Shown here one piece after another: positions 1 to 64,000 of a DNA stretch of 64,000 nt. Every line of letters starts with the position of its first letter. Within the stretch, counting starts at the first letter, position 1. The stretch is from Acidobacteriota bacterium. Its GTDB lineage: Bacteria; Acidobacteriota; Terriglobia; Terriglobales; Acidobacteriaceae. The notes under the pieces were generated by a model, which was not told the DNA's origin, did not search any database, and saw nothing but the letters and a program-made list of their open reading frames with translations. Made by a program: the position numbers and the translations under genes. Where the stretch lies: the NCBI GenBank assembly GCA_021792135.1, contig JAJYVF010000030.1:1-64000 (forward strand). The letters run 5' to 3'.

Positions 1-116
1 TGGCGCTGGAGGTGGAGCTGATCACGCCGGTGGCCATGGAGAAGGGGCTGCGCTTCGCGATCCGCGAGGGCGGCCGCACGGTGGGCGCGGGGACGATCTC
101 GGAGATCATCGCCTAA
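1..116 (+). CDS. tuf: Elongation factor Tu, C-terminal end (5' truncated by window)
   Basis: Only the last 38 codons are present, in frame from base 3 to a TAA stop. The translation contains [14 protein letters not shown] and ends in TISEIIA, which is the highly conserved last part of domain III of EF-Tu. EF-Tu is the GTPase that delivers aminoacyl-tRNA to the ribosome. It lies 72 bases upstream of rpsJ, the classical tuf-rpsJ junction of the str/S10 region, so cotranscription is plausible. The upstream part cannot be seen. Confidence 0.93.
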
Positions 117-188
117 GAGCGAGTCAGTCAGCAAGTCGGCGGGATCGGAGATGACCTCCGGTTTCGCCGGCGAGGAAGAAAGAGAACA

Positions 189-506
189 ATGGTTGGACAG
201 AGAATACGAATCCGGCTGAAGGCTTACGACTACCGCGTGCTGGATACTTCGACGGGCGAGATTGTCGATACGGCCAAACGGACAGGCGCGCAGGTGGCGG
301 GACCGATTCCGCTGCCCACGGTAAAGAACAAGTACTGCGTGCTGCGCTCGCCGCACGTGGACAAGAAGTCGCGCGAGGCGTTCGAGATACGTACGCACAA
401 GCGGCTGATCGACATTCTGGAGCCGACACAGCAGACGGTGGACGCGCTGATGAAGCTGGATCTTCCGGCGGGCGTGGACGTGGAGATCAAGGCGTTTGAA
501 AAGTGA
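189..506 (+). CDS. rpsJ: 30S ribosomal protein S10
   Basis: 105 residues, the normal size for S10. It starts with [19 protein letters not shown] and contains [20 protein letters not shown] and [15 protein letters not shown], all signature S10 stretches. S10 is a component of the 30S head and, as NusE in other bacteria, a partner of NusB in antitermination. First gene of the S10 operon block. A hairpin-rich spacer separates it from rplC. Confidence 0.98.
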
Positions 507-508
507 CG

Positions 509-541
509 CTGGCCGCGTCGGGCGGACGCGCCTTCGGCGCA
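509..541 (+). repeat. Two-hairpin intergenic element, copy 1 (after rpsJ)
   Basis: Just after the rpsJ stop lies CTGGCCGCGTCGGGCGGAC followed by GCGCCTTCGGCGC. The first part folds as GCGTC/GACGC and the second as a 5-bp stem with a TTC triloop, then AAAAA. Closely similar elements follow rplC, rplX, rpsH and rpmD. It could be an attenuator, an mRNA-processing or stabilising hairpin, or a dispersed intergenic repeat; the sequence does not decide. Confidence 0.6.
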
Positions 542-617
542 AAAACCTGACGCGGTAACAGAAGTGCCTTCAGTGCCGGCGGAATTTTTTGCGGGCATGA
601 TGGGGAGAGAAAAGAAG

Positions 618-1361
618 ATGCCAGTAAACGGAATTCTGGGAAAGAAGATCGGCATGACGCAGGTATTCGATGAGAAGGGCGAGGTTCACCCGATCACCGT
701 CCTGCAGGCCGGTCCGTGCGTGGTGACGCAGCTCAAGACCGCCACGAAGGATGGTTACGACGCGGCGCAGATCGGGCTGGTTGAGTTTGTGAAGGCCTCG
801 AAGGTGACGAAGCCGCAGTCCGGCCACTTTGCGAAGCACAACCTTGCGCCGGTGAAGATTCAGAAGGAAGTCGCGATTGAAGCGAGCAAGCCGGGTGCCG
901 ATGGGGAATCGGCGACGGACGGGGTAAAGGCCGGTGACCGCGTGCTGGTGGATATATTCAGCGCGGAGAAGTACGTGGATGTGACGGGAACCAGCAAGGG
1001 CCGGGGATTCGCGGGCGTGGTTCGCCGGCATAACTTCGGCGGCGGTCCCAAGTCGCACGGCCACATGTTCCAGGTGCAGGGCTCGATCGGCGCCTCATCG
1101 TTCCCGTCGCGGGTGTTCCCGGGGCAGCGCATGCCAGGTCACATGGGTGTGGACAGGGTGACGGTGCGGAATCTGCGGGTTCGCGGCATCGATCTGGACG
1201 AGAACCTGATCATGGTCGAGGGCGCGGTGCCGGGCCCGCGGGATGGATACGTTCTGATTACCAGGGCCAAGGCTCCGCCGCGCGAGCGCCGTGGATTTGC
1301 GGGCTCCGGCACGGTCGATCCTCTGAAGGCTTCGAAGAAGGCCTCCGGCAAGAAGAAATAG
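618..1361 (+). CDS. rplC: 50S ribosomal protein L3
   Basis: 247 residues from the ATG at 618, chosen because [19 protein letters not shown] is the conserved L3 N-terminus and a purine-rich GGGGAGAGAAAAG precedes it. An in-frame ATG at 564 would add 18 atypical residues. The conserved loop [12 protein letters not shown] and [11 protein letters not shown] near residues 135-175 reach toward the peptidyl-transferase centre. A charged insertion ([12 protein letters not shown], about residues 95-106) makes it longer than E. coli L3 (209 residues). Confidence 0.97.
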
Positions 1362-1363
1362 AA

Positions 1364-1398
1364 CTGGCCGTCCGGGCGGACGCGGCCTCACGGCCGCA
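1364..1398 (+). repeat. Two-hairpin intergenic element, copy 2 (after rplC)
   Basis: CTGGCCGTCCGGGCGGAC folds through GTCC/GGAC and is followed by GCGGCCTCACGGCCGC, a 6-bp GCGGCC/GGCCGC stem. It starts two bases after the rplC stop. Same architecture as the elements after rpsJ, rplX, rpsH and rpmD. Confidence 0.6.
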
Positions 1399-1453
1399 GG
1401 TATTGAGTTGAGCTGAGAGCTGTGGCGAGGACCACGGTCTGGAAGAGAAGAAG

Positions 1454-2116
1454 ATGGCAAACATTGACGTAGTGGATCTCGGAGGACAGAAGGTCGGCTC
1501 GCTGGAACTGGCCGATGAGGTCTTCGGGCAGGTCAACGAGGCGCTGATGTGGGAGGCGGTGAAGCACTACCGCGCCGCGCTGCGCCAGGGCACCCACGCA
1601 ACGAAGAACCGCAAGCTGGTCGCCGGGTCCGGCAAAAAGCTGTGGAAGCAGAAGGGCACGGGCCGGGCGCGCATCGGATCTGTGCGCTCGCCGCTGTGGC
1701 GGCATGGCGGCACGGTGCACGGGCCCCAGCCTCGCTCTTACGAGTACGCTTTTCCGCGCAAGAAGCTGCTGGGCGCCCTGCGCTCGGCGCTGGCGACGAA
1801 GCTGGCCGATGGGAAGCTGACGGTGGTGGAATCCTTCGAGCTGGCGGAGCCGAAGACGAAGCTCTGCCGTGAGGCGCTGAACAGACTCGAGGCGAAGCGG
1901 ACGACGCTGCTGGTAGAGAATGGCCAGACGCTGGGGCGCAATCTGCTGCTGGGTGCGCGCAATCTGCCGGGCGTGGAGTTGATGCTCAACAACGAAGTTC
2001 ATCCTTATGATCTGCTGCGCTCGGAGCGCGTGATTTTCTCGCGGCCGGCGATTGAGAAGCTGCAGGAGTCGCTGCTGAAGTCGGTTTCGAAGCGCGCAAA
2101 GGCGGAGGTGGCCTGA
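1454..2116 (+). CDS. rplD: 50S ribosomal protein L4
   Basis: 220 residues. The conserved central part KLWKQKGTGRARIGS...SPLWRHGGTVHGP (about residues 63-95) is the extended loop lining the exit tunnel. In Enterobacteria L4 also represses the S10 operon; whether that applies here is not visible. A purine-rich AGAGAAGAAG precedes the start. The TGA stop overlaps the next ATG by one base, implying translational coupling to rplW. Confidence 0.98.
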   Translation: MANIDVVDLGGQKVGSLELADEVFGQVNEALMWEAVKHYRAALRQGTHATKNRKLVAGSGKKLWKQKGTGRARIGSVRSPLWRHGGTVHGPQPRSYEYAFPRKKLLGALRSALATKLADGKLTVVESFELAEPKTKLCREALNRLEAKRTTLLVENGQTLGRNLLLGARNLPGVELMLNNEVHPYDLLRSERVIFSRPAIEKLQESLLKSVSKRAKAEVA

Positions 2117-2409
2117 TGGCGACGACCTATACCGTAATTCGCCGCGCCATGATCACCGAGAAGGCGCTGGGGCTGAAGGAAACCGAAGGCACGCTGGTCT
2201 TCGAGGTGGACGCAAAGGCTACCAGGACGCAGGTCAAACAGGCCGTGGAAGCGCTGTTCAAGGTGAAGGTGCACGCGGTGCGCACCGCGAATATGGCGGG
2301 CAAGGAGCGCCGCCGCGGCAAGTTTGCCGGATACCGCCCCGACTGGAAGAAGGCGTACGTGCGCCTGAAGGCGGGCGAGAAGATGCCGGATTACGTGAAC
2401 AACCTGTAA
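2116..2409 (+). CDS. rplW: 50S ribosomal protein L23
   Basis: 97 residues, normal for L23, with the conserved MITEKALGLKE near the N-terminus and VHAVRTANMAGKERRRGKF in the middle. L23 sits at the tunnel exit and forms the docking point for trigger factor and SRP. Start fixed by the TGATG overlap with rplD. An 84-base spacer with a CAGGGCTCAGAGC motif follows. Confidence 0.98.
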   Translation: MATTYTVIRRAMITEKALGLKETEGTLVFEVDAKATRTQVKQAVEALFKVKVHAVRTANMAGKERRRGKFAGYRPDWKKAYVRLKAGEKMPDYVNNL

Positions 2410-2493
2410 GGGCAGGGCTCAGAGCGCAGATCTCAGGGCACAGCAGAGACGGAAGCCGGTGCAGGTAGCCGGACGGGCAGAGAGAAGATAAAG

Positions 2494-3318
2494 ATGCCGA
2501 TCAAGACATACAGACCAGTCACACCGACGCTGCGGTTTCAAACGTCGCTGGTTCGGGACGAGATCACAGCGGATGAGCCGTACAAGCCGCTGCTGGTAAA
2601 CAAGCTGCGGACGGGAGGGCGCCGGAACTCGGGCGACATCACCATCCGCCATCACGGCGGCGGTCACAAGCAGAAGCTGCGGCTGATCGACTTCAAGCGG
2701 GAGAAGTACGGTGTGCCGGGCAAGGTGGCGACCATCGAATACGATCCGAACCGGTCCTCGCGCATCGCTCTGATCAGCTATGCCGACGGGGAGAAGCGGT
2801 ACATCCTGCAGCCGGTGGGCCTGAAGATCGGGCAGACGGTGATGAGCGGCCCCGATGCCGACATTCTGGTGGGCAATGCGCTTCCGCTCCGGAACATTCC
2901 GGCCGGCACGACGGTACATAACGTGGAACTGCGGCCGGGCAAGGGGGCACAGATGGTGCGCTCGGCCGGCTCTTCGGCGCAGCTGGTGGCGAAAGAAGGC
3001 GACTACGCGCTGCTGAAGCTGCCTTCGGGCGAAACGCGCCGGGTGCTGATCGACTGCATGGCGACCATCGGCCAGGTGGGCAACACGGATCACGAAAACA
3101 TCTCGATCGGCAAGGCGGGACGCAACCGGTGGAAGGGCATCCGTCCCACCAACCGCGGCGTCAGCATGAACCCGGTCGATCATCCGCACGGCGGCGGCGA
3201 GGGCAAGACCTCCGGCGGACGGCATCCGGTGACCCCGTGGGGCCAGCCGACACGCGGCTACAAGACAAGGAACAACAAGCGGACCGATGCGTTCATCGTT
3301 TCGCGCAGAAACAAGTAA
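2494..3318 (+). CDS. rplB: 50S ribosomal protein L2
   Basis: 274 residues, full length. Hallmarks are [17 protein letters not shown] near residue 47 and the nearly invariant [20 protein letters not shown] near residue 223, whose His is close to the peptidyl-transferase centre. L2 is needed for subunit association. AGAGAAGATAAAG precedes the ATG. Coding is uninterrupted. Confidence 0.99.
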
Positions 3319-3382
3319 CCCCGAGCGGTGGGGAAAAGGCGGCCAGGAAACCGGCGGCCGGAAACAGCGAAGAGGAATTCTG

Positions 3383-3670
3383 ATGGCAAGGTCGACGAAA
3401 AAGGGTCCGTTCGTGGACACGCACCTGATGGTGAAGATCGAGACGATGAACCGCTCGAACGACAAGAAGGTCGTTCGGACCTGGTCGCGGCGCTCGACAA
3501 TCCATCCGGAAATGGTGGGACACACCATCGCGGTGCACAACGGCAAGAAATTTGTGCCGGTGTATGTGACAGAAAACATGGTAGGCCACAAGCTGGGCGA
3601 GTTCGCGGCGACGCGGACCTTCAAGGGCCACTCCGTGAGAGCCGCTGAAACCACGGCCAAGCCGAAGTAG
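3383..3670 (+). CDS. rpsS: 30S ribosomal protein S19
   Basis: 95 residues starting [12 protein letters not shown]. This ATG (AGAGGAATTCTG just upstream) is preferred over an in-frame ATG at 3287 that would overlap rplB and add 32 atypical residues. Conserved parts are [20 protein letters not shown] and [19 protein letters not shown]19 forms a complex with S13 in the 30S head. Confidence 0.97.
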
Positions 3671-3688
3671 AAGGATCAGGGTAAGCGC

Positions 3689-4210
3689 ATGCAGACAGAG
3701 ACACGGGAGTTCCGGGCCGAAGCGCGATTTCAGCGGGTTTCTCCGCAGAAGGCGCGGCTGGTGCTCGATCTGATCAAGGGCCGCGGCGTGGAAGAGGCAC
3801 TGAACACGGTGGCCTTCACGAAGAAGGCGGTTGCGCCGCTGGTGGAGAAGGTACTGCGTTCAGCGGTGCAGAACGCCAACCATCTGAGCCAGGAACAGAA
3901 CCTGGACGTGGACCTCGACAACCTGTACGTGAAGTCGGCGGTCGCCAACGATGGTCCGCGCATGAAGCGCATCCGGCCGGCGCCGATGGGGCGGGCGTAT
4001 CGCTATCAGCGGCGGCTGTCGCATATCGTTATTGCGGTTGCGGAACGGGCGCAGGCCAGCGGCCTCGTGCAGCGCGTGGAAGGCGAAGAAGCGGGGCAAC
4101 CGCTAAAGCAGACGAAGAAGAAGGCCCCGGCCGGGAGAGCGGCAGTGAAGAAAGCTGCTGCGAAGAAGCCGGCGAAGAAGGCTGCGGCCAAAAAGACCGC
4201 GAAGAAGTAG
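3689..4210 (+). CDS. rplV: 50S ribosomal protein L22 with long basic C-terminal tail
   Basis: 173 residues against about 110 in most bacteria. The core (about residues 1-118) is typical, with RVSPQKARLVLDLIKG and the tunnel beta-hairpin region ending in MGRAYRYQRRLSHI. After this the protein runs into about 45 residues rich in Lys, Ala and Pro, ending AKKPAKKAAAKKTAKK, a histone-H1-like low-complexity tail. The frame stays open to the stop just before rpsC. rpmC in the same operon carries a similar tail. Confidence 0.96.
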   Translation: MQTETREFRAEARFQRVSPQKARLVLDLIKGRGVEEALNTVAFTKKAVAPLVEKVLRSAVQNANHLSQEQNLDVDLDNLYVKSAVANDGPRMKRIRPAPMGRAYRYQRRLSHIVIAVAERAQASGLVQRVEGEEAGQPLKQTKKKAPAGRAAVKKAAAKKPAKKAAAKKTAKK

Positions 4211-4228
4211 CGAGAGGATCGAGAGATT

Positions 4229-4900
4229 ATGGGACAGAAAGTCCATCCTTACGGATTCCGGATCGGGATCAACAAGCCGTGGCGCTCGCGCTGGTTCGTG
4301 AGCCGCGATTACGACAAGCTGCTGGTCGAGGACGTTCACCTGAAGCGGGAGCTGAAGGAGAAGCTGAAGGCGGCCGGGGTCAGCTCGGTCGAGGTCGAGC
4401 GTCCGGGCAACAAGCTGCGCCTGATGATCCGCACCGCGCGTCCGGGCATCGTGATCGGCCGCAAGGGCGCCGAGATCGAGAAGCTCAAGGGCGAGCTGCA
4501 GAAGCGGACGAACCGCGACGTGTTCATCGACATCCTGGAGGTGAATAAGCCGGAGCTGGATGCGCAGCTGGTGGCCGAGAACATCGCGCTGCAGCTGGAA
4601 AAGCGTGTCGGCTTCCGCCGCGCGATGCGCAAGGCGGTGGACTCGGCGCTGCGCTTCGGCTGCAAAGGGATCAAGGTGCGCGTCTCAGGACGCCTGAATG
4701 GTAACGAAATCGCGCGTTCGGAGTGGTACCTGCAGGGGCGGCTGCCGCTGCATACGCTGCGCGCGGACATCGATTACGGTTTTGCCGAAGCACGCACGAC
4801 CTACGGCGTGATCGGCGTCAAGACCTGGATCTATCGCGGCGATATCTATCAGCAGAAGCGGCGCGAGCCGCAGACCGCGGTGGGCACTTCGGTCTTCTAG
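4229..4900 (+). CDS. rpsC: 30S ribosomal protein S3
   Basis: 223 residues. Begins [20 protein letters not shown], the standard S3 start. The KH domain motif [16 protein letters not shown] is near residues 70-86, and the C-terminal domain has [21 protein letters not shown]3 lines the mRNA entry channel. AGAGGATCGAGAG precedes the ATG. Normal length and no anomaly. Confidence 0.98.
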
Positions 4901-4927
4901 GGATCAGAGATCAGTTGAGGGTTCGTT

Positions 4928-5362
4928 ATGTTGATGCCAAAGAAAGTGAAGTTTCGCAAGCAGCAGCGCGGGCGCATGCGGGGCAAGGCATGGCGCGGCA
5001 GCGAGCTGTCGTTCGGCGACTTCGGCCTGAAGGTCATGGAGTGCGGCTACATCACCGACCGGCAGATTGAGGCCAGCCGCGTGGCCATGACCCGCTTCAT
5101 CAAGCGCGGTGGCAAGATCTGGCTGCGGCTGTTTCCCGACAAACCGGTGACGAAGAAGCCGGCCGAAACGCGCATGGGCAAGGGCAAGGGCGCGCCGGAT
5201 CACTGGGTGGCGGTCGTCCGTCCGGGGCGCGTGCTGTTCGAGATGGAAGGCGTGACGCCGGAGATGGCCCGGGAAGCCATGCGTCTGGCGGCGCACAAGC
5301 TGCCGCTGAAGACGAAATTCGTGCAGCGGCACGATGTGAAGGCGACGGTCGCCGTGAAGTAA
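4928..5362 (+). CDS. rplP: 50S ribosomal protein L16
   Basis: 144 residues, slightly longer than the usual 136-140. [19 protein letters not shown] is the typical start, and [11 protein letters not shown]-type sequence appears as [19 protein letters not shown]. The Arg-containing loop that is hydroxylated in E. coli is present as [13 protein letters not shown]16 contacts A-site tRNA and the central protuberance. The last residues ([10 protein letters not shown]) are a short extension. Confidence 0.97.
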
Positions 5363-5415
5363 ATCGAAGATGGGCCAGGCCCCGCTTGTGGGCCGCGCCA
5401 GAGAGAAGAGAAGCG

Positions 5416-5847
5416 ATGGAAGTCGAAAAACTCCGCAACCTGAACGACGACGAGCTTGCGCTCGAGGAACGCAAGACAGCGGAGGCGCTGTTCCGGCTGC
5501 GTTTTCAGATGAAGCTGGGCCAGACCGAGGGCGTGAAGAAGCTGCGCGAGCTGCGCAAGGATATCGCCCGCATCAAGACCGTCACCCGCCAGCGCGAACT
5601 GGGTGTGCAGACCGGCCCAGCGAACAAGTTCGCCGGGGGCCCCGGCCAGGACGCAGCGCCGAAGGCCGAGGTGAGCACATCGGCCAGACCGGCGCGGAGG
5701 AAAGCGGCGAAGCCGGCGAGGAAGAAGGCCGCCAAGACCGCGGCCCGGAGAAGCAGCGGCAGGACAACGGCGCACCGATCCGCGGCCAGGCCGTCGGCCA
5801 ACAAAAAGAAAGCGGCAAGGTCCGCAAGTGTGAAGAAGGGCGGCTGA
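5416..5847 (+). CDS. rpmC: 50S ribosomal protein L29 with long basic C-terminal tail
   Basis: 143 residues, more than twice the usual 60-75. The ATG at 5416 (GAGAGAAGAGAAGCG upstream) gives MEVEKLRNLNDDEL, a normal L29 start; an in-frame ATG at 5386 adds ten unlikely residues. The two-helix core (about residues 1-65) includes LFRLRFQMKLGQ and KDIARIKTVTRQRE. From about residue 70 a tail rich in Ala, Lys, Arg and Ser follows (ARRKAAKPARKKAAKTAARR, then KKKAARSASVKKGG). It parallels the L22 tail. The reading frame is clean up to rpsQ. Confidence 0.95.
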   Translation: MEVEKLRNLNDDELALEERKTAEALFRLRFQMKLGQTEGVKKLRELRKDIARIKTVTRQRELGVQTGPANKFAGGPGQDAAPKAEVSTSARPARRKAAKPARKKAAKTAARRSSGRTTAHRSAARPSANKKKAARSASVKKGG

Positions 5848-5850
5848 GTC

Positions 5851-6171
5851 ATGAACGCAGAGAACACAACGCAGCGCGAGTCGCGGCGCAACGAGAAGGT
5901 CGGCCAGGTGGTTTCGACCAAAATGCAGAAGACCATCGTGGTGGAAGTCGAGATGCGCAAGGCGCACCGCAAGTACAAGAGGATCGTGCGCAGCAGCCGC
6001 AAGTTCTACGCCCACGACGAGCAGAATTCGGCGCGGGTGGGGGATATGGTGCGGATCCGCGAGACGCGCCCGCTGAGCAAGCTGAAGCGCTGGAACCTCG
6101 AGGAGATCCTGCGCCGGTCGGCTCTGGCCCAGGTCGAAGAGAAGGTGGGCACGGCTGCGGCCGCGGAGTAA
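5851..6171 (+). CDS. rpsQ: 30S ribosomal protein S17
   Basis: 106 residues. The OB-fold core has [17 protein letters not shown] and [20 protein letters not shown], characteristic of S17. It is extended by about 12 residues at the N-terminus and by a short Ala-rich C-terminus compared with E. coli S17 (84 residues). It begins three bases after the rpmC stop, so translation is probably coupled. S17 binds 16S rRNA early in 30S assembly. Confidence 0.97.
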
Positions 6172-6228
6172 CCGCGCCGTTTACGGCAACGCGGCCTGAG
6201 ACCGCGACACGCATAAGGAGAGATTGCC

Positions 6229-6600
6229 ATGGCAGTGCAGATGAGAACGATGCTCGAGGTCGCCGACAACTCCGGCGCCCGCAAGCTGCAGATGATTCTG
6301 CCTCTGGGCGGCGCGAGCGGGCTGAAGGCGGGGCTGGGGGACGTGATCACGGCCGCCGTGAAGGAAGCTTCGCCCGACGGGCAGGTGAAGAAGGGCAAGG
6401 TGGTCAAGGCCGTGGTGGTGCGCACCCGCAAGGAGACGCGGCGCCGCGACGGAACCTACATCCGCTTCGACAGCAATGCCGCGGTGCTGATCAACGAAGC
6501 CGGCGAGCCGGTGGGGACCCGCGTCTTTGGTCCGGTGGCGCGCGAGCTGCGCGAGAAGAAGTTTCTCAAGATCGTTTCCCTCGCTCCCGAGGTTCTTTAG
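6229..6600 (+). CDS. rplN: 50S ribosomal protein L14
   Basis: 123 residues, exact family size. Conserved [16 protein letters not shown] near the start, [19 protein letters not shown] in the middle, and [20 protein letters not shown] at the end. L14 lies at the subunit interface. AAGGAGAGATTGCC is a strong ribosome binding site. In E. coli this is the first spc-operon gene; here it simply continues the run. Confidence 0.99.
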
Positions 6601-6627
6601 GCCGGGCGCGAGAGCAGAGGACAGGTT

Positions 6628-6960
6628 ATGGCGAGTTTGAATATTCAGCGCAACGACACGGTCGAGGTGATCTCCGGCAGCGACCGCGGCAAGAAGGGCC
6701 GCGTGCTGCGCGTTTTCCCGGATGAGAGCCGGCTGCTGGTGGAACACGTGCGGGTAGTGAAGAAGCACCTGCGGCAGAATCCGCAGCGGCGGATTCAGGG
6801 CGGGATTGCCGAGCAGGAAGCGCCAGTGCACGTCTCCAACGTGATGCTGGTCTGCCCGAGCTGCAATCAGCCGACGCGGGTGGCGCACAAGTTCGAGGGC
6901 GACCTGAAGGTACGGGTCTGCAAAAGGTGCGGCGGAACCATCGCGGCGAAGAAGAAATAG
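6628..6960 (+). CDS. rplX: 50S ribosomal protein L24
   Basis: 110 residues. KOW motif near the N-terminus: [20 protein letters not shown]. The C-terminal half carries CPSCNQ and CKRCGG, two CXXC pairs consistent with the zinc-binding form found in many bacteria. L24 initiates 50S assembly. ATG at 6628 follows AGAGGACAGGTT. Followed by copy 3 of the two-hairpin element. Confidence 0.97.
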
Positions 6961-6962
6961 GG

Positions 6963-6994
6963 CTGGCCGTCCAGACGGACGCGGCTTCGCCGCA
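6963..6994 (+). repeat. Two-hairpin intergenic element, copy 3 (after rplX)
   Basis: CTGGCCGTCCAGACGGAC (GTCC/GGAC stem) is followed by GCGGCTTCGCCGC (GCGGC/GCCGC stem). It starts two bases after the rplX stop and closely matches copy 2, with compensated changes in the second stem and a variable loop. Confidence 0.6.
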
Positions 6995-7075
6995 ACGCCG
7001 GGCGAAATGGTTGATCCCGTAACGGTAGACGGCGCAGGCCAGTCCGAGACCGGGAAAGAGAGAAGAGAGACGGAA

Positions 7076-7624
7076 ATGGCAGCGAGACTGAGAGAGAAGT
7101 ACCACAAGGAAATCAAAGGCGCGCTCCAGAAGGAGCTGGGCCTCGAGAATCCGATGGCGGTGCCGCGGCTGGAGAAGATCGTGTTGAACATGGGGTTGGG
7201 CGAGGCGACGCAGAACTCGAAGATGCTCGATCCGCTGAGCGCGGATCTGGCGGCGATCGCCGGACAGAAGCCGGTGACCACGCGGGCGAAGAAGTCGATT
7301 GCAGCCTTTAAGGTGCGCGAGAACATGCCCATCGGGGCCATGGTGACGCTGCGCGGGGATACGATGTACGAGTTTCTCGACCGGCTGATCTCGGTCGCGC
7401 TGCCCCGCGTGCGCGACTTCCGCGGCGTTTCGACGAAGAGCTTTGACGGGCGCGGCAATTACACCCTGGGCATTCGCGACCAGCTGATTTTTCCGGAGAT
7501 CGACTACGCGAAGGTCGAGAAGCTGAAGGGCATGAACATCACCATTGTGACGTCGGCGAAGGACGATAACTCGGCGCGCGCGCTGCTGCGGCAGTTCGGC
7601 ATGCCGTTCCGTCAGGCCGCCTGA
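7076..7624 (+). CDS. rplE: 50S ribosomal protein L5
   Basis: 182 residues from the ATG at 7076, preceded by AGAGAAGAGAGACGG. An upstream in-frame ATG at 7007 is disfavoured because [13 protein letters not shown] matches usual L5 starts. Conserved elements are [51 protein letters not shown] and [19 protein letters not shown]5 binds 5S rRNA and P-site tRNA. Confidence 0.98.
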
Positions 7625-7644
7625 GGGGTTCAAGGAAGAGAGAG

Positions 7645-7830
7645 ATGGCAACTACAGCAAAACGAGTGAAGGACGCGCGCAAGCCGAAGTTCAGCAGCCG
7701 GCAGCATAACCGCTGCAAGCTGTGCGGACGGCCGCGCGGATATCTGAGGAAGTTCGGCGTATGTCGGCTCTGCTTCCGCGGGCTGGCTCTGAAGGGCGAG
7801 ATTCCGGGCGTCGTCAAGTCCTCCTGGTAG
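7645..7830 (+). CDS. rpsZ: 30S ribosomal protein S14, zinc-binding type (type Z)
   Basis: 61 residues, the short zinc form of S14. Cys24-X2-Cys27 and Cys40-X2-Cys43 form the zinc site, and [19 protein letters not shown] is diagnostic. The long zinc-independent paralogue is not in this window. Strong AAGGAAGAGAG precedes the start. S14 joins the 30S head late in assembly. Confidence 0.98.
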
Positions 7831-7832
7831 GA

Positions 7833-7850
7833 CTGGCTGTCCAGACAACG
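7833..7850 (+). repeat. Partial two-hairpin element (after rpsZ)
   Basis: CTGGCTGTCCAGACAACG immediately follows the rpsZ stop and matches the start of the elements found after rplC and rplX, but the second GC-rich hairpin is missing. Probably a decayed copy. Confidence 0.35.
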
Positions 7851-7980
7851 GTGCTCCTGACGGAGTGCAAAGACAAGATTGACCAGGGGTCGTACCCCGA
7901 AGTCACAAGAACATTTCCGCTGGTTCTCCGCTCAGGTGGTGCAGGTCAGGGCGGAGCGAACGGGGAATGAAGGAGACACG

Positions 7981-8379
7981 ATGAGTTTGACCGATCCGGT
8001 AGCGGATTTTCTGACGCGGATTCGCAATTCCATACGCGCGCGCCATCAGAAGCTGGATGTTCCGGCTTCGAAGCTGAAGGCGGAGATTGCCCGCATCCTG
8101 AAGGAAGAGGGTTATATCTCCAACTACAAGACGACGGAAGAGAACGGCCGCGCGGTGCTGCGGGTGTACCTGAAGTACGGCGCGAACAACGAAGCCGCGA
8201 TTCGGGACCTCGAGCGGGTGTCGCGTCCAGGCTGCCGCGTCTACGTGGGCCGCGACGAGATCCGCCGGGTGCAGGGCGGTCTGGGGATCAGCATCATGAC
8301 AACCCCCCGGGGCGTGATGACGGGTCGTCAGGCGCGCAGGGAAGGCGTAGGCGGGGAAGTTCTCTGCGAAATCTGGTGA
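7981..8379 (+). CDS. rpsH: 30S ribosomal protein S8
   Basis: 132 residues from ATG 7981, preceded by AAGGAGACACG. MSLTDPVADFLTRIRNS is the standard start, so the longer in-frame opening at 7879 is rejected. The C-terminal GLGISIMTTPRGVMTGRQAR and GGEVLCEIW are typical. S8 binds the central domain of 16S rRNA and represses the spc operon in E. coli. Confidence 0.98.
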   Translation: MSLTDPVADFLTRIRNSIRARHQKLDVPASKLKAEIARILKEEGYISNYKTTEENGRAVLRVYLKYGANNEAAIRDLERVSRPGCRVYVGRDEIRRVQGGLGISIMTTPRGVMTGRQARREGVGGEVLCEIW

Positions 8380-8381
8380 GC

Positions 8382-8414
8382 CTGGCCGGCTCGGGCAACT
8401 GCGCCTGCGGCGCC
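8382..8414 (+). repeat. Two-hairpin intergenic element, copy 4 (after rpsH)
   Basis: CTGGCCGGCTCGGGC followed by GCGCCTGCGGCGC, a GCGCC/GGCGC stem with a TGC loop, starting two bases after the rpsH stop. More diverged in the first half than the other copies. The rest of the 179-base spacer up to rplF is GC-rich and repetitive (GGTGGCGCTGTGGTTGCGCC) without an ORF I would call. Confidence 0.5.
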
Positions 8415-8558
8415 GTTGGCTGAGGCCGGTGGCGCTGTGGTTGCGCCGATGGCGCGAAGCAAGTTCGAACAGGGGCAGCGAAGCGATTCGCTGCGGGCTG
8501 CAGTGGAACGGCGGAGGGGAAACGAAGCCGGGACTCGCAAGCCGATAAGGATCAGAAG

Positions 8559-9098
8559 ATGTCACGAATTGGATACAAGCCGATTCCACTGCCGGCGGGC
8601 GTGAAGTTTGCAATGGCGGGCAACGTGGTGACGGTGGAAGGCCCGAAAGGCAGGATGGTGCAGTGGATTCCCGGGGGAATCCGGGTCGAGCAGAAGGACG
8701 GGGATCTGCACGCGGTGCGGGACAACGACTCGCAGGCGGCGATTCACGGTCTGTCGCGGGCGCTGGTGGCGAACGCCGTGCACGGGGTGACCGCGGGCTG
8801 GTCGCAGGACCTGGATATTGTGGGGATCGGCTACCGCGCGGAGCTGAAGGGCAAGAACATGGTGGTGTTCACGCTGGGGTATTCGCACCCGATTGAGTTT
8901 CCGCTGCCGACGGGGATCACGGTGACCATCGACCCGAAGCAGACGCGGGTGACGGTGAGCGGGGTGAACCGGCAGCAGGTGGGGCAGGTGGCCGCGGATA
9001 TGCGGGCGCTGCGCAAGCCCGATCCGTACAAGAATAAGGGTGTGCGCTATGCGAACGAGCGGCTGAAGAAGAAGGCCGGCAAGACGGGAGCGAAGTGA
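8559..9098 (+). CDS. rplF: 50S ribosomal protein L6
   Basis: 179 residues, standard length. Starts [17 protein letters not shown] and carries two L6 repeats. The signature [20 protein letters not shown] is near residue 89, and the C-terminal signature [20 protein letters not shown] is near residue 150. L6 lies near the factor-binding site and helix 97 of 23S rRNA. Confidence 0.98.
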
Positions 9099-9203
9099 TC
9101 GCGCTTGCGAGGCTCTGAGCCGAGCACGATCACGCTGAGCGCAGGGAAGGATCAACCGAACGGGGCCGCAGGGCGGTTCCGCTGTTAGGAAGGAAAACGG
9201 ACC

Positions 9204-9560
9204 ATGATTCCGCAGAGGAAGAGAAACGAAATCCGGCAGCGCGTGCACACGCGCATTCGCCGCCGCCTGACGGGCACGGCGGAGCGGCCGCGGCTGAACG
9301 TGTATCGTTCGCTGAACCACATTTACGCGCAGGTGATCGACGACTCGAATGGAGCGACGCTGGCCTCGGCGTCCACCGTGGCTTCGAAGATGAAGACCGG
9401 CGGGAACGTGACCGCGGCGAAGGAGATCGGCAGGCTGATCGCGGAGCGTGCCAGGGAAAAGGGTATTCAGAAGGTGGTCTTCGACCGCGGCGGCTACCTG
9501 TACCACGGACGCATCAAGGCGCTGGCCGATGCGGCGCGCGAGGCGGGGCTGGAGTTCTAA
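9204..9560 (+). CDS. rplR: 50S ribosomal protein L18
   Basis: 118 residues. [20 protein letters not shown] and [20 protein letters not shown] are the conserved 5S rRNA-binding segments. AGGAAGGAAAACGGACC precedes the ATG. It lies 105 bases after rplF with no recognisable gene between. Confidence 0.98.
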
Positions 9561-9589
9561 AGGCAGGCAACAGGCAAGAGGGAACAGAA

Positions 9590-9613
9590 AGCAGAGAGTC
9601 TGAACCCTCTGCT
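9590..9613 (+). other. Inverted repeat in the rplR-rpsE spacer
   Basis: AGCAGAG and CTCTGCT form a perfect 7-bp inverted repeat with a 10-base loop, starting 30 bases after the rplR stop and ending 20 bases before rpsE. No T-tract follows, so it looks like an mRNA hairpin rather than a terminator. Confidence 0.4.
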
Positions 9614-9633
9614 CTGGAGCTAAGGAAATATCG

Positions 9634-10143
9634 ATGGCGACATTGAGAAAGAAGCTGGATTCCGGGCAGTACAACCTGAAGGATCAGGTCGTGGCGATCA
9701 ACCGCGTGACCAAGGTAGTGAAGGGCGGCAAGAATATGTCCTTTGCGGCGCTGGTGGTTGTGGGTGACCCGGGTGCGGGCGTGGTGGGTTACGGCTCGGG
9801 CAAGGCGCGAGAGGTTCCGCAGGCGATTCGCAAAGGCATTGAGGCGGCCAAGAAGAACCTGGTCCGCGTCAATCTGACGGAGACGACGATTCCGCACCAG
9901 GTGCTGGGCCGGTTTGGCTCGGGCCAGGTGCTGCTCAAACCGGCTCCGGCCGGAACCGGCGTGATTGCCGGCGGCGCGGTGCGCGCGGTGATGACTTCGG
10001 CGGGCGTGCAGAACGTGCTGACCAAGAGCCTCGGCACCGCCAATCCGCACAACGTCATCAAGGCGACCTTCGATGCGCTGGTGCAGCTGCGCGACAAGAA
10101 CGAGGTTGCGGCGATGCGCGGCAAACAGGCGCAGGAGATTTAA
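9634..10143 (+). CDS. rpsE: 30S ribosomal protein S5
   Basis: 169 residues. The dsRNA-binding-like N-domain is present: [20 protein letters not shown], then [20 protein letters not shown]. The C-domain has [19 protein letters not shown] and [19 protein letters not shown]5 acts in mRNA helicase activity and decoding fidelity. TAAGGAAATATCG supplies the ribosome binding site. The rpmD ATG follows two bases after the stop. Confidence 0.98.
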
Positions 10144-10145
10144 CG

Positions 10146-10334
10146 ATGGCCGAAACCACGGGAAAAATTCGCATTCAGTACTACCGTTCCATGATTCAGG
10201 CGCCGGTGAAGCACAAGAAGGTGATCCGGGGACTGGGTTTCACCCGTCTCAACCAGATTGTCGAGCGGGAAGACACGCCTTCGATCCGGGGGATGGTGAA
10301 AACGGTGCCGCACCTGGTCCGGATCGTGGGCTAG
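10146..10334 (+). CDS. rpmD: 50S ribosomal protein L30
   Basis: 62 residues, normal for bacterial L30. The conserved motif IRGLGFTRLNQIVEREDTPS is followed by IRGMVKTVPHLVRIV. It starts two bases after rpsE, indicating coupling. The stop codon is immediately followed by copy 5 of the two-hairpin element. Confidence 0.97.
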   Translation: MAETTGKIRIQYYRSMIQAPVKHKKVIRGLGFTRLNQIVEREDTPSIRGMVKTVPHLVRIVG

Positions 10335-10363
10335 CCGTCGGGCGGGCGCGGCCTTCGGCCGCA
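10334..10363 (+). repeat. Two-hairpin intergenic element, copy 5 (after rpmD)
   Basis: GCCGTCGGGCGGGC followed by GCGGCCTTCGGCCGC, a 6-bp stem with a TTC triloop. It overlaps the last base of the rpmD stop. The second hairpin is the most regular of the set; an A-rich GCAGAAACAC follows instead of a T-tract. Confidence 0.55.
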
Positions 10364-10440
10364 GAAACACTGCGCCGTGAGGCGCACACATCATGCGAGT
10401 CGGCCGGTGAAATTCCGCGTCGGCGTTGAGCGAGGACATT

Positions 10441-10893
10441 ATGAATCTATCCAATCTTCGGGCGCCGAAGAAGGCGAATCGCAACAAAAAGCGCATTGGG
10501 CGCGGCATGGGCTCCGGAACAGGCAAGACCTCCGGACGGGGCCACAAGGGCCAGGGATCGCGGTCAGGCTCCAGCCTGATGCGCGGCTTTGAGGGCGGCC
10601 AGATGCCGCTGCATCGCCGGCTGCCGAAGCGCGGCTTCACCAACATCTTCCGGACCGAGTACACGGTCGTGAACCTGGACCGCCTGGTGGAGCTGGGCGA
10701 GGCGGAGCTGACGCTCGGGAAATTTGCGGAGCGCGGTGTTCTGAAGAAGCGGGGCGAGCTGCTCAAAGTGCTGGGTAACGGCGAGCTGAGTGCTGCCGTT
10801 ACCGTGCATGCGCACAAGTTCTCCAAAGCCGCGCAGGAGAAGATCGAGAAGGCCGGCGGCAAGGCGATTGTGGTCGGCGGCGCTGCCGCTTAG
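10441..10893 (+). CDS. rplO: 50S ribosomal protein L15
   Basis: 150 residues from ATG 10441; an in-frame start at 10426 adds five residues before the typical MNLSNLRAPKKA. The Gly-rich, basic N-terminal region KRIGRGMGSGTGKTSGRGHK threads into 23S rRNA. GGQMPLHRRLPKRGFTN is also conserved. The 93-base spacer to secY carries no gene. Confidence 0.98.
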   Translation: MNLSNLRAPKKANRNKKRIGRGMGSGTGKTSGRGHKGQGSRSGSSLMRGFEGGQMPLHRRLPKRGFTNIFRTEYTVVNLDRLVELGEAELTLGKFAERGVLKKRGELLKVLGNGELSAAVTVHAHKFSKAAQEKIEKAGGKAIVVGGAAA

Positions 10894-10986
10894 AAGCTGG
10901 AAGCTGGCGGCTCCTTTGGTGCTGGATCGGTCTGTTTCCGGTGCATAGGCCCTGCCGCTGACAGCGTATGATGAGAGAACCGACCC

Positions 10987-12378
10987 ATGCTTGAGAAGTT
11001 CCTGAATATCTTCCGCGTTCCCGATCTGCGCAGGCGTGTCCTGTTCACCCTCGGAATCCTTGCCGTTTATCGTCTTGGCGCGCACATCACCACCCCGGGT
11101 GTGAACGTTGAGGCCCTCGAGGCCTTTTTCAACCAGCAGGCGGGTTCCTCGCTGGGGCTGGTGGACCTCTTCAGCGGCGGCAACCTGCGGCGCCTGACGG
11201 TTTTCGCGCTGGGCATCATGCCGTACATCACGGCGTCGATCATCTTTCAGCTCCTCACCGTGGTTTATGAACCTCTGGCCAAGTTGCAGAAAGAAGGGGA
11301 GTTAGGGCGTAGAAAGATTACGCAGTGGACGCGCTATGTCACCGTTGCGCTGGGCATCGTGCAGTCAGCGGCGATCGCGATCACGCTGCAGAACAGCTCA
11401 GGGAACCTGGTGCTCGATCCGGGCATCGGCTTCGTGCTGATGACCATCCTGACGCTGACAACGGGCACGACCTTCGTGATGTGGCTGGGCGAGCAGATCA
11501 CCGATCGCGGCATCGGCAACGGCATGAGCCTGCTGATCTTCGCGGGCATCGTGGTGGGGCTGCCGCGCGGCATCGCCGACCTGGTGACCACCGCGAAGAC
11601 GGAACGTTTCGGCGCTTTCACGGTTCCGGCGCTGATTCTGCTGGTTGTGGGCATGATCGCGGTGGTTGCCTTCATTGTCTTCGTGGAACGGAGCGAGCGA
11701 CGCATCCCGGTGCAGTATGCCAAGCGCATTGTCGGCCGGCGGCTGATGGGCGGCCAGTCGACGCACCTGCCGCTGAAGGTGAACTCCGGTGGCGTCATGC
11801 CGATTATCTTTGCGGCTTCGGTTCTGTCGGTGCCGATGCTTTTCGGCCAGGCGGCCTTCGTGCGGAACAGCGCGTGGCTCTCGCGCACCTTCGATGCGCT
11901 GCGGGCCGGTGAACCGGCGTACGAGCTGCTGTACATGATCGCGATTGTCTTCTTCGCGTATTTCTATATCTCGATCGTGTTCCGGCCGGACGATATCGCC
12001 GACAACATGCGCAAGTACGGCGGATTCATCCCGGGAATTCGGCCGGGCCGCCGGACTTCGGACTTTGTCAACGAGATCCTGACCCGCATCACCATGGTGG
12101 GCGCGATTTACCTGATCGTGGTGGCGATCATCCCGCAGCTGATGATCAGCGGTATCCATCTGAATCACCTGTGGCTGGTGGGCGGCTTCTTCGAGCATCT
12201 GCCACTGTGGGTGACGAACGGCATGGGCTTCAACTTCTACTTCGGCGGCACCTCGCTGCTGATCGTGGTGGGGGTGGCCATGGATACGGTCAACCAGATC
12301 GAATCGCAGCTCATCATGCGGCACTACGAAGGCTTCTCGCCGAAGAGCGGGCGGGTTCGGGGCAGACGGGCATGGTGA
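10987..12378 (+). CDS. secY: Protein translocase subunit SecY
   Basis: 463 residues with about ten hydrophobic segments. N-terminal LEKFLNIFRVPDLRRRVLFT precedes TM1; the plug region and ALGIMPYITASIIFQLL (TM2) are near residue 75. RRIPVQYAKRIVGRRLMGGQ marks the cytosolic loop and FRPDDIADNMRKYGGFIPGI the region before TM9. SecY is the channel of the Sec translocon. Its TGA shares one base with an adk ATG, so the two are translationally coupled, as in many spc operons. Confidence 0.98.
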   Translation: MLEKFLNIFRVPDLRRRVLFTLGILAVYRLGAHITTPGVNVEALEAFFNQQAGSSLGLVDLFSGGNLRRLTVFALGIMPYITASIIFQLLTVVYEPLAKLQKEGELGRRKITQWTRYVTVALGIVQSAAIAITLQNSSGNLVLDPGIGFVLMTILTLTTGTTFVMWLGEQITDRGIGNGMSLLIFAGIVVGLPRGIADLVTTAKTERFGAFTVPALILLVVGMIAVVAFIVFVERSERRIPVQYAKRIVGRRLMGGQSTHLPLKVNSGGVMPIIFAASVLSVPMLFGQAAFVRNSAWLSRTFDALRAGEPAYELLYMIAIVFFAYFYISIVFRPDDIADNMRKYGGFIPGIRPGRRTSDFVNEILTRITMVGAIYLIVVAIIPQLMISGIHLNHLWLVGGFFEHLPLWVTNGMGFNFYFGGTSLLIVVGVAMDTVNQIESQLIMRHYEGFSPKSGRVRGRRAW

Positions 12379-13091
12379 TGGGGTTGGCGCCGGCGGTGCA
12401 GGGAGACAACGCAGCATCGCTGAGGATTAAGCCGGGACCGATTCTGCTGCTGGGCGCACCGGGGGTCGGCAAGGGGACGCAGGCGAAGGAACTGATGGCG
12501 AGATGGGGGATCCCGCAGATTTCCACCGGGGACCTGCTGCGGGACAACCGGGACCATGGCACAGCGCTCGGACTCGAGGCGAAGCAGATCATGGCCCAGG
12601 GGAAGCTGGTTCCTGACGAGCTGGTCAACCAGATGGTTGCGGAGCGGCTGAAGCTGCCGGATACGTTTGACGGCTACATCCTGGACGGGTATCCGCGCAC
12701 GCTGGGACAGGCGCACTGGCTGGACGGCCATATCGGGACGGTTCCCCGGGCGCTGCCGGTGATTGCGATCAGCATCCGGGTCAGCTATACTCAATTACTG
12801 CGCCGTATTACCGGGCGGCGCAACTGCCCAGTCTGTGGGTCGATTTACAACATCTACCTGCAGCCGCCTAAGGTCGACGAGCTGTGTGACTTGGACGGCA
12901 CACCTCTGGCGCGGCGTTCCGACGATACCGAGGAAGTTCTTGAGGAGCGAATGCGGACCTACGGGTTGCTGACGGCTCCGGTCGTGGAGCATTACCGCGC
13001 TCTGGGACGGTTTGAGGAAGTGGATGGGGAGCAGCCGGTCAATGAAGTCGCGGCGGGTGTCATGGCCGCGGTGGCGCGCCTGCGGGGCTGA
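12378..13091 (+). CDS. adk: Adenylate kinase
   Basis: 237 residues from the ATG overlapping the secY stop (TGATG); ATG 12372 two codons upstream is an equal alternative. The P-loop GAPGVGKGTQ is near residue 27, followed by QISTGDLLRDNR and the lid. The lid carries CPVCGSIY and later CDLDGTPLARRSDD, consistent with the zinc-binding long form (three Cys and one Asp). It catalyses ATP + AMP to 2 ADP. An N-terminal extension of about 20 residues precedes the first beta strand. Confidence 0.95.
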   Translation: MGLAPAVQGDNAASLRIKPGPILLLGAPGVGKGTQAKELMARWGIPQISTGDLLRDNRDHGTALGLEAKQIMAQGKLVPDELVNQMVAERLKLPDTFDGYILDGYPRTLGQAHWLDGHIGTVPRALPVIAISIRVSYTQLLRRITGRRNCPVCGSIYNIYLQPPKVDELCDLDGTPLARRSDDTEEVLEERMRTYGLLTAPVVEHYRALGRFEEVDGEQPVNEVAAGVMAAVARLRG

Positions 13092-13096
13092 AGGGC

Positions 13097-13849
13097 GTGG
13101 CCATTACGATCAGGACGCCGCAGGAGATCGAGAAGCTGCGGCGCAGTGGGCAGGTGGTTCGGGAGATCCTGGAGCAGGTACGCCAGGCGGTGAGGCCGGG
13201 GGCTTCGACGCTGGATCTGGAACGGGTGGCTGCGGACAAGATCAGGGAACTGGGGGCAACCCCGGCGTTTAAGGGATACCGCGGGTATCCCTGTGTGCTG
13301 TGCACCTCCATCAATGACGAGGTGGTGCACGGGATTCCTTCGGCGGAACGAAAGCTGCACGACGGGGATATTGTTTCGATCGATACCGGAGTGGTGATCG
13401 ACGGCTACTACGGTGATTCGGCCATCACGGTCGCGGTGGGGCAGAAGATTGCGGCAAAGACCAGGAAGCTGCTGGAGGTCACGGAGGCTTCGCTGGCGAG
13501 TGCGATTCGGGAAGTCAAGCCTGGGGCGACGCTGGGCGATGTGGGTGCCGCAGTGCAGGCGGTGGTCGAGGACGAGGGATTCAGCGTGGTTCGCGATTTT
13601 GTCGGCCACGGGATCGGGACCCGGCTGCACGAGGATCCGCAGGTGCCGAATTTTGGCCGGCGTGGTCAGGGGCAAAAGCTCAGAGCCGGCATGGTGCTGG
13701 CCATTGAGCCGATGGTGAATGCGGGAAAGCCCGGGGTTCAGGTGCTCAGGGACGGATGGACCGCGGTGACGGAAGATGGAAGCTGGAGCGCGCATTTCGA
13801 GCACACGGTGGCTGTGACGGCGGACGGCGCTCTGGTGCTGACGCAGTAG
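13097..13849 (+). CDS. map: Methionine aminopeptidase, type I
   Basis: 250 residues with a GTG start five bases after adk. Metal ligands are all visible: Asp in SIDTGVVIDGYYGDSA (two Asp), His in FVGHGIGTRLHEDPQVPN, Glu in LAIEPMVNAG, and Glu in SAHFEHTVAVT. It removes the initiator Met from nascent chains, fitting its place beside secY, adk and infA. No N-terminal zinc-finger extension. Confidence 0.97.
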   Translation: MAITIRTPQEIEKLRRSGQVVREILEQVRQAVRPGASTLDLERVAADKIRELGATPAFKGYRGYPCVLCTSINDEVVHGIPSAERKLHDGDIVSIDTGVVIDGYYGDSAITVAVGQKIAAKTRKLLEVTEASLASAIREVKPGATLGDVGAAVQAVVEDEGFSVVRDFVGHGIGTRLHEDPQVPNFGRRGQGQKLRAGMVLAIEPMVNAGKPGVQVLRDGWTAVTEDGSWSAHFEHTVAVTADGALVLTQ

Positions 13850-13879
13850 GAAGGCAAAAATCGAAGCGAAGGATATCGA

Positions 13880-14101
13880 TTGTCGAAGGAAGACGCGATT
13901 GAAGTCATGGCAACGGTTCTCGAGACGTTGCCGAATGCAATGTTCAGGGTGAAGCTCGAGAGCGGGGGGCACGAGGTGCTGGCCCACGTTTCCGGGCGGA
14001 TGAGGAAGAACTTTATCCGCATTCTTCCCGGCGACCGGGTGGCGGTGGAACTGAGTCCGTACGATCTGAATCGCGGACGGATTGTGTACAGGTACAAGTG
14101 A
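13880..14101 (+). CDS. infA: Translation initiation factor IF-1
   Basis: 73 residues using a TTG start at 13880 preceded by GAAGCGAAGGATATCGA. The translation [20 protein letters not shown] continues through [20 protein letters not shown] and [20 protein letters not shown], the full S1/OB fold of IF-1. The start choice is forced because this is the conserved N-terminus and no ATG is nearby. The rare start may limit expression. Confidence 0.96.
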
Positions 14102-14141
14102 TCAGGGCTCAGAGCTCAGAGCACAGGATTGAGGGACTGCA

Positions 14142-14255
14142 ATGAAGGTTCGGGCATCGGTTAAGAAGATTTGCGACAAGTGCAAGGTCATCCACCGCCG
14201 GGGTGTGGTGCGGGTGATCTGCGAAAACTCGAAGCACAAGCAGCGCCAGGGATAA
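14142..14255 (+). CDS. rpmJ: 50S ribosomal protein L36
   Basis: 37 residues: [20 protein letters not shown], ending NSKHKQRQG. Cys11, Cys14, Cys27 and His32 give the zinc-ribbon form (C+ type). This is the usual position between infA and rpsM. Confidence 0.96.
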
Positions 14256-14264
14256 GACTGGACT

Positions 14265-14393
14265 CAGGGCTCAGAGTGGCGCAATGGGAGAGCTGAGCTT
14301 CCACAGGAAGCAGGGAACTGGGGCGAGTTAGCCATAAAGGCTTGCGATGAACCCCGAATAGAACAGGGCACAGGGCACAGAGCCCAGGGCTCA
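14265..14393 (+). repeat. Cluster of CAGGGCTCA-type intergenic motifs between rpmJ and rpsM
   Basis: The 213-base spacer between rpmJ and rpsM contains CAGGGCTCAGAG at 14265 and CAGGGCTCA at 14385, with CAGGGCACAGGGCACAG between. The same word occurs at 2413 (rplW-rplB spacer) and 14103 (infA-rpmJ spacer). No ORF is convincing in the spacer. Function unknown; possibly a small dispersed repeat. Confidence 0.4.
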
Positions 14394-14468
14394 TTCAGGC
14401 TCTCAACCCTCCGGTTCGGATTTCGGCCGGAATAACCGCTCCCAAGGGAGCAAAACGAAGGGCAGCCT

Positions 14469-14855
14469 ATGGCACGTATTGCAGGCGTCGATCTTCCCCG
14501 CAACAAGCAGGCGAGAATCGCGCTGACGTACATCTACGGCATTGGCGATCCGCGCTCTCTGAAGATACTGGGGGCGGCGAACGTCGATCCATTCAAGAAA
14601 GTTCAGGACCTCGGCGAAGACGAGGTCAACCGCATCCGTCAGGTCATCGAGGAGCAGGGCGATGTGGAAGGCGATCTCCGCAAGGATGTGACTATGCACA
14701 TCAAGCGGCTGGTCGACATCCAGTCGTACCGCGGCCTGCGGCATCGCCGCAGCCTTCCCGTGCGCGGACAGCGCACGCACACCAACGCGCGCACCCGCAA
14801 GGGACCGCGTAAGGGCACGATCGCCAACAAGAAGAAAGCGACGGCGAAGACCTAA
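14469..14855 (+). CDS. rpsM: 30S ribosomal protein S13
   Basis: 128 residues. Begins [20 protein letters not shown] and has the helix-two-turn-helix region and the basic tail [18 protein letters not shown] reaching to P-site tRNA. A Lys-rich end ([10 protein letters not shown]) follows. The TAATG overlap with rpsK indicates coupled translation. First gene of the alpha-operon part. Confidence 0.98.
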
Positions 14856-15283
14856 TGGCAAAAGCACAGCAGGGAACTGCCGGCAAGACCGGCAAGGCCG
14901 CCAGGAATAAGAAATTCAAGAAGCGCGAGCGTCGCAATGTGCCGTTCGGCATTGTGCACATCCAGGCCTCGTTCAACAACACCATCGTGACCATCACCGA
15001 CCAGCAGGGCAATACGCTCTCCTGGAAGAGCTCGGGGTCGCTCGGCTTCCGCGGTTCGCGCAAGGGCACGCCCTTCGCGGCGCAGCAGGCGGCGATGAAC
15101 GCGGCGAACATGGCGCGGGATCACGGGGTTCGATCGGTGGATGTGCGGGTGGCCGGGCCGGGTTCGGGCCGCGAGTCCGCAGTGCGCGCGCTGGCTGCCG
15201 CCGGTATCGAGGTGCGAACGATTCGCGACGTCACCCCGATTCCGCACAATGGCTGCCGCCCGCCCAAGCGGCGCAGGGTCTAA
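14855..15283 (+). CDS. rpsK: 30S ribosomal protein S11
   Basis: 142 residues. Core signatures [40 protein letters not shown] and [19 protein letters not shown] are present. S11 lies in the 30S platform and contacts the Shine-Dalgarno helix. The N-terminal 25 residues are a basic Ala/Lys/Gly-rich extension. One-base overlap with rpsM. Confidence 0.98.
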
Positions 15284-15294
15284 CATAGACGAAG

Positions 15295-15383
15295 GTCAGG
15301 GAACGGTTCAGAAGCCCATCGGCATGGAAAGCGTGGTAGCCATCCCCAGCGTGCCGGAAAGACGCGGCTCTCTGAACCCTGAC
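15295..15383 (+). promoter_or_regulatory. Long inverted repeat in the rpsD leader
   Basis: In the 183-base rpsK-rpsD spacer, GTCAGGG (15295-15301) pairs with CCCTGAC (15377-15383), TTCAGA (15307-15312) with TCTGAA (15371-15376), and GCC (15314-15316) with GGC (15366-15368). This makes a 16-bp interrupted stem with a 5-base bulge (AACGG) around a loop of about 50 bases. S4 is a known autogenous regulator in other bacteria, so this could be its target; that role is inference. Confidence 0.45.
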
Positions 15384-15466
15384 TCTCGCCTGATAAACTG
15401 GAAAATGGACCGGGACGAAGGATTGCGATCCGTAAACCGGTTGTCCTCTGAAGCAAGGAGAATCGA

Positions 15467-16096
15467 GTGGCACGTTATACGGGAGCCGTTTGCCGCCTTT
15501 GCCGTCGCGAAGGCATGAAGCTATTTCTGAAGGGCACCAAGTGCACCAGCGACAAGTGCCCGATTGAGAAGCGCAACTTCGCACCCGGCCAGCACGGCCG
15601 CGACCGCAAGGCCAAGATCGTGGGCTACGGTCTGCAGCTGCGCGAGAAGCAGAAGGCGCGCCGCATTTACTTTGCGCTCGAAGGGCAGTTCCGCGAGTAC
15701 TACGAGAAGGCTTCGCGCACGCCCGGCGTCACCGGCGAACTGCTGCTGCAGCAACTGGAGCGCCGCCTGGACAACGTGACCTTCCGGCTTGGATTTGCCA
15801 GCTCGCGGCGCCAGGCTCGGCAGCTGGTGCGTCACGGCCACGTCGAGGTCAACGGCCGCAAGGTGAATATTCCATCCTTTCAGGTGAGTGTGGGCGACGA
15901 GATCAAAATCCGGCCGAACAGCGAGAAGCTGACCGTGGTGGAGACCTCGCGGGAGTTCGCCAGCCACCAGCCGGCGCCGTCGTGGCTCAGTTCCGAGCCC
16001 AACACGCTGAGCGGCAAGGTGCTGGCGCTGCCGAAGCGCGACGATATTAATCTGCCCGTGAACGAGCAGCTGATCGTCGAATTGTACTCGAAGTAA
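15467..16096 (+). CDS. rpsD: 30S ribosomal protein S4
   Basis: 209 residues with a GTG start preceded by AAGCAAGGAGAATCGA. The N-terminus carries Cys9, Cys12, Cys26 and Cys31, the zinc-binding form of S4. The S4 RNA-binding domain lies near residues 98-160 ([20 protein letters not shown], then [15 protein letters not shown]). S4 nucleates 30S assembly. Unlike its neighbours it has a long structured leader. Confidence 0.98.
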
Positions 16097-16279
16097 TCGG
16101 GCGAGGCGCCGGGCCAAAGCTCTGCGCCGAGAAGTCTGTGTAACAACCTGCCTCAAGCGAAGCGAAGAGGCCAGGTCGCAGGACCGCGGGAAACCGCGGA
16201 AACAATTCACTGAAGGAGAAATCGGCTCGGCCGCTGCAAAATGCTTCGCGGCGTTGCCGGGCAGGAGAGGCGAATCGAT

Positions 16280-17374
16280 ATGCTTTGGAGAGGATTTCAA
16301 AAACCGAAGCGTCTGGCGGTTGACACCGAGACGCTGACTGAGAAATACGGCAAGTTCAGCGCGCAGCCGTTCGAGCGCGGATTCGGCACCACCATTGGCA
16401 ATGCGCTGCGGCGCACACTGCTCTCCTCGATTGAGGGTGCAGCGGTCACCGCGGTTCGCATCGAGGGTGTTCTGCACGAATTTCAGTCCATTACGGGCGT
16501 CGTCGAAGACGCTACCGACATTGTGCTGAACCTCAAGCAGATTCCGTTCAAGCTGAACGGAGACGGGCCGAAGGCGCTTTATCTGAACGCCGAACAGCCG
16601 GGAGTGGTCACCGCGGGCATGATCGAGGCCGACGGCGACGTTGAGATTCTCGACAAGGATGTTTACATCGCCACTGTCAGCGAAGGCGGCCGCCTCAGCA
16701 TGGAGATGCGACTGAAGCGCGGGCGCGGGTATGTCTCCGCCGACAAGAACTTCGACTCCGACCTGGGGATCGGCTTCATTCCGGTCGACTCGGTCCACTC
16801 GCCGGTGCGCAAGGTGAACTTTACCGTGGATGCCGCGCGTCTGGGCCAGATCACCGACTACGACAAGCTGACGATGGAAGTGTGGACCAACGGCTCCGTT
16901 CTTCCTGCCGACGCGATCGGCCTGGCGGCGAAGCTGCTCAAGGACCACATGAGCATCTTCATCAACTTCGAGGAAGAGATCGAGGCCGAGGGCCATGCCG
17001 AAGAGGGCCGCGTGCAGCTCAAGAACGAAAACCTCAACCGGTCCGTCGAGGAGCTGGAGCTCAGCGTTCGCAGCTACAACTGCCTGAAGAATGCCAACAT
17101 TCAGACGATCGGCGAGTTGGTGCAGAAGACCGAAGCCGAGATGCTGAAAACCAAGAACTTCGGGCGCAAGTCGCTGAACGAAATCAAGGAAATCCTCGCG
17201 CAGATGGGTCTGTCGCTGGGCATGCGGATCGACGAGCAGGGCAACGCGGTTCCCGGGCCGACCTCGGTTCTGCCGGCCGCCCAGCTTGCCGCCAGCTACG
17301 GCCGCTTCGACGAGGACGAAGATGAAGGACTGGATTCGGAGATTCCGATTCAGCCCGAAACCGAGAACTTCTGA
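16280..17374 (+). CDS. rpoA: DNA-directed RNA polymerase subunit alpha
   Basis: 364 residues from ATG 16280 ([15 protein letters not shown]), preceded by GCAGGAGAGGCG; an in-frame ATG at 16241 adds 13 unlikely residues. The N-terminal domain has [20 protein letters not shown], which drives dimerisation. The C-terminal domain (about residues 255-325) has [20 protein letters not shown] and [14 protein letters not shown], which bind UP elements and activators. An acidic tail ([15 protein letters not shown]) makes it longer than E. coli alpha (329). Confidence 0.98.
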
Positions 17375-17492
17375 AGGCAGCGTCTAGCGTTTAGGGTTTG
17401 GCGTTCAGAAAAACAAGCCTGTGTGCGGAGGCCGGAGACATCCGGCTTCCGCGCCGGGCGAAATTCGAGAGATTCAGACAGAGAGAGTCGCC

Positions 17493-17975
17493 ATGCGTCA
17501 TCGCAATGCAGGTTACAAACTGGGACGGAACACGAGCCATCGCCGCGCGCTGCTGCGCAACCTGGTCACGTCCATTCTTCTGGAGGATCGCGTCGAGACG
17601 ACGGTGGCGAAGGCGAAAGCCGCACGGCCTCACGTGGAAAAGCTGATTACTCTGGGCAAGCGGGGCGACCTGCATGCACGGCGGCAGGCGCTCGCCTACC
17701 TGCAGACGCGCGAGGCTGTGTCGCGCCTCTTCGACACCGTGGCTCCGCGCTACGGGGACCGCAACGGCGGCTATCTTCGCATTATTCGCGCCGGTTTTCA
17801 GCGCGGTGACGGAGCCGAGAAGGTCTACATCGAGCTGGTGGATGCCGAGCAGGTCCTCGACGAGAAGCGCCAGAAGCGTGCCGAAGCTCGTGCGAAACGC
17901 CGCGAGGAGATGCAAAAGGCCATGGCCGAGCAGGAAGCCGCAGCCGGCGAAGGCGGCGAAGAGAAGGCTTCGTAG
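17493..17975 (+). CDS. rplQ: 50S ribosomal protein L17
   Basis: 160 residues from ATG 17493 with AGAGAGAGTCGCC upstream; this gives MRHRNAGYKLGRNTSHRRAL, the typical start. The core up to GYLRIIRAGFQRGDGAEKV is normal. About 40 extra charged residues follow (KRRE, then EQEAAAGEGGEEKAS), probably a helical tail. Last gene of the ribosomal run. Confidence 0.97.
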   Translation: MRHRNAGYKLGRNTSHRRALLRNLVTSILLEDRVETTVAKAKAARPHVEKLITLGKRGDLHARRQALAYLQTREAVSRLFDTVAPRYGDRNGGYLRIIRAGFQRGDGAEKVYIELVDAEQVLDEKRQKRAEARAKRREEMQKAMAEQEAAAGEGGEEKAS

Positions 17976-18002
17976 TCCGGTCCAGTCTCAGGATTCACAA
18001 GG

Positions 18003-18034
18003 GCGCATTCCGATCCGGGATGCGCTCTTTCCCT
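18003..18034 (+). terminator. Rho-independent terminator of the ribosomal/alpha operon
   Basis: GCGCATTCC and GGGATGCGC form a 9-bp stem (one G-T pair) around GATCC, followed by TCTTTCCCTT. It lies 27 bases after the rplQ stop. The 177 bases from here to the convergent tannase gene hold nothing I recognise. Confidence 0.75.
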
Positions 18035-18211
18035 TGGCGCACCCGGTACGGGCGTACTCTTACGGGTACAAATCCCCTCACAGGCTGGTCCGCCGGATAC
18101 GCGGCAAAGCCGACCAGGGCGAGTGGGCAAGCGACGGCCGAGCTATCCTGACCAGGGGCGGAGGCGTCGAAAAGGGCCTGCTGCGGGCACTCCTGGCAAT
18201 CCGGCTGCCGT

Positions 18212-19771
18212 CTACGGCTTCGGGCAGGTGAAATTTGCAGCATCGTTCGTGTCGCCCGAACCGCGGTATTTCGCCACCTCCGGGTAAGCGCAGAGCGGCC
18301 GCGTCATCAGCACCTTGTGATCCGCCGAGTACTTTGTCGCGTCTACGGTGCCAGGCGGAGCACCTTTTTCGACCCAGCCCACCAGCGCGTCGAACAATCC
18401 GTACTTCGGGCCCTTCGCTGTCGGCAGGCCCAGTTGCCCGAAGGCGCCGGGACCTGGTCCACCGGTGCAGTGCTCCACGCCGGGAGCCATGTACAGGCGC
18501 AGGAACGACGCGGTCTGCGCATGGCCCATCTTCTTCTCGACCGCGGTGTAGTAATCGATGCTGCTCCACGGCGAGATGGCCGGGTCGTTCCAGCCGTGGT
18601 ACACGATCAGTTTGTCGCCGCGCTCGGCGAAGCGGCTCAGATCCGGATTGGTGGCGTCCAGGTCCGCCGCCGTCTTCGCCGCGGCCTGGCTCAGGGCAGC
18701 GTCGCGATCGAGGGTCAGGATGTCGGCCTTTGGGTCGCCGGTCACCATGTAGCGGAAATAATTCCGAACGAACAGTGAACCGGCGGAGCCGCCCGGCCCC
18801 GGCCCCATCACCCAGTCGCGCCAACCCTTCTCATCTCCCGGCGTGAAGCCGGGGAAGATGATGCTGCCGGAGGAGTCCGTGCCGCCGCGGTAGAACACGC
18901 GAAGCGAATCCACCTGCGGCTGCGTCAGGCAATCCACGGAATCGTGTCCCTTGCAGAGCAGCACATTGGGATCGAAGTGGCATTTCTCCGGATTGCTGAT
19001 GATGCCATCCCTGACGCCATCTTCGGCGTCGCAGGCCGCAAGGGCCGCTCGCTGGATGGCCGGGAGCTTGAGATCGGAGACGTAGGCGCGGGGATCGGCC
19101 ATGGTTTCCTGCTGTTCGGCCAGTCCGCCGGTCAGCAGGTGCGTCCAGGCATTCGCCGGCGCTCCGGCCAGAATACCGTCGTAGTCGCCGGGAAAGCGCT
19201 GCGCCTCCATCAGCGCCTCGCGGCCGCCGTCCGAACACGAGTCGAAGTAGGCCTTCGAGGCGGGCTTGCCGTAATACGCATCGATGATCGATTTCGCCCG
19301 CTCCGCTGTGAGATGGACGGCCCGCCAGCCGAAGTCCTTCACCTTTTCCGGATGTCCGAAGGCCCAGCTGGCATCGACGCCATCGGCCTGGTGGCCGGTG
19401 TCCGATCCAGCTGTGGCAAATCCGCGCTCGATATTCCCCGCCATCTCGTCGTAGCCAATCTGGCCCGCAAATCCGCCGTTGCCCACGCCGAGGAATCTTC
19501 CGTTCCAGTCCGACTCCGGCAGCCACACTTCAAAGCGAATCTCCGAGTCGGCGCTCGGGCGAAGAATTCCGGTGACGCGGCAGAAGGCGGGCAGCCCCGT
19601 GTGCATCTTGTCGCTGATGGGTTCTTCGAATGTTCCGGAGGCGACGCGCGTGACGGCGGTGATGGTCGTCGTGGGGAGCTTCACTCCGCGAAGGCTGCCG
19701 CAGTCGGCGGCATGAACCAGTGCAGGGAGAAGGAGCAGACCGAGAAAGGCAGCAGACCTGCGGCAGGACAT
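18212..19771 (-). CDS. Secreted tannase/feruloyl-esterase family protein
   Basis: 519 residues from the ATG at 19771 (AAGGA nine bases upstream); a TTG three codons earlier would leave no spacer. Signal peptide MSCRRSAAFLGLLLLPALVH then Ala-Ala-Asp-Cys. The nucleophile elbow CSDGGREA (Ser near residue 186) sits in the family context FDSCSDGGREALMEAQRFPG, and the catalytic His is probably in MAPGVEHCTGGPG near the C-terminus. Members hydrolyse ester bonds of gallate or feruloyl conjugates, suggesting use of plant phenolic esters; the actual substrate is unknown. A duplex of unrelated genes follows on the same strand, so operon structure is unclear. Confidence 0.9.
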   Translation of the reverse strand: MSCRRSAAFLGLLLLPALVHAADCGSLRGVKLPTTTITAVTRVASGTFEEPISDKMHTGLPAFCRVTGILRPSADSEIRFEVWLPESDWNGRFLGVGNGGFAGQIGYDEMAGNIERGFATAGSDTGHQADGVDASWAFGHPEKVKDFGWRAVHLTAERAKSIIDAYYGKPASKAYFDSCSDGGREALMEAQRFPGDYDGILAGAPANAWTHLLTGGLAEQQETMADPRAYVSDLKLPAIQRAALAACDAEDGVRDGIISNPEKCHFDPNVLLCKGHDSVDCLTQPQVDSLRVFYRGGTDSSGSIIFPGFTPGDEKGWRDWVMGPGPGGSAGSLFVRNYFRYMVTGDPKADILTLDRDAALSQAAAKTAADLDATNPDLSRFAERGDKLIVYHGWNDPAISPWSSIDYYTAVEKKMGHAQTASFLRLYMAPGVEHCTGGPGPGAFGQLGLPTAKGPKYGLFDALVGWVEKGAPPGTVDATKYSADHKVLMTRPLCAYPEVAKYRGSGDTNDAANFTCPKP

Positions 19772-19940
19772 CGGGCGCAATCCTTTCGCAATTCCGAAAA
19801 TTGGACCACGCCAATATACACGAGGGGCGCGCCTCAGGCCTCAGCGCGCCGCATCTGCTGCCCGAGCCCCACAGGCATCGAGACACCCCGGATCGGGAAA
19901 CAGATAGCAGCGAGGAGCGGCTCCCACCGTCCGCTTCGCT

Positions 19941-21281
19941 TTACTGTGCTGAAGACTCTTCAAGCACCTCAGCCCCGTTTCGCTTATAAACCACGCCGGA
20001 CTTCATCACGAAGTTCACCCTGCCCATCACGCTGATATCGTCCAGCGGATTACCGGGGACCGCGACCAGGTCGGCATATTTGCCCGCGCTCACGCTCCCG
20101 ATCTCATCCTGATGCCCCAGCAGTTCAGCGGCGTTGATGGTAGCCATCTGCAGCGTGTAGGCCGGTGGCAGCCCCGCCTTGACCAGATAGATGAAATCCT
20201 CCCAGTTCTGTCCGTGCGGATAGACCCCGGCATCGGTGCCGTAGGCGAATTTCACGCCGCCCTTATAAGCCCGGCTGACCGTCCTGATGATCTGTGGTCC
20301 GATCGCCAGGGCCTTCGCGGTGACCGCCGGCGGATAGGCTCCCTTCTTCGCCTGCTCCGCGACATAGATTCCCGTATAGACGGTGGGGCAGTAGAAGGTT
20401 CCATGCTGCTTCATTAACTGGATGTCCTCATCGTCCATGAACGTCCCGTGTTCCACTGAATCAACGCCGGCAACCACCGACCGCCGGATCGCCTCCGCCC
20501 CGTGCGCATGCACCGCGACCTTCATCCCGTAGTCGTGAGCCGTTTCCACCAGCGCGCGAATCTCGTCCTCGCTCATCTGCGGCCCTGAGCCGTTCGTGCC
20601 CAGGTCCATCACGCCGCCGGAAGGCATCGCCTTAATCAGGTCCGCGCCCTCCTTATAGTGGAGCCGCACCACTTTCCGTGCCTCATCCGGCCCGTTAAAG
20701 ATAGACTGCAGCGGTCCGGGATCGCCCTGCAGATCCATGCTCAGCCCATTTGTCCGGTCCGCATGGCCGCCCGTTGTGCTGATTGCCGGCCCGGCCGTGA
20801 AGATGCGCGGCCCGATCACGTAGCCCGCGGCAACCTCATTGCGCAGCGCCACCGTGTCGTAGTTGGTGTCGCCCACATTGCGTACCGTCGTAAATCCGGC
20901 CAGCAGCGTCCTGCGCGCATACAGCGTCGACCGCAGTACGTGATCGGCGAAGTTCAGGTGCGTTTCCTCGATGTAGCTGTTCTTGCTGAACTGCGAGTCC
21001 AGATGCACGTGGTCGTCAATCAGCCCGGGAAGGCAGGTGGCGCCGGCAAGGTCGATGACCGTCGCACCCGCAGGACTCTGCACCCCTGCCTCAACCTTCT
21101 CAAACTTATCCCCTGAGACGAAGACGGAGGTCGGCCCCAGCATCGTTCCCGCGGTACTGTCGAACAGCCGCGGGCAGTGCACCACAGTCTCTAAGGCTGA
21201 AGTGGCCTGTGCATGCGCCACAGGAAGAGGCAGACAGGCCAGGACGAGGGCCACGCGGCGGGCGGAACGGAAAAGATGCAT
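19941..21281 (-). CDS. Secreted metal-dependent amidohydrolase
   Basis: 446 residues from ATG 21281, chosen because AAGGAG lies nine bases upstream, whereas ATG 21290 touches it. Signal peptide MHLFRSARRVALVLACLPLP then VAHAQA. Amidohydrolase-superfamily ligands are visible: HVHLD (near residue 90), a Lys in DLIKAMPSGG that may be carbamylated, HAHGAEA, EHGTFMDDE and the Asp in FAYGTDAGV. This pattern resembles secreted imidazolonepropionase-like or prolidase-like amidohydrolases common in Acidobacteria. The substrate cannot be told from sequence. It diverges from the S10 peptidase gene, sharing a 60-base spacer. Confidence 0.88.
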   Translation of the reverse strand: MHLFRSARRVALVLACLPLPVAHAQATSALETVVHCPRLFDSTAGTMLGPTSVFVSGDKFEKVEAGVQSPAGATVIDLAGATCLPGLIDDHVHLDSQFSKNSYIEETHLNFADHVLRSTLYARRTLLAGFTTVRNVGDTNYDTVALRNEVAAGYVIGPRIFTAGPAISTTGGHADRTNGLSMDLQGDPGPLQSIFNGPDEARKVVRLHYKEGADLIKAMPSGGVMDLGTNGSGPQMSEDEIRALVETAHDYGMKVAVHAHGAEAIRRSVVAGVDSVEHGTFMDDEDIQLMKQHGTFYCPTVYTGIYVAEQAKKGAYPPAVTAKALAIGPQIIRTVSRAYKGGVKFAYGTDAGVYPHGQNWEDFIYLVKAGLPPAYTLQMATINAAELLGHQDEIGSVSAGKYADLVAVPGNPLDDISVMGRVNFVMKSGVVYKRNGAEVLEESSAQ

Positions 21282-21341
21282 CGTACACATCTCCTTCTCG
21301 CAAAGGTGCGAATACGGCTGTATCCGATATATGGTAACGAC

Positions 21342-22892
21342 ATGCGTTCCTCATGGCTCCAGCGTTTCAGGTTTTTTTCGCCTGCCGTCGCCTTCCTCTG
21401 CCTTGCCACGGTCGCCGGTGGCTCCGCTGTCGCCCAGGCGGACAGCGACACCGCAAAATCCGCCGCCGCGAAAGCGGCTCCTGCTCCGGAAAAATCCGCC
21501 GACAAAAACGCTCTTCCACCGCTGCCGCCCGACGCCCACGTTCAGCAGAGCACCGTCGTCGATGGGAAGACGCTGCATTACACCGTCACCGTGGGGACGC
21601 TGCCGGTCCGGGACTCCGAGGGCAAAACGGCTGGGGATCTGGTCTATACCGCCTACACCGTCGAGGGAGCCAACCGCCCCGTCACCTTCGCCGTCAACGG
21701 CGGTCCTGGCGCTTCCTCCGTCTTTCTCAACTTCGGAGCCATCGGGCCGAAGCACCTCACCGGGGTAGGGAATGAGGGAGACAGCCCCTCCGATCCGCCG
21801 AAGCTGGTCGACAATCCGGGAACCTGGCTCGACTTCACCGACCTCGTCTTCCTCGATCCCATCGGCACGGGCTTCAGCCGCTCACTGGTTTCAGCCGACG
21901 AAACGAAGAAGCTGTTCTATACCACCGAGCCCGACATCCACTACCTCTCCCGCGCCATCTACGACTGGCTTGTGAAGAACGGCCGCCTTGACTCCCGTAA
22001 GTATCTCGTCGGCGAAAGCTATGGCGGCTTCCGCGGACCCCGCATCACCTATTACCTGCAGTCGCAGTTAGGGGTTGCCCTTAACGGTGTCGTCCTGGTT
22101 TCGCCCTATCTCAACCCCACGATTGAGCGCAACGGCGACCTCTCCCCGCTGCCCTGGATGATGACCCTGCCTTCCATCACCGCGGCACATCTGGAGCGCG
22201 AGCATAAGCTCACTGCTGAGGCCATGCAGCCCGTCATCGCCTTCACCCTCGGCGATTACGCCACCACTCTGCTCAAAGGCAACTCCGATCCGGCCGCCAC
22301 CGATGCCATGATCAAAAAGGTCACCGAGATGACCGGCCTCGATCCCAACTTCGTCAAGGTCTCCGGTGGCCGGCTCGAGACCGGCGCCTATCTTCGCGAA
22401 GTCTGGCGCGAAGAAGGTAAAATCGGCTCGGTCTATGACTCGAATGTGACCATGTTCGATCCCTTCCCCTACTCTCCCGAGCAGCGCGCCAACGATCCGC
22501 TGCTCGCCAGCATGATCGCCCCCACCACGACCGCCATGGTCAATTTCGTCACCCAGACCGTCGGCTGGAAAGTCGATGCCCGCTACAATGCGCTCTCCTA
22601 CGACGTGAACCGCCAGTGGAGCCGCGATGCCGCGCTGCGCTCTGGCTCGGTCACGCAACTCCGCGACGCGGTCGCCGCCGATCCCAGGCTGCGCGTCATG
22701 ATCGTGCATGGATGGAACGACCTTTCCTGCCCTTTTATGGGCTCCATCCTGACCGTCAATCAGATGCCCATCATGGGCGACCCCACGCGCGTCTCCGTGC
22801 ACGAGTATCCCGGCGGCCACATGTTCTATACACGCGAATCCGGCCGCATCGCCCTGCGCAAAGATGTCATGGCCATGTTCGCGAAGCACTGA
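21342..22892 (+). CDS. Secreted serine carboxypeptidase-like protein, peptidase family S10
   Basis: 516 residues from ATG 21342; the in-frame ATG at 21213 lies inside the divergent amidohydrolase. Signal peptide spans about residues 1-32 (FFSPAVAFLCLATVAGGSAV then AQA). S10 motifs: oxyanion region VNGGPGASSVF, catalytic Ser in VGESYGGFRGPR, Asp in WNDLSCPFMG, and His in YPGGHMFYTRES. Such bacterial S10 proteins act in the periplasm on C-terminal residues of peptides. Ends before a convergent terminator-like hairpin. Confidence 0.92.
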   Translation: MRSSWLQRFRFFSPAVAFLCLATVAGGSAVAQADSDTAKSAAAKAAPAPEKSADKNALPPLPPDAHVQQSTVVDGKTLHYTVTVGTLPVRDSEGKTAGDLVYTAYTVEGANRPVTFAVNGGPGASSVFLNFGAIGPKHLTGVGNEGDSPSDPPKLVDNPGTWLDFTDLVFLDPIGTGFSRSLVSADETKKLFYTTEPDIHYLSRAIYDWLVKNGRLDSRKYLVGESYGGFRGPRITYYLQSQLGVALNGVVLVSPYLNPTIERNGDLSPLPWMMTLPSITAAHLEREHKLTAEAMQPVIAFTLGDYATTLLKGNSDPAATDAMIKKVTEMTGLDPNFVKVSGGRLETGAYLREVWREEGKIGSVYDSNVTMFDPFPYSPEQRANDPLLASMIAPTTTAMVNFVTQTVGWKVDARYNALSYDVNRQWSRDAALRSGSVTQLRDAVAADPRLRVMIVHGWNDLSCPFMGSILTVNQMPIMGDPTRVSVHEYPGGHMFYTRESGRIALRKDVMAMFAKH

Positions 22893-22922
22893 TCGCGCGG
22901 CCCGAATCGCCGGAGCCGGTCC

Positions 22923-22957
22923 GGAACCGGGTTGATTCCCACCCCGGTCCCGGTTCC
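22923..22957. terminator. Bidirectional terminator-like hairpin between convergent genes
   Basis: GGAACCGGG (22923-22931) and CCCGGTTCC (22949-22957) form a perfect 9-bp inverted repeat with a 17-base loop in the 80-base gap between the S10 peptidase and the convergent gene at 22973. CAGTTCTCTTTCG follows on the plus strand. Confidence 0.5.
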
Positions 22958-22972
22958 CAGTTCTCTTTCGGC

Positions 22973-23548
22973 CTACTTCCTGTGCCCGAGGCTGGTGCCG
23001 ATGATAATCTTCGGCTGTCCCCGAAGGCGGTAAGCTGAACCGCCGCTGACGATCAGCCCATACGATCCGGCCAGCGCGTCCGTGGGCACCTCCAGAGCCA
23101 GCCAGCTGTTCGGTCGTACCACGTAGGCTGGTTGTGGGAGCGGCCAGTAATTGTTGTTGGCAGGGTCGGGCTCGATCGTCGTAAGTGCCTGGTTCTCATT
23201 TACCCAGATAAAGCACCCTCCCGGAAGGACATTCACATCCTGAGACGGGTCGGTTGCTGGCTTGGGAACGATGATCAGCCTTTGCGTTGCCACATTGAGT
23301 GCTCCAGGACTGCAATAAAACAGGTATTCGCCCGGGACCGCCTGCTTACTGACCTTCGCCGCCTGATTCGAACCCGAGCCGACCGAATAGGAATTCTTGT
23401 CCAGATACCAGTTCACTCCGGCATTCGGCTGCACCGTGATCGCGGTATCGCCGCTCGGAATCTGACTGGGGTTGACGGTCCACGCAAAGTGCTCGCCAGG
23501 ATACGTGACAACTACCGGGCTGGAGACGTTAAAGATCCGCTGCTGCAT
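22973..23548 (-). CDS. Protein of unknown function with two similar beta-rich halves
   Basis: 191 residues, ATG preceded by AAAGGAGCATCG. I do not recognise the family. The two halves look alike: PGEHFAWTVN ... GEYLFYCS ... RLIIVP in the first and PGGCFIWVNE ... GSYGLIVSG ... KIIIG in the second. This suggests a tandem beta-sandwich of cupredoxin or Ig type. No copper-ligand set (His/Cys/Met) is complete and no signal peptide is evident, so a cytoplasmic structural or binding role is possible. It lies 48 bases downstream of the kinase on the same strand and may be cotranscribed. Confidence 0.7.
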   Translation of the reverse strand: MQQRIFNVSSPVVVTYPGEHFAWTVNPSQIPSGDTAITVQPNAGVNWYLDKNSYSVGSGSNQAAKVSKQAVPGEYLFYCSPGALNVATQRLIIVPKPATDPSQDVNVLPGGCFIWVNENQALTTIEPDPANNNYWPLPQPAYVVRPNSWLALEVPTDALAGSYGLIVSGGSAYRLRGQPKIIIGTSLGHRK

Positions 23549-23596
23549 CGATGCTCCTTTCCCTGAAGCAGGTGAACGTTTGGGATGGATGGCAGA

Positions 23597-26323
23597 CTAC
23601 CGAACGAGAGCCCGGCCCAGCAGGTCCTGAAACTGCGGATTGTTCCGCAGGTCATCGAATTCCGGCGAATCACGAACAATGGATGCGGAGTAGCCCGCCA
23701 CAAAAGCCTTCTGCAGCCACTCCAGCGCTTCGCCCGTTTCGCCCAGATCCTTATACACCACCGCTGCATTGAACAGTAGGTCCTTGTCCCCGCGCCCCAG
23801 CTCGAGCGAACGCGCCAGATGCGTCAGCGCATCCGCCTTTTCGCCCAGACTCGCGTAACACCCGGCCGCATCGCCCTGCCGCTCGGCATCGTTCGGATTC
23901 ACCTGCAACTGCTGGTTGACCAGCGCAAGCTGCTTTCTGAATGCCTCGGCGGCCTTCGACTTCTGCCCGCTGAACTGATACGCATCCGCCAGGTTCCCCC
24001 ACATATCCGGATCCCGGTCGTTGTACTTCAGCGCCGCCTGGTAGTCGCGCGCCGCCTCGGCAAAACGCCGCGCCTGGTACTCAGCTGTCCCCAGATTTGC
24101 ATAGGCATTCGCCGTCGGCCGCAGATTGATCGACTGCTGCAGCGCCTGGATGGCGGCCGCGTAGTTGCCGAGATACAGATACGCTCCACCCAGGTTGCTG
24201 TAGTTCAGATAACTCTCCGGCGCCAGCCGGATCGCCTGCTGAAACAGCTCTGCCGCCTTTCCATACTGGGCCTGCTGCAGATCGAAAACCGCCAGCTGCT
24301 GGTAAACCCGGCTCGAATTGGGATTCGCGCTGATCGCCTGCTTGTAGGCGTTCTCGGCATCGCTCAGCCGATTCAGTCGTCTATACGCGTTTGCCAGCCC
24401 TACATACCCGTCCTCAACGGAAGGCTCCAGCTCAATCACCTCCTGGTAATCGGTCGCTGCCGCCTGATATTTTCCTGTCCCAGCATCTACGAGCCCCATG
24501 CACAGGTGCCCGTCCGCGTCGGCGTTGCCCAGGCTGATCGCCCTCTCGCAGTCGCTGCGGGCCTTGTCCACCAGTGCGCTCTCGTGCGTAATCGTGTAGC
24601 GATCCCAGTAAGCCTCGCCGAGCTCCGCCAGAGCGCCTCCGAAGTTCGGATCGAGTGCTATTGCCCGATCCAGCACCTCAACTGCGTTGCGGATGTTCTC
24701 CGGCCTGGATTTGTCCTCCAGATAGCCGCGCCCTTCCAGAAAATAATCGTAGGCCGCCGGCTCTGTCGTTCCATGAACGGCCAGCGAAGCCTGCTCCTCC
24801 GGCCGCAGCGTGATCTGCAGAGCGTGAATCACCCCATCAGCCACCTGGTCCTGCAGCGAAAATGGATCCGAGATGGGCGCGGTCAGCGTCTGGTCCGCCA
24901 GCGTCTGGCCGCTCTGCGCACTGTGCAGCGCATAGGTCACCCGATTCATCTGCCGTGACTGCTGGATCTCCAGCTGCAGCATCATGTTTGCGCCCAGCTC
25001 TTTCATCGCCTGATCCGGAGCCGCTGCCTGCGCCTTCTTCACCTGCGTCGAGTCGATGACCTGAAGATCATGGTTCTGCGTCAGCGTTGCCAGCTTTGCC
25101 GCCACCGTCGCCGAAAGACCATCGGCGAACGCGCTCAACTCCGCGCTGTTGCCGTCGATGCGCGGAGGCAGCACCGCCAGCCTCGGCGCGGGAGCGGCCT
25201 TTGCCGCAGCCGGACCACCCTGCCGATGCGCCTTCCACATCCCCGCAATCCCCGGGCGAACCGCCGGCAAAGCAGCCAGAATCCCCAGCACCGCCACGAC
25301 CGCCAGCGCGTACCACGGCCAGCGCGGACGGAGCCGCCCGGCCAGCTTCGTGACGCTCCGCCCCTCCTGCACACGCTCCAGATCGCTGCGCACCGCCCGC
25401 ATATCCGCGTATCGCTGCGCCGGATCCTTCATCAGCATCCGCGCCACCAGTTTCGCCAGCGGGGGAGAAATCTTCAGCGGCCCTCGATCCAGAACGGCAG
25501 CTTCCCGCTCGTTCAGGATGTACGCCGTGGTCACCGTAACGTTCGGCCCCTGGAACGGGTGCTTCCCGGCGAGCATCTCGTAAAACACAATACCCAGCGC
25601 GAATACGTCGGCGCGCGCATCCGGCATCTCGCCCTTCAGCGCCTCCGGAGCCATGTACACCGGTGTGCCCGCCTTCACGCCCGGTGCGGAAAGCGTGTCC
25701 ATCGTCGCCGTCTCCCCGAAGGGATCACCACCCGCAAGCCGCCGCGCCACCCCGAAGTCCAGCAGCTTCACCTGCCCCGCCTGGGTCAGCATGATGTTTT
25801 CCGGCTTTACGTCCCCATGCAGAATGCCCCGGTTGTGCGCCGCCGTCAGCGCGTCCACACACTGCAGCGCAATCGCGAAAAACCGCTCCAGCGTCATGGG
25901 CACGCCCAGCTGTTCCCGCAACGTGGAGCCCTCGACAAACTCCATCACCAGCAGAACGTCGGCGCTTTCCTCGATGACATCGAAAATGCCGGCGATGTTG
26001 GGGTGGTTCAGGGCGGACGCCCTCTGTCCCTCCCGCAGAAAGAGCGCCCGGTCGCCCGCGGTTATCCCCTCCCGCCACGACATCCGCTTGATCGCGACCA
26101 TCCGCTGCAGCTTTGTATCGAAGGCCCGGTAGACCTCGCCCATACCCCCGGAGCCGAGGCGCGCTTCGATCCGGAATCGGCCCACCGTCGTGCCCGTCAG
26201 ATCCAGCGGAACAGTCGGGTGGACGGGCGGTGTCCTGACCTGGTTGGAAAAATCCGGCATGGGCGGGGAATCCTCGGGGGACCCGTTCCGCCCCATCCTA
26301 AATGGAACCAAAACCCCCAACAA
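23597..26323 (-). CDS. Membrane Ser/Thr protein kinase with C-terminal TPR array
   Basis: 908 residues from a TTG start with AAGGA five bases upstream (TTTAAGGATAACC); ATG 26296 and ATG 26260 lack such a site. The PknB-type kinase domain spans about residues 49-310: P-loop GSGGMGEVYRA, VAIK, catalytic loop HGDVKPENIML, DFGVARRL and YMAPEALKG. A TM helix near residue 340 (WYALAVVAVLGILAALPAV) is followed by a region with VLPPRIDGN and about eight TPR-like repeats to the end. The kinase part faces the cytoplasm and the TPRs the periplasm. The usual HRD is HGD here. Target unknown. Confidence 0.9.
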   Translation of the reverse strand: MLGVLVPFRMGRNGSPEDSPPMPDFSNQVRTPPVHPTVPLDLTGTTVGRFRIEARLGSGGMGEVYRAFDTKLQRMVAIKRMSWREGITAGDRALFLREGQRASALNHPNIAGIFDVIEESADVLLVMEFVEGSTLREQLGVPMTLERFFAIALQCVDALTAAHNRGILHGDVKPENIMLTQAGQVKLLDFGVARRLAGGDPFGETATMDTLSAPGVKAGTPVYMAPEALKGEMPDARADVFALGIVFYEMLAGKHPFQGPNVTVTTAYILNEREAAVLDRGPLKISPPLAKLVARMLMKDPAQRYADMRAVRSDLERVQEGRSVTKLAGRLRPRWPWYALAVVAVLGILAALPAVRPGIAGMWKAHRQGGPAAAKAAPAPRLAVLPPRIDGNSAELSAFADGLSATVAAKLATLTQNHDLQVIDSTQVKKAQAAAPDQAMKELGANMMLQLEIQQSRQMNRVTYALHSAQSGQTLADQTLTAPISDPFSLQDQVADGVIHALQITLRPEEQASLAVHGTTEPAAYDYFLEGRGYLEDKSRPENIRNAVEVLDRAIALDPNFGGALAELGEAYWDRYTITHESALVDKARSDCERAISLGNADADGHLCMGLVDAGTGKYQAAATDYQEVIELEPSVEDGYVGLANAYRRLNRLSDAENAYKQAISANPNSSRVYQQLAVFDLQQAQYGKAAELFQQAIRLAPESYLNYSNLGGAYLYLGNYAAAIQALQQSINLRPTANAYANLGTAEYQARRFAEAARDYQAALKYNDRDPDMWGNLADAYQFSGQKSKAAEAFRKQLALVNQQLQVNPNDAERQGDAAGCYASLGEKADALTHLARSLELGRGDKDLLFNAAVVYKDLGETGEALEWLQKAFVAGYSASIVRDSPEFDDLRNNPQFQDLLGRALVR

Positions 26324-26410
26324 GGTTATCCTTAAAGGCAGGCTGCCCCTGCCAGCCCACCCAGGAAGCTCTCGGTCGCATGTTCACCGGTTCCCTGAAG
26401 AGGTGTTCTG

Positions 26411-26905
26411 ATGTTTGTTTCTGCCACAGAATCGGCGGTGGCCACGGTCGTCGGCATGATTGCCGTCATCATATGGCGCATCCGCGAAGGCCGCACCGCC
26501 GTCACCGTAAAGAAGATCGTCATCCCGCCCCTCGGCATGGCCACAGGCTTCTCGATGTTCGTGGTTCCTGCCTTCCGCGTGCCCTGGCTGTGGGCCCTGG
26601 TGGCATTCCTCATTGGCGCCATCGTGCTGGCTTACCCCCTGCTGCTCACCACGCGCCTCGAACGTGACGGCGACGCCATCATGATGAAGCGCTCCACTGC
26701 CTTCCTGATGGTCATCGTCGTGCTCGCCGCCGTTCGCTACTTCGCCCGCGGCTATGTGAACCGGATCCTCTCCCTCGAACAAACGGGAGCCATCTTCTTC
26801 ATCCTGGCTTTTGGCATGATCCTGCGCTGGCGTGCCAGCATGTTCTTCGAATACCGGAGCCTCGTCGCCCAGCCGGCCCTCGAAATGGCGGAAACCGGCG
26901 ACTGA
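26411..26905 (+). CDS. Integral membrane protein, CcdC/DUF1453-like
   Basis: 164 residues with four or five hydrophobic segments: ATVVGMIAVIIWRIR, IPPLGMATGFSMFVVP, LWALVAFLIGAIVLAYPLLL, FLMVIVVLAAVRYFARG and GAIFFILAFGMILRWR. The KKIVIPPLGMATGFSMFVVP segment, followed by RVPWLWALVAFLIGAIVLAY, matches my recollection of the CcdC (DUF1453) family, first linked to cytochrome c maturation in Bacillus. Role here is not established. It diverges from the kinase gene across 87 bases. Confidence 0.7.
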   Translation: MFVSATESAVATVVGMIAVIIWRIREGRTAVTVKKIVIPPLGMATGFSMFVVPAFRVPWLWALVAFLIGAIVLAYPLLLTTRLERDGDAIMMKRSTAFLMVIVVLAAVRYFARGYVNRILSLEQTGAIFFILAFGMILRWRASMFFEYRSLVAQPALEMAETGD

Positions 26906-27086
26906 CGGCGGACCCCGCGGCTGCTCTCTTCGGGATCATTTTCAGGGTCGGTGCGGCCCGCGTGGGGAGCCATCACTGTTCCAGTTGCGGTTCTCAGCGG
27001 GCAAACGAAGAAGTGCTCACGGGAAACGAACGCAGGCCCCCGCCGCCATTGCCCCCGTTTCGGGGAACTGCTATTCTCGAAAAAGC

Positions 27087-27163
27087 GCGCCCTTAGCTCA
27101 GTTGGATAGAGCGACTGACTACGAATCAGTAGGTCGGGAGTTCGAATCTCTCAGGGCGCGCCA
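27087..27163 (+). tRNA. tRNA-Arg (anticodon ACG)
   Basis: A complete cloverleaf of 77 bases including encoded CCA. Acceptor GCGCCCT pairs with AGGGCGC, D stem GCTC/GAGC, anticodon stem ACTGA/TCAGT with loop CTACGAA, T stem GGGAG/CTCTC with TTCGAAT loop, discriminator G. ACG at positions 34-36 (A34 normally deaminated to inosine) reads CGN Arg codons. No repeat of its 3' end is visible elsewhere in the window, so no sign of use as an attachment site. Confidence 0.97.
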
Positions 27164-27454
27164 TCCTTTCATAACCTATGCGTTAACCCTCATCGCGGCC
27201 CGTCGACTTGCGGCCTGGCGCATTCCTTCGTCCCGCAGGCCTGTCGATATCGCCAATGATCGCTGATGACGATCGCGTGCAGCCGGATCGAGGGGAAGGC
27301 TTGCCTGCCAGTGACTGCTGTCACGGAATGGCGAGCCGTTTCGCGCAAAATGCTGGTGCCGCTTTCTGAAGCCCCCGGCCGTGGCAGACTCTGAGAAGCG
27401 GCTCTCATCCGGACAGACCGGAACGCCGGCTTCGGGGGAGAAGGAGGTATTGCA

Positions 27455-27916
27455 ATGTCTTTTGCGCTGAATACGAGCGCCTTTCGGAACGGTGGCGAAA
27501 TACCGTCCCGGTACACATGCAGCGGCAGTGACATCTCCCCCGCACTGAAGTGGAGCGGTTCCCCGAAGGGCACCCGCTCGCTGGCACTCATCGTCGACGA
27601 TCCGGACGCCCCCATGGGCACATGGACACATTGGCTGATATGGAATATTCCCGCGCAGCCGCCATCTCTGCCGGGGGGAGTGCCGGCGGACGGTGAACTG
27701 AGGAATGGCGCACGCCAGGGCAGGAATGACTTCAACCGCCTGGGCTACGGCGGCCCGTGTCCTCCTCCGGGAAAAGCCCACCGGTATTTCTTTCGAATCT
27801 GCGCTGTCGATACTCTGCTGGAGTTGAAGCCCGGCGGCAGCCGATCGGATCTCGAACGCGCGCTGAAGGGTCACGTCGTGTCTCAGGCGGTCTGGATGGG
27901 CACCTTTCGCCGTTGA
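27455..27916 (+). CDS. YbhB/YbcL family Raf-kinase-inhibitor-like (PEBP) protein
   Basis: 153 residues, ATG preceded by GGAGAAGGAGGTATTGCA, a near-perfect ribosome binding site. PEBP motifs: IPSRYTCSGSDISPALKW, LALIVDDPDAPMGTWTHWL (DPDAP motif), and YGGPCPPPGKAHRYFFRIC, ending in HVVSQAVWMGTF-type sequence. The fold is an anion/phospholipid-binding beta structure. Bacterial members have no firm physiological role. The 291 bases between the tRNA and this gene show no other gene. Confidence 0.93.
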   Translation: MSFALNTSAFRNGGEIPSRYTCSGSDISPALKWSGSPKGTRSLALIVDDPDAPMGTWTHWLIWNIPAQPPSLPGGVPADGELRNGARQGRNDFNRLGYGGPCPPPGKAHRYFFRICAVDTLLELKPGGSRSDLERALKGHVVSQAVWMGTFRR

Positions 27917-28033
27917 GACAGAACCTCAGGGCGGGACAGACCCTGCTCCGGGAATGGCGATGCCTCGCCGTCCCGACCGGTAATTCGCCTGCCCCGGATG
28001 CATTCTCATTGCGCCGAATTCCAGCCATACCAG

Positions 28034-30292
28034 CTATGCCGAAGAGCCGTCGAAGCGCAGCCACTCCCTCATGCGTTCAGGCCTGGCCCCGATGCGCATC
28101 GCAGGCCCCGGTGGATGGACCGGTTGCAGATCCCACGCACCCGATCCCGCGGGTAAGAGGCGGAATTCGCGGCTGGTATCCCGCAGGTCGGCCTTTACAC
28201 TGTCGGGAAACGCGCCGGATTGCCGGGCAGTCTCCCACGCAGAGACAACAGCCAGAATCCGTTGCGTGTCAGGGCCGATCTGCGGAAGATTTGCGGAACT
28301 CTGTTTGGCCTGGCTGTCAAAGCTGGCCGCCAGCGCGAAGCCGGCGTCGTATCCGGCGGCCCTCGCGCACAGCCACTCGACGTCTGCCTGGCTGGTATCC
28401 TGGCGAAGCGAAAACCAGCCGAGCATACGGGGTAGCAGATTCCGCGTGAAGAATAGCTGGTTCTTCATCCGATAGAGCGTCTGGCTCTGGCGGAAACCGG
28501 CATACCACGGCTCACCCCAGTTGTAGCGGGTTGCGATGTGCCAGGTAAAGTGGTGAGCGTTGCTGGCATCGTTGATGATATGACCGCGCAAGTTGGGCGG
28601 AAGGGCCTTGTACCACGCTTCGCTAAACAGGACGCAGCCATATTGACCCATACCGGTCGACCAGTTGCCCTCCAGACCATCGAAGGAAAGCTGTTTTGCT
28701 TCTGTATGCGCGCAGAATGCCGCAATGTTGCGTGCGATGTCCTGGGCCAGGGAGGTGTCGGTCAAAAACACCTTGTAGTCATGGTCCATCAGCTTGCCCA
28801 CACCCTCCCCGCCCGGATGAGCAGTGGCATGTGTCCCCCAGGCGCCACGCTCGCAGTTCAACAGCCGCCACGGAGCTTCCGCCGAGATTCCGTCGTAGCG
28901 GATGAGTTCCTCTTCGATGACGACCGTGCTCATCGGGGTCTTCTTTCGAAACCATTCCGCATCGGCGACCGGGATCTCTGTTTGTACAGCGTCGATCGCC
29001 GCAGTCAGCCGGCTGGCGCCGGTGCGTGCCAGCCGCGGGTCCGGTTTCGGCGTTACATAAGGATCATTGGGAGTAACGAAATTGGAGAGTGTATGAAATC
29101 CGAGGCCAATGCCGGCCTGGCGCGCCTTCGCGACGCACTCGCGAAAGCCATCCCACCCATTCGGAAACAATTCCGGCTTGAGTCTGAAATGCCCCCAGGT
29201 TGAGAACGGAGAGCTCTGGTAGAGGTACCGGAGCCCGGCTTTCTGCGTCATCCGGATCGCCAGATCGATCGTTGCTTCCCCGAAATCAACGATCAGATAG
29301 GATGCGGTTGCATGGGAGTCCATCTTGGCCCACTTGCCATCCAGAATCGGGTGGGGCAATCCCTCCGCGACTTCGATTTCCCCAATGACCGGCAAAGCTC
29401 CCTCTTCCGGGCAGGCAAACAATGCGATCTTGCTGCCAATGACTCCTCCGTCCTGAAACGGCGGGGCGGTGAATTGGTCATTGCCCCAGTTGGTGAACGT
29501 CCGCGGACCGGTCCGGTTTCGGCAATACGCCTGCAGGGTGCTGCCGAAGTCCGCGTGTTGGGCGGTATCCCCGCGCCATAACTGCTGCTGCCTCAATTCT
29601 TCGGGAAGGTCGGGATAGATGCCCGGATCGTCTGCCAGGACTCCTTCGGGCTCAATGTCGCTTTCCGCGGAAGGATATCCTCCCAGTGTTCTGGCATTCA
29701 GTGCCTGGATGCCGATGGCAAAATCGGAGTTGCGTGCGACCCCCACGATTTCTCCAACCAGGTCGCCGACGCTCGTCGCATACGGGCCCCACAGCACCAG
29801 CTCCACGGGCTGTACCGCGTGCAGTTCGATTAACTCGAATCTGACGTGCGTCGGCTTGGCCTGCACGGCCACGACCGCAGCTCCGCCAACCGCCTCGTAG
29901 GCGAGCTTCACCCTGGTTCCCGGATCGTTCCAGCTTGCGCGGCTTGGTGCATAGATCTTTCCCGCAATCCGCAGGCTCAGGAGAGGAGACGGCTGCTCGG
30001 GCGCCAGAAGATTGCGAGTGTCGACCGTGATCGCGCTGACGGCTCCGCTGGTGTCGATCGTGAAGTTCGATCTCCCGCATCGCAATGTAAGCGTCCTGGA
30101 AGAGGATGCAGCGGCAGCGTCGGAATGTCTGCCAGCGCCGTCACGGGCCGGCTGATAGCCGAAGAAAGCCGCACCGCCAGCACCGGCGAGCAGGCGCCCG
30201 AACTGGCGCCGATCCATGTCGCAGGCCCCGCCGTGAAGATCGCCTGCGAGGTCGTGATTGCCGCCGGGAAGGGAATCGGCGTTCTGTGCCAT
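28034..30292 (-). CDS. Tat-exported large protein of unknown function, possibly a glycoside hydrolase
   Basis: 752 residues from ATG 30292, chosen for GGAGCAACAAC just upstream; a TTG at 30319 has no site. A Tat-type signal appears near residue 27: RRQFGRLLAGAGGAAFFG. About residues 60-300 look beta-rich, as in sugar-binding N-domains of clan-D glycosidases. After this comes a possible TIM barrel with YLYQSSPFSTWGHF, GIGLGFHTLSNFV and KQLSFDGLEGNW, where the Asp could be catalytic. I cannot assign a GH family. It is transcribed away from the TonB receptor at 30684 and may act on its ligand. Confidence 0.65.
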   Translation of the reverse strand: MAQNADSLPGGNHDLAGDLHGGACDMDRRQFGRLLAGAGGAAFFGYQPARDGAGRHSDAAAASSSRTLTLRCGRSNFTIDTSGAVSAITVDTRNLLAPEQPSPLLSLRIAGKIYAPSRASWNDPGTRVKLAYEAVGGAAVVAVQAKPTHVRFELIELHAVQPVELVLWGPYATSVGDLVGEIVGVARNSDFAIGIQALNARTLGGYPSAESDIEPEGVLADDPGIYPDLPEELRQQQLWRGDTAQHADFGSTLQAYCRNRTGPRTFTNWGNDQFTAPPFQDGGVIGSKIALFACPEEGALPVIGEIEVAEGLPHPILDGKWAKMDSHATASYLIVDFGEATIDLAIRMTQKAGLRYLYQSSPFSTWGHFRLKPELFPNGWDGFRECVAKARQAGIGLGFHTLSNFVTPNDPYVTPKPDPRLARTGASRLTAAIDAVQTEIPVADAEWFRKKTPMSTVVIEEELIRYDGISAEAPWRLLNCERGAWGTHATAHPGGEGVGKLMDHDYKVFLTDTSLAQDIARNIAAFCAHTEAKQLSFDGLEGNWSTGMGQYGCVLFSEAWYKALPPNLRGHIINDASNAHHFTWHIATRYNWGEPWYAGFRQSQTLYRMKNQLFFTRNLLPRMLGWFSLRQDTSQADVEWLCARAAGYDAGFALAASFDSQAKQSSANLPQIGPDTQRILAVVSAWETARQSGAFPDSVKADLRDTSREFRLLPAGSGAWDLQPVHPPGPAMRIGARPERMREWLRFDGSSA

Positions 30293-30683
30293 GTTGTTGC
30301 TCCATCGATTCGAAAACAACGGAATGGATCGCGGCCCGCCTCGGACATCTTCCCCGTTCCCTGTGTGCGGGAACCTCGCCGGCAGCAGTCCCCGGCAAGG
30401 CCGGGGGAACTCCTGCTTCGTAAAGAAAAACCAGTCCGGCGGGGGAATTCCACGAGGGCGCGATCCGGAGTGGCGCGAACTCGATCAGATGTCCGTTGAA
30501 AGATCCGCGGATCTGATCACTATAGGATTTTTATCTTTGCTTTTTTGCACATTGTGTCTTACGCTGTTGCAATATTTTCGGTTCAGTGAGAGTCGGGCCC
30601 ATGAAATGCAGACTTCCGCATCATCCCCAGACTGGTGCGGGAGTGCAGTCCCCAGAAGTCAATGATTCGAGTTCGGAGGCAAT
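30293..30683. other. Divergent promoter region without a gene
   Basis: 391 bases between the Tat-exported protein and the TonB receptor. It holds the nested palindrome at 30483-30518 and an AT-rich tract (ATTTTTATCTTTGCTTTTTT near 30526-30546) on the receptor side that suits a promoter. No coding potential is convincing. Confidence 0.6.
30483..30518. promoter_or_regulatory. Nested palindrome, candidate operator for a divergent gene pair
   Basis: AGATCCGCGGATCT (30501-30514) is a perfect 14-bp palindrome. It overlaps an outer inverted repeat GATCAGAT (30483-30490) / ATCTGATC (30511-30518). It lies 170 bases before the TonB receptor start and 190-210 bases before the Tat-exported protein start. 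No regulator gene is adjacent, so the binding protein is unknown. Confidence 0.45.
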
Positions 30684-33600
30684 ATGGGTAGGATTACCTT
30701 ATGGGGATTCGCTCTCGGGATGTTCCTGCTGTGCGTGTGCTCTGGTTCCCCCGGATGGGCACAGCAGATCACAGGAGCAATCACAGGCTCGGTGGTGGAC
30801 GAGGCCGGTGCGGCGATCAACGGCGCCACCATCACCGTAACTGACCTGGAGCACGGCACAACCTACACCACAAAAACCGCAAACGGCGGCATCTATATTT
30901 TCCCGCGCATTCCGATCGGCAATTATCAGGTGCAGGCGGAAGCCCAGGGGTTTCAGACAGCGGTCGAATCCCACCTGACTCTGGTCCTGAATCAGACAGC
31001 CCGCATCGACTTCAAAATGAAGGTCGGCGCCGTCACCCAAACGGTGATCGCCACCACTGAACTTCCGGAGTTGCAGTCGGATACGACCCAGGTCAGTACC
31101 CTCATCAACTCCCGCACCGTCACCAACATCCCCCTCGCGACGCGCAATTACGTTGAGTTGACGCTTCTGTCCCCGGGAAGCATCAATCCGGACAATGCCA
31201 ACATGAACACGGGGGATAACACGGCGAGCGGCGGACGCCCCTACATCAACGGGAACCGGGAGCAGTCCAACAACTTCATCCTCGACGGGATGGATAACAA
31301 CCAGACCTCCGATAACCTGCTGGCCTTTACGCCATCTCCCGACGCCATTCAGGAATACAACCTCATTACCTCCAATGCCCCCGCGGAATTCGGCAACTTC
31401 CAGGGCGGGATCATCAATGCTGCGATCAAGTCCGGGACGAACCAGTTCCATGGCGATGTGTGGGAGTTTTTCCGCAACGACGTTCTGAACGCCAACCAGT
31501 GGGAGAACAAATTCCTCGGCCCCGGCAATGAGCTCCCGCGCGAAGCGCTGCGCTGGAACATGTATGGCTTCACGATCGGCGGCCCGATTATCAAAAACAA
31601 GCTCTTCTTCTTTGCCGATTATCAGGGACAGCGCTTCGACCACCCAGCAAGCAGCAGCTTTCTCACCGTCTTCACGAACGCAGAGCGGCATGGCGATTTC
31701 AGCCAGCTCCTGCCGGGCACGCAGCTCAGGAATCCAATAACCGGAAAGCTCTATCCCAACAATCAGATTCCGATGTCGCAGATAGATCTGGTCGCCAAAA
31801 ACCTGTTTGCGTCCAGCTTCTATCCCACCCCGATCAACAACAATCCAATTAACAACGCAGTCAATGTCAACACCCAGGCCTACAATACCGATCAGGGCGA
31901 TATCAAACTTGACTACAACATCACCCCCAACGATCACTTTGAAGGGCGCTACTCGCAGGAGTATCAGGATGACCCCGGCAGCAATTCGCTGCTGATTCTG
32001 GGTAATAGTTTCGCGCATGCGCCCATTCACAACGTGGTGGGCACGCTGACCCATACTTTCAGCCCCACTATTCTGAACGAACTGCGTCTCGGCACGAGCT
32101 GGATTACGCTGAACAATGGTACCAGCTTCAATTCGAAGATCGGAAACCTGGGAGACCAACTGGGGATTGCCAACGCCAATACCGCCGGGCCGGGCCTGCT
32201 GCTCCTTGGATTCGGCGGCGGCAGCAATGCCTCGGTCAATGCCGGCACCATTCTCACGAACATCGGCAGCAGTGTAGTGAGTCAGGATTTTGCCGATACG
32301 GTAATTCAGTTCGACGACGGCCTGACGGTTACCCACGACAAGCATGTCCTCAAATTCGGCTACCAGATGTGGCGGTACCGGATCAATACCTTCTACAGTG
32401 GTAACAGCGGCGAATACGGATATATCGCGTTCGGCGGCAATTTCAGCGGCGATCCGGGTGCTGATTTCTTCCTGGGCTATCCGGAACTAACAGGGAAGGG
32501 CGTGAGCTCAGGTGGAAGCTGGCACCAGATGTCCTGGACGCTGGCCGGATACGCTCAGGACGACTGGCGCGCGACCCCGACTCTGACGCTGAATCTCGGA
32601 TTGCGGTACCAGGCATATACCCCCTGGGTCGAGTTGAACAATCGCCAGGACAACCTCAATCTGATCACCGGCCAGCTTGAATATGCCGGAGTCAACGGGA
32701 ACAGCCGCTCGCTCTATAACTCTGTCTACGGAGAAGCTGCCTTCGAGCCGCGCTTCGGCTTTGCGTGGTCGCCGCAGGCCCTGCAGGGCAAGATGGTCGT
32801 TCGTGGCGCTTACACCATTTCCTCTTACCTGGAGGGGACCGGAACCAATTTGCGCCTGCCGCGCAATCCTCCCTTTACTCCCACAGAAGTGACGGCTCAG
32901 TACAGCACTCCGGTGGACAGGACCCAAAGCGGACCGGGTGGCCAGGTTGCCAGCGATCCGTTCAAGGGCGCGGTCATGTACGTCTGGGATAAAACTGTTC
33001 AGCCGGCCATGGATCAGCAGTGGAATTTCACGATCCAGAATGCGCTCACGCCCACGACCACCATTCAGGCGGGTTATGTCGGTGAGCACGGAACCCACCT
33101 GATGGTTCCCACTCCTTACGCCCAGAAGCGGCTGGTCAACGGTAAGGTTGAACCCGGACTTTATTTCCAGGGCAACCCCACTCTCCTGGCCGATATCTCG
33201 ACGGTTTCGGGAACGGCCTCCACAGGCTACATGCACTACGACGCGTTGCAGGCTGTTCTGCAGCAGCACCTTTCCAATGGCCTGGAAGGCCAGGTGGCCT
33301 ACACGTGGTCGCACTGCCTGACCAACAACAGCGGTTATTACGGTAGCTGGGGAGGCGCCAGTGGGACCACTACGGCATCGCCGTACTACCAGAATCTCTA
33401 TAATCCCGCGGGCGACTACGCCAGTTGCTATTACAATGCCACGCACATCCTCACTGCCTATGCCACCTATAATCTGCCAGTGGGACGGGGTCAGAAGTAC
33501 GGTGCGGGCATGAACCGGGTAGAGAATGCGGTGATCGGCAACTGGCAGGGTTCTGCAATCCTTCAGATGCATAGCGGCTTCCCGCTGGCGGTGTATAACT

Positions 33601-34025
33601 CGGACGATCCCTCGGGAACCGGTTCCCGCGGTCCTCGTCCGAACTGTGGAGCCCAGCAGGTCTTCGGACGCAAGAAGAGCTTCAGCTCCGGAGGTGCTTA
33701 CCAGGGCTATCAGTGGATGAGCCCCCTGGGATTCTCAGAACCGGCGCCTGGTACGTTCGGCAACTGTCCGGCTCAGGGTCCGGACTATGGTCCTGGTTTC
33801 GAAGACACCGATCTCGGGGTCATGAAGAACTTCCACGTCACGGAATCGAAGTACGTGCAGTTCCGAACCGATTTCGTGAATGCCTTCAACAACGTGCAGC
33901 TCGGACATCCGGATACCAACTATCAATGTCCTTATGGTCAGGCCTGCAGTTCCGGTACCTTCGGCCTCGTCAGCACATCACAACCTGCAAGAAACATTCA
34001 GTTCGCTCTAAAGTTCTATTATTAG
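30684..34025 (+). CDS. TonB-dependent receptor, Oar-like, with carboxypeptidase-regulatory-like N-domain
   Basis: 1113 residues; GGAGGCAAT precedes the ATG. Signal peptide spans about residues 1-27 (MGRITLWGFALGMFLLCVCS, then GSPGWAQQ). Residues about 28-110 form a CarboxypepD_reg-like domain (ITGSVVDEAGAAINGATITV, TANGGIYIFPRIPIGNYQV). A plug region follows, with ILDGMDNNQTSD and AEFGNFQGGIINAAIKSGTN, then a long beta-barrel ending FALKFYY, the terminal aromatic expected for outer-membrane assembly. Such receptors take up large ligands such as oligosaccharides with TonB energy; ligand unknown. Followed by TPR and CRTAC1 genes. Confidence 0.95.
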   Translation: MGRITLWGFALGMFLLCVCSGSPGWAQQITGAITGSVVDEAGAAINGATITVTDLEHGTTYTTKTANGGIYIFPRIPIGNYQVQAEAQGFQTAVESHLTLVLNQTARIDFKMKVGAVTQTVIATTELPELQSDTTQVSTLINSRTVTNIPLATRNYVELTLLSPGSINPDNANMNTGDNTASGGRPYINGNREQSNNFILDGMDNNQTSDNLLAFTPSPDAIQEYNLITSNAPAEFGNFQGGIINAAIKSGTNQFHGDVWEFFRNDVLNANQWENKFLGPGNELPREALRWNMYGFTIGGPIIKNKLFFFADYQGQRFDHPASSSFLTVFTNAERHGDFSQLLPGTQLRNPITGKLYPNNQIPMSQIDLVAKNLFASSFYPTPINNNPINNAVNVNTQAYNTDQGDIKLDYNITPNDHFEGRYSQEYQDDPGSNSLLILGNSFAHAPIHNVVGTLTHTFSPTILNELRLGTSWITLNNGTSFNSKIGNLGDQLGIANANTAGPGLLLLGFGGGSNASVNAGTILTNIGSSVVSQDFADTVIQFDDGLTVTHDKHVLKFGYQMWRYRINTFYSGNSGEYGYIAFGGNFSGDPGADFFLGYPELTGKGVSSGGSWHQMSWTLAGYAQDDWRATPTLTLNLGLRYQAYTPWVELNNRQDNLNLITGQLEYAGVNGNSRSLYNSVYGEAAFEPRFGFAWSPQALQGKMVVRGAYTISSYLEGTGTNLRLPRNPPFTPTEVTAQYSTPVDRTQSGPGGQVASDPFKGAVMYVWDKTVQPAMDQQWNFTIQNALTPTTTIQAGYVGEHGTHLMVPTPYAQKRLVNGKVEPGLYFQGNPTLLADISTVSGTASTGYMHYDALQAVLQQHLSNGLEGQVAYTWSHCLTNNSGYYGSWGGASGTTTASPYYQNLYNPAGDYASCYYNATHILTAYATYNLPVGRGQKYGAGMNRVENAVIGNWQGSAILQMHSGFPLAVYNSDDPSGTGSRGPRPNCGAQQVFGRKKSFSSGGAYQGYQWMSPLGFSEPAPGTFGNCPAQGPDYGPGFEDTDLGVMKNFHVTESKYVQFRTDFVNAFNNVQLGHPDTNYQCPYGQACSSGTFGLVSTSQPARNIQFALKFYY

Positions 34026-34079
34026 CTGCGGCTGATATGCTGAGGGCGGGCGCTGATCGCGCCTGCCCTGTTGTCTACT

Positions 34080-35030
34080 ATGTGTAAATATCCCGGGTCT
34101 GTTCTTCTCGCTCTTCTCGCATCTGCTGTGTGCGTTTCCTCGATGGCCCAGGCTCCCGGCAGGGAACCTGCCGCTGCGCAGAGCGCGGCCGAACATGTGG
34201 CTTCTCTTGCCGAAAGCGGACGTTGCTCCGAGGCCCTTCCCGCGCTGGCGAAAGAGGCTGCACCGCTCAAAGACAAAGATCTGCAGAGAAGGATGTACCT
34301 GGACGGCGCTCGCTGCGCCACCTTGCTGGAGCGGTGGGGGCAGTTGCTGGACTTCGTGCGGGCGCTGAATCGCCGTTTCCCTGATGATCCTGATGTGCTT
34401 TACGCTTCCATCCACGCCTACTCCGACCTTTCGAGCCAGGCGGCGCGGGAACTGGCACAGACAGCGCCCACCTCGATCCCCGCGCTCGAAATGGATGCGG
34501 AAGTGAACGAAATGCAGGGCAGATGGGACCGGGCGGAGCAGGACTACCAGAAGATTTTGCAGAAGAATCCGCGTTATCCGGGGATTCACTTCCGTCTGGC
34601 GAGGCTGCTTCTGTCGAAACCCAATCCCGCGCCGGATTTCCAGGAACAGGCAAAGAAAGAGCTGCAGGAAGAACTCGAGATCGATCCATCCAATGCGGGA
34701 GCAGAATACATCTCGGGCGAGCTGGCGCGGCAGACGAAGGACCTGCCTGCGGCGGTCGAATACTTCACCAGGGCTACAAAGCTGGATCCCACGTTCGGCA
34801 ATGCGTATCTCGGATTGGGCATGTCGCTGCTGGCCGAGAAAGATTACGAAGCGGCGATCGCTCCGTTTGAGACGGCGGTTAAGCTCCAGCCCGGGAATCC
34901 AGCTGCTCACTACGGCCTCGCTACGGCCTACGCACGCACAGGACATAAAGAGGCCGCGGAACGTGAATTCGCCCTGCAACAGCAGGCCGCGCAGCGCCAG
35001 AATGTCCAGGAGGGCGCGAATTCGCAGTGA
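34080..35030 (+). CDS. Exported TPR-repeat protein
   Basis: 316 residues from ATG 34080; a TTG three codons earlier is an alternative and neither has a strong ribosome binding site. Signal peptide with [16 protein letters not shown] then APG. At least five TPR-like motifs, clearest in [20 protein letters not shown] and [20 protein letters not shown], and again in [20 protein letters not shown]. It ends GTGA-overlapping the CRTAC1 gene, so the two are translated together. TPRs suggest a scaffold in the periplasm for the receptor or the CRTAC1 partner. Confidence 0.9.
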
Positions 35031-36745
35031 GCCGTTTTGCAGCAGCCTGCCTGTCATTGTCGCGCCGAACGTTTCTTCGTACCCTCTGCGGGGCGGCCGG
35101 AATTGCCACTCTGGGGCGCTACGGTGAGGCGGCCCTGGCGGGCTCCTCATATCCCTTCGTGCAGGTGCCCGCTGCGAGCAGCGGCATAACATGGGTCCAC
35201 ACCGCCGGCAAATCCCCTCAAAAATATCTGCCGGAAACCACCGGTGCCGGTTGTGCCTTTCTCGATTACGACAACGATGGGTGGATGGACATCTATCTGG
35301 TCAACAGCGGTAAGTGCGACTTCTATAAGCCCAATCCGCCGTTACGCAATGCTCTTTATCGTAACAACCGGGACGGGACCTTTACGGATGTTACAGAGAA
35401 AGCAGGCGTGAGCGCCGGTGGTTTCGGACAGGGGGTTGCGGTAGGCGACTATGACGGAAACGGCTTCCCGGACATTTATGTCACCCAGTATGGAAGAAGC
35501 ATTCTTTATCACAACAACGGGGACGGAACCTTCACCGATGTGACGGAGAAAGCGGGCCTTGCAGCGCCCGGATGGTCTTCGAGCGCTGTGTGGTTCGACT
35601 ACGATAATGACGGCCGCCTCGATCTTTTCGTCTGCCAGTTTGTGGAGTTCAGCAAGGCGAAGAACCTCCCCTGCTTCACCTACAACAACAAACCCGGATA
35701 TTGCATTCCCCGCTACTACAAGCCGACTCCCAGCTGGCTCTTTCACAACAATGGCGACGGTACGTTTACCGACGTCAGTAAGTCATCGGGAATCGCACAA
35801 CACCTCGGCAAGGCCTGGGGTGCTGTTGCCGCCGATTTCAACAATGATGGGAGAATGGATCTCTTCGTCTCCAATGACACCGCGCCGAACTTCCTCTTCA
35901 TGAATCGGGGTAACGGCCGCTATGAGGAGATAGCCGCGCTTGCCGGGGTGGCGTTCAGTGATACGGGCCGGGCTCGTTCAGGGATGGGTGTAGATGCCGC
36001 CGATGTTAACCAGGATGGATGGGTCGATCTCTTTGTCGCTAACATCGACCATGAGAGATATTCGCTTTATCAGAACAATCACGATGAGACGTTTGACGAT
36101 CAGGCTGAAACCACAGGGATTGGCGCGGCCACGCGCCTGATGAGCGGCTGGGGGCTCAAATTCTTCGACTATGACAATGACGGCAACCTTGATCTGTTCG
36201 TGGTCAATGGCAATCCCGACGATCAAATCCAGACGATCGAGAAGGATGTCACCTATCGCGAGCCGATGCTGCTGTTTCATGGTGACGGAAGGACACTGCG
36301 CAATGTCAGCGCCGAGAGCGGGCCTCTGTTCTCCCGGGATCTTTCGGGGAGAGGCCTGGCCATCGGTGACTTCGACAACGACGGGGCAGTGGATGTGCTC
36401 GTATCCGTCAACGACGCTGCGCCGCTGCTGCTGCGTAACACTGCCGCTGGAGGGAACCACTGGCTTGGGATCAGGCTCGTCGGCAGAAAGTCGAACCGCG
36501 ATGCAGTCGGCGCCCGCGTCACCTGGCAGGCGGGCGACCTGAGGCGCAGCAGGATGAAAGTGGGCGGCGGAAGCTACTTATCATCGCACGACCCACGCAT
36601 GGTTCTCGGGATCGGCAACCGGACGAGAATTGACTGGATCGAGGTGAGATGGCCGGAGCCGGGCGGCGAAACGGAAAGATTCACGGCGCCGCCGATCGAC
36701 AAATACATCACCATCGTCGAAGGCCAGGGTATCCAGTCGGCGTGA
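35027..36745 (+). CDS. Tat-exported CRTAC1/ASPIC-UnbV family FG-GAP repeat protein
   Basis: 572 residues with a GTG start overlapping the TPR stop by four bases. Tat signal near residue 12: [19 protein letters not shown]. Seven or more FG-GAP/VCBS repeats follow with calcium-loop sequences such as [30 protein letters not shown] and [16 protein letters not shown]. The C-terminus is ASPIC/UnbV-like ([16 protein letters not shown] and [17 protein letters not shown]). The fold is a beta-propeller. Function in bacteria is undefined; calcium-dependent glycan binding or adhesion is plausible. Confidence 0.92.
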
Positions 36746-36756
36746 GTTTTGCCCGA

Positions 36757-37025
36757 TCATAGAGGCCCACCAGAACAGCTTCGCAGTGCGACTCGCCGTC
36801 GGTTGTCGTATACCGAGTGCCGCTGTCCCGGTTCACCCTTCCAGTTGCGGCGGCCTTTCTGCTGGCGCTCCTCAATATAGCTGCGGAGCTGATAGCCTTT
36901 TACCCGTTCCACCAGTGTGCCCGGGTGATGCCCCCTGTCGGCCACCACCTCTTCGATACCCTGTAAGGCCTCCGGCGTTGCCGGAAGGTGCTTACAAGAT
37001 AGCAGGGCTAGTTGGTGTCTTTCTC
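36757..37025 (-). pseudogene. Transposase fragment (DDE type, IS1182/IS4-like)
   Basis: In one minus-strand frame without an intact start, the translation reads through PEALQGIEEVVADRGHHPG, then ERVKGYQLRSYIEERQQKGR and GQRHSVYDNRRRV, then loses similarity and stops. This is the VADRGYHS ... RSYIPE ... VYxNRRR pattern of DDE transposases that I associate with IS1182/IS4-type elements. Both ends are missing (about 90 residues remain). No terminal inverted repeats were found. Confidence 0.7.
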
Positions 37026-37489
37026 TTCATGCTGCCGGCCATCGTTCTGTCCGGTTTCGAAATCCCAATTGCGTAGATGCCTTGTGCAATACATCACGCT
37101 GCCTGGTCCATTGCGATATTCTCTGATCGTCTTGCGGAGCAGTTTTCTGCAGAGTGGAAGCCCGTCGCTCTTCGGGACGCAATAATGGCCATCACTCACG
37201 ATTGGACTGATCTCCACGATCGTGGCCAACAACCTGTTCCGTCGACGCCCCGCTTGATTGCTTGATTCTCGCTATATCTGCCGAAACGGGCACGGACCCT
37301 GGATTTGGCAAGGCGGGTCCGAGGAGAGCAATTGCAGTTGCCGACTCAAAAAGGCTGCTGCGCCGAATAATATGTCACCTGCCGCAATGGAATGCTGCAC
37401 TCTGAACCAGCGTACTGGAGAACGCTATTCTCTCCCTGTCCCGACGACCAGTGAGTTGGCCTCGGCGTCTATATTCCCGTAGTCACGCT
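37026..37489. other. Gene-free stretch next to the transposase fragment
   Basis: 464 bases between the transposase fragment and the carboxylesterase stop. Short open frames exist on both strands (for example 37008-37232 minus, 74 codons) but none resembles a known family or has a ribosome binding site. Its base composition is less GC-rich than the flanking genes, compatible with decayed mobile DNA. Confidence 0.5.
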
Positions 37490-39190
37490 TTACGGATGGT
37501 CTGAGCCCGAAGTGGAGTGTGTCGGCGTGATGGCGGGGGGCACGACTGGAGACGCCAGTCCTACATCGATGTACCAATTCTCGGTTCCGGCGGACCGCCT
37601 GCGCGAGATGACCTCTTCCTGCAAAGCGAACATGCCGGGCAGGAGATTCTCGGACGCGTGGGGCTCGTTGCGAAAGTCCATGTAAGCAAGATTGTGACCG
37701 TAAGGCCGCCAGTTTGGTTCCCCCTGCGCAACCGGATGGCCGATACGGGCGAAGCCCGTAAAGTAGTTCATAATCGCCTCGGAAAGCGCTCTCTCCTGTA
37801 GGTCATTAGGCGGCTTCGGCCAGGCTTTGGGAAGAACTTCGCTGGAACCGATGTTCCCGAATTCGTAGGGCAACTCGCTTCCGTGAAAGGCTTCCAGGTG
37901 CTCCGCAAGCTCGGCGGGGTAGTAATGGTCGAAGAAATACAGGTAGGCCGGAACCCCCAGCCGTGTTTGCGCGCGCGCCAGGCGTACGGCGCTCCACCCA
38001 TAGAAACCGTCGCGGGCAGCATCGAGGGCGCTTCCTTCTATGTTGGTGCCGGGATACAGCTTCAGATACTGGTCAGCCATGTCTCCGTAGATTCTCCGCA
38101 CCATTGCGGTGTACTCAGCCTGCGTTTTCGGAAGCGGTGGAAGAAAGAAGCGCAGGGAGCGAACCTCACCGGCATTGAATCCCACGATCACCGGCACATG
38201 CGCCTGTTCGCCGCGGTCAAAGCAGTCGACGATCTGCTGCGGCAGCACCCAGCCATCGATGGTGGCCTGCGGATCGAAGCCGGCCTGATAGGATTTGTCC
38301 ATCAGGGTGGTGGCATCCATGGACCGCAGTTCCGCCAGATTCGTGGTGCCGATTTTCCTGACGATCGCTTCGCCAAGGGCCTCCGCCGACGGCTGTCCAT
38401 AGCTGCGGCGTGTCAGCTCCATATTGGAGACCATGTAGCCGCTTTGTACGATCGCCTTCTGAAAGAGCCCGCGCGCCAGGGGGCTGGTCATCAGTTCGAT
38501 GGTGCTCAGGGCTCCCGCAGATTCACCGAACACCGTAATGTTTGCCGGGTCGCCGCCAAAGCGGGCGATATTGTCGTGGACCCAGTGCAGCGCCGCGATC
38601 TGATCGAGCAGACCGTAATTTCCCGACGAATGGTGAGGCGACTCTGCGGTCAGCGCGGGCAAAGCAAGATAGCCCAACACGCCGAGCCGGTAGTTCAGCG
38701 TGACCACGATGACCCCTTTGTGCGCCAGCTGACTACCGCTGTAAAGCGCCAGCGATCCGCTCATCGCCCGCAATGCCCCCCCATGAATCCAGACCATGAC
38801 CGGGGTCTTCGATGCGTGCGTCGGTTTCCAGATATTCAGGAACAGGCAGTCCTCGCTGATTCGAGGAGGGTTGTCCGCATAGATGTTTTCCGGCGGAGAC
38901 AGCGGCTGAATGCAGGCTGGACCAAACTCCGCAGCGGCATGCACGCCCTTCCAAGCGGGTGGAGGAAGGGGCGGCCTCCAGCGCAGGTTTCCCGTGGGAG
39001 CCTGCGCATAGCGGATACCTCTGAATACAGTGAGATCGCCGGCAAGGGCAGTTCCGCTCAGCTTTCCATAGGTGGTCTGCACGATTGCGGACCCGGGTTG
39101 TGCGGCGGAGGCCAGCGCCGCGCGGCCCAGCATGCACGCAACCACCACCAGAGCAGCGACGAAGAACAGCCCGCCGGTTAGCCATTTCAC
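37490..39190 (-). CDS. Secreted type-B carboxylesterase
   Basis: 566 residues with a GTG start and a strong GGGAGGTGCAACTCT upstream. N-terminal hydrophobic signal (LTGGLFFVAALVVVACMLG, then AALASAAQ). Alpha/beta-hydrolase of the COesterase family: EDCLFLNIWKP, oxyanion VWIHGGALR, nucleophile FGESAGALS (Ser near residue 220), Glu in GFNAGEVRSL, His in FHGSELPYEFG. It would release acyl groups or alcohols from esters outside the cytoplasm. A candidate operator lies 60 bases upstream (39251-39270), shared with the acyl-CoA synthetase/SDR intergenic region, so it is likely under the adjacent TetR regulator. Confidence 0.93.
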   Translation of the reverse strand: MKWLTGGLFFVAALVVVACMLGRAALASAAQPGSAIVQTTYGKLSGTALAGDLTVFRGIRYAQAPTGNLRWRPPLPPPAWKGVHAAAEFGPACIQPLSPPENIYADNPPRISEDCLFLNIWKPTHASKTPVMVWIHGGALRAMSGSLALYSGSQLAHKGVIVVTLNYRLGVLGYLALPALTAESPHHSSGNYGLLDQIAALHWVHDNIARFGGDPANITVFGESAGALSTIELMTSPLARGLFQKAIVQSGYMVSNMELTRRSYGQPSAEALGEAIVRKIGTTNLAELRSMDATTLMDKSYQAGFDPQATIDGWVLPQQIVDCFDRGEQAHVPVIVGFNAGEVRSLRFFLPPLPKTQAEYTAMVRRIYGDMADQYLKLYPGTNIEGSALDAARDGFYGWSAVRLARAQTRLGVPAYLYFFDHYYPAELAEHLEAFHGSELPYEFGNIGSSEVLPKAWPKPPNDLQERALSEAIMNYFTGFARIGHPVAQGEPNWRPYGHNLAYMDFRNEPHASENLLPGMFALQEEVISRRRSAGTENWYIDVGLASPVVPPAITPTHSTSGSDHP

Positions 39191-39217
39191 AGAGTTGCAC
39201 CTCCCTTTGCATCAGAC

Positions 39218-39270
39218 AGAATCGGCTCGGGGGCAGGGATTCGTCAAGTGTCATTCATGTGTGAGTGAAT
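39218..39270 (-). promoter_or_regulatory. Candidate promoter and TetR operator upstream of the carboxylesterase
   Basis: On the minus strand TTGACG (39242-39247) is followed after 18 bases by GATTCT (39218-39223). Directly upstream lies TCATTC-N6-GAGTGA read on the plus strand (39251-39268), an inverted repeat with one mismatch. The arrangement (operator, 3 bases, TTGAC, 18 bases, GATYCT) recurs at 41764-41814. The GATTCT box is a weak -10 match on its own. Confidence 0.6.
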
Positions 39271-39328
39271 ATCCTGATTCAGATTCACCCGCTCCGCGGA
39301 ATCGAAAGAGCCATACCGATGAGGAGGA

Positions 39329-40042
39329 TCAGAGTGCCAGCCGTTTGCGCGCCCTGGAGTTCTTTGGATGTGCCGCACACAGAGCCGTCAGTCCGGCCGC
39401 CATGAAGCTCGCCAGCCGCTCCTTCACCGCGGCGAGGTCGTCCGATTTGCAGAGGCCACCTGACAGCCTGTCGATGCGTCCGGTGTTTCCCAGCGTGTGC
39501 ATCAGCGCGCCGGTGACGAAGTGGTAGCCCCAGAAGATTTCCCTGTCGGGGCAGCCTGGCAGGGCCTTCCTGAGGACGCTGATGAGTTTCAGGACAACCG
39601 GATCGAAGTACAGATCCATCATGGCCGCGCCTTCCGAGGAGTTGCTCACCTGAGAGACAAAGGCAGCGAAGTTCTTCCACCCCGCCCCGCCGCTGATGTA
39701 CAGGTCGAGATCGGTGTCGAGAAACGCGCGTAACGCTCCTACGACCGTGGGAGAGTCGCCGGCCTCGCGCTCATAGCGTTCCAGCGCCTCCATGCGGCGG
39801 TTGCTGGTAATGCCGGCGCGCCGTGCAAATGCAGCCTCGAAGAGCTGCCGCTTATCGACAAAGTAATAGTGCATGAGAGAGGTATGGACGCCTACCTTGC
39901 GCGCAACATCCCGCAACGTCACGCCGTTCAGTCCATGTCTGGAAAACAGCAACTCAGCGGCATCCAGGATCTGCTCGAGGGTCGCGGCGCGTTGCTCCGC
40001 CTTGGTGCGGGGCCTTTGTTCTTTTCCACCAGATTTCGCCAT
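39329..40042 (-). CDS. TetR family transcriptional regulator
   Basis: 237 residues. The N-terminal helix-turn-helix is clear: ILDAAELLFSRHGLNGVTLR followed by DVARKVGVHTSLMHYYFVDK (about residues 25-70). The C-terminal domain carries a ligand/dimer region (WGYHFVTGALMHTLGNTGRI) seen in regulators of fatty-acid or aromatic metabolism. It lies between the acyl-CoA synthetase (64 bases upstream) and the carboxylesterase on the same strand. Its own start lacks a strong ribosome binding site. It is the obvious candidate to bind the two TCATTC-N6-GA(A/G)TGA sites; the effector may be an acyl-CoA. Confidence 0.93.
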   Translation of the reverse strand: MAKSGGKEQRPRTKAEQRAATLEQILDAAELLFSRHGLNGVTLRDVARKVGVHTSLMHYYFVDKRQLFEAAFARRAGITSNRRMEALERYEREAGDSPTVVGALRAFLDTDLDLYISGGAGWKNFAAFVSQVSNSSEGAAMMDLYFDPVVLKLISVLRKALPGCPDREIFWGYHFVTGALMHTLGNTGRIDRLSGGLCKSDDLAAVKERLASFMAAGLTALCAAHPKNSRARKRLAL

Positions 40043-40106
40043 AGCCGGACATCCATCAACAGAGAGCTGCCGACGGAAGCTTTGTCATGCATGCAGTTTA
40101 CTTCCA

Positions 40107-41708
40107 TCAGCTTTCCGGTGCAGCGAAGGTCTCGCGGAGACGCTTCTTGTCAATCTTTCCTGTAGCGGCCAGGGGTATGCGGTCCACGAGAACGACCCGA
40201 TCGGGAATCCACCAGTTCGGGACCTTGCCACGCAGTGCATCGAGAAGCGCTCGTTCATCCATCAATTGATTTCTGCGCGGTTCAACAATCAGGATCGGCC
40301 GCTCGCCCCACCTGTCATCGGAGCATCCGATGACAGCTGCGAGCCCCACGGCGGGCAGGCTTCCCACAATGCTCTCGATGGCAACCGGATTGATCCACTC
40401 CCCGCCCGACTTAATCAGATCCCTGGAACGTCCCGTGATGGTGAGATTGCCTGCCTCATCGATGAGGCCAAGATCCCCCGTATCGAAGTAGCCGTCCTCG
40501 TCCAGCGCGCTCCGCTCCTCGTTGTAGTAACGTTCAGCGACACTCGCGCCGCGGACCCTCAGCCGACCGATGACCATTCTTTGCGGCTTCAGAGTTGCGC
40601 CCTCGGCATCGACGAGCTTCAAATCCAGCCCCAGCGGAGGCCGGCCGGAGCCTCGCGGCCCGTCGGACAGCGGCGCATCCGGCGGTGCGATTGTTCCCAG
40701 CGGGGACAATTCGGTCATACCCCAGCTTGTCTGCACTCTGACGCCCAGCCGCTTCTCCATGCGCGCGATCTGCGCATCCGGGCAATGCGAGCCTCCTATG
40801 AGGATCCGCTGCAGGGTGGGGAGTTCGCCTCCCTCTCTCTCAAAGATCTCCACCAGCCCAAGCCATACTGTCGGGACAGCTGCGGCAACCGTGACTCCTT
40901 CATGGAGAATCAGGTCTCTGAGGTGAACGGGGTCTGCAGAACGTCCGGGAAGAACCATCTTCGAGCCAACCGCAGGCGCTGCGAAGGGAATTCCCCAGCC
41001 GTTAGCGTGAAACATCGGAACCGCAATAAGCACGGAATCCCTGGCGGTGATGGCCATGGCGTCAGCCTGTAATAGGCGCAGGGTATGCAGATAGTTGGAG
41101 CGGTGCGTGTACAGCACGCCGCGCGGATTGCCAATCGTCCCCGAGGTATAACAGAGACCTGCCGGCGCCTCTTCGTCGAACTGGCCCCAGCGGGCGACGC
41201 ACCCGAAGCGGCGCAGGAATTCGGCCACGGTCCAGTGCTGATGGGCAGGCGGAAAAGGCAACTCATCCTGCTGATCGTCCAGCAGAATGATACCCTCAAT
41301 CGTCGGGCAAAGCGGCAGCAGGTCGCGGAGCAGCGGCTGCAAGCCCGCACCTGCCGCAATCCATCGGTCAGCAGCCTCGTTCACCATGACCGAGAGTTGC
41401 TGAACGCTGAGACGAGGGTTGAGTGTGTGACAGACGAGCCCCACCGCCATCGCGGCATAGTACATAGCCAGGTGATCTGCGGTGTTCCAGGCCAGAGTAG
41501 CGATGCGATCGCCTTCCCTCAGCCCCTGGCAAAGCAGGCCACCCGATAACTGAACGCATTGTTCGCGCAACTGTGCCCAGGAGATTCTGCGAACAGGCCC
41601 TGCAGGTGTGGCGGAGACGATTTCCGCGGTGCCATGCCACTTTGCAGCATGATCGAGGAATTTATCTACGGTCAGCCCGTAACGCTGCATGGTATGCATG
41701 TTGATCAC
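40107..41708 (-). CDS. Fatty-acyl-CoA synthetase (AMP-binding, medium/long-chain type)
   Basis: 533 residues from a GTG at 41708 (GGGGAGGG 11 bases upstream); ATG 41699 is the alternative. Motifs of the ANL superfamily: P-loop YTSGTIGNPRGVLYTHRS, PMFHANGWGIPF, TSWGMTELSP, YFDTGDLGLIDEAGNLTI, GRSRDLIKSGGEWI and the C-terminal Lys in PLAATGKIDKKRLRE. It would activate a fatty or other carboxylic acid to its CoA thioester via an acyl-adenylate. The core motif has Ile for the second Thr and Arg for Lys compared with YTSGTTGNPKG. Substrate chain length unknown. Divergent from the SDR-thiolase pair. Confidence 0.94.
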   Translation of the reverse strand: MINMHTMQRYGLTVDKFLDHAAKWHGTAEIVSATPAGPVRRISWAQLREQCVQLSGGLLCQGLREGDRIATLAWNTADHLAMYYAAMAVGLVCHTLNPRLSVQQLSVMVNEAADRWIAAGAGLQPLLRDLLPLCPTIEGIILLDDQQDELPFPPAHQHWTVAEFLRRFGCVARWGQFDEEAPAGLCYTSGTIGNPRGVLYTHRSNYLHTLRLLQADAMAITARDSVLIAVPMFHANGWGIPFAAPAVGSKMVLPGRSADPVHLRDLILHEGVTVAAAVPTVWLGLVEIFEREGGELPTLQRILIGGSHCPDAQIARMEKRLGVRVQTSWGMTELSPLGTIAPPDAPLSDGPRGSGRPPLGLDLKLVDAEGATLKPQRMVIGRLRVRGASVAERYYNEERSALDEDGYFDTGDLGLIDEAGNLTITGRSRDLIKSGGEWINPVAIESIVGSLPAVGLAAVIGCSDDRWGERPILIVEPRRNQLMDERALLDALRGKVPNWWIPDRVVLVDRIPLAATGKIDKKRLRETFAAPES

Positions 41709-41763
41709 AGCCGCCGTCGCCCTCCCCGGTCCGTACGGGATCAGCTGCGGCTACATAGTAGCC

Positions 41764-41814
41764 AGGATCGCAGTGATTCGGGGCTTCTGTCAACTTCATT
41801 CACGCATGAATGAA
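41764..41814. promoter_or_regulatory. Candidate promoter and perfect TetR operator between acyl-CoA synthetase and SDR genes
   Basis: TTCATTC-N6-GAATGAA (41795-41814) is a perfect 7-bp inverted repeat. Toward the synthetase, TTGACA (41788-41793, minus strand) follows after one base, and GATCCT (41764-41769) lies 18 bases further. This geometry matches the carboxylesterase promoter. On the SDR side no clear -35/-10 is visible, but the operator is 127 bases from its start. Confidence 0.65.
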
Positions 41815-41940
41815 CGAATGATAGAGTAGAGTAGGCGGCTTCCCCTTCAGACAAGACGAGCCGATGGAGTCCCGGCCGATGCGTGAAAGTACGAGATGGT
41901 TTTCCCTTCCCTCTCTGACCGTCAGGGCGGAGGAGTCCGT

Positions 41941-42831
41941 ATGAGCAACCTGCTGGGGAATCGTGTAGCGATCGTCACTGGCGCGGGCAGAGGGCTGGGC
42001 CGGTCTTATGTCCTGGCGATGGCGCGCGAGGGCGCCCGGGTCGTCGTGAATGACCTCGACGCCGATGCAGCCCGCCGGACCTGCAAGGAAGTCGAGAGCA
42101 GCGGCGGCGAGGCAATGTCGAATTGCGCCAATGTTCAGGAACTGCCCGAAGTTGAGCAGATGGTGGCCGAGGCGATCAGCCGCTGGGGAAAGGTCGATAT
42201 TCTCGTCAACAATGCCGGCATTCTGCGCGATCGCACCTTCGCCAAAGTCGACTTGCCGGACTTCCGGTTGGTGCTCGATGTGCATCTGATGGGCTCGGTC
42301 AACTGCACCCGAGCGGTGTGGCCACACATGAAGGAGCGCGGATATGGCCGCGTGATTTTCACTACTTCTTCATCCGGCCTCTACGGCAATTTCGGCCAGT
42401 CCGCATATGCGGCGGCGAAGATGGGGCTGGTGGGGCTCATGCACACTCTGGCGCTGGAAGGCTCCCGTTACGGAATCCACGTCAACTGCATCGCTCCCAG
42501 TGCCACAACGCAGATGACCGGCACCCTCTTCAAGCCGGAGGAACTGCCCGTGCTGGATCCGGCGCGCGTCAGTCCTGCCATCACCGCGCTGGCCAGCGAG
42601 AAAGCGCCCAATAAGTGCATCCTGCTGGCCGGTGGCGGCAGCTTCAAATTGGCGCAGATCACCATGACCCAGGGAATCTTTCTCGCGGACAACGAACTGG
42701 AAGGAGCGCAGGTCCTGGCGCAGTGGGATCGCGTCTCCGACCGCTCGGGCGAGATGATTCCCTCCACCGGTCTTGAGCAGTATGAGTTTGAGGTGACGCG
42801 CGCGCGGACCCGGAACGCGACAGAGGAATAA
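41941..42831 (+). CDS. SDR family oxidoreductase, (3R)-hydroxyacyl-CoA dehydrogenase-like
   Basis: 296 residues from ATG 41941 (GGAGGAGTCCGT upstream); an in-frame start at 41896 lacks a site. NAD(P) motif VTGAGRGLGRSYVLAMAREG, then NNAGILRDRTF, catalytic Ser in FTTSSSGLYGNFGQ, Tyr-X3-Lys as YAAAKMGLVG. The sequence GVLRDRTF ... GLYGNFGQ(S)AYAAAK and the long C-terminal part resemble the dehydrogenase domain of peroxisomal multifunctional enzyme type 2. It likely oxidises a 3-hydroxyacyl-CoA in beta-oxidation. It lies two bases upstream of the thiolase. Confidence 0.92.
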   Translation: MSNLLGNRVAIVTGAGRGLGRSYVLAMAREGARVVVNDLDADAARRTCKEVESSGGEAMSNCANVQELPEVEQMVAEAISRWGKVDILVNNAGILRDRTFAKVDLPDFRLVLDVHLMGSVNCTRAVWPHMKERGYGRVIFTTSSSGLYGNFGQSAYAAAKMGLVGLMHTLALEGSRYGIHVNCIAPSATTQMTGTLFKPEELPVLDPARVSPAITALASEKAPNKCILLAGGGSFKLAQITMTQGIFLADNELEGAQVLAQWDRVSDRSGEMIPSTGLEQYEFEVTRARTRNATEE

Positions 42832-42833
42832 TC

Positions 42834-44015
42834 ATGCGAGAAGTGTTTGTTCTGGAGGCGGTGCGCACAGCCATCGGATCGTTTGGCGGTGCTCTGCGCC
42901 AGTGGGAGCCCGGCAACCTGGCTGCGCTCACCACTCGCGAGGTGATTCGCCGGTCGAATGTGGAGCCCGCGGTGATCGGACACGTAGTCTGTGGGCAGGT
43001 GATTCCGACCGCTCCGCGTGACGCGTATCTGGCTCGAATCGCGGCGCTCGGTGCCGGGTTGGCTCCGGCAGTTCCGGCCTTCACTGTGAACCGCCTGTGC
43101 GGCTCGGGTCTGCAGGCTGTCATCTCGGCAGCGCAGGCAATTCTGCTCGGTGACTGTGAGGGTGCGATCGGAGCCGGGGCCGAGGTGATGAGCCGCGCTC
43201 CCTTTCTCGCGCCTGCCGTTCGCTGGGGAAACAAAATGGGAGATGCCATGCTGGTCGATGCGCTCAGCGGCGCACTGACGGATCCCTTTGAGAACGTCCT
43301 GATGGGGGCAACGGCCGAGAACATTGCCGAGCGCCACTGCATTACGCGTGACCAGCAGGACGCGCTGGCGCTCGAGAGCCAGCGCCGCGCCGTAGCGGCT
43401 CTCGATGAGGGGCGCTTCCAGAACCAGATTGTGCCGGTCCCCGTGGAGACCAGGGACGGCGTGGTGGACTTTACGGTGGACGAATATGTCCGTCGTAATG
43501 TGACCGCACAGGATCTGGGGAAGCTGCGCCCGATCTTTCGGACGGAGAAGGGCACAGTGACCGCCGGCAATGCGTCGGGGGTCAACGACGGCGCGGCGGC
43601 GGTGCTGCTCGCCAGCGGGGATGCGGTGCTCCGGTACAAGCTCAGGCCGGTGGCGCGGCTGGTCGCCTGGGGGCATGCCGGTGTTGAGCCGGCGTATATG
43701 GGGATGGGGCCGGTTCCCGCCACACGCCTGGCGCTGGAAAAGGCCCAGCTTTCCATAGCGGACCTTGATGTCGTGGAGTCGAACGAAGCCTTTGCCGCCC
43801 AGGCGTGCGCCGTAGCTGCAGAGTTGGGCTTCGATCCGGCCAGGACCAATCCCAATGGCAGCGGAATCTCCCTCGGCCATCCGATCGGCGCTACCGGCGC
43901 GATTCTCGTCACCAAGCTGATCTACGAACTGCAGCGCAGCGGCGGTCGCTATGGTCTCACAACGATGTGCATCGGAGGCGGGCAGGGTATAGCAGCGATT
44001 TTTGAACGGGTGTGA
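42834..44015 (+). CDS. Thiolase (acetyl-CoA acyltransferase)
   Basis: 393 residues, full thiolase length. Active-site Cys in NRLCGSGLQAVISAAQ (near residue 88), EGAIGAGAEVMSRAP, NASGVNDGAAAVLLAS, NEAFAAQA, GHPIGATGAI (His) and the second Cys in MCIGGGQGIAA. It performs CoA-dependent cleavage of 3-ketoacyl-CoA. Together with the preceding dehydrogenase and the divergent acyl-CoA synthetase it forms most of a beta-oxidation spiral; no acyl-CoA dehydrogenase or enoyl hydratase is present here. Confidence 0.96.
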   Translation: MREVFVLEAVRTAIGSFGGALRQWEPGNLAALTTREVIRRSNVEPAVIGHVVCGQVIPTAPRDAYLARIAALGAGLAPAVPAFTVNRLCGSGLQAVISAAQAILLGDCEGAIGAGAEVMSRAPFLAPAVRWGNKMGDAMLVDALSGALTDPFENVLMGATAENIAERHCITRDQQDALALESQRRAVAALDEGRFQNQIVPVPVETRDGVVDFTVDEYVRRNVTAQDLGKLRPIFRTEKGTVTAGNASGVNDGAAAVLLASGDAVLRYKLRPVARLVAWGHAGVEPAYMGMGPVPATRLALEKAQLSIADLDVVESNEAFAAQACAVAAELGFDPARTNPNGSGISLGHPIGATGAILVTKLIYELQRSGGRYGLTTMCIGGGQGIAAIFERV

Positions 44016-44056
44016 GCAAATAATGATTGCCCTGATGTTCGCAGAGTCGCCTCCCG

Positions 44057-44084
44057 CGTCTTCACAGTCGAGACGGTGAAGACG
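44057..44084 (+). terminator. Terminator-like hairpin after the thiolase gene
   Basis: CGTCTTCAC (44057-44065) and GTGAAGACG (44076-44084) form a perfect 9-bp stem with a 10-base loop, followed by TTAATATTGCTT. It lies 41 bases after the thiolase stop. The right arm is also the first part of the open transposase-remnant frame. Confidence 0.5.
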
Positions 44085-44640
44085 TTAATATTGCTTCTGG
44101 CCGACGCAGCCTATGGCAACGATCATGGCTCTCGCGAGCAACTGGAAGGCGAGGAGTTGCAGTATGTGTGGGCGTTCAGTCCCCCACGTCTGTATGGCCG
44201 CCGGGTAGGGCTCCGCTTCCGCCCAGATCGCGGAAGACTAGCGGCCGTCCGGCATGGCTGTTGCGCCGTGACCGGCATCATCAACCGCTGTCGGTAAAGG
44301 AACTGGCCTTCTGCTTCGGTCCTGGTGATCTGCGTCGGGTCAGTTGGTGCGAAGGCACGCGCGGCACCATGCATTCCCGTTTTGCGTGCCTGCACGTTCG
44401 TGTTGCTCATCGCGATATCTGGCGCAGCGAACCGGCATCCTGGCTGCTGATCGAATGGTCTGGGGAGGGAAAAAGCCGACGAAATACTGGCTGTCGAATC
44501 TGCCCGAAACCATCCCTCTGCGCCGTGTCGCCAGCCTGCGCTGCCATTTGGCCAGATCTCTGCCCAGATGTTCCTGCTGCCTGCGCGACTTCTTATCACA
44601 TAGTAGTACCAGGGCTGCCGGGAAGTTTCGACAGGACCGT
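44076..44640 (+). pseudogene. Frameshifted IS701-type transposase remnant
   Basis: Similarity runs through three frames. LLLADAAYGNDHGSREQLEG is in frame with 44076. VGVQSPTSVWPPGRAPLPP ... SVKELAFCFG ... GTRGTMHSRFA ... WLLIEWSGEGK is in frame with 44168. KKPTKYWLSNLPETIPLRRV is in frame with 44344. Order and wording match IS701 family transposases as I recall them (VLADAAYG, GVQ...TSVWPPG, LLIEWP...KYWLSTLP). At least two frameshifts and both ends missing mean it is inactive. The stretch 44016-44682 contains nothing else convincing. Confidence 0.8.
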
Positions 44641-44682
44641 TTGAACTGAGCTGCTGTTACCTGTGGCTGGCGCGGTGATCGG

Positions 44683-47169
44683 TTACGGGCCCTGTCTGCC
44701 TACCACTGTCACCACCGACTGATCCGGTTCACTCCACGCCTGTGCGCCTTCGTGCTTCAACTGACGCGTGGCGTCATCCCAGATCAACTTTGTCACCGAG
44801 CCGCCGTTCTTCTCGTATGCATAGGTATCTCCGTCGTCCTGAAAGATCGTAAAGGTCCCATTCGCACCCGGATACACGCGAACGGACGCGATCTTCTGCG
44901 GTTGTTGTGCGCTCTGCACTTCGGATCCCAGCGGCACGATGCTTCCTGCTTTGACAAACAGGGGCAGCGTGTCGATCGGAGCATCTGCCACAATCGTTTG
45001 CCCTCCGTGCAGCCGCTCATTGGTCCAGTAGTTGTACCAGTCACAACCAGCCGGCAGATAAACGATGCGGTGCGTCGCACCCTGTTCGGTCACCGGAGCC
45101 ACCAGAAAAGCCGGTCCGTACATGTATTCATCCGGAATATTCGCAGCCTTCGGATCGTCCGGGAAATCCATGAAGAGCGCCCGCATATAGGGAGCGCCGG
45201 TCTGATAGCTGTGCCAGGCAACGGAATATGTGTACGGCAGGAGCTGGTAGCGCAGCTTCAGATACTTCGCCAGAATCGGCTCCGCCTGCTTGCCGTATGC
45301 CCAGACCTCGTTGTGCATCCTCTCGCCGTGCGCGCGCATGATGGGCTGAAAGGAGCCCCACTCGAACCATCGCACAAAAAGCTCAGGATAATCGGCATAG
45401 TTTCCGATCGTGCCACGGACATCCGATCCATCGATCAGAGGTTTGTGTGCCGGGTGATAGTCCGCCGGAATCATGGGTGAGAAGAACCCCGCGATGTCCG
45501 TATCCCAGTAGGGCAGCCCGCTCGCGGTGAAATTGAGACCTGCCGGAATCGAGCGCTTCAGCATGTCCCACGTCGAAACGATGTCGCTCGACCAGAACAC
45601 CGTGCCATTGCGCTGCGCCCCCAGATACGCGGCTCGCGCCAGGATCATGACCCGCCGGCTGTCTCCAAAATCCCGGCGGAAGCCTTCGTACACCGAAGCC
45701 GTATGAAAGAGCGGATAGACGTTGTAATACCGGGTTCCCGAGCCGACGAAGAAAACGTCTTTCGCCGGATCGATATCCGGCTCCGTCTCATCCAGCCAGA
45801 TGTAATCGAAACCGTACGGCTTCACATACCGGTCGCGAATCTCGTCCCACCACCACTTCGCCGCCTCAGGGTTCGTCGTGTCGATGTTCGGCCCGATCGT
45901 ATCCCTGAAATGTCCGGAGTCGGGTTTTCCGTCCGGCGTATGGATCAGCCAGCCCTTGCTCTGCAGCATGTCATAGAACTGGGTCCCCGGGGCAAAGTGC
46001 GGCCACACGCTCAACAGCGTTCTTACATCCATCGCATGCAGTTCACGATTCATCGCTGCCGGATCCGGCCAGCGCTTCGGGTCCAGGTCCAGCTCACCCT
46101 GCCGCGTCATGTTCAGGAAGTCCACGACAATCACGTCCAGCGGCAACTCCCTCTCGCGATACCCCTTCGCCACGTCCAGGATCTGCTGCTGCGTGGGATA
46201 GATCGCCTTGCTCTGGATGTATCCATAGACCGCGCGAGGCAGCATATGCGTCACGCCGGTGAGCCGTCGGTAGCCCTCGTAGATCTCATCGCTGGTCTGC
46301 CCTGCGATGACGAAATACGACACGCGGTCTCCGACCTCTGACGACCAAACATTCCGGCCATTGAATCCCAGATCCACCGTTGTTTTGGATGGGTTATCCC
46401 ATACCAGCCCGTAGCCACGGCTGGAGACCATGAAGGGCACGCAGACATCCTCGCCGCCAATTGCCGAGTAGTCATGCCAGCAGCGGATCTCGTGATCCCG
46501 CAGATCCATCCAGCCCTTCTGCTGCTGCCCCAGTCCGTAGTAGTGCTCGCCGGCGGGCGAGTCGAAGCTCGCTGCCACCCTGTAGCCTTTGTCGGTTGGG
46601 TGCAGCTGTGCCACTTCCGGAGATTCCGGCGCCATCGTCCAGGTGTGCATATGCAGTAGCGCCTTACCGTCCGCCGTCGTCACCAGCAGCGCATCGTTAT
46701 GCGGAGCGTATTGAGTATTCCCTCCTCCGAAGTACTGCTCGCGCAGCTGAAGATTCAGGGTATCCAGAGGCATCCGCTGCGGCAGTTCGTCTTTCGGCAG
46801 ATCGCCCGGCGCCACACGCACCACGATTTGTGCCGAGCGAAGCACGTCGCCGCCCTGTGCATCGCGCTCGTGCGTCCATCCCTCGAATGACGGCTTTGCC
46901 ACGATCCCGTATCCCGGGGAGCCGGTCGCGGCGGTCCGGTCGATGCTCATTGTCACCCGCACAATATTCGGAGCATAGGGAACCAGAGAAATCACCCGCC
47001 CATCGCGTTCCAGCACCAGCGGCCCGCCCTGGGCCATCGCCACCCCGCCCGGCAGCACAGCCAGGAGCACAGCTACGAGACTGCGCGTTATTGACTTCCG
47101 CACAAGCCGCCCTATCAGCAGCACTCGATCAACAGACTCCGACACAACCGCCTCACAAGAGATCCGCAT
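44683..47169 (-). CDS. Secreted glycoside hydrolase family 31 enzyme (alpha-xylosidase/alpha-glucosidase type)
   Basis: 828 residues, GGGGAGGCAACG before the ATG. Signal with hydrophobic core TRSLVAVLLAVLPGGVAMAQ ending near residue 47. GH31 features: N-terminal beta-sandwich (YYGLGQQQKGWMDLR), then the (beta/alpha)8 barrel with the nucleophile in FDYIWLDETEPD (Asp near residue 465) and the acid/base Asp in VFWSSDIVSTWDML. C-terminal beta domains include YLPAGCDWYNYWT and KAGSIVPLGSE. The WLDETEPD form is common in alpha-xylosidase/sulfoquinovosidase-like and glucosidase members; linkage unknown. Transcribed away from the methyltransferase gene. Confidence 0.93.
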   Translation of the reverse strand: MRISCEAVVSESVDRVLLIGRLVRKSITRSLVAVLLAVLPGGVAMAQGGPLVLERDGRVISLVPYAPNIVRVTMSIDRTAATGSPGYGIVAKPSFEGWTHERDAQGGDVLRSAQIVVRVAPGDLPKDELPQRMPLDTLNLQLREQYFGGGNTQYAPHNDALLVTTADGKALLHMHTWTMAPESPEVAQLHPTDKGYRVAASFDSPAGEHYYGLGQQQKGWMDLRDHEIRCWHDYSAIGGEDVCVPFMVSSRGYGLVWDNPSKTTVDLGFNGRNVWSSEVGDRVSYFVIAGQTSDEIYEGYRRLTGVTHMLPRAVYGYIQSKAIYPTQQQILDVAKGYRERELPLDVIVVDFLNMTRQGELDLDPKRWPDPAAMNRELHAMDVRTLLSVWPHFAPGTQFYDMLQSKGWLIHTPDGKPDSGHFRDTIGPNIDTTNPEAAKWWWDEIRDRYVKPYGFDYIWLDETEPDIDPAKDVFFVGSGTRYYNVYPLFHTASVYEGFRRDFGDSRRVMILARAAYLGAQRNGTVFWSSDIVSTWDMLKRSIPAGLNFTASGLPYWDTDIAGFFSPMIPADYHPAHKPLIDGSDVRGTIGNYADYPELFVRWFEWGSFQPIMRAHGERMHNEVWAYGKQAEPILAKYLKLRYQLLPYTYSVAWHSYQTGAPYMRALFMDFPDDPKAANIPDEYMYGPAFLVAPVTEQGATHRIVYLPAGCDWYNYWTNERLHGGQTIVADAPIDTLPLFVKAGSIVPLGSEVQSAQQPQKIASVRVYPGANGTFTIFQDDGDTYAYEKNGGSVTKLIWDDATRQLKHEGAQAWSEPDQSVVTVVGRQGP

Positions 47170-47393
47170 CGTTGCCTCCCCAAATCAACACCTCTATTCG
47201 TAATACAACTGATCCCCCGACGTCGAAGGTGATTTTGCACATCGCCATAGCCGATTTGATACGGAATCAGCTGCTGCGTCCTGGCTCGGCCTGACAGCCA
47301 CGGTCGGGAAATGCCTCCGTGCCGGCGGTCACCCATGCGGGTGCTTCGCCGGCAATCGTGACTCCGATGCTCCGCGATATCATCGTTGCGAGC

Positions 47394-48002
47394 ATGCCCA
47401 CACTCCAGGAACAATTCGACCAGATCGACATTTATCTCTTCGACCAGCTTCTGAAAGGTCGCATCTTGCCCGGAATGCGAATTCTTGACGCCGGATGCGG
47501 CTCCGGCCGTAATCTCGTCTACCTGCTCCGGGAGGGTTTCGAAGTTTATGCGGCCGACGCCGATGCCCAGGAGGTGGAGAGAGCTCGCAGCATGGCCCGC
47601 AGGCTGGCTCCTTCGCTTCCGGCATCCAATTTTCGCGTCGAACCAGTGGAGCATATGTCCTTCGACGATGCCTGCGCGGATGTGGTCCTCAGCAGTGCGG
47701 TCCTCCACTTCGCACGCGACGATGCCCACTTCGACGCGATGCTGCACGGATCCTGGCGGGTCCTGAAACCCGGCGGCATGTTCTTCTGCCGCCTGGCATC
47801 CTCGATCGGTATGGAGAGACAGGTCGAACGCATCGAGGGACGCCGCCACAGGCTGCCCGACGGTTCAGATCGGTACCTCGTGGACGAAGCCCTGCTCCAC
47901 TCCCTCACCGAACGGTTCGGAGAACTGGCGGAACCGCTCAAGACGACAGTCGTCGAGAATCGGCGTTCGATGACTACGTGGGTCGTTCGAAAGAAGTTGT
48001 AG
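47394..48002 (+). CDS. Class I SAM-dependent methyltransferase
   Basis: 202 residues from ATG 47394; in-frame ATG 47367 and a GTG further up are alternatives and none has a strong ribosome binding site. Motif I ILDAGCGSGRNLVYLL, acidic strand-2 end YAADADAQEV, motif VVLSSAVLHFARDD and WRVLKPGGMFFCRLAS are those of the Methyltransf_11/TehB-like group. Substrate unknown. No link to neighbours is evident; the 224-base spacer to GH31 holds only promoters. Confidence 0.88.
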   Translation: MPTLQEQFDQIDIYLFDQLLKGRILPGMRILDAGCGSGRNLVYLLREGFEVYAADADAQEVERARSMARRLAPSLPASNFRVEPVEHMSFDDACADVVLSSAVLHFARDDAHFDAMLHGSWRVLKPGGMFFCRLASSIGMERQVERIEGRRHRLPDGSDRYLVDEALLHSLTERFGELAEPLKTTVVENRRSMTTWVVRKKL

Positions 48003-48226
48003 CCCGCCGATGACAAAGGCTCTCTGAGAGAAGGAGCGCCTCCGCAATCTCTCGGAACACGAGGCTCTGGCGGTCTCTGCTGGTTCCGTCCGGAAGGAAA
48101 CCAAAGGGCAACTGCCGGTTGTGCATGTTTCCCGCGGTCGGCGAAATCCGAACGCCGATGGTTCAGGAGAGCGCTAACCTCACCGTGAATGACGTTGCTG
48201 CGGATCCGTCATGCCAGAGGTTGATG

Positions 48227-49072
48227 ATGCACGTTGGAATCAACATGGAATTTGTCCGCTCAGAGGACAAGTCTTTCGAGGCAGGTATCAGCTGCGCATC
48301 GGAGCTCGGATATCGGTATGTGGAGCCAATGGTGCACAACGGGCGCGAGCTGCTGAGCGAGGCAGGGTATTTTCACTCTTTCTCGATGGATAATGATCCG
48401 CTGGAAATGAAGGATGTTCTCGACCGCCATGGCCTACGCGCATCCGGGCTTTCTGCACATTGTCCGCTGATGCGCCCTGAAATCGCAGTGCCGTACATCG
48501 AGAAGGCGATACGCTTCGCCGCTGTGATCGGCGCGGCTGCGGTCAACACCGATGAGGGCGTGCGGCCAGAGTGGCTGGATGACGAGCAATGCTTTCAGGT
48601 CATGCGCTACACGCTCAGGAAGGTACTGCAGATTGCGGAACGATATGGAATTTGCGTCGCCATTGAACCGCACCAGAGTATTACGACAACCACCGAAGGG
48701 CTTCTCCGCATAGTCAATCTTGTACCATCGCCGATGCTGAAAGTGAATTACGATACCGGAAACGCATATCTGGGTGGGGCGGACCCGTATGAGGGCCTCC
48801 GGGCAGTGATGGACAAGCTGGTTCACCTTCATGCGAAGGATATTTCGATCAATCAGGCTGCCACCGACAAGGGAAAGCTCACGGGCACTCCAGTAGGTTG
48901 TGCGTGCGGCGAGGGAGTTATCGAGTGGGAGCGGGTTATCGCAATTCTGCAGGCGGGTGGTTATGACGGTGTGCTCTCCGTCGAATGTGGTACGCGCCGC
49001 CAGGCAGCGAGCAGTCTTGCGTATCTCGAAGGATTACTGAAGCGCCAGACAACTGCAACACTGGGAAAATAG
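48227..49072 (+). CDS. Sugar phosphate isomerase/epimerase-like TIM-barrel protein (xylose isomerase-like)
   Basis: 281 residues from ATG 48227 (AGAGG six bases upstream); the frame is open back to 48119, but MHVGINMEFVRSED is a typical family start. AP-endonuclase-2/xylose-isomerase-like barrel with metal ligands Glu in VAIEPHQSITT, Asp in VNYDTGNAYLGG, His in HLHAKDISI and Glu in LSVECGTRRQA. Cytoplasmic by sequence. First of five closely spaced genes (next start four bases after its stop). Such proteins process keto sugars or inositols. Confidence 0.9.
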   Translation: MHVGINMEFVRSEDKSFEAGISCASELGYRYVEPMVHNGRELLSEAGYFHSFSMDNDPLEMKDVLDRHGLRASGLSAHCPLMRPEIAVPYIEKAIRFAAVIGAAAVNTDEGVRPEWLDDEQCFQVMRYTLRKVLQIAERYGICVAIEPHQSITTTTEGLLRIVNLVPSPMLKVNYDTGNAYLGGADPYEGLRAVMDKLVHLHAKDISINQAATDKGKLTGTPVGCACGEGVIEWERVIAILQAGGYDGVLSVECGTRRQAASSLAYLEGLLKRQTTATLGK

Positions 49073-49076
49073 GCCG

Positions 49077-49934
49077 ATGATCTTCCTGAGAGCTGGCGTC
49101 CTTGGCTGCATAGTAGCAGCGGTCCTCGTTGGCTGTGGACTGTGGGCGGAGCACAAAGGGTCGGGAATGCCGGCTCAGCAATCTTCAGGTGATCTTACCG
49201 CCCAGGAACGCGCGATCTGGCCGAATCTGCCACCCAACCAGGATCCTGCTGGTGTGGCGCGCGGGAAGATACTCTTTGAGAGCAACTGCAGTTTCTGCCA
49301 CGGCGCCGATGCGACGGGGGGGAATGGCGGACCGGATCTTATCCGCTCGGTGCTTGTAAACCATGATGACCACGGGAATCTGATTGGGCCTACCGTTCAC
49401 AACGGCAGACCGGGTCGGGGGATGCCTGCATTCAGGAATCTGACGGACGCGCAGATCAGCGATTTGGTCGCCTATCTTCATCAGCAGAATCGAGATGACA
49501 GGATCCGCATCACTTACAAGGTCGGCCAGGATATCACGGGAGACGTCTCGGGGGGGAAGACCTATTTCACAGAACACTGCGCTCAGTGTCACTCAACGGC
49601 GGGCGATCTGGCCGGGATAGGGAGCAGGTACGAACCGGGCGTGCTGCAGCAATTATGGCTGCGCGGCGGCGGGAGCGAATCCCGCTCCGATCCGCGATTG
49701 CGGAAGACCGTGAGGGTCTCGCTTGCCTCCGGTCAGCGGTTCGAGGGAACGCTGCAGCATCTGGATGAGTTCAATGTCGCGTTCTATGACGCCGACGGCT
49801 ATCACAGTTTCGAACGGGGGCCCGGCGTGACCGTCACAGTGCATGATCCGGTCGCGGCCCATCAGGAGCTGCTGGGGCATCTGACGGATTCGGATATGCA
49901 TAACGTCACCGTATATCTGGAGACGCTGAAATGA
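49077..49934 (+). CDS. Di-heme cytochrome c lipoprotein with a beta-barrel insertion
   Basis: 285 residues. Lipobox-like LVGCG at the end of the N-terminal hydrophobic stretch. First class-I heme domain: ESNCSFCHGADATGGNGGP, with LTDAQISDLVAYLHQQN as its C-terminal helix. Second heme CAQCHSTAGDLAGIG (near residue 165) is separated from its likely C-terminal helix LTDSDMHNVTVYLETLK by about 80 residues. The insert includes VRVSLASGQRFEGTLQHLDE and NVAFYDADGYHSF, which look like a small beta barrel. It overlaps the PQQ dehydrogenase by four bases and probably takes its electrons. Confidence 0.93.
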   Translation: MIFLRAGVLGCIVAAVLVGCGLWAEHKGSGMPAQQSSGDLTAQERAIWPNLPPNQDPAGVARGKILFESNCSFCHGADATGGNGGPDLIRSVLVNHDDHGNLIGPTVHNGRPGRGMPAFRNLTDAQISDLVAYLHQQNRDDRIRITYKVGQDITGDVSGGKTYFTEHCAQCHSTAGDLAGIGSRYEPGVLQQLWLRGGGSESRSDPRLRKTVRVSLASGQRFEGTLQHLDEFNVAFYDADGYHSFERGPGVTVTVHDPVAAHQELLGHLTDSDMHNVTVYLETLK

Positions 49935-51490
49935 GGCTCATGCTTTCTTTCCTGGCCCTGGGGCTGATGGCGCTTCCGGTGGCAGGCCAGGCGGCAGGAT
50001 CCAGCAGGGCACTGCAGGCTTCTGGAGCATCCTGGCCCACTTATAACGGTGATTACTCAGGCCGTCGATTCAGCTCCCTTTCCCAGATCAATGCTTCGAA
50101 TGTCAGCAAGCTCAGACTGTCCTGGAGTTATGACTCCGCGGGTGTTGCCATCAAAGCAACCCCGCTGATGGTTCATGGTGTTTTGTATGTTGCTGTTCCC
50201 GACCACGCGTGGGCACTGGATGCGCGGACAGGCCGCCTGCTGTGGACCTGGAACAATAAGTCCCGAGGCGGGACACATATCGGGAACCGGGGAATGGCGA
50301 TAGACGGAACCTGGCTCTTCCTGGTCACGCCCGACGACTATCTCGTCTCACTGGACGCGACAACGGGCAAAGAACGGTGGCGGGTGGAGATTGCTGATCT
50401 GAAGCTGGATTTCTTCTGCACCGTTGCGCCGATTGTGATTCGTAACCATGTGCTGGTGAGCCCAAGTATCGAGTCGACCGATAATCGCGGGTATCTGGAC
50501 TCCTATGACCCGGCTACAGGGAAACTGCAGTGGCGGTGGTATGCAACACCCAATCCGGGCGCGCCGGGGTCGGAGACATGGCCGAACACGGATGCACTGA
50601 AGCACGGGGGCGGAGCGATCTGGATTCCGGGAACCTATGATCCTGAGCTGAACCTCTATTACTTTGGGACGGGTAACCCGCAGCCTGTGATGGCAGGGCA
50701 GGGAAGAAAGGGAGCTGACTACTGGGCGAACTCGATCGTGGCGCTCAATCCCGACACAGGCAAGATGGCCTGGTTTTACCAGACGACTCCGCATGATACC
50801 CATGACTGGGATTCAGCCGAGACACCGGTGCTGTTTGATGGAGTCATTGCGGGAAAGAAGCGGAGACTGCTGGGTCAGGCAAACCGGAACGGATACTACT
50901 TTGTTCTGGACCGCACGAATGGCCACCACGTGGCGACGGCAGAATTTGTAGCGAATAACTGGGCCAGAGGAATCGATGCTCTTGGTCGTCCGATCGAGGA
51001 TCCCGCAAAGATGCCGCAGCCCTCAGGGGTGCTGGTATTCCCTTCGGAGGGAGGAGGAACGAACTGGTTTCCACCGAGTATGGATCCGGAAACCGGTCTC
51101 TTCTATATCCGTGTGACGCGGTCGGCCGCTGTGTTTTATCTGACAGATACCAGACCAAAGCCGGAAGCGTGGGGAGGCATCGACAAATCCGTTTGGGAGG
51201 GGCCGTCTTCGATTGAGGCGGTGAATGCCGCCACTGGCAATAGCGTCTGGGAGCATGACTCGGGAAAGGGTGCCTCGTCCGGTCTGCTGACCACGGCGGG
51301 CAAACTGCTCTTTGGCGGGGACAATTCAGGAAACGCTGTAGCGCTGGATCCGGCAACCGGTCGCACGCTATGGCACGTGAATCTGGGAGAGAACATGCTG
51401 AACGGCCCGATCACTTATGAGATCAATGGGAAGGAATACCTTCTGCTGGCGGCGGGCGCAAAGCTATTCGCCTTCACCTTACCTCAGTAG
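49931..51490 (+). CDS. Periplasmic PQQ-dependent dehydrogenase (quinoprotein)
   Basis: 519 residues, ATGA overlap with the cytochrome. Signal MRLMLSFLALGLMALPVAGQ. The beta-propeller shows tryptophan-docking repeats: DARTGRLLWTW, DATTGKERWRVEI, DPATGKLQWRW, NPDTGKMAWFYQ, NAATGNSVWEHD and DPATGRTLWHV. The PHDTHDWDSAETPVL segment carries the Asp expected at the PQQ/Ca site. The adjacent-Cys disulfide of classical methanol/ethanol dehydrogenases is not visible; only one Cys (DFFCTVAP) is present. Substrate probably an alcohol or sugar. Shorter than alcohol dehydrogenases (about 570-700) and without its own heme. Confidence 0.93.
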   Translation: MRLMLSFLALGLMALPVAGQAAGSSRALQASGASWPTYNGDYSGRRFSSLSQINASNVSKLRLSWSYDSAGVAIKATPLMVHGVLYVAVPDHAWALDARTGRLLWTWNNKSRGGTHIGNRGMAIDGTWLFLVTPDDYLVSLDATTGKERWRVEIADLKLDFFCTVAPIVIRNHVLVSPSIESTDNRGYLDSYDPATGKLQWRWYATPNPGAPGSETWPNTDALKHGGGAIWIPGTYDPELNLYYFGTGNPQPVMAGQGRKGADYWANSIVALNPDTGKMAWFYQTTPHDTHDWDSAETPVLFDGVIAGKKRRLLGQANRNGYYFVLDRTNGHHVATAEFVANNWARGIDALGRPIEDPAKMPQPSGVLVFPSEGGGTNWFPPSMDPETGLFYIRVTRSAAVFYLTDTRPKPEAWGGIDKSVWEGPSSIEAVNAATGNSVWEHDSGKGASSGLLTTAGKLLFGGDNSGNAVALDPATGRTLWHVNLGENMLNGPITYEINGKEYLLLAAGAKLFAFTLPQ

Positions 51491-51501
51491 AGAAGGGTTT
51501 C

Positions 51502-52485
51502 ATGATGCGCATAACCAGTAGGCGGGATTGCCTGAAGACCATCGCGATGGGAGCTGTCGGCCTGGCGCCGCAGCTGTCGCGCTTTGCATCCGCCGAGCTG
51601 CAGTCGCGGATCAGGATTGCGCTGGGTGAGTATTCCTTCAACACCGACTATCGGGCGGGCCGCTATGATCCGCTTCAGCTGGCCAGTATCACTCGCAAGC
51701 GCTTCGGGATGCGGGCGATTGATTACGTGTCGAGTTTCTGGGCCGACAAGGCGAGGAACCAGGAATTCCTTCGCGGGATGAAGCAGCGCGCCGCAGACAA
51801 TGGCGTGGCGAATCATCTCATTCTCGTCGATCTGCAGGGCCCGCAACTGGGCGATCTGGACAAGGGCCGAAGGGAAGCAGCGATTCAGGAGCACCGGCCG
51901 TGGCTGGATGTGGCCGCATTTTTGCATTGCAGCGGCATTCGCGTGAATCTGAGCGGTTTTGACCTGAATGGTTTTGGAAGGCCGGGAAACAAGCAGGCGG
52001 TCGGCGACGCTGCGGTGCAGGGTTACGGGCGGCTGCTGGAGTATGCTGCGCATTCCAACCTTCAGGTGCTGGTTCAGAACCACACAGGTTATAGCTGTGA
52101 TCCGGACTGGCTCGTCGGGATAATGCGGCGGGTCGATAATCCGCTGGCGGGCATCGAAGCGGACCCGGGGCACTTTCAGGAGATCTTCTTTTCGCAGGGG
52201 CCACACCACCGGGAAGTGCAGGGAGAGAGCTTCGATCTTTATGCAAGCTGGGCAAAGCTGATGCCCTATTCCCGGGCGCTGAATGCGAAGACTCACGCGT
52301 TTGACGCGGCTGGGAATGAAACTACCATGGATTACCAGAGGATTATGGGCATCGCGAACAAAGCCGGTTACGCGGGATATATCGGGATTGAGTGGGAGCC
52401 GGAAGGTGAAGGACTGAAGATGTCGGATTCTCAGGGAATCGAGGCCACCGCGAAGCTGCTGAGGAGGTACGGTGCGGCGGAATAG
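51502..52485 (+). CDS. Tat-exported TIM-barrel protein, xylose isomerase-like
   Basis: 327 residues. Tat signal TSRRDCLKTIAMGAVGLA near residue 5, cleaved probably after RFASA. The AP_endonuc_2-like barrel follows: ALGEYSFNT, MRAIDYVSSFWADKARNQEF, VQNHTGYSCDPDWLVGIMR, IEADPGHFQEI and YIGIEWEPEGEG, providing Glu/Asp/His ligands. It is the exported relative of the first gene in this operon, implying chemistry on both sides of the inner membrane. ATG follows GAGAAGGGTTTC, 11 bases after the PQQ gene. Confidence 0.88.
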   Translation: MMRITSRRDCLKTIAMGAVGLAPQLSRFASAELQSRIRIALGEYSFNTDYRAGRYDPLQLASITRKRFGMRAIDYVSSFWADKARNQEFLRGMKQRAADNGVANHLILVDLQGPQLGDLDKGRREAAIQEHRPWLDVAAFLHCSGIRVNLSGFDLNGFGRPGNKQAVGDAAVQGYGRLLEYAAHSNLQVLVQNHTGYSCDPDWLVGIMRRVDNPLAGIEADPGHFQEIFFSQGPHHREVQGESFDLYASWAKLMPYSRALNAKTHAFDAAGNETTMDYQRIMGIANKAGYAGYIGIEWEPEGEGLKMSDSQGIEATAKLLRRYGAAE

Positions 52486-53410
52486 TGTGAGCATGAGGAC
52501 GGCGGTGGTGGCCATCGTCATGGTGGCCCTGAGTATGCCGCTCATTGCCCAGGATCTGGCACACAGGATAGCGCTGTTCAAAAAGGGCGCAATTCGTGTG
52601 CTGATCCTGTCGGGCGAGAACAACCACGACTGGCGCACGACCACACCATGTCTGCGGAACCTTTTGCTGAATACGGGGCGGTTTGACGTTCGCGTGAACG
52701 AAGAGCCAACCGGCATGACTGCAGCAACGCTTGCGGCCTACAATGTCGTTGTCCTCGACTACAACGGTCCGCGCTGGGGCCCTACCGCAGAGAAGGCGCT
52801 CTCAGATTTTGTCCGCTCCGGCGGGGGACTGGTGGCGGTCCACGGCGCCAACTGGGCTTTCAGCGGGCTGGTCATCCTGGGAGCCCATCACATCCCGACG
52901 GGCATGATGGAGCCGGCATGGCCTGAGTACAAGGAGATGCTGGGGGGCGTATGGTCTGATCAGCCGCCCGCCTCAGGTCACGCGCCACGCCACAAATTCA
53001 TGGTGAACATTGTCGACCGGAACCATCCAATAACGGCCGGTCTGCCCGCCAGCTTCGAAGCGGACGATGAGCTCTATCACAACCTGCATATGATTCCCGG
53101 AGTGCATATCCTGGCAACCGCCTACGACGATCCGAAGTTTAAAGGCGCGGGTCCGCAGTCGCCTCCGGCGAAGGGCGGCTGGCCGCATCTCGATATGACT
53201 CCCACAGGCAGGAACGAGCCGTTGCTGTGGACCGTGCGCTACGGACGAGGAAGAACCTTCTACACGGCGCTTGGGCACGATGTAAAGGCGGAGGAGATGC
53301 CGGGATTTTCCACTACCTTCGTGCGGGGAGTAGAGTGGGCGGCGACCGGAACGGTCAGGGCTCCTGAGCCGCCGCTGCGCTCATGGGCACAACCTTTGGC
53401 CCCGCGGTGA
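52472..53410 (+). CDS. ThuA-like domain protein, exported
   Basis: 312 residues. The GTG at 52472 has GGAGG five bases upstream and overlaps the previous gene by 14 bases; ATG 52493 is the alternative. Signal-like TAVVAIVMVALSMPLIAQ. ThuA fold (class-I glutamine-amidotransferase-like): VLILSGENNHDWRTTTP, VVLDYNGPRWG, SGGGLVAVHGANWAFSG, NHPITAGLPASFEADDELYH and VRYGRGRTFYTALGHD. ThuA in rhizobia takes part in trehalose use through 3-keto sugars. Its last 56 bases overlap the convergent AraC gene. Confidence 0.92.
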   Translation: MRRNSVSMRTAVVAIVMVALSMPLIAQDLAHRIALFKKGAIRVLILSGENNHDWRTTTPCLRNLLLNTGRFDVRVNEEPTGMTAATLAAYNVVVLDYNGPRWGPTAEKALSDFVRSGGGLVAVHGANWAFSGLVILGAHHIPTGMMEPAWPEYKEMLGGVWSDQPPASGHAPRHKFMVNIVDRNHPITAGLPASFEADDELYHNLHMIPGVHILATAYDDPKFKGAGPQSPPAKGGWPHLDMTPTGRNEPLLWTVRYGRGRTFYTALGHDVKAEEMPGFSTTFVRGVEWAATGTVRAPEPPLRSWAQPLAPR

Positions 53411-54527
53411 TCACCGCAGAGCCCTCAGGCGAGCCCGAACTCCGGGTGTGGCTTGTGCTGAACTGAGTTGGCGTGGCCCCGAAGCGCTGCCGGAACAGAG
53501 TGGCGAAATATTGGCTCGATGAGAACCCGCAGGCCATCGCAATATCGGTGACACGCATGTTCGGCTGATCGGCCAACAAGCGGGAGGCACATTCCAACCG
53601 GCACTGATTGAGGTAGTGCAGGGGCGGCAGGTTAGTCAGCTCTTTCACGTACCGGACGAACTGAGTGACCTTCAGACCACACCTGGCAGCCATGGACTCA
53701 ACTGACCAGGGCCGAGCCAGACTGCGCCGGTCGACCGCGAGCTGGCTCAGGAAAAGATGCACGGATTGGCGGGATCCCGTCCATAGCTGATCGGAGTGAG
53801 CGGGCTCAGCGCGAAAGAGCTCCAGCAGGCACAGAAGCAGATCGTTGATGCGTATCGCCAGCCGCGAGATATCCTTAACTGCATCGTGCCTTTCCACGGC
53901 ATGAGAAATCTGCTGAAAACAGTGGCGTATATCGGCGGAAACGCGCAGGACCAGACGTCTCCGCCTGAGCAGCTCGCATCTGATCTGATCCAGTTCATGC
54001 GGGCTGAGCAGCAGCCAGCTCGGCCACACCCAGGAGTCGTCATGATGACGGACCCCCACATCCAGAATGAGCCAGTGCAGCCTGCTTGGTCCTATGTTGG
54101 GCTTTCCAACGCGATGAATCTGCCAGGGGCGCGTGACAGCGATATCGCCGGGCTGGACCGTGAATTCGTCTGCGTCTACGCTGAAATCAAGTCTCCCGCC
54201 TTCCAGGTAACTAATCTCAATTCCTTCATTGCGATGCCAGGGCAGTCCCCACGTTTGTTCACGGTGGGCATCCCAGTGGCCCAGACTCGAGACGCCCGGC
54301 AGGACTCCGGGATCGAGTCTATGCCCGGGGTAGTGTCCGCGCGCGAGCGCCGCAAACTTAACCTGGCCATATCGAACAGCCTCGACCAGCGGACTACAGG
54401 CATCTGCAAGATACCTGCTTGACCTGTCCTGATAGCTGGGTGCCAGAGAGCACGAAGGAGCAAGACAAATTGCAGAGTTCATTGGTTGCTGGAGAATCGA
54501 AACGCACCGAATTCTACACCGATGCAT
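53355..54527 (-). CDS. AraC family transcriptional regulator
   Basis: 390 residues as an upper limit; the start is uncertain (ATG 54527 or ATG 54482, neither with a good ribosome binding site). The N-terminal cupin-like sensor has GIEISYLEGGRLDFSVDADE and PGDIAVTRPWQIHRVG (about residues 100-145). The C-terminal double helix-turn-helix covers about residues 275-375: WSVESMAARCGLKVTQFVRY and VTDIAMACGFSSSQYFATLF, then RQRFGATPTQF. A short tail rich in Ser/Ala/Pro follows. Sugar-sensing is likely. It is the only minus-strand gene in the locus and probably controls the flanking operons. Confidence 0.92.
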   Translation of the reverse strand: MHRCRIRCVSILQQPMNSAICLAPSCSLAPSYQDRSSRYLADACSPLVEAVRYGQVKFAALARGHYPGHRLDPGVLPGVSSLGHWDAHREQTWGLPWHRNEGIEISYLEGGRLDFSVDADEFTVQPGDIAVTRPWQIHRVGKPNIGPSRLHWLILDVGVRHHDDSWVWPSWLLLSPHELDQIRCELLRRRRLVLRVSADIRHCFQQISHAVERHDAVKDISRLAIRINDLLLCLLELFRAEPAHSDQLWTGSRQSVHLFLSQLAVDRRSLARPWSVESMAARCGLKVTQFVRYVKELTNLPPLHYLNQCRLECASRLLADQPNMRVTDIAMACGFSSSQYFATLFRQRFGATPTQFSTSHTRSSGSPEGSAVITAGPKVVPMSAAAAQEP

Positions 54528-54842
54528 GCGTGGCTGTCACGATTCTTCAGGAGGAGCCCAAGCAGGAATTACAGGCCCTTCATAGGGAATCCGGATGGTC
54601 ACCCCCGAAAAAACTCTTGACCTGGCGATTCGCAGCGGCGTCGTGTTGCGCAAGCGACTCAGCCACAATACTGTTCCGGACTGAGCAGGTTCAGACGCGG
54701 GATGCGGCGGCGCTGATACGGCAGGGGGGCAGCGAATGCGCCGTGTTCTGAATTCCACGCCTGTTGAGAATTGCACGCCTGTTGCACCCGGAATTAATAG
54801 ACTTTCCCCCGACTCTAAAAAGGTCAAGTTTGGAGGCCATCG
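54528..54842. other. Regulatory spacer between AraC gene and TonB receptor
   Basis: 315 bases, no convincing gene. It contains the direct repeats at 54756-54784 and an AT-richer stretch (GGAATTAATAGACTTTCC, near 54789-54806) close to the receptor start, where a promoter would be expected. Confidence 0.55.
54756..54784 (+). promoter_or_regulatory. Direct repeats, candidate AraC-type activator site
   Basis: CACGCCTGTTG occurs twice, at 54756-54766 and 54774-54784, 18 bases apart start to start, about 60 bases before the TonB receptor ATG. AraC-family proteins usually bind direct half-sites about two helical turns apart. The link to the adjacent AraC gene is inference from position. Confidence 0.45.
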
Positions 54843-57800
54843 ATGAACCCCATCGGAGGGTGTATGAAAAAAAAGACAAACAAATTGGGAGGGTCTGCAC
54901 GGCAGACACCATCTGTCGAATTGAATGCCCGGAAATCTGACGTGCTGTATCCAGTCCATGCAGCGTGTCGGGTGTTGGCCGCGTTGCTCCTCATCGTTGC
55001 TCTGGTCCCGGTCGGTCGAGCGCAGACCACGTCAGGCACCATTCTGGGCACTCTGACAGAACAGACCGGTGCCGTGCTGCCCAATACTCAGGTCAGGCTG
55101 ACGAATACCGCAACGTCGGATACACGGGTTACCAACACCAACCAGGCGGGCTTCTATCAGTTTGTGAATGTGCCCCCCGGCACCTACGACCTCACGGTTA
55201 CCAAACAGGGGTTCAAAACGCTCCATCAGGGTCCCGTCAGCCTCCAGGTGGAGGGATCGCTCCAGATCAATCTCGCGATGCAGGTGGGGAGCCAGACCCA
55301 GACAGTTATTGTGAGTGCGCGGACTCCGCTGCTGCAGGCCGAAACCACCAGCCTTGGTGCGGTGGTCGATCAGCGCGAGACGAACGAGATTCCGCTCAAC
55401 GGCCGCAACCCCATGAACCTGACCGCCCTGGTTCCCTCCGTCATCCCGCAGGGGCAATCGATGGGAACACCCACCGGTACGAACCCGTTTGCCTGGGGCA
55501 ATTATCAGATCGGTGGCGGGATGGCCAATCAGAGCGTCACTTATCTTGACGGCGCGCCGGTCAACACTCTCTATGACAACATCACGGCGCTGGTTCCAAC
55601 GCAGGACTCGCTTCAGGAATTCAAGGTTGATACCAACAATCTCTCCCCCGAGTACGGGCATCTTGCCGGCGGTGCGATTAACTTCAGAACAAAATCAGGC
55701 ACCAACCAGATTCATGGAAGCCTCTGGGAGTTCCTGCGCAACAAGGTGCTGAACGCGAACACCTTCTTCAGCAATCAGGCTGGACTGGCACGTCCGGCCT
55801 TCACGCAAAACCAGTACGGGTTCAATATCGGGGGCCCGGTCGTGATCCCGCATTTGTACAACGGGAAAAATAAGACCTTCTTCTTTGTTGACTGGGAAGG
55901 ATTCGCACTCCGGCAGGGCGAAACCTTCACGGAGACCGTACCGACGGCAGCGGAGCGTACCGGAGACCTGTCCGCCCTGGCAACGCCCGTCTATGATCCT
56001 CTGACCACCTGCGGGGTCGCGGGTGGTCCCCCCTGCGCGCCCGGTACGCCGCAATACAACCGAACCGAGTTTCCCAACGCAGTGATTCCCTCGAATCGGC
56101 TGAATCCGACCGCTGTCGCCTATATGAAGCAGTTCTTCCCCATGCCCAACGTTACAGGCGGTCCTCTCGGCGTCAATAACTTTACGGCGAACGCCAGCAC
56201 GGGCGGAAATAACTACGAGACGGTTGCGCACATCGATCAGAATGTGTCGGAACAGCAGCATATCAGCGCCAGATACTCATATTGGGAAAACAACAATCTT
56301 CCGATCGACCCGATGGGAAATGGTATCTGCCAGGACCGCTGCGGCGAAACCTTCACGACGAACGACTTTGTCCTCGATGATACCTATTCCTTCAGTCCGA
56401 CGACCATTCTCGATATGCGAATCAGCTACATGCGATTCGTCTATCTGCGCACCGCATTGCTCACTAATTACAGTCTGACGAGCATCGGCATGCCTGCGTC
56501 ACTGCAGTCGCAGGTCGAATTTCCGGGGCCTCCGGTATTGAGCGTCTCCGGATTCGATACGGCCGGAACGTTCGGCAGCGCCGGCGCCGACAGCACCATC
56601 CACAACGCCACGGACACCGACCGCATCGCGGGAAATCTGACAAAGTTTATTGGAAACCATACGCTGAAGTTCGGCGGCGAGTATCAGCGGGGAACGTTTA
56701 ATTATGTGCAGACCAATAACTCGTCAGGGGCCTTCAGTTTCAACAATGGGTTCACCGCACAGAATCCTCTGAGCGGCGTGGGAGGACTCGGGCTCGCCTC
56801 TTTCCTGCTGGGATATCCGGACAGCGGAAATGTAGACACAGCGGCACCCATCGCGGCTGAGCAGCTCTATCCGGCGTTGTTCTTTAACGATGACTGGCGG
56901 GCGACCCAGCGACTGACTCTCCACCTGGGGATTCGGTGGGAGGATGACATTCCCTGGACGGAGCGGCACAATCGAATCAGCTTCTTCGATCCAACGATCC
57001 CCAATCCTCTCCTGCAGGGGGTGGTGCCCGGCAGTTATCCCGGTGCGGTCGAACTGGTCGGTTCCAGCGTGCGTAGTTCGCGCTACAACAACTATAACGA
57101 TCTGATGCAGTTTTCGCCTCGCGTTGGCCTGGACTTCGCTGCAACACCTGAGACCGTCTTCAGCATGGGATACGGAATTTTCTGGCTCCCGACGGACGTT
57201 GGATTTGCCACTTCGCCGAACAACGACGCGATTAACAGCTTCTCTACGCCCTATACCGCATCCGTGAATAACGGCCTCACGCCGGTCAATAACATCAGCA
57301 ATCCCTTCCCGCAGGGCGGTATCATTGCCCCGCCGGAACGCAACCCCAGCTACCAGAGTATTCTGCTTGGAACCGGAGTTACGGAGAACTTCGTCAACAA
57401 TCCCTATCCATATGCGCAGCAGTGGAACGTCGGCGTTCAGCAGCAGATAGGCAGAACTCTTGCCCTGGATATTGCTTATGGAGGCGCGAAGGGAACGCAC
57501 CTTCCGTTATATGCCTTCCAGCAGGATCAATTACCGGATCAGTATCTGAAGATGGGGACCGCTCTCGATAATCCGGTAGCGAACCCTTTCTACGGAGTCA
57601 TCAATAAGGGCTACAGCCTGGGTGCGCCTACAATTCCGGAAGGGCAGCTGTTGCTGAAATATCCGCAATACTCCGGCGTATCGATTGCAAGCGCGGGAGA
57701 AGGGGATTCAACCTACAACTCGTTGCAGGTAAAGGTCCAGCAGCGTTTCTCCGGAGGGGCTTCGATTAATGCGGCTTACACCTGGTCGAAGCTGATCAGC

Positions 57801-58472
57801 AACACCGACACGCTGACTGCCTGGCTGGAACCCGCCACGGCCGGTGCCTATGGCGGCATCCAGGACAACAATAACCTGAAGGCGGAAAAGTCGCTCTCGA
57901 GCAACGACGCTACAAATCGTCTGGTCATCAGCTATGTCTACGACATCCCTGTGGGCCAGGGGAGGGCCCATCTGGCCAACGTCTCCCGAGGCCTGAACTA
58001 CGTCGTCGGCGGATGGGGGTTGGAGGGCATTACCACCCTCATGAGCGGGTTCCCGCTTGGATTCAGCACGAACCAGAATCTCACCAATTCATTCGGCGGC
58101 GGGTCCAGACCGAACTATGTCGCAGGTTGCGCCAAAGCGATAGGAGGTTCGGCGACTTCAAAGCTGAATGAGTGGTTCAATACCTCATGTTTTGCTCAGC
58201 CCGCGGCGTTTACGTTCGGCAACGAACCGCGCAACGATGCTCAGTTGCGAGCTCCGGGCGAGGCGGACTGGGATACGGCGATGTTCAAAAATTTCCCGCT
58301 TGACGCGGATGGGAAGAGGGAACTCCAGTTCCGTGCAGAGTCCTTCAATCTGTTTAACCGTGTTCAGTTCGGGTACCCCGGAACCACGCTGGGAACAGCA
58401 GGCTTCGGTATCATCAACTCGCAGGCGAATCTCCCCAGAATTCTGCAGTTCGCGTTGCGCATTAACTATTGA
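54843..58472 (+). CDS. TonB-dependent receptor, Oar-like, with carboxypeptidase-regulatory-like N-domain
   Basis: 1209 residues; GGAGGCCATCG precedes the ATG. A 38-residue N-region (MNPIGGCMKKKTNKLG) precedes the hydrophobic segment VLAALLLIVALVPVGRAQ. The CarboxypepD_reg domain (about residues 60-150) has GTILGTLTEQTGAVLPNTQV and GTYDLTVTKQGFKTL. Plug-like IPLNGRNPMNLTALVP and PEYGHLAGGAINFRTKSGTN follow, then the barrel, ending FALRINY. Role: import of a large ligand, here probably a glycoside destined for the downstream dehydrogenases. Paralogous to the receptor at 30684 in architecture but divergent in sequence. Confidence 0.95.
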   Translation: MNPIGGCMKKKTNKLGGSARQTPSVELNARKSDVLYPVHAACRVLAALLLIVALVPVGRAQTTSGTILGTLTEQTGAVLPNTQVRLTNTATSDTRVTNTNQAGFYQFVNVPPGTYDLTVTKQGFKTLHQGPVSLQVEGSLQINLAMQVGSQTQTVIVSARTPLLQAETTSLGAVVDQRETNEIPLNGRNPMNLTALVPSVIPQGQSMGTPTGTNPFAWGNYQIGGGMANQSVTYLDGAPVNTLYDNITALVPTQDSLQEFKVDTNNLSPEYGHLAGGAINFRTKSGTNQIHGSLWEFLRNKVLNANTFFSNQAGLARPAFTQNQYGFNIGGPVVIPHLYNGKNKTFFFVDWEGFALRQGETFTETVPTAAERTGDLSALATPVYDPLTTCGVAGGPPCAPGTPQYNRTEFPNAVIPSNRLNPTAVAYMKQFFPMPNVTGGPLGVNNFTANASTGGNNYETVAHIDQNVSEQQHISARYSYWENNNLPIDPMGNGICQDRCGETFTTNDFVLDDTYSFSPTTILDMRISYMRFVYLRTALLTNYSLTSIGMPASLQSQVEFPGPPVLSVSGFDTAGTFGSAGADSTIHNATDTDRIAGNLTKFIGNHTLKFGGEYQRGTFNYVQTNNSSGAFSFNNGFTAQNPLSGVGGLGLASFLLGYPDSGNVDTAAPIAAEQLYPALFFNDDWRATQRLTLHLGIRWEDDIPWTERHNRISFFDPTIPNPLLQGVVPGSYPGAVELVGSSVRSSRYNNYNDLMQFSPRVGLDFAATPETVFSMGYGIFWLPTDVGFATSPNNDAINSFSTPYTASVNNGLTPVNNISNPFPQGGIIAPPERNPSYQSILLGTGVTENFVNNPYPYAQQWNVGVQQQIGRTLALDIAYGGAKGTHLPLYAFQQDQLPDQYLKMGTALDNPVANPFYGVINKGYSLGAPTIPEGQLLLKYPQYSGVSIASAGEGDSTYNSLQVKVQQRFSGGASINAAYTWSKLISNTDTLTAWLEPATAGAYGGIQDNNNLKAEKSLSSNDATNRLVISYVYDIPVGQGRAHLANVSRGLNYVVGGWGLEGITTLMSGFPLGFSTNQNLTNSFGGGSRPNYVAGCAKAIGGSATSKLNEWFNTSCFAQPAAFTFGNEPRNDAQLRAPGEADWDTAMFKNFPLDADGKRELQFRAESFNLFNRVQFGYPGTTLGTAGFGIINSQANLPRILQFALRINY

Positions 58473-58655
58473 GTGGAGCAGTATGGGAGGCGGGGACCGT
58501 AGCCGATCCCCGCGAATGTGTGGTGCGGGAAGCGGCGGAGGCGGACGAGATGGTGGTGCTCAGACGGCCGTTCATGCCCATGGGTGAAGAGGCAGCGGCC
58601 GATCTGACATCCCATGTCCGTGTTCGCTTGTGGAAGATCGCTGCGGGGAGTTAGA

Positions 58656-59348
58656 TTGTCAGGGATGCGTCGACGGGATTTCGTGAAGAGCATTATGGCG
58701 GTGCCGGTGACGGCTCCGTATCTGCTGGGCGAGCAGGCGGCGACAACCCCGCCACCAGCCCAAACAGGGGCCGCCGCTCCACCTTCATCGCAGCCCGCGG
58801 AAACAGCAGCGGCGGCAAGCCAGCAGCGGCTCCTCGAGCCGAACGGGATGCAGATTGCCGCGTCGGTTCCGGACCAGTTTGCGCGCACGGAGGCACATTA
58901 TTTCAGCGACACGCAGTACGCGACGCTCAGGAAGATGTGCGAAGTGATGATGCCGTCGCTGAATGGTTATCCCGATGCCCTTCAGGCGGGGGCGCCGGAA
59001 TTCCTCGATTTCCTCATCGGCGCCTCGCCGCCGGATCGGCAGCAAATGTACGGCTCGGGCCTCGACCGGCTTAATTCCGAATCGCAGAGCCGCTTCAGGA
59101 TTCCCTTCGCCGAGGTGAGCGCGGAGCAGGCCGATGCGCTGCTGCGTCCGTGGCTGCGGGCCTGGATCCCGGAACATCCGCCGAGCGAGCCCTACGAACG
59201 CTTCATCAACCTCGCACATCACGATATTCGGACGGCAACCATGAATTCGCAGGTGTGGAGCGTGGCCGTCACCTCGGGCGGCGACCGGCCGCCTGGAGTG
59301 GGCATGTACTGGTCTCCGATCGATCCCGACATTCAGCGGTACGTCTAG
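58656..59348 (+). CDS. Gluconate 2-dehydrogenase subunit 3 family protein, Tat-exported
   Basis: 230 residues from a TTG at 58656 (GGGGAG five bases upstream); ATG 58665 three codons later is the alternative. Tat signal RRRDFVKSIMAVPVTAPYLL. A Pro/Ala/Thr/Ser-rich linker (about residues 25-70) precedes the conserved domain TLRKMCEVMMPSLNGYPDAL, APEFLDFLIG and RFINLAHHDIRTATMNS. In sugar and alcohol dehydrogenase complexes this small subunit chaperones and exports the FAD subunit. The next gene is a GMC oxidoreductase without a signal, as expected. Confidence 0.9.
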   Translation: MSGMRRRDFVKSIMAVPVTAPYLLGEQAATTPPPAQTGAAAPPSSQPAETAAAASQQRLLEPNGMQIAASVPDQFARTEAHYFSDTQYATLRKMCEVMMPSLNGYPDALQAGAPEFLDFLIGASPPDRQQMYGSGLDRLNSESQSRFRIPFAEVSAEQADALLRPWLRAWIPEHPPSEPYERFINLAHHDIRTATMNSQVWSVAVTSGGDRPPGVGMYWSPIDPDIQRYV

Positions 59349-59366
59349 CAGGGAGCTCTTGGGTAC

Positions 59367-60938
59367 ATGGCGCAGGAAATCGTGGATGTGTTAATTGTGG
59401 GCTCGGGACACTCCGGAGGGATGGCAGCCAGGATCCTGACGGAGAAAGGCATCTCCTGCCTGCTGCTGAACGCGGGGCCGGTGGTCGACTTCCGCAAGGA
59501 TCGCGAGCTGAAGCCGGCCTATGAGCTGCCCTACCGCGGCTTCAACATGCCCGGCCGGCTGCCGCATGTCTTCCAGGCGGACGAGTTCAATGCCAATGTG
59601 TGGGTCGATGAGAAGGAGGTTCCGTATACCTTCAACCCGCAGCACCCGTATAACTGGGTGCGCGTTCGCCTCTTCGGAGGCCGTTCGCTTTTTTGGGCGC
59701 GGCAGTCGTTTCGGCTAAGCAATTATGAGTTCAAGGCGAAGGATCACGACGGCTTCGGCGATAACTGGCCGATCGACCTTGGGGATCTGGCGCCTTACTA
59801 CTCCCGCGTGGAAGCGATCTTCCGCGTGCGCGGCCAGGCGGACCACCTTCCGCAGTACCCGGACGGTAACTTCGTCGTCGACGATTCGCCGTGGTCGGGG
59901 TCGATGCAGCGCTTCGTGAACGCAGGCACGAAGCTCGACGTGCCGGTCTGCAAGGCGCGCAGCGCGATGGGCGTCGACGGGCTAGCCAGCTCCATCAATC
60001 TGCTTTTGCCGGATGCGTTTAACACCGGCAGGCTCACGGCGATTCCTAACGTCGTGGTGCGCGAGCTCACCGTCGACAGGAACACCGGCCTCGTGAACGG
60101 CGCGCATTTCGTGGATCGCCATTCCCGGCGGGAGATGTACGTTCAGGCGCGGGTGGTGGTGCTGGCCGCGGGCACCCTCGAAAGCACGCGCCTGCTGCTG
60201 AACTCCGGACTGGCCAATTCCAGTGGCGTGCTGGGCCACTATCTGACCGATCAGGTCTACGGGCCGGGCATCATCTGCTCGGTTCCGGAGGCGCGCAACG
60301 GCAAGGGCTCCAATGGCATCATGGGCGGCAGCGCCCTGATTCCGCGCTTCCGAAACATCAATACGAAGGCCAAAAACTTCCTCCGCGGCTATGCGCTGAA
60401 TTGCTACAGCAGCCCCCGCGGCATGAGCCCGAGCGTCTTCCCCGCCTATGGCGCGGAACTGCAGAAGAAGCTGGACAGCTACGATGGCAGCGGGTTCGGC
60501 ACCAGCATGATGGGCGAGGTGCTGTCGTACTACAAAAACCACGTGAGCATCAACAAGAACGTGGTTGATGCCTGGGGCATTCCCGTCCTTGACGTCGAAA
60601 CGGCCTACACCGACAACGAATTCAACATGGCCCGCGACGCCGTGGACGTGAGCGTTGCGATGGCGGAAGAAGCCGGATTCGAGGTTCTCTGCAAGAACTA
60701 CGAGCCCAATCCGCCCGGGTACAGCATTCACGAACAGGGAACCTGCCGCATGGGCGACGATCCGAAGACCAGCGTGCTGAACAAGTGGAATCAGAGCCAC
60801 GACATCAGGAACCTCTTCGTCGTCGACGCCAGCAGCTTTGTCTGCGGCGGATGGCAGAACCCCACCATGACCATCCTGGCGCTCTCCATGCGTGCATCCG
60901 AGTATCTGGCCGAGCAAATGCGGCAGAGGAACCTGTGA
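59367..60938 (+). CDS. GMC family FAD-dependent oxidoreductase (sugar/alcohol dehydrogenase large subunit)
   Basis: 523 residues. FAD-binding [20 protein letters not shown] at the N-terminus, [20 protein letters not shown] in the cap region, and [20 protein letters not shown]. The GMC C-domain has the catalytic His in [19 protein letters not shown] and ends with [20 protein letters not shown]. No signal peptide; export probably rides on the Tat-bearing subunit upstream. Together with the cytochromes it resembles membrane-linked pyranose/gluconate-type dehydrogenases. Substrate unknown. The TGATG overlap couples it to the multiheme cytochrome. Confidence 0.93.
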
Positions 60939-61471
60939 TGCTGCGGATCCGGGAGGTCATCATACTGGTCCTGGCAGGGATCACTCTCTGCTGCGCGCGC
61001 ATGCCCGCGCAGGCCGGTGCTCCGCAGGCAACGGCACCGGCGCCCGTGGGGCCGGAGCAGCCCATTCACTTCAGTCACATGGTGCACGCCGACCAGCTGA
61101 AGCTGCCCTGCGAGTACTGCCACGTCATGTCCCGGTCCGGCGACACGCTTGCGATTCCCCGCGCGGGCATGTGCATGCAGTGCCACCAGACGATGGACAC
61201 CAGCAATCCGGAGGTGCAGAAGCTGGCCCAGTACGCGAAGAGCGGCTCCTTCATTCCGTGGGTGCGCGTCTATGAGCTGCCTTCCTTCGTCTCCTTCAGT
61301 CACAAAGAACACATCGAGCACGGCGCCACCTGCCAGGACTGCCACGGCGACGTGGCCCACGAGGAGCGCGTGGCGAAGGTCACCGACATCTCCATGGCGG
61401 GCTGCATGAGTTGTCATCGAGTGAAGCATGCCAGCCTCGACTGCAACACCTGCCATTTCCTGCAGCAGTAA
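60938..61471 (+). CDS. Penta-heme cytochrome c (cytochrome c3/class III-like)
   Basis: 177 residues starting at the ATG overlapping the GMC stop. Signal EVIILVLAGITLCCARMPAQ then AGA. Five CXXCH motifs: CEYCH, CMQCH, CQDCH, CMSCH and CNTCH. His-rich FSHMVHADQL and FSHKEHIEHG stretches supply distal ligands, as in cytochrome c3-type and menaquinone-reductase multiheme proteins. It would receive electrons from the GMC dehydrogenase in the periplasm. Confidence 0.93.
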   Translation: MLRIREVIILVLAGITLCCARMPAQAGAPQATAPAPVGPEQPIHFSHMVHADQLKLPCEYCHVMSRSGDTLAIPRAGMCMQCHQTMDTSNPEVQKLAQYAKSGSFIPWVRVYELPSFVSFSHKEHIEHGATCQDCHGDVAHEERVAKVTDISMAGCMSCHRVKHASLDCNTCHFLQQ

Positions 61472-61561
61472 TCGCACGCTTCGGCGGTGAACTGCGAACC
61501 CGATCAGCACCCGGCCGCCGCAGCCGAATCAGCGCCGGCGGCGGGGTTTCGAGGAGACGAT

Positions 61562-61885
61562 ATGAGCACATGGACGAGACTGCTTCTGCCGGGCGCCGTG
61601 GCGCTGCTTTGCTGCGCCCCGCTGCTGGCCCAGGACAGCGGCGGGGACCTCTTCAGGGCCAACTGCGCGCTCTGCCACGGGGCCGACGGAAAGAGCAACA
61701 CTCCGACCGGCAGGGCCTTCAAAGCGCCCGACCTGACCAGCGCCGCCGTGGCAAAGATGACGGATGCCGAGCTGACCAGGGTCATTCACGACGGCAAAGG
61801 TAACATGCCGGCCTTCGGAACCCGGCTCACGGACGCGCAGATCAGGAGCCTTGTCGCGCATATCCGCTCGCTCCAGAAGAAGTAG
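61562..61885 (+). CDS. Mono-heme class I cytochrome c
   Basis: 107 residues from ATG 61562 (GAGGAGACGAT upstream); an in-frame ATG at 61487 adds 25 non-signal residues. Signal TRLLLPGAVALLCCAPLLAQ. Heme motif CALCHGADGKSNTPTGRAFK, probable axial Met in KGNMPAFGTRL and C-terminal helix LTDAQIRSLVAHIRSLQKK. Small diffusible electron carrier. It sits 90 bases after the penta-heme gene, likely in the same operon. Confidence 0.94.
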   Translation: MSTWTRLLLPGAVALLCCAPLLAQDSGGDLFRANCALCHGADGKSNTPTGRAFKAPDLTSAAVAKMTDAELTRVIHDGKGNMPAFGTRLTDAQIRSLVAHIRSLQKK

Positions 61886-61933
61886 TTTTCCGGACATTTC
61901 AGCGGATTCATGCATGGCCTCCTGGAGCGACAG

Positions 61934-63550
61934 ATGTCGCGATGGTTCTTTTCCGGCTTCCTGACGGCGGCGTTGGGCGTCAGCATCTTTTCGGTGACGA
62001 CGCCGAAGGGAATCGATTTTGTTCATCAAAATTCTCCGACCAGGAACAAGTACCTGATCGAAACCATGGGCGGCGGAGTCGCCCTGCTTGACTACAACAA
62101 CGACGGGCTGCTGGATATCTTTCTTGTCAACAGCGGGTATCTTCAGCCGTCAATGTCCTCAGAGGATTTCAGGCGCAGCCAGCCGAAGTACTGGAACTGC
62201 CTCTACCGCCAGAACCCGGATGGAAGTTTTACGGATGTGACCAAAGCGGCGGGGCTGTCGGCGGTCGCAAACAGCGATTACGGGATGGGTGTAGCCGTCG
62301 GCGACTACGACAACGACGGCTACCCGGATATCTACGTCACCAACTACGGCAAAAATATCCTCTATCACAACAACGGCGACGGCACCTTCACCGACGTGAC
62401 GGAGAAGGCCGGCGTCGCAGCCGGAGGATGGTCGGTTTCGGCTGGCTTCTTCGACTACGACAATGACGGACGCCTCGACCTCTTCGTTACCCGCTACATG
62501 AAGTGGGATACGAAAAGCAATAAGGCCTGCGGAGGCAAGTGGAACACCTATTGCCCGCCCGGGGTGTTTCCAGCCACGACCAATATCCTCTACCACAACA
62601 ACGGCGACGGCACCTTCACCGACGTCAGCCAGCGTTCGGGGATAGCGGCTGTCAAGGGAAGATCGCTGGGCGTGGGTTTTGCCGATTACGACGGCGATGG
62701 ATTTACCGACATCTTCGTTGCCAATGACGGGATGCGGGAATTTCTCTTCCACAACAACGGCAACGGAACCTTCACCGAGCGTGCCCAGGAAGCGGGCGTG
62801 GCGCTGGATGGAGATGGAACTCCCTATGCCGGGATGGGCGTCGATTTCCGCGACTACGACAACGACGGCCGCCCCGACATCCTGGTGACGAACCTGGCGA
62901 AGCAGATCTATGCTCTCTACCATAATGATGGCGGCGGATCGTTCAGCTATCGCAGTCTGCAGGCAGGTCTGGGTACCCTCACTGCGGGAAGCTCCGGCTG
63001 GGGCGTCGGACTGGTAGACTTCAACAACGACGGCTGGAAGGACATCTTTGCGGCACAGGGCCACGTTATGGACAATGTCGAGAGCATCGATCCTGCACTC
63101 CACTATAAGCAGCCACCGCTGCTCGCCTTCAATCACGATGGCAGATTTGAACGCGCAGATGTGGGAACGGAGCTTCCTGTCGCCGGCAGGGGCGTTGCCT
63201 TCGGCGATCTGAACAACGACGGCAAAATCGATGTTGTCATGAGCGTTCTGGGAGGACGGCCGGAGGTTTTCTACAATCACTCCGCAGGTGGCAACTGGCT
63301 CACCCTCACGCTAATCGGCACGCGCAGCAATCGCGACGGCATTGGCGCGCGGGTGGTGGTCAATGGGCAGATGCAGAATGTAACCACCGCCGGAAGCTAT
63401 CTTTCCGCCAGCGATAAGCGGGTGCACTTTGGCCTTGGCGAGGCAACCCATGCAGACGTGGACATCTACTGGCCCTCGGGGGTCCACCAGTCCCTGAAGG
63501 ATGTCCGGGGCAACCAGTTTCTGGATGTGCGGGAGCCGAAGACGCCATGA
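61934..63550 (+). CDS. Exported CRTAC1/ASPIC-UnbV family FG-GAP repeat protein
   Basis: 538 residues from ATG 61934 (GGAGCGACAG upstream); ATG 61910 is possible. N-terminal hydrophobic segment WFFSGFLTAALGVSIFS, without twin arginines, unlike the paralogue at 35027. About seven FG-GAP/VCBS repeats with calcium loops: [66 protein letters not shown]-terminus ASPIC-like: GARVVVNGQMQNV and DIYWPSGVHQSLKDVRGNQF. It overlaps the following TPR gene by four bases. Confidence 0.92.
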   Translation: MSRWFFSGFLTAALGVSIFSVTTPKGIDFVHQNSPTRNKYLIETMGGGVALLDYNNDGLLDIFLVNSGYLQPSMSSEDFRRSQPKYWNCLYRQNPDGSFTDVTKAAGLSAVANSDYGMGVAVGDYDNDGYPDIYVTNYGKNILYHNNGDGTFTDVTEKAGVAAGGWSVSAGFFDYDNDGRLDLFVTRYMKWDTKSNKACGGKWNTYCPPGVFPATTNILYHNNGDGTFTDVSQRSGIAAVKGRSLGVGFADYDGDGFTDIFVANDGMREFLFHNNGNGTFTERAQEAGVALDGDGTPYAGMGVDFRDYDNDGRPDILVTNLAKQIYALYHNDGGGSFSYRSLQAGLGTLTAGSSGWGVGLVDFNNDGWKDIFAAQGHVMDNVESIDPALHYKQPPLLAFNHDGRFERADVGTELPVAGRGVAFGDLNNDGKIDVVMSVLGGRPEVFYNHSAGGNWLTLTLIGTRSNRDGIGARVVVNGQMQNVTTAGSYLSASDKRVHFGLGEATHADVDIYWPSGVHQSLKDVRGNQFLDVREPKTP

Positions 63551-64000
63551 TGCATATCCTGCTGGTGCTGGCTATGGGGTTGCAGAGCCCTTCTGCGGCG
63601 GCCATTGAGCACATCCAGGCTGGGGTGGCCGCAGACAGACAGGGGCAGCATGCGGCAGCTATCGATGAGTTCAGGAAGGCTGCTGATCTTGCGCCCGATT
63701 TCGCGCCTGCCTTTATCGATCTCGGCGTCGCGTACATGAAGGAGAGCCGCTACGCCGATGCTGTCGCGCCCCTGCAGAAGGCGCTCACGCTGCAGCCCGG
63801 CACTGCGGAAGTGCAGGAGATGCTCGGCTATGCGTGGCTCTTCCAGGGTTACGCCTCGCGTGCGATTCCCTGCTTCGAGGCTGCGAAAGTGAAGGGCGGC
63901 CTGGGAATTGCGCAAGTGGAAACCGGCGACCTGGCCGATGCGATTGTGAACCTCCAGGCGGCTTTGCGGCAGCATCCGACCGATCCCGATCTGCTCTTCT
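63547..64000 (+). CDS. TPR-repeat protein, 3' truncated by window
   Basis: The first 151 codons are visible, open to the window end. The start overlaps the CRTAC1 stop (ATGA). Hydrophobic N-terminus MMHILLVLAMGLQSPSAAA suggests export. TPR units: HAAAIDEFRKAADLAPDFAP, RYADAVAPLQKALTLQPGTA and DLADAIVNLQAALRQHPTDP. This mirrors the TPR + CRTAC1 pair at 34080-36745 in reversed order. Confidence 0.88.
   Translation, partial: MMHILLVLAMGLQSPSAAAIEHIQAGVAADRQGQHAAAIDEFRKAADLAPDFAPAFIDLGVAYMKESRYADAVAPLQKALTLQPGTAEVQEMLGYAWLFQGYASRAIPCFEAAKVKGGLGIAQVETGDLADAIVNLQAALRQHPTDPDLLF

Follow-up and report, generated by a model that had tools for sequence, protein, structure and literature searches.

A Two-Module Acidobacterial Locus with an "Empty" Quinoprotein and a GMC Oxidoreductase Suggests a Variant Route of Glycoside Oxidation

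Introduction

Why would a soil-type acidobacterium place two different dehydrogenase systems, one of quinoprotein fold and one FAD-type, in one locus with sugar isomerase-like barrels? The locus lies toward the end of a 64,000-nucleotide stretch of DNA, referred to here as the window, and a first-pass annotation had tentatively read it as importing a glycoside, oxidizing it at C3, and cleaving the product. The explanation that best accounts for the whole is that the locus joins two modules for periplasmic glycoside oxidation, a proposal that we regard as evenly poised.

Organization of the Locus

The genes fall into module A (48227–54527), which comprises TIM1, CytA, the quinoprotein-like protein, TIM2, ThuA, and the AraC regulator, and module B (58614–61885), which comprises subunit 3 (Sub3), GMC, and two cytochromes.

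48227–49072, +, TIM1, AP_endonuc_2 barrel by domain match; no export signal seen by eye
49077–49934, +, CytA, diheme cytochrome c by domain match; 2 CxxCH
49931–51490, +, quinoprotein-like dehydrogenase, TIGR04528 "acido-empty-quinoprotein group A," by profile score and active-site analysis
51502–52485, +, TIM2, Tat-exported AP_endonuc_2 barrel by domain match; twin-arginine start SRRDCLKT
52472–53410, +, secreted ThuA-domain protein by domain match; Sec-like N terminus
53355–54527, −, AraC-family regulator by domain match; between the modules
54843–58472, +, TonB-receptor-type outer-membrane protein; CarboxypepD_reg and OMP_b-brl_4
58614–59348, +, subunit 3 (Gluconate_2-dh3), Tat-exported, by domain match; twin-arginine start MRRRDF
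59367–60938, +, GMC FAD oxidoreductase by domain match; no signal seen by eye
60935–61471, +, pentaheme cytochrome, kin of Alternative Complex III subunit A and cytochrome c7; 5 CxxCH
61565–61885, +, monoheme cytochrome c by domain match; 1 CxxCH
61910–63550, +, FG-GAP/ASPIC_UnbV protein by domain match
from 63547 to base 64605 of the contig, TPR protein, continuing the run after the FG-GAP/ASPIC_UnbV gene

Every gene named in the first-pass annotation is an open frame with the domain ascribed to it, including both AP_endonuc_2 barrels (120.5 and 64.5 bits; cut-off 31.1), ThuA (PF06283, 132.4 bits; gathering score 33.4), and Gluconate_2-dh3 (62.5 bits; cut-off 23.4), and its heme counts match the CxxCH motifs. 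Tat export of one barrel and of subunit 3 likewise agrees with the twin-arginine starts, the export signals of TIM1, TIM2, ThuA, subunit 3, and GMC having been judged by eye rather than with a predictor. The supposed run of genes is present as listed, but the AraC gene lies on the minus strand between the modules and the run extends past the monoheme cytochrome gene. The TonB-receptor-type protein is presumed to import the substrate. AraC homologs, 48–49% identical, adjoin TIM1 in two loci (L279 and L284), and FG-GAP/ASPIC_UnbV relatives occur in three TIM1/TIM2 loci (L278, L287, and L294).

Conservation of the Gene Neighborhood

The grouping of these genes goes beyond chance, since the pairs CytA–quinoprotein, TIM1–ThuA, and Sub3–GMC each recur elsewhere. 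The order TIM1–CytA–quinoprotein–TIM2–ThuA is intact in G356, a genome of another family (58–77% identity), and is kept without TIM2 in G350. The expectation that the whole set would be conserved in relatives failed: no relative of ThuA, TIM1, or TIM2 was seen near GMC in any of 11 orthologs from related genomes (two of these loci being shorter than 10 kb, and one, L041, carrying a barrel from a different subfamily), and ThuA is present in three of the 80 best GTDB GMC loci.

The two modules could be adjacent by accident, module A having been acquired horizontally and being unrelated to the GMC operon, a serious if doubtful possibility that is compatible with the other readings. Of 299 genomes sampled from the class, 26 besides the window genome carry TIM1 homologs (best match per genome, 54–75% identity), none of these 26 belonging to its family, and the quinoprotein clade of the window, G356, and G350 spans three families with a support of 1.0. 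Against accident, six of the 80 best GTDB loci, and G044 as well, have a group-A-like quinoprotein and CytA no more than 5 kb from GMC–Sub3; 20 random loci contain no quinoprotein of this kind. With six of 80 loci and G044 having such a quinoprotein near GMC, the remark that two dehydrogenase systems in one locus are unusual is fair. Because G044 is the sole locus with CytA–quinoprotein near GMC among the 11 orthologs of relatives, and the stretches examined in G356 and G350 contain no GMC, a joint function of the modules rests on these six loci and G044.

Module A and the Gfo/Idh/MocA Oxidoreductases

Whether or not the modules act jointly, TIM1 and ThuA are members of a recurrent Gfo/Idh/MocA–TIM1–ThuA gene group. 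In TIM1 loci without a quinoprotein, a Gfo/Idh/MocA oxidoreductase is found within 710 bp of TIM1 in 15 of 15 cases, on the same strand and within 141 bp in 14, whereas none of the three TIM1 loci with a quinoprotein has one beside TIM1; the TIM1 loci are mutually related, so that the counts are not independent, and four of the calls were checked by Pfam. The quinoprotein apparently substitutes for the oxidoreductase in these gene groups. The substitution is not universal, since five group-A loci combine Gfo/Idh/MocA, ThuA, and a barrel (a broad Gfo profile has matches in 9/40 group-A and 4/20 random loci). A known glycoside 3-oxidizer, DgpA, is a Gfo/Idh/MocA enzyme (PMC11239390), and a quinoprotein look-alike in place of this common sugar oxidase suggests that module A is part of a variant bacterial route that oxidizes and cleaves glycosides. 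TIM1 itself has E147-P-H149, D176, H202, and E253 invariant in 12 homologs, whose alignment has a mean column identity of 77%.

The GMC Module and Lyase-Type Barrels

Sub3, the presumed escort of the GMC subunit, precedes GMC in 78 of the 80 best GTDB loci, both misses being contig ends. H455 and N498 of GMC are invariant in 11 orthologs, and this His/Asn pair together with a Tat subunit 3 is the arrangement of fructose and glucose dehydrogenase complexes. A cysteine motif in the GMC subunits of those enzymes binds [3Fe-4S]; it is absent in 11/11 orthologs. In 29 of the 80 best loci, no more than 150 bp separate GMC from a pentaheme cytochrome gene. In L174–L179, a monoheme cytochrome homolog follows the pentaheme gene.

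Barrels of a single sequence cluster occur in 18 of these 80 loci, always within 1.6 kb of GMC and within 150 bp in 12, and 16 of the 18 have a twin-arginine start by pattern recognition. Four GMC relatives beside such a barrel are 81–82% identical to the window GMC. A profile of 13 of the barrels matches the 3-keto-beta-glucopyranoside-1,2-lyase structures 8tct, 8tcd, and 8tcs (E = 1.5e-40 to 3.5e-39) and the O-glycoside beta-eliminase AtOGE (8bvk, E = 1.1e-33), and the fold matches "3-Keto-beta-glucopyranoside-1,2-Lyase AL1" with a Z of 29.8; the unassigned structures 3l23 and 3obe come close behind, and IolE proteins give weaker matches. The H-x-H, D, H, and E residues of the lyases and AtOGE are invariant in these barrels, as judged by motif matching rather than by superposition of structures, and stand in the same order as the residues listed for AtOGE, His132/His134, Asp163, His189, and Glu233 (PMC10628242). 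Because this lyase-homologous Tat barrel is nearby in 18/80 related loci, glycoside C3 oxidation would be the likeliest activity of GMC.

Neither TIM1 nor TIM2 falls in the lyase cluster; a lyase-type homolog (372 bits) is encoded on another contig of the window genome. TIM2 has Q192-N-H194, D221, K263, and E297, with Gln at a position that is Glu in two distant TIM2 relatives and His in lyase-type barrels. Its identification as a 3-keto-beta-glucoside 1,2-lyase or AtOGE was rejected (QNH in place of HNH or ENH, third ligand position not conserved, outside the cluster). The top fold match of TIM2 is 4ovx (Z = 37.3), followed by epimerases and deglycosidases scattered over Z values of 24–28, with C-deglycosidase subunits at about 24–26. 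The 3-keto-sugar idea of the first-pass annotation thus draws support from the lyase-type Tat barrels near GMC relatives and from the Gfo/Idh/MocA group of TIM1 and ThuA, but not from the barrels of the window or from conservation of the whole neighborhood.

Quinoprotein Class and PQQ Supply

The quinoprotein scores 717.5 bits against TIGR04528, above the curated cut-off of 650; no paper was found in the literature under the name acido-empty-quinoprotein. A standard PQQ alcohol dehydrogenase is ruled out by a score of 390 bits against TIGR03075 (PQQ methanol/ethanol dehydrogenase), for which the curated cut-off is 480. A profile search of the complete window genome returned no PqqC or PqqE over cut-off, and the genome is apparently unable to make PQQ, which makes the label "PQQ dehydrogenase" unsafe. 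The word "empty" in the family name presumably refers to hosts that seem unable to make PQQ.

Ordinary oxidation is a rather unlikely alternative. GMC would be a fructose- or glucose-type dehydrogenase, as its nearest solved chains, the fructose dehydrogenase large subunit (E = 3e-28) and glucose dehydrogenase (E = 4e-24), suggest; the quinoprotein would be a PQQ alcohol or sugar dehydrogenase using PQQ from other soil bacteria; and the barrels and ThuA would be sugar isomerases of an unrelated pathway. The missing [3Fe-4S] motif and the 3-keto lyase homolog in 18/80 loci both speak against it. External PQQ is a possible supply route: the genome encodes two conventional-type quinoproteins at C46 despite the PqqC and PqqE result, scavenging is described as common among bacteria (PMC12124388), and another survey credits 16 of its 38 XoxF genomes with PQQ synthesis (PMC10875860). 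The PqqU survey, however, places the importer, among Acidobacteria, in Vicinamibacteria only (PMC12124388).

The Cofactor Site

Seven cofactor-site residues, R122, W245, N263, D308, D310, R335, and N394 (1kb0 numbering), are kept in 43/43 group-A sequences (chance, about 4e-9), among them those that we take to be the catalytic Asp, metal Asn, and stacking Trp, each present in all 43. The extra Asp two residues past the catalytic Asp is found in 43/43 group-A and 16/16 conventional sequences, and the resulting D-x-D motif, which serves as a lanthanide marker (PMC11996626), predicts lanthanide use without proving it. In 37/40 group-A loci, the quinoprotein has a CytA homolog, the presumed electron acceptor, at most 200 bp away, against 0/15 conventional quinoprotein loci; in L103, the cytochrome is fused to the quinoprotein. 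Given the strictly conserved metal and catalytic site and the adjoining cytochrome, the quinoprotein is probably redox-active, and its cofactor may be scavenged PQQ or a related molecule with a lanthanide-type metal site.

That the beta-propeller really is empty, holding no redox cofactor and having a structural or binding role while the neighboring cytochrome serves another protein, accords with its family name, the lack of PqqC and PqqE matches, the loss of the vicinal Cys-Cys at the PQQ site (0/43, versus 8/16 conventional sequences), and the replacement of Glu70 (Glu in 0/43, Lys in 35), but is quite improbable in light of the seven kept residues, the cytochrome, and the fusion; metal Glu185, too, is gone from its column, although a carboxylate one column earlier (Asp in 41 and Glu in 1 of 43) could replace it.

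Proposed Pathway

In the proposed two-module glycoside oxidation, whose substrates, C3 position, electron route, and quinoprotein cofactor we infer, subunit 3 would carry the FAD-containing GMC subunit out via Tat, and GMC would oxidize a glycoside, most likely at C3, with the pentaheme and monoheme cytochromes relaying its electrons to the respiratory chain. A beta-eliminating barrel, such as the close homolog on the other contig, could next cleave the resulting 3-keto-glycoside. In module A, the quinoprotein-fold dehydrogenase with its own diheme cytochrome would perform the oxidation step carried out by Gfo/Idh/MocA in Gfo–TIM1–ThuA groups, TIM2 and secreted ThuA would process the oxidized product outside, and TIM1 would act inside. 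If true, a role is assigned to a large paralogous family named "empty," with at least five members over cut-off in the window genome, and oxidize-then-eliminate breakage of glycosides extends to respiratory cytochrome-linked enzymes of abundant soil bacteria.

A bolder conjecture, tentative and on balance unlikely, would make the group-A "empty" quinoproteins a new dehydrogenase class, periplasmic and cytochrome-linked, that oxidizes glycosides (perhaps at C3) by means of a lanthanide-type site and either scavenged PQQ or a non-PQQ cofactor. This class would have replaced NAD-type Gfo/Idh/MocA oxidoreductases in barrel–ThuA operons of Acidobacteria mostly without PQQ synthesis.

Comparison with Known Systems

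LacABC is built from a GMC protein, a subunit 3, and a cytochrome. The locus, known here from its genes, would likewise be of the three-component type that LacABC represents in Caulobacter crescentus, where this lactose 3-dehydrogenase catabolically converts glycosides to 3-keto-glycosides (PMC9007349). Its pentaheme cytochrome, of c7/ActA-like type, sets it apart, as does the beta-eliminating-type barrel that some relatives have; a DUF1080 hydrolase is proposed to be encoded near LacABC (PMC9007349), whereas the three DUF1080 matches over cut-off in the window genome sit on other contigs.

Among solved structures, the fructose and FAD glucose dehydrogenase complexes (8k6k and 6a2u) are closest in the GMC catalytic subunit. 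These complexes have a small Tat subunit as escort and a triheme class I subunit, whereas module B has a pentaheme cytochrome and lacks the [3Fe-4S] motif.

Oxidation–elimination pathways are also represented by the AtOGE operon of Agrobacterium (PMC10628242) and by C-deglycosidases (PMC8563793). As in these systems and AL1/BT1 (8tcd and 8tct), xylose-isomerase-like barrels stand beside an oxidoreductase, and the GMC-linked barrels of relatives have sequence, fold, and motif residues in common with AL1, BT1, and AtOGE. Here, however, a periplasmic cytochrome-linked FAD enzyme would take the first step, and the barrels of the window belong to other subfamilies.

Group A has the propeller family, catalytic Asp, and extra Asp of D-x-D in common with the lanthanide PQQ alcohol dehydrogenases PedH (6zcv/6zcw) and XoxF, but differs in lacking vicinal cysteines, in having mostly Lys at Glu70, in a metal carboxylate that is apparently one residue off, and in a genome without PqqC or PqqE over cut-off. 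To the NCBIfam family TIGR04528, whose cut-off the window protein exceeds, the present analysis adds a partner cytochrome, a setting among ThuA and barrel genes, and the apparently replaced Gfo/Idh/MocA oxidoreductase.

Architecture of the Locus

The first-pass annotation proposed that the locus imports a glycoside, oxidizes it at C3, and cleaves it via 3-keto sugars. The genes that it named were all found as open frames in the window, whose genome of 5.1 Mb is rated 100% complete. They are arranged in two modules:

48227–53410: module A, comprising the TIM barrel TIM1, the diheme cytochrome c CytA, a quinoprotein (49931–51490, plus strand), the Tat-exported barrel TIM2, and ThuA
53355–54527, minus strand: AraC gene of module A
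Between modules A and B: TonB-receptor-type protein
58614–61885: module B, comprising a Tat-exported Gluconate_2-dh3 protein (subunit 3), a GMC FAD oxidoreductase, and pentaheme and monoheme cytochromes
After module B: FG-GAP/ASPIC_UnbV protein, then a TPR protein

A GH31 glycoside hydrolase is encoded just upstream (44683–47169, minus strand) and may be a sugar supplier or unrelated. FG-GAP/ASPIC_UnbV proteins are observed near both module types (61910–63550 in the window; 11097–14902 in compared locus L278).

The GMC Module and Lyase-Type Barrels of Its Relatives

The closest solved relatives of the GMC oxidoreductase are, in order, fructose dehydrogenase (E 3e-28), glucose dehydrogenase, pyranose oxidase, and 7qf8, the last titled merely "GMC oxidoreductase family protein" in the PDB listing and presumably a published glycoside 3-oxidase. 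His455 and Asn498 are invariant across 11 orthologs, and the cysteine motif that binds [3Fe-4S] in fructose dehydrogenase is missing from all 11. Subunit 3 has no convincing PDB relative by sequence search up to E 1, and the pentaheme cytochrome resembles subunit A of Alternative Complex III. Eleven GMC loci of relatives contain subunit 3 in all cases, the pentaheme cytochrome in four, and ThuA in none. The best 80 of 541 confirmed GTDB places (59–92% identity, titles all acidobacterial) contain subunit 3 in 78, the pentaheme cytochrome in 29, a barrel in 23, and ThuA in 3.

A single barrel cluster accounts for 18 of these best 80 loci, in every case within 1.6 kb of the GMC gene and in 12 within 150 bp; its neighbors include GMC genes 81–82% identical to that of the window (L174, L175, L177, and L179). 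A 13-sequence profile of these GMC-linked barrels matches 8tct, 8tcd, 8tcs, and 8bvk, of which 8tcd and 8tct are titled 3-keto-beta-glucopyranoside-1,2-lyases and 8bvk AtOGE; the unassigned structures 3obe and 3l23 match the GMC-linked barrel about as well by fold. In the GMC-linked barrels, the invariant residues H168-x-H170, D200, H226, and E271 occur in the same order as the ligands and the catalytic His that PMC10628242 describes for AtOGE. The window genome itself encodes a Tat-exported homolog of 3-keto-glucoside 1,2-lyases (372 bits, with a Tat start and HNH) on another contig, C67 (L296:1486–2589), which has no subunit-3 match. Three over-cut-off DUF1080 matches are likewise found on contigs other than that of the window. 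Through the lyase-type barrels of its relatives, the proposed role of module B in a 3-keto pathway is supported at the level of gene content. Literature searches on ThuA with 3-keto sugars, on 3-keto lyases, and on acidobacterial GMC, subunit 3, and 3Fe-4S proteins returned nothing recognized as the present system.

Two further arrangements of the GMC gene were observed. In L238:9962–13813, tandem GMC genes (62 and 59% identical to that of the window) follow subunit 3 and precede a pentaheme cytochrome and a lyase-type barrel. In the relative G044 and a near relative (L206:6982–9029; L041:8840–10888), a LacI regulator and a PfkB sugar kinase adjoin the subunit 3-GMC pair, which points to sugar catabolism.

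Family, Cofactor Site, and PQQ Supply of the Quinoprotein

The quinoprotein of module A scores 717.5 bits against the NCBIfam model TIGR04528, "acido-empty-quinoprotein group A" (cut-off 650), whose members are referred to below as group A. Assignment as a plain PQQ alcohol dehydrogenase was rejected, the PQQ methanol/ethanol dehydrogenase model giving only 390 bits (cut-off 480). No paper was found in a literature search for the group-A name, TIGR04528, empty quinoproteins, or acidobacterial quinoproteins.

The predicted cofactor site of group A is remodeled yet strongly constrained, as visualized in an alignment of 43 group-A sequences (including that of the window), 16 conventional quinoproteins of PqqE-positive genomes, and two solved references (1kb0 numbering). 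R122, W245, N263, D308, D310, R335, and N394 are conserved in 43 of 43 group-A sequences; since only 35 of 502 columns are invariant in group A, conservation of all seven site residues by chance has a probability of ~4e-9. We take W245 to be the stacking residue, N263 a metal ligand, D308 the catalytic residue, and D310 the additional Asp seen in lanthanide enzymes. PMC11996626 uses this Asp as a marker of such enzymes. Glu70 is found in no group-A sequence (Lys in 35 of 43, too few for Lys70 to be retained as a catalytic lysine) versus 15 of 16 conventional quinoproteins, and the vicinal cysteines are found in 0/43 versus 8/16. The metal Glu of column 185 is gone in group A, and the preceding column, Gly in 16/16 conventional quinoproteins, contains Asp in 41 group-A sequences, Glu in 1, and Asn in 1.

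Of 120 genomes, comprising that of the window plus 119 relatives, 26 have a TIGR04528 match over cut-off, 16 a PqqC match, and 19 a PqqE match. In the window genome, the best PqqC match reaches 52.6 bits, below the cut-off of 240, and PqqE gives zero matches at E 1e-50. The notion that group-A genes avoid PQQ producers was rejected, with PqqE in 2/26 group-A genomes versus 19/120 overall (Fisher p 0.24); compared with 11/40 genomes containing only sub-cut-off relatives, p is 0.06. Scavenging of PQQ is plausible because the window genome also encodes, on contig C46 (L154), two conventional-type quinoproteins with a D-x-D motif, although neither PqqC nor PqqE is over cut-off. The PQQ importer PqqU was found, within Acidobacteria, in Vicinamibacteria only, according to a published survey (PMC12124388). 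The original label of "PQQ dehydrogenase" is doubtful with regard to PQQ as the cofactor and less doubtful with regard to the redox role.

Genomic Neighbors of Group-A Quinoproteins

The group-A quinoprotein is paired with a CytA homolog no more than 200 bp away in 37 of 40 loci, versus 0 of 15 conventional controls; the 40 loci, from 20 genomes, represent 41 of the 61 over-cut-off TIGR04528 matches listed, and several are paralogs within one genome, so that the counts are not independent. A sixteenth control, L170, was omitted, its stretch missing the quinoprotein. Within 6 kb, CytA is found in two controls (L160 and L171), on the opposite strand, and none of 20 random loci drawn from group-A-bearing genomes contains it. 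The heme motifs number two in 31 of 38 CytA homologs and three in the other 7. In L103:8802–11282, an N-terminal diheme cytochrome and a group-A quinoprotein form a natural fusion, a single 826-residue frame with two heme motifs.

ThuA is present within 6 kb in 9/40 group-A loci versus 0/15 conventional loci and also in 0/20 random loci (Fisher 0.02). AP_endonuc_2 barrels are present within the same 6 kb in 12/40 versus 0/15; 4/20 random 20-kb loci also have one. The window genome has three ThuA genes over cut-off, each with a group-A gene no farther than 2.3 kb away (~3e-7 under random placement, a pattern noticed post hoc). In L096, a barrel and the CytA-quinoprotein pair flank a Tat-exported multicopper oxidase (6506–7921), a possible terminal electron acceptor.

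The Module A Cassette and a Candidate Oxidoreductase Replacement

In a class sample of 299 genomes, 26 besides that of the window encode a TIM1 homolog, none of them in the family of the window; TIM2 homologs were found in one genome at 59% identity (G356) and in two more at 34%. G356 has TIM1-CytA-quinoprotein-TIM2-ThuA in the same order (74, 61, 77, 58, and 75% identity, respectively), and in G350 the module A order is kept except for TIM2, which is absent, and two FG-GAP proteins come next. No GMC module is seen within the stretches examined in G356 and G350 (16 and 15 kb). Signs of horizontal transfer are observed for 48227–53410: TIM1 and TIM2 have no match at E 1e-40 in the other sampled genomes of the family, the quinoprotein clusters with genomes of two other families, and GC is 0.56 in TIM1 versus 0.61 in the window.

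Seventeen TIM1 loci, out of the 26 other TIM1 genomes, were compared, and 15 contain no quinoprotein. In all 15, a Gfo/Idh/MocA gene adjoins TIM1 on the same strand, the distance being at most 141 bp in 14 loci and 710 bp in the remaining one; four of these genes were confirmed by Pfam, and the gap in L295 was measured from the TIM1 homology-search position. The Gfo/Idh/MocA profile is matched in none of the window, G356, and G350 loci (0/3 versus 15/15, Fisher 0.001; versus 14/15, 0.005). ThuA is directly 3′ of TIM1 in 10 of the 15 loci, and AraC homologs (48–49%) are found beside TIM1 in L279 and L284. The quinoprotein and CytA may have replaced a Gfo/Idh/MocA oxidoreductase in module A. The glycoside 3-oxidizer DgpA belongs to the Gfo/Idh/MocA family (PMC11239390). 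Because of this swap, the 3-keto reading is plausible for module A. Counter to a strict swap, ThuA, a barrel, and Gfo/Idh/MocA coexist in five group-A loci (L083, L088, L095, L096, and L099). Gfo/Idh/MocA enrichment around group-A quinoproteins as such was rejected (9/40 versus 4/20 random loci). The ThuA of Gfo-TIM1-ThuA groups is longer, at 473–496 residues (L286:10552–12027, L287:10632–12122, and L281:7984–9405), and in L286 its C-terminal part is a weak DUF7408 match.

AlphaFold models were built on 4 and 13 sequences. The TIM2 model (pLDDT 77) best matches 4ovx (Z 37.3, rmsd 1.6, 267 aligned), followed by a mixture of epimerases and C-deglycosidase subunits (Z 24–28). PMC8563793 names 4ovx as structurally related to a C-deglycosidase subunit. 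TIM2 has QNH versus ENH in two distant relatives; assignment as a 3-keto lyase was rejected, as TIM2 falls outside the GMC-linked lyase-type barrel cluster. In TIM1, EPH, D, H, and E are invariant across 12 sequences.

Co-occurrence of the Two Modules

A quinoprotein is found in seven of the best 80 of 541 GMC loci. That of L252 is conventional (E70, CC, GGE) and was dropped, leaving six; L203 and L210 were left out of the count, with CytA at the locus edge and, in L203, a 70-residue quinoprotein piece. Among the 11 GMC loci of relatives, one (G044) contains a CytA-quinoprotein pair and a barrel of another subfamily. A joint function of modules A and B, suggested by these six loci and G044, is the weakest step of the reading.
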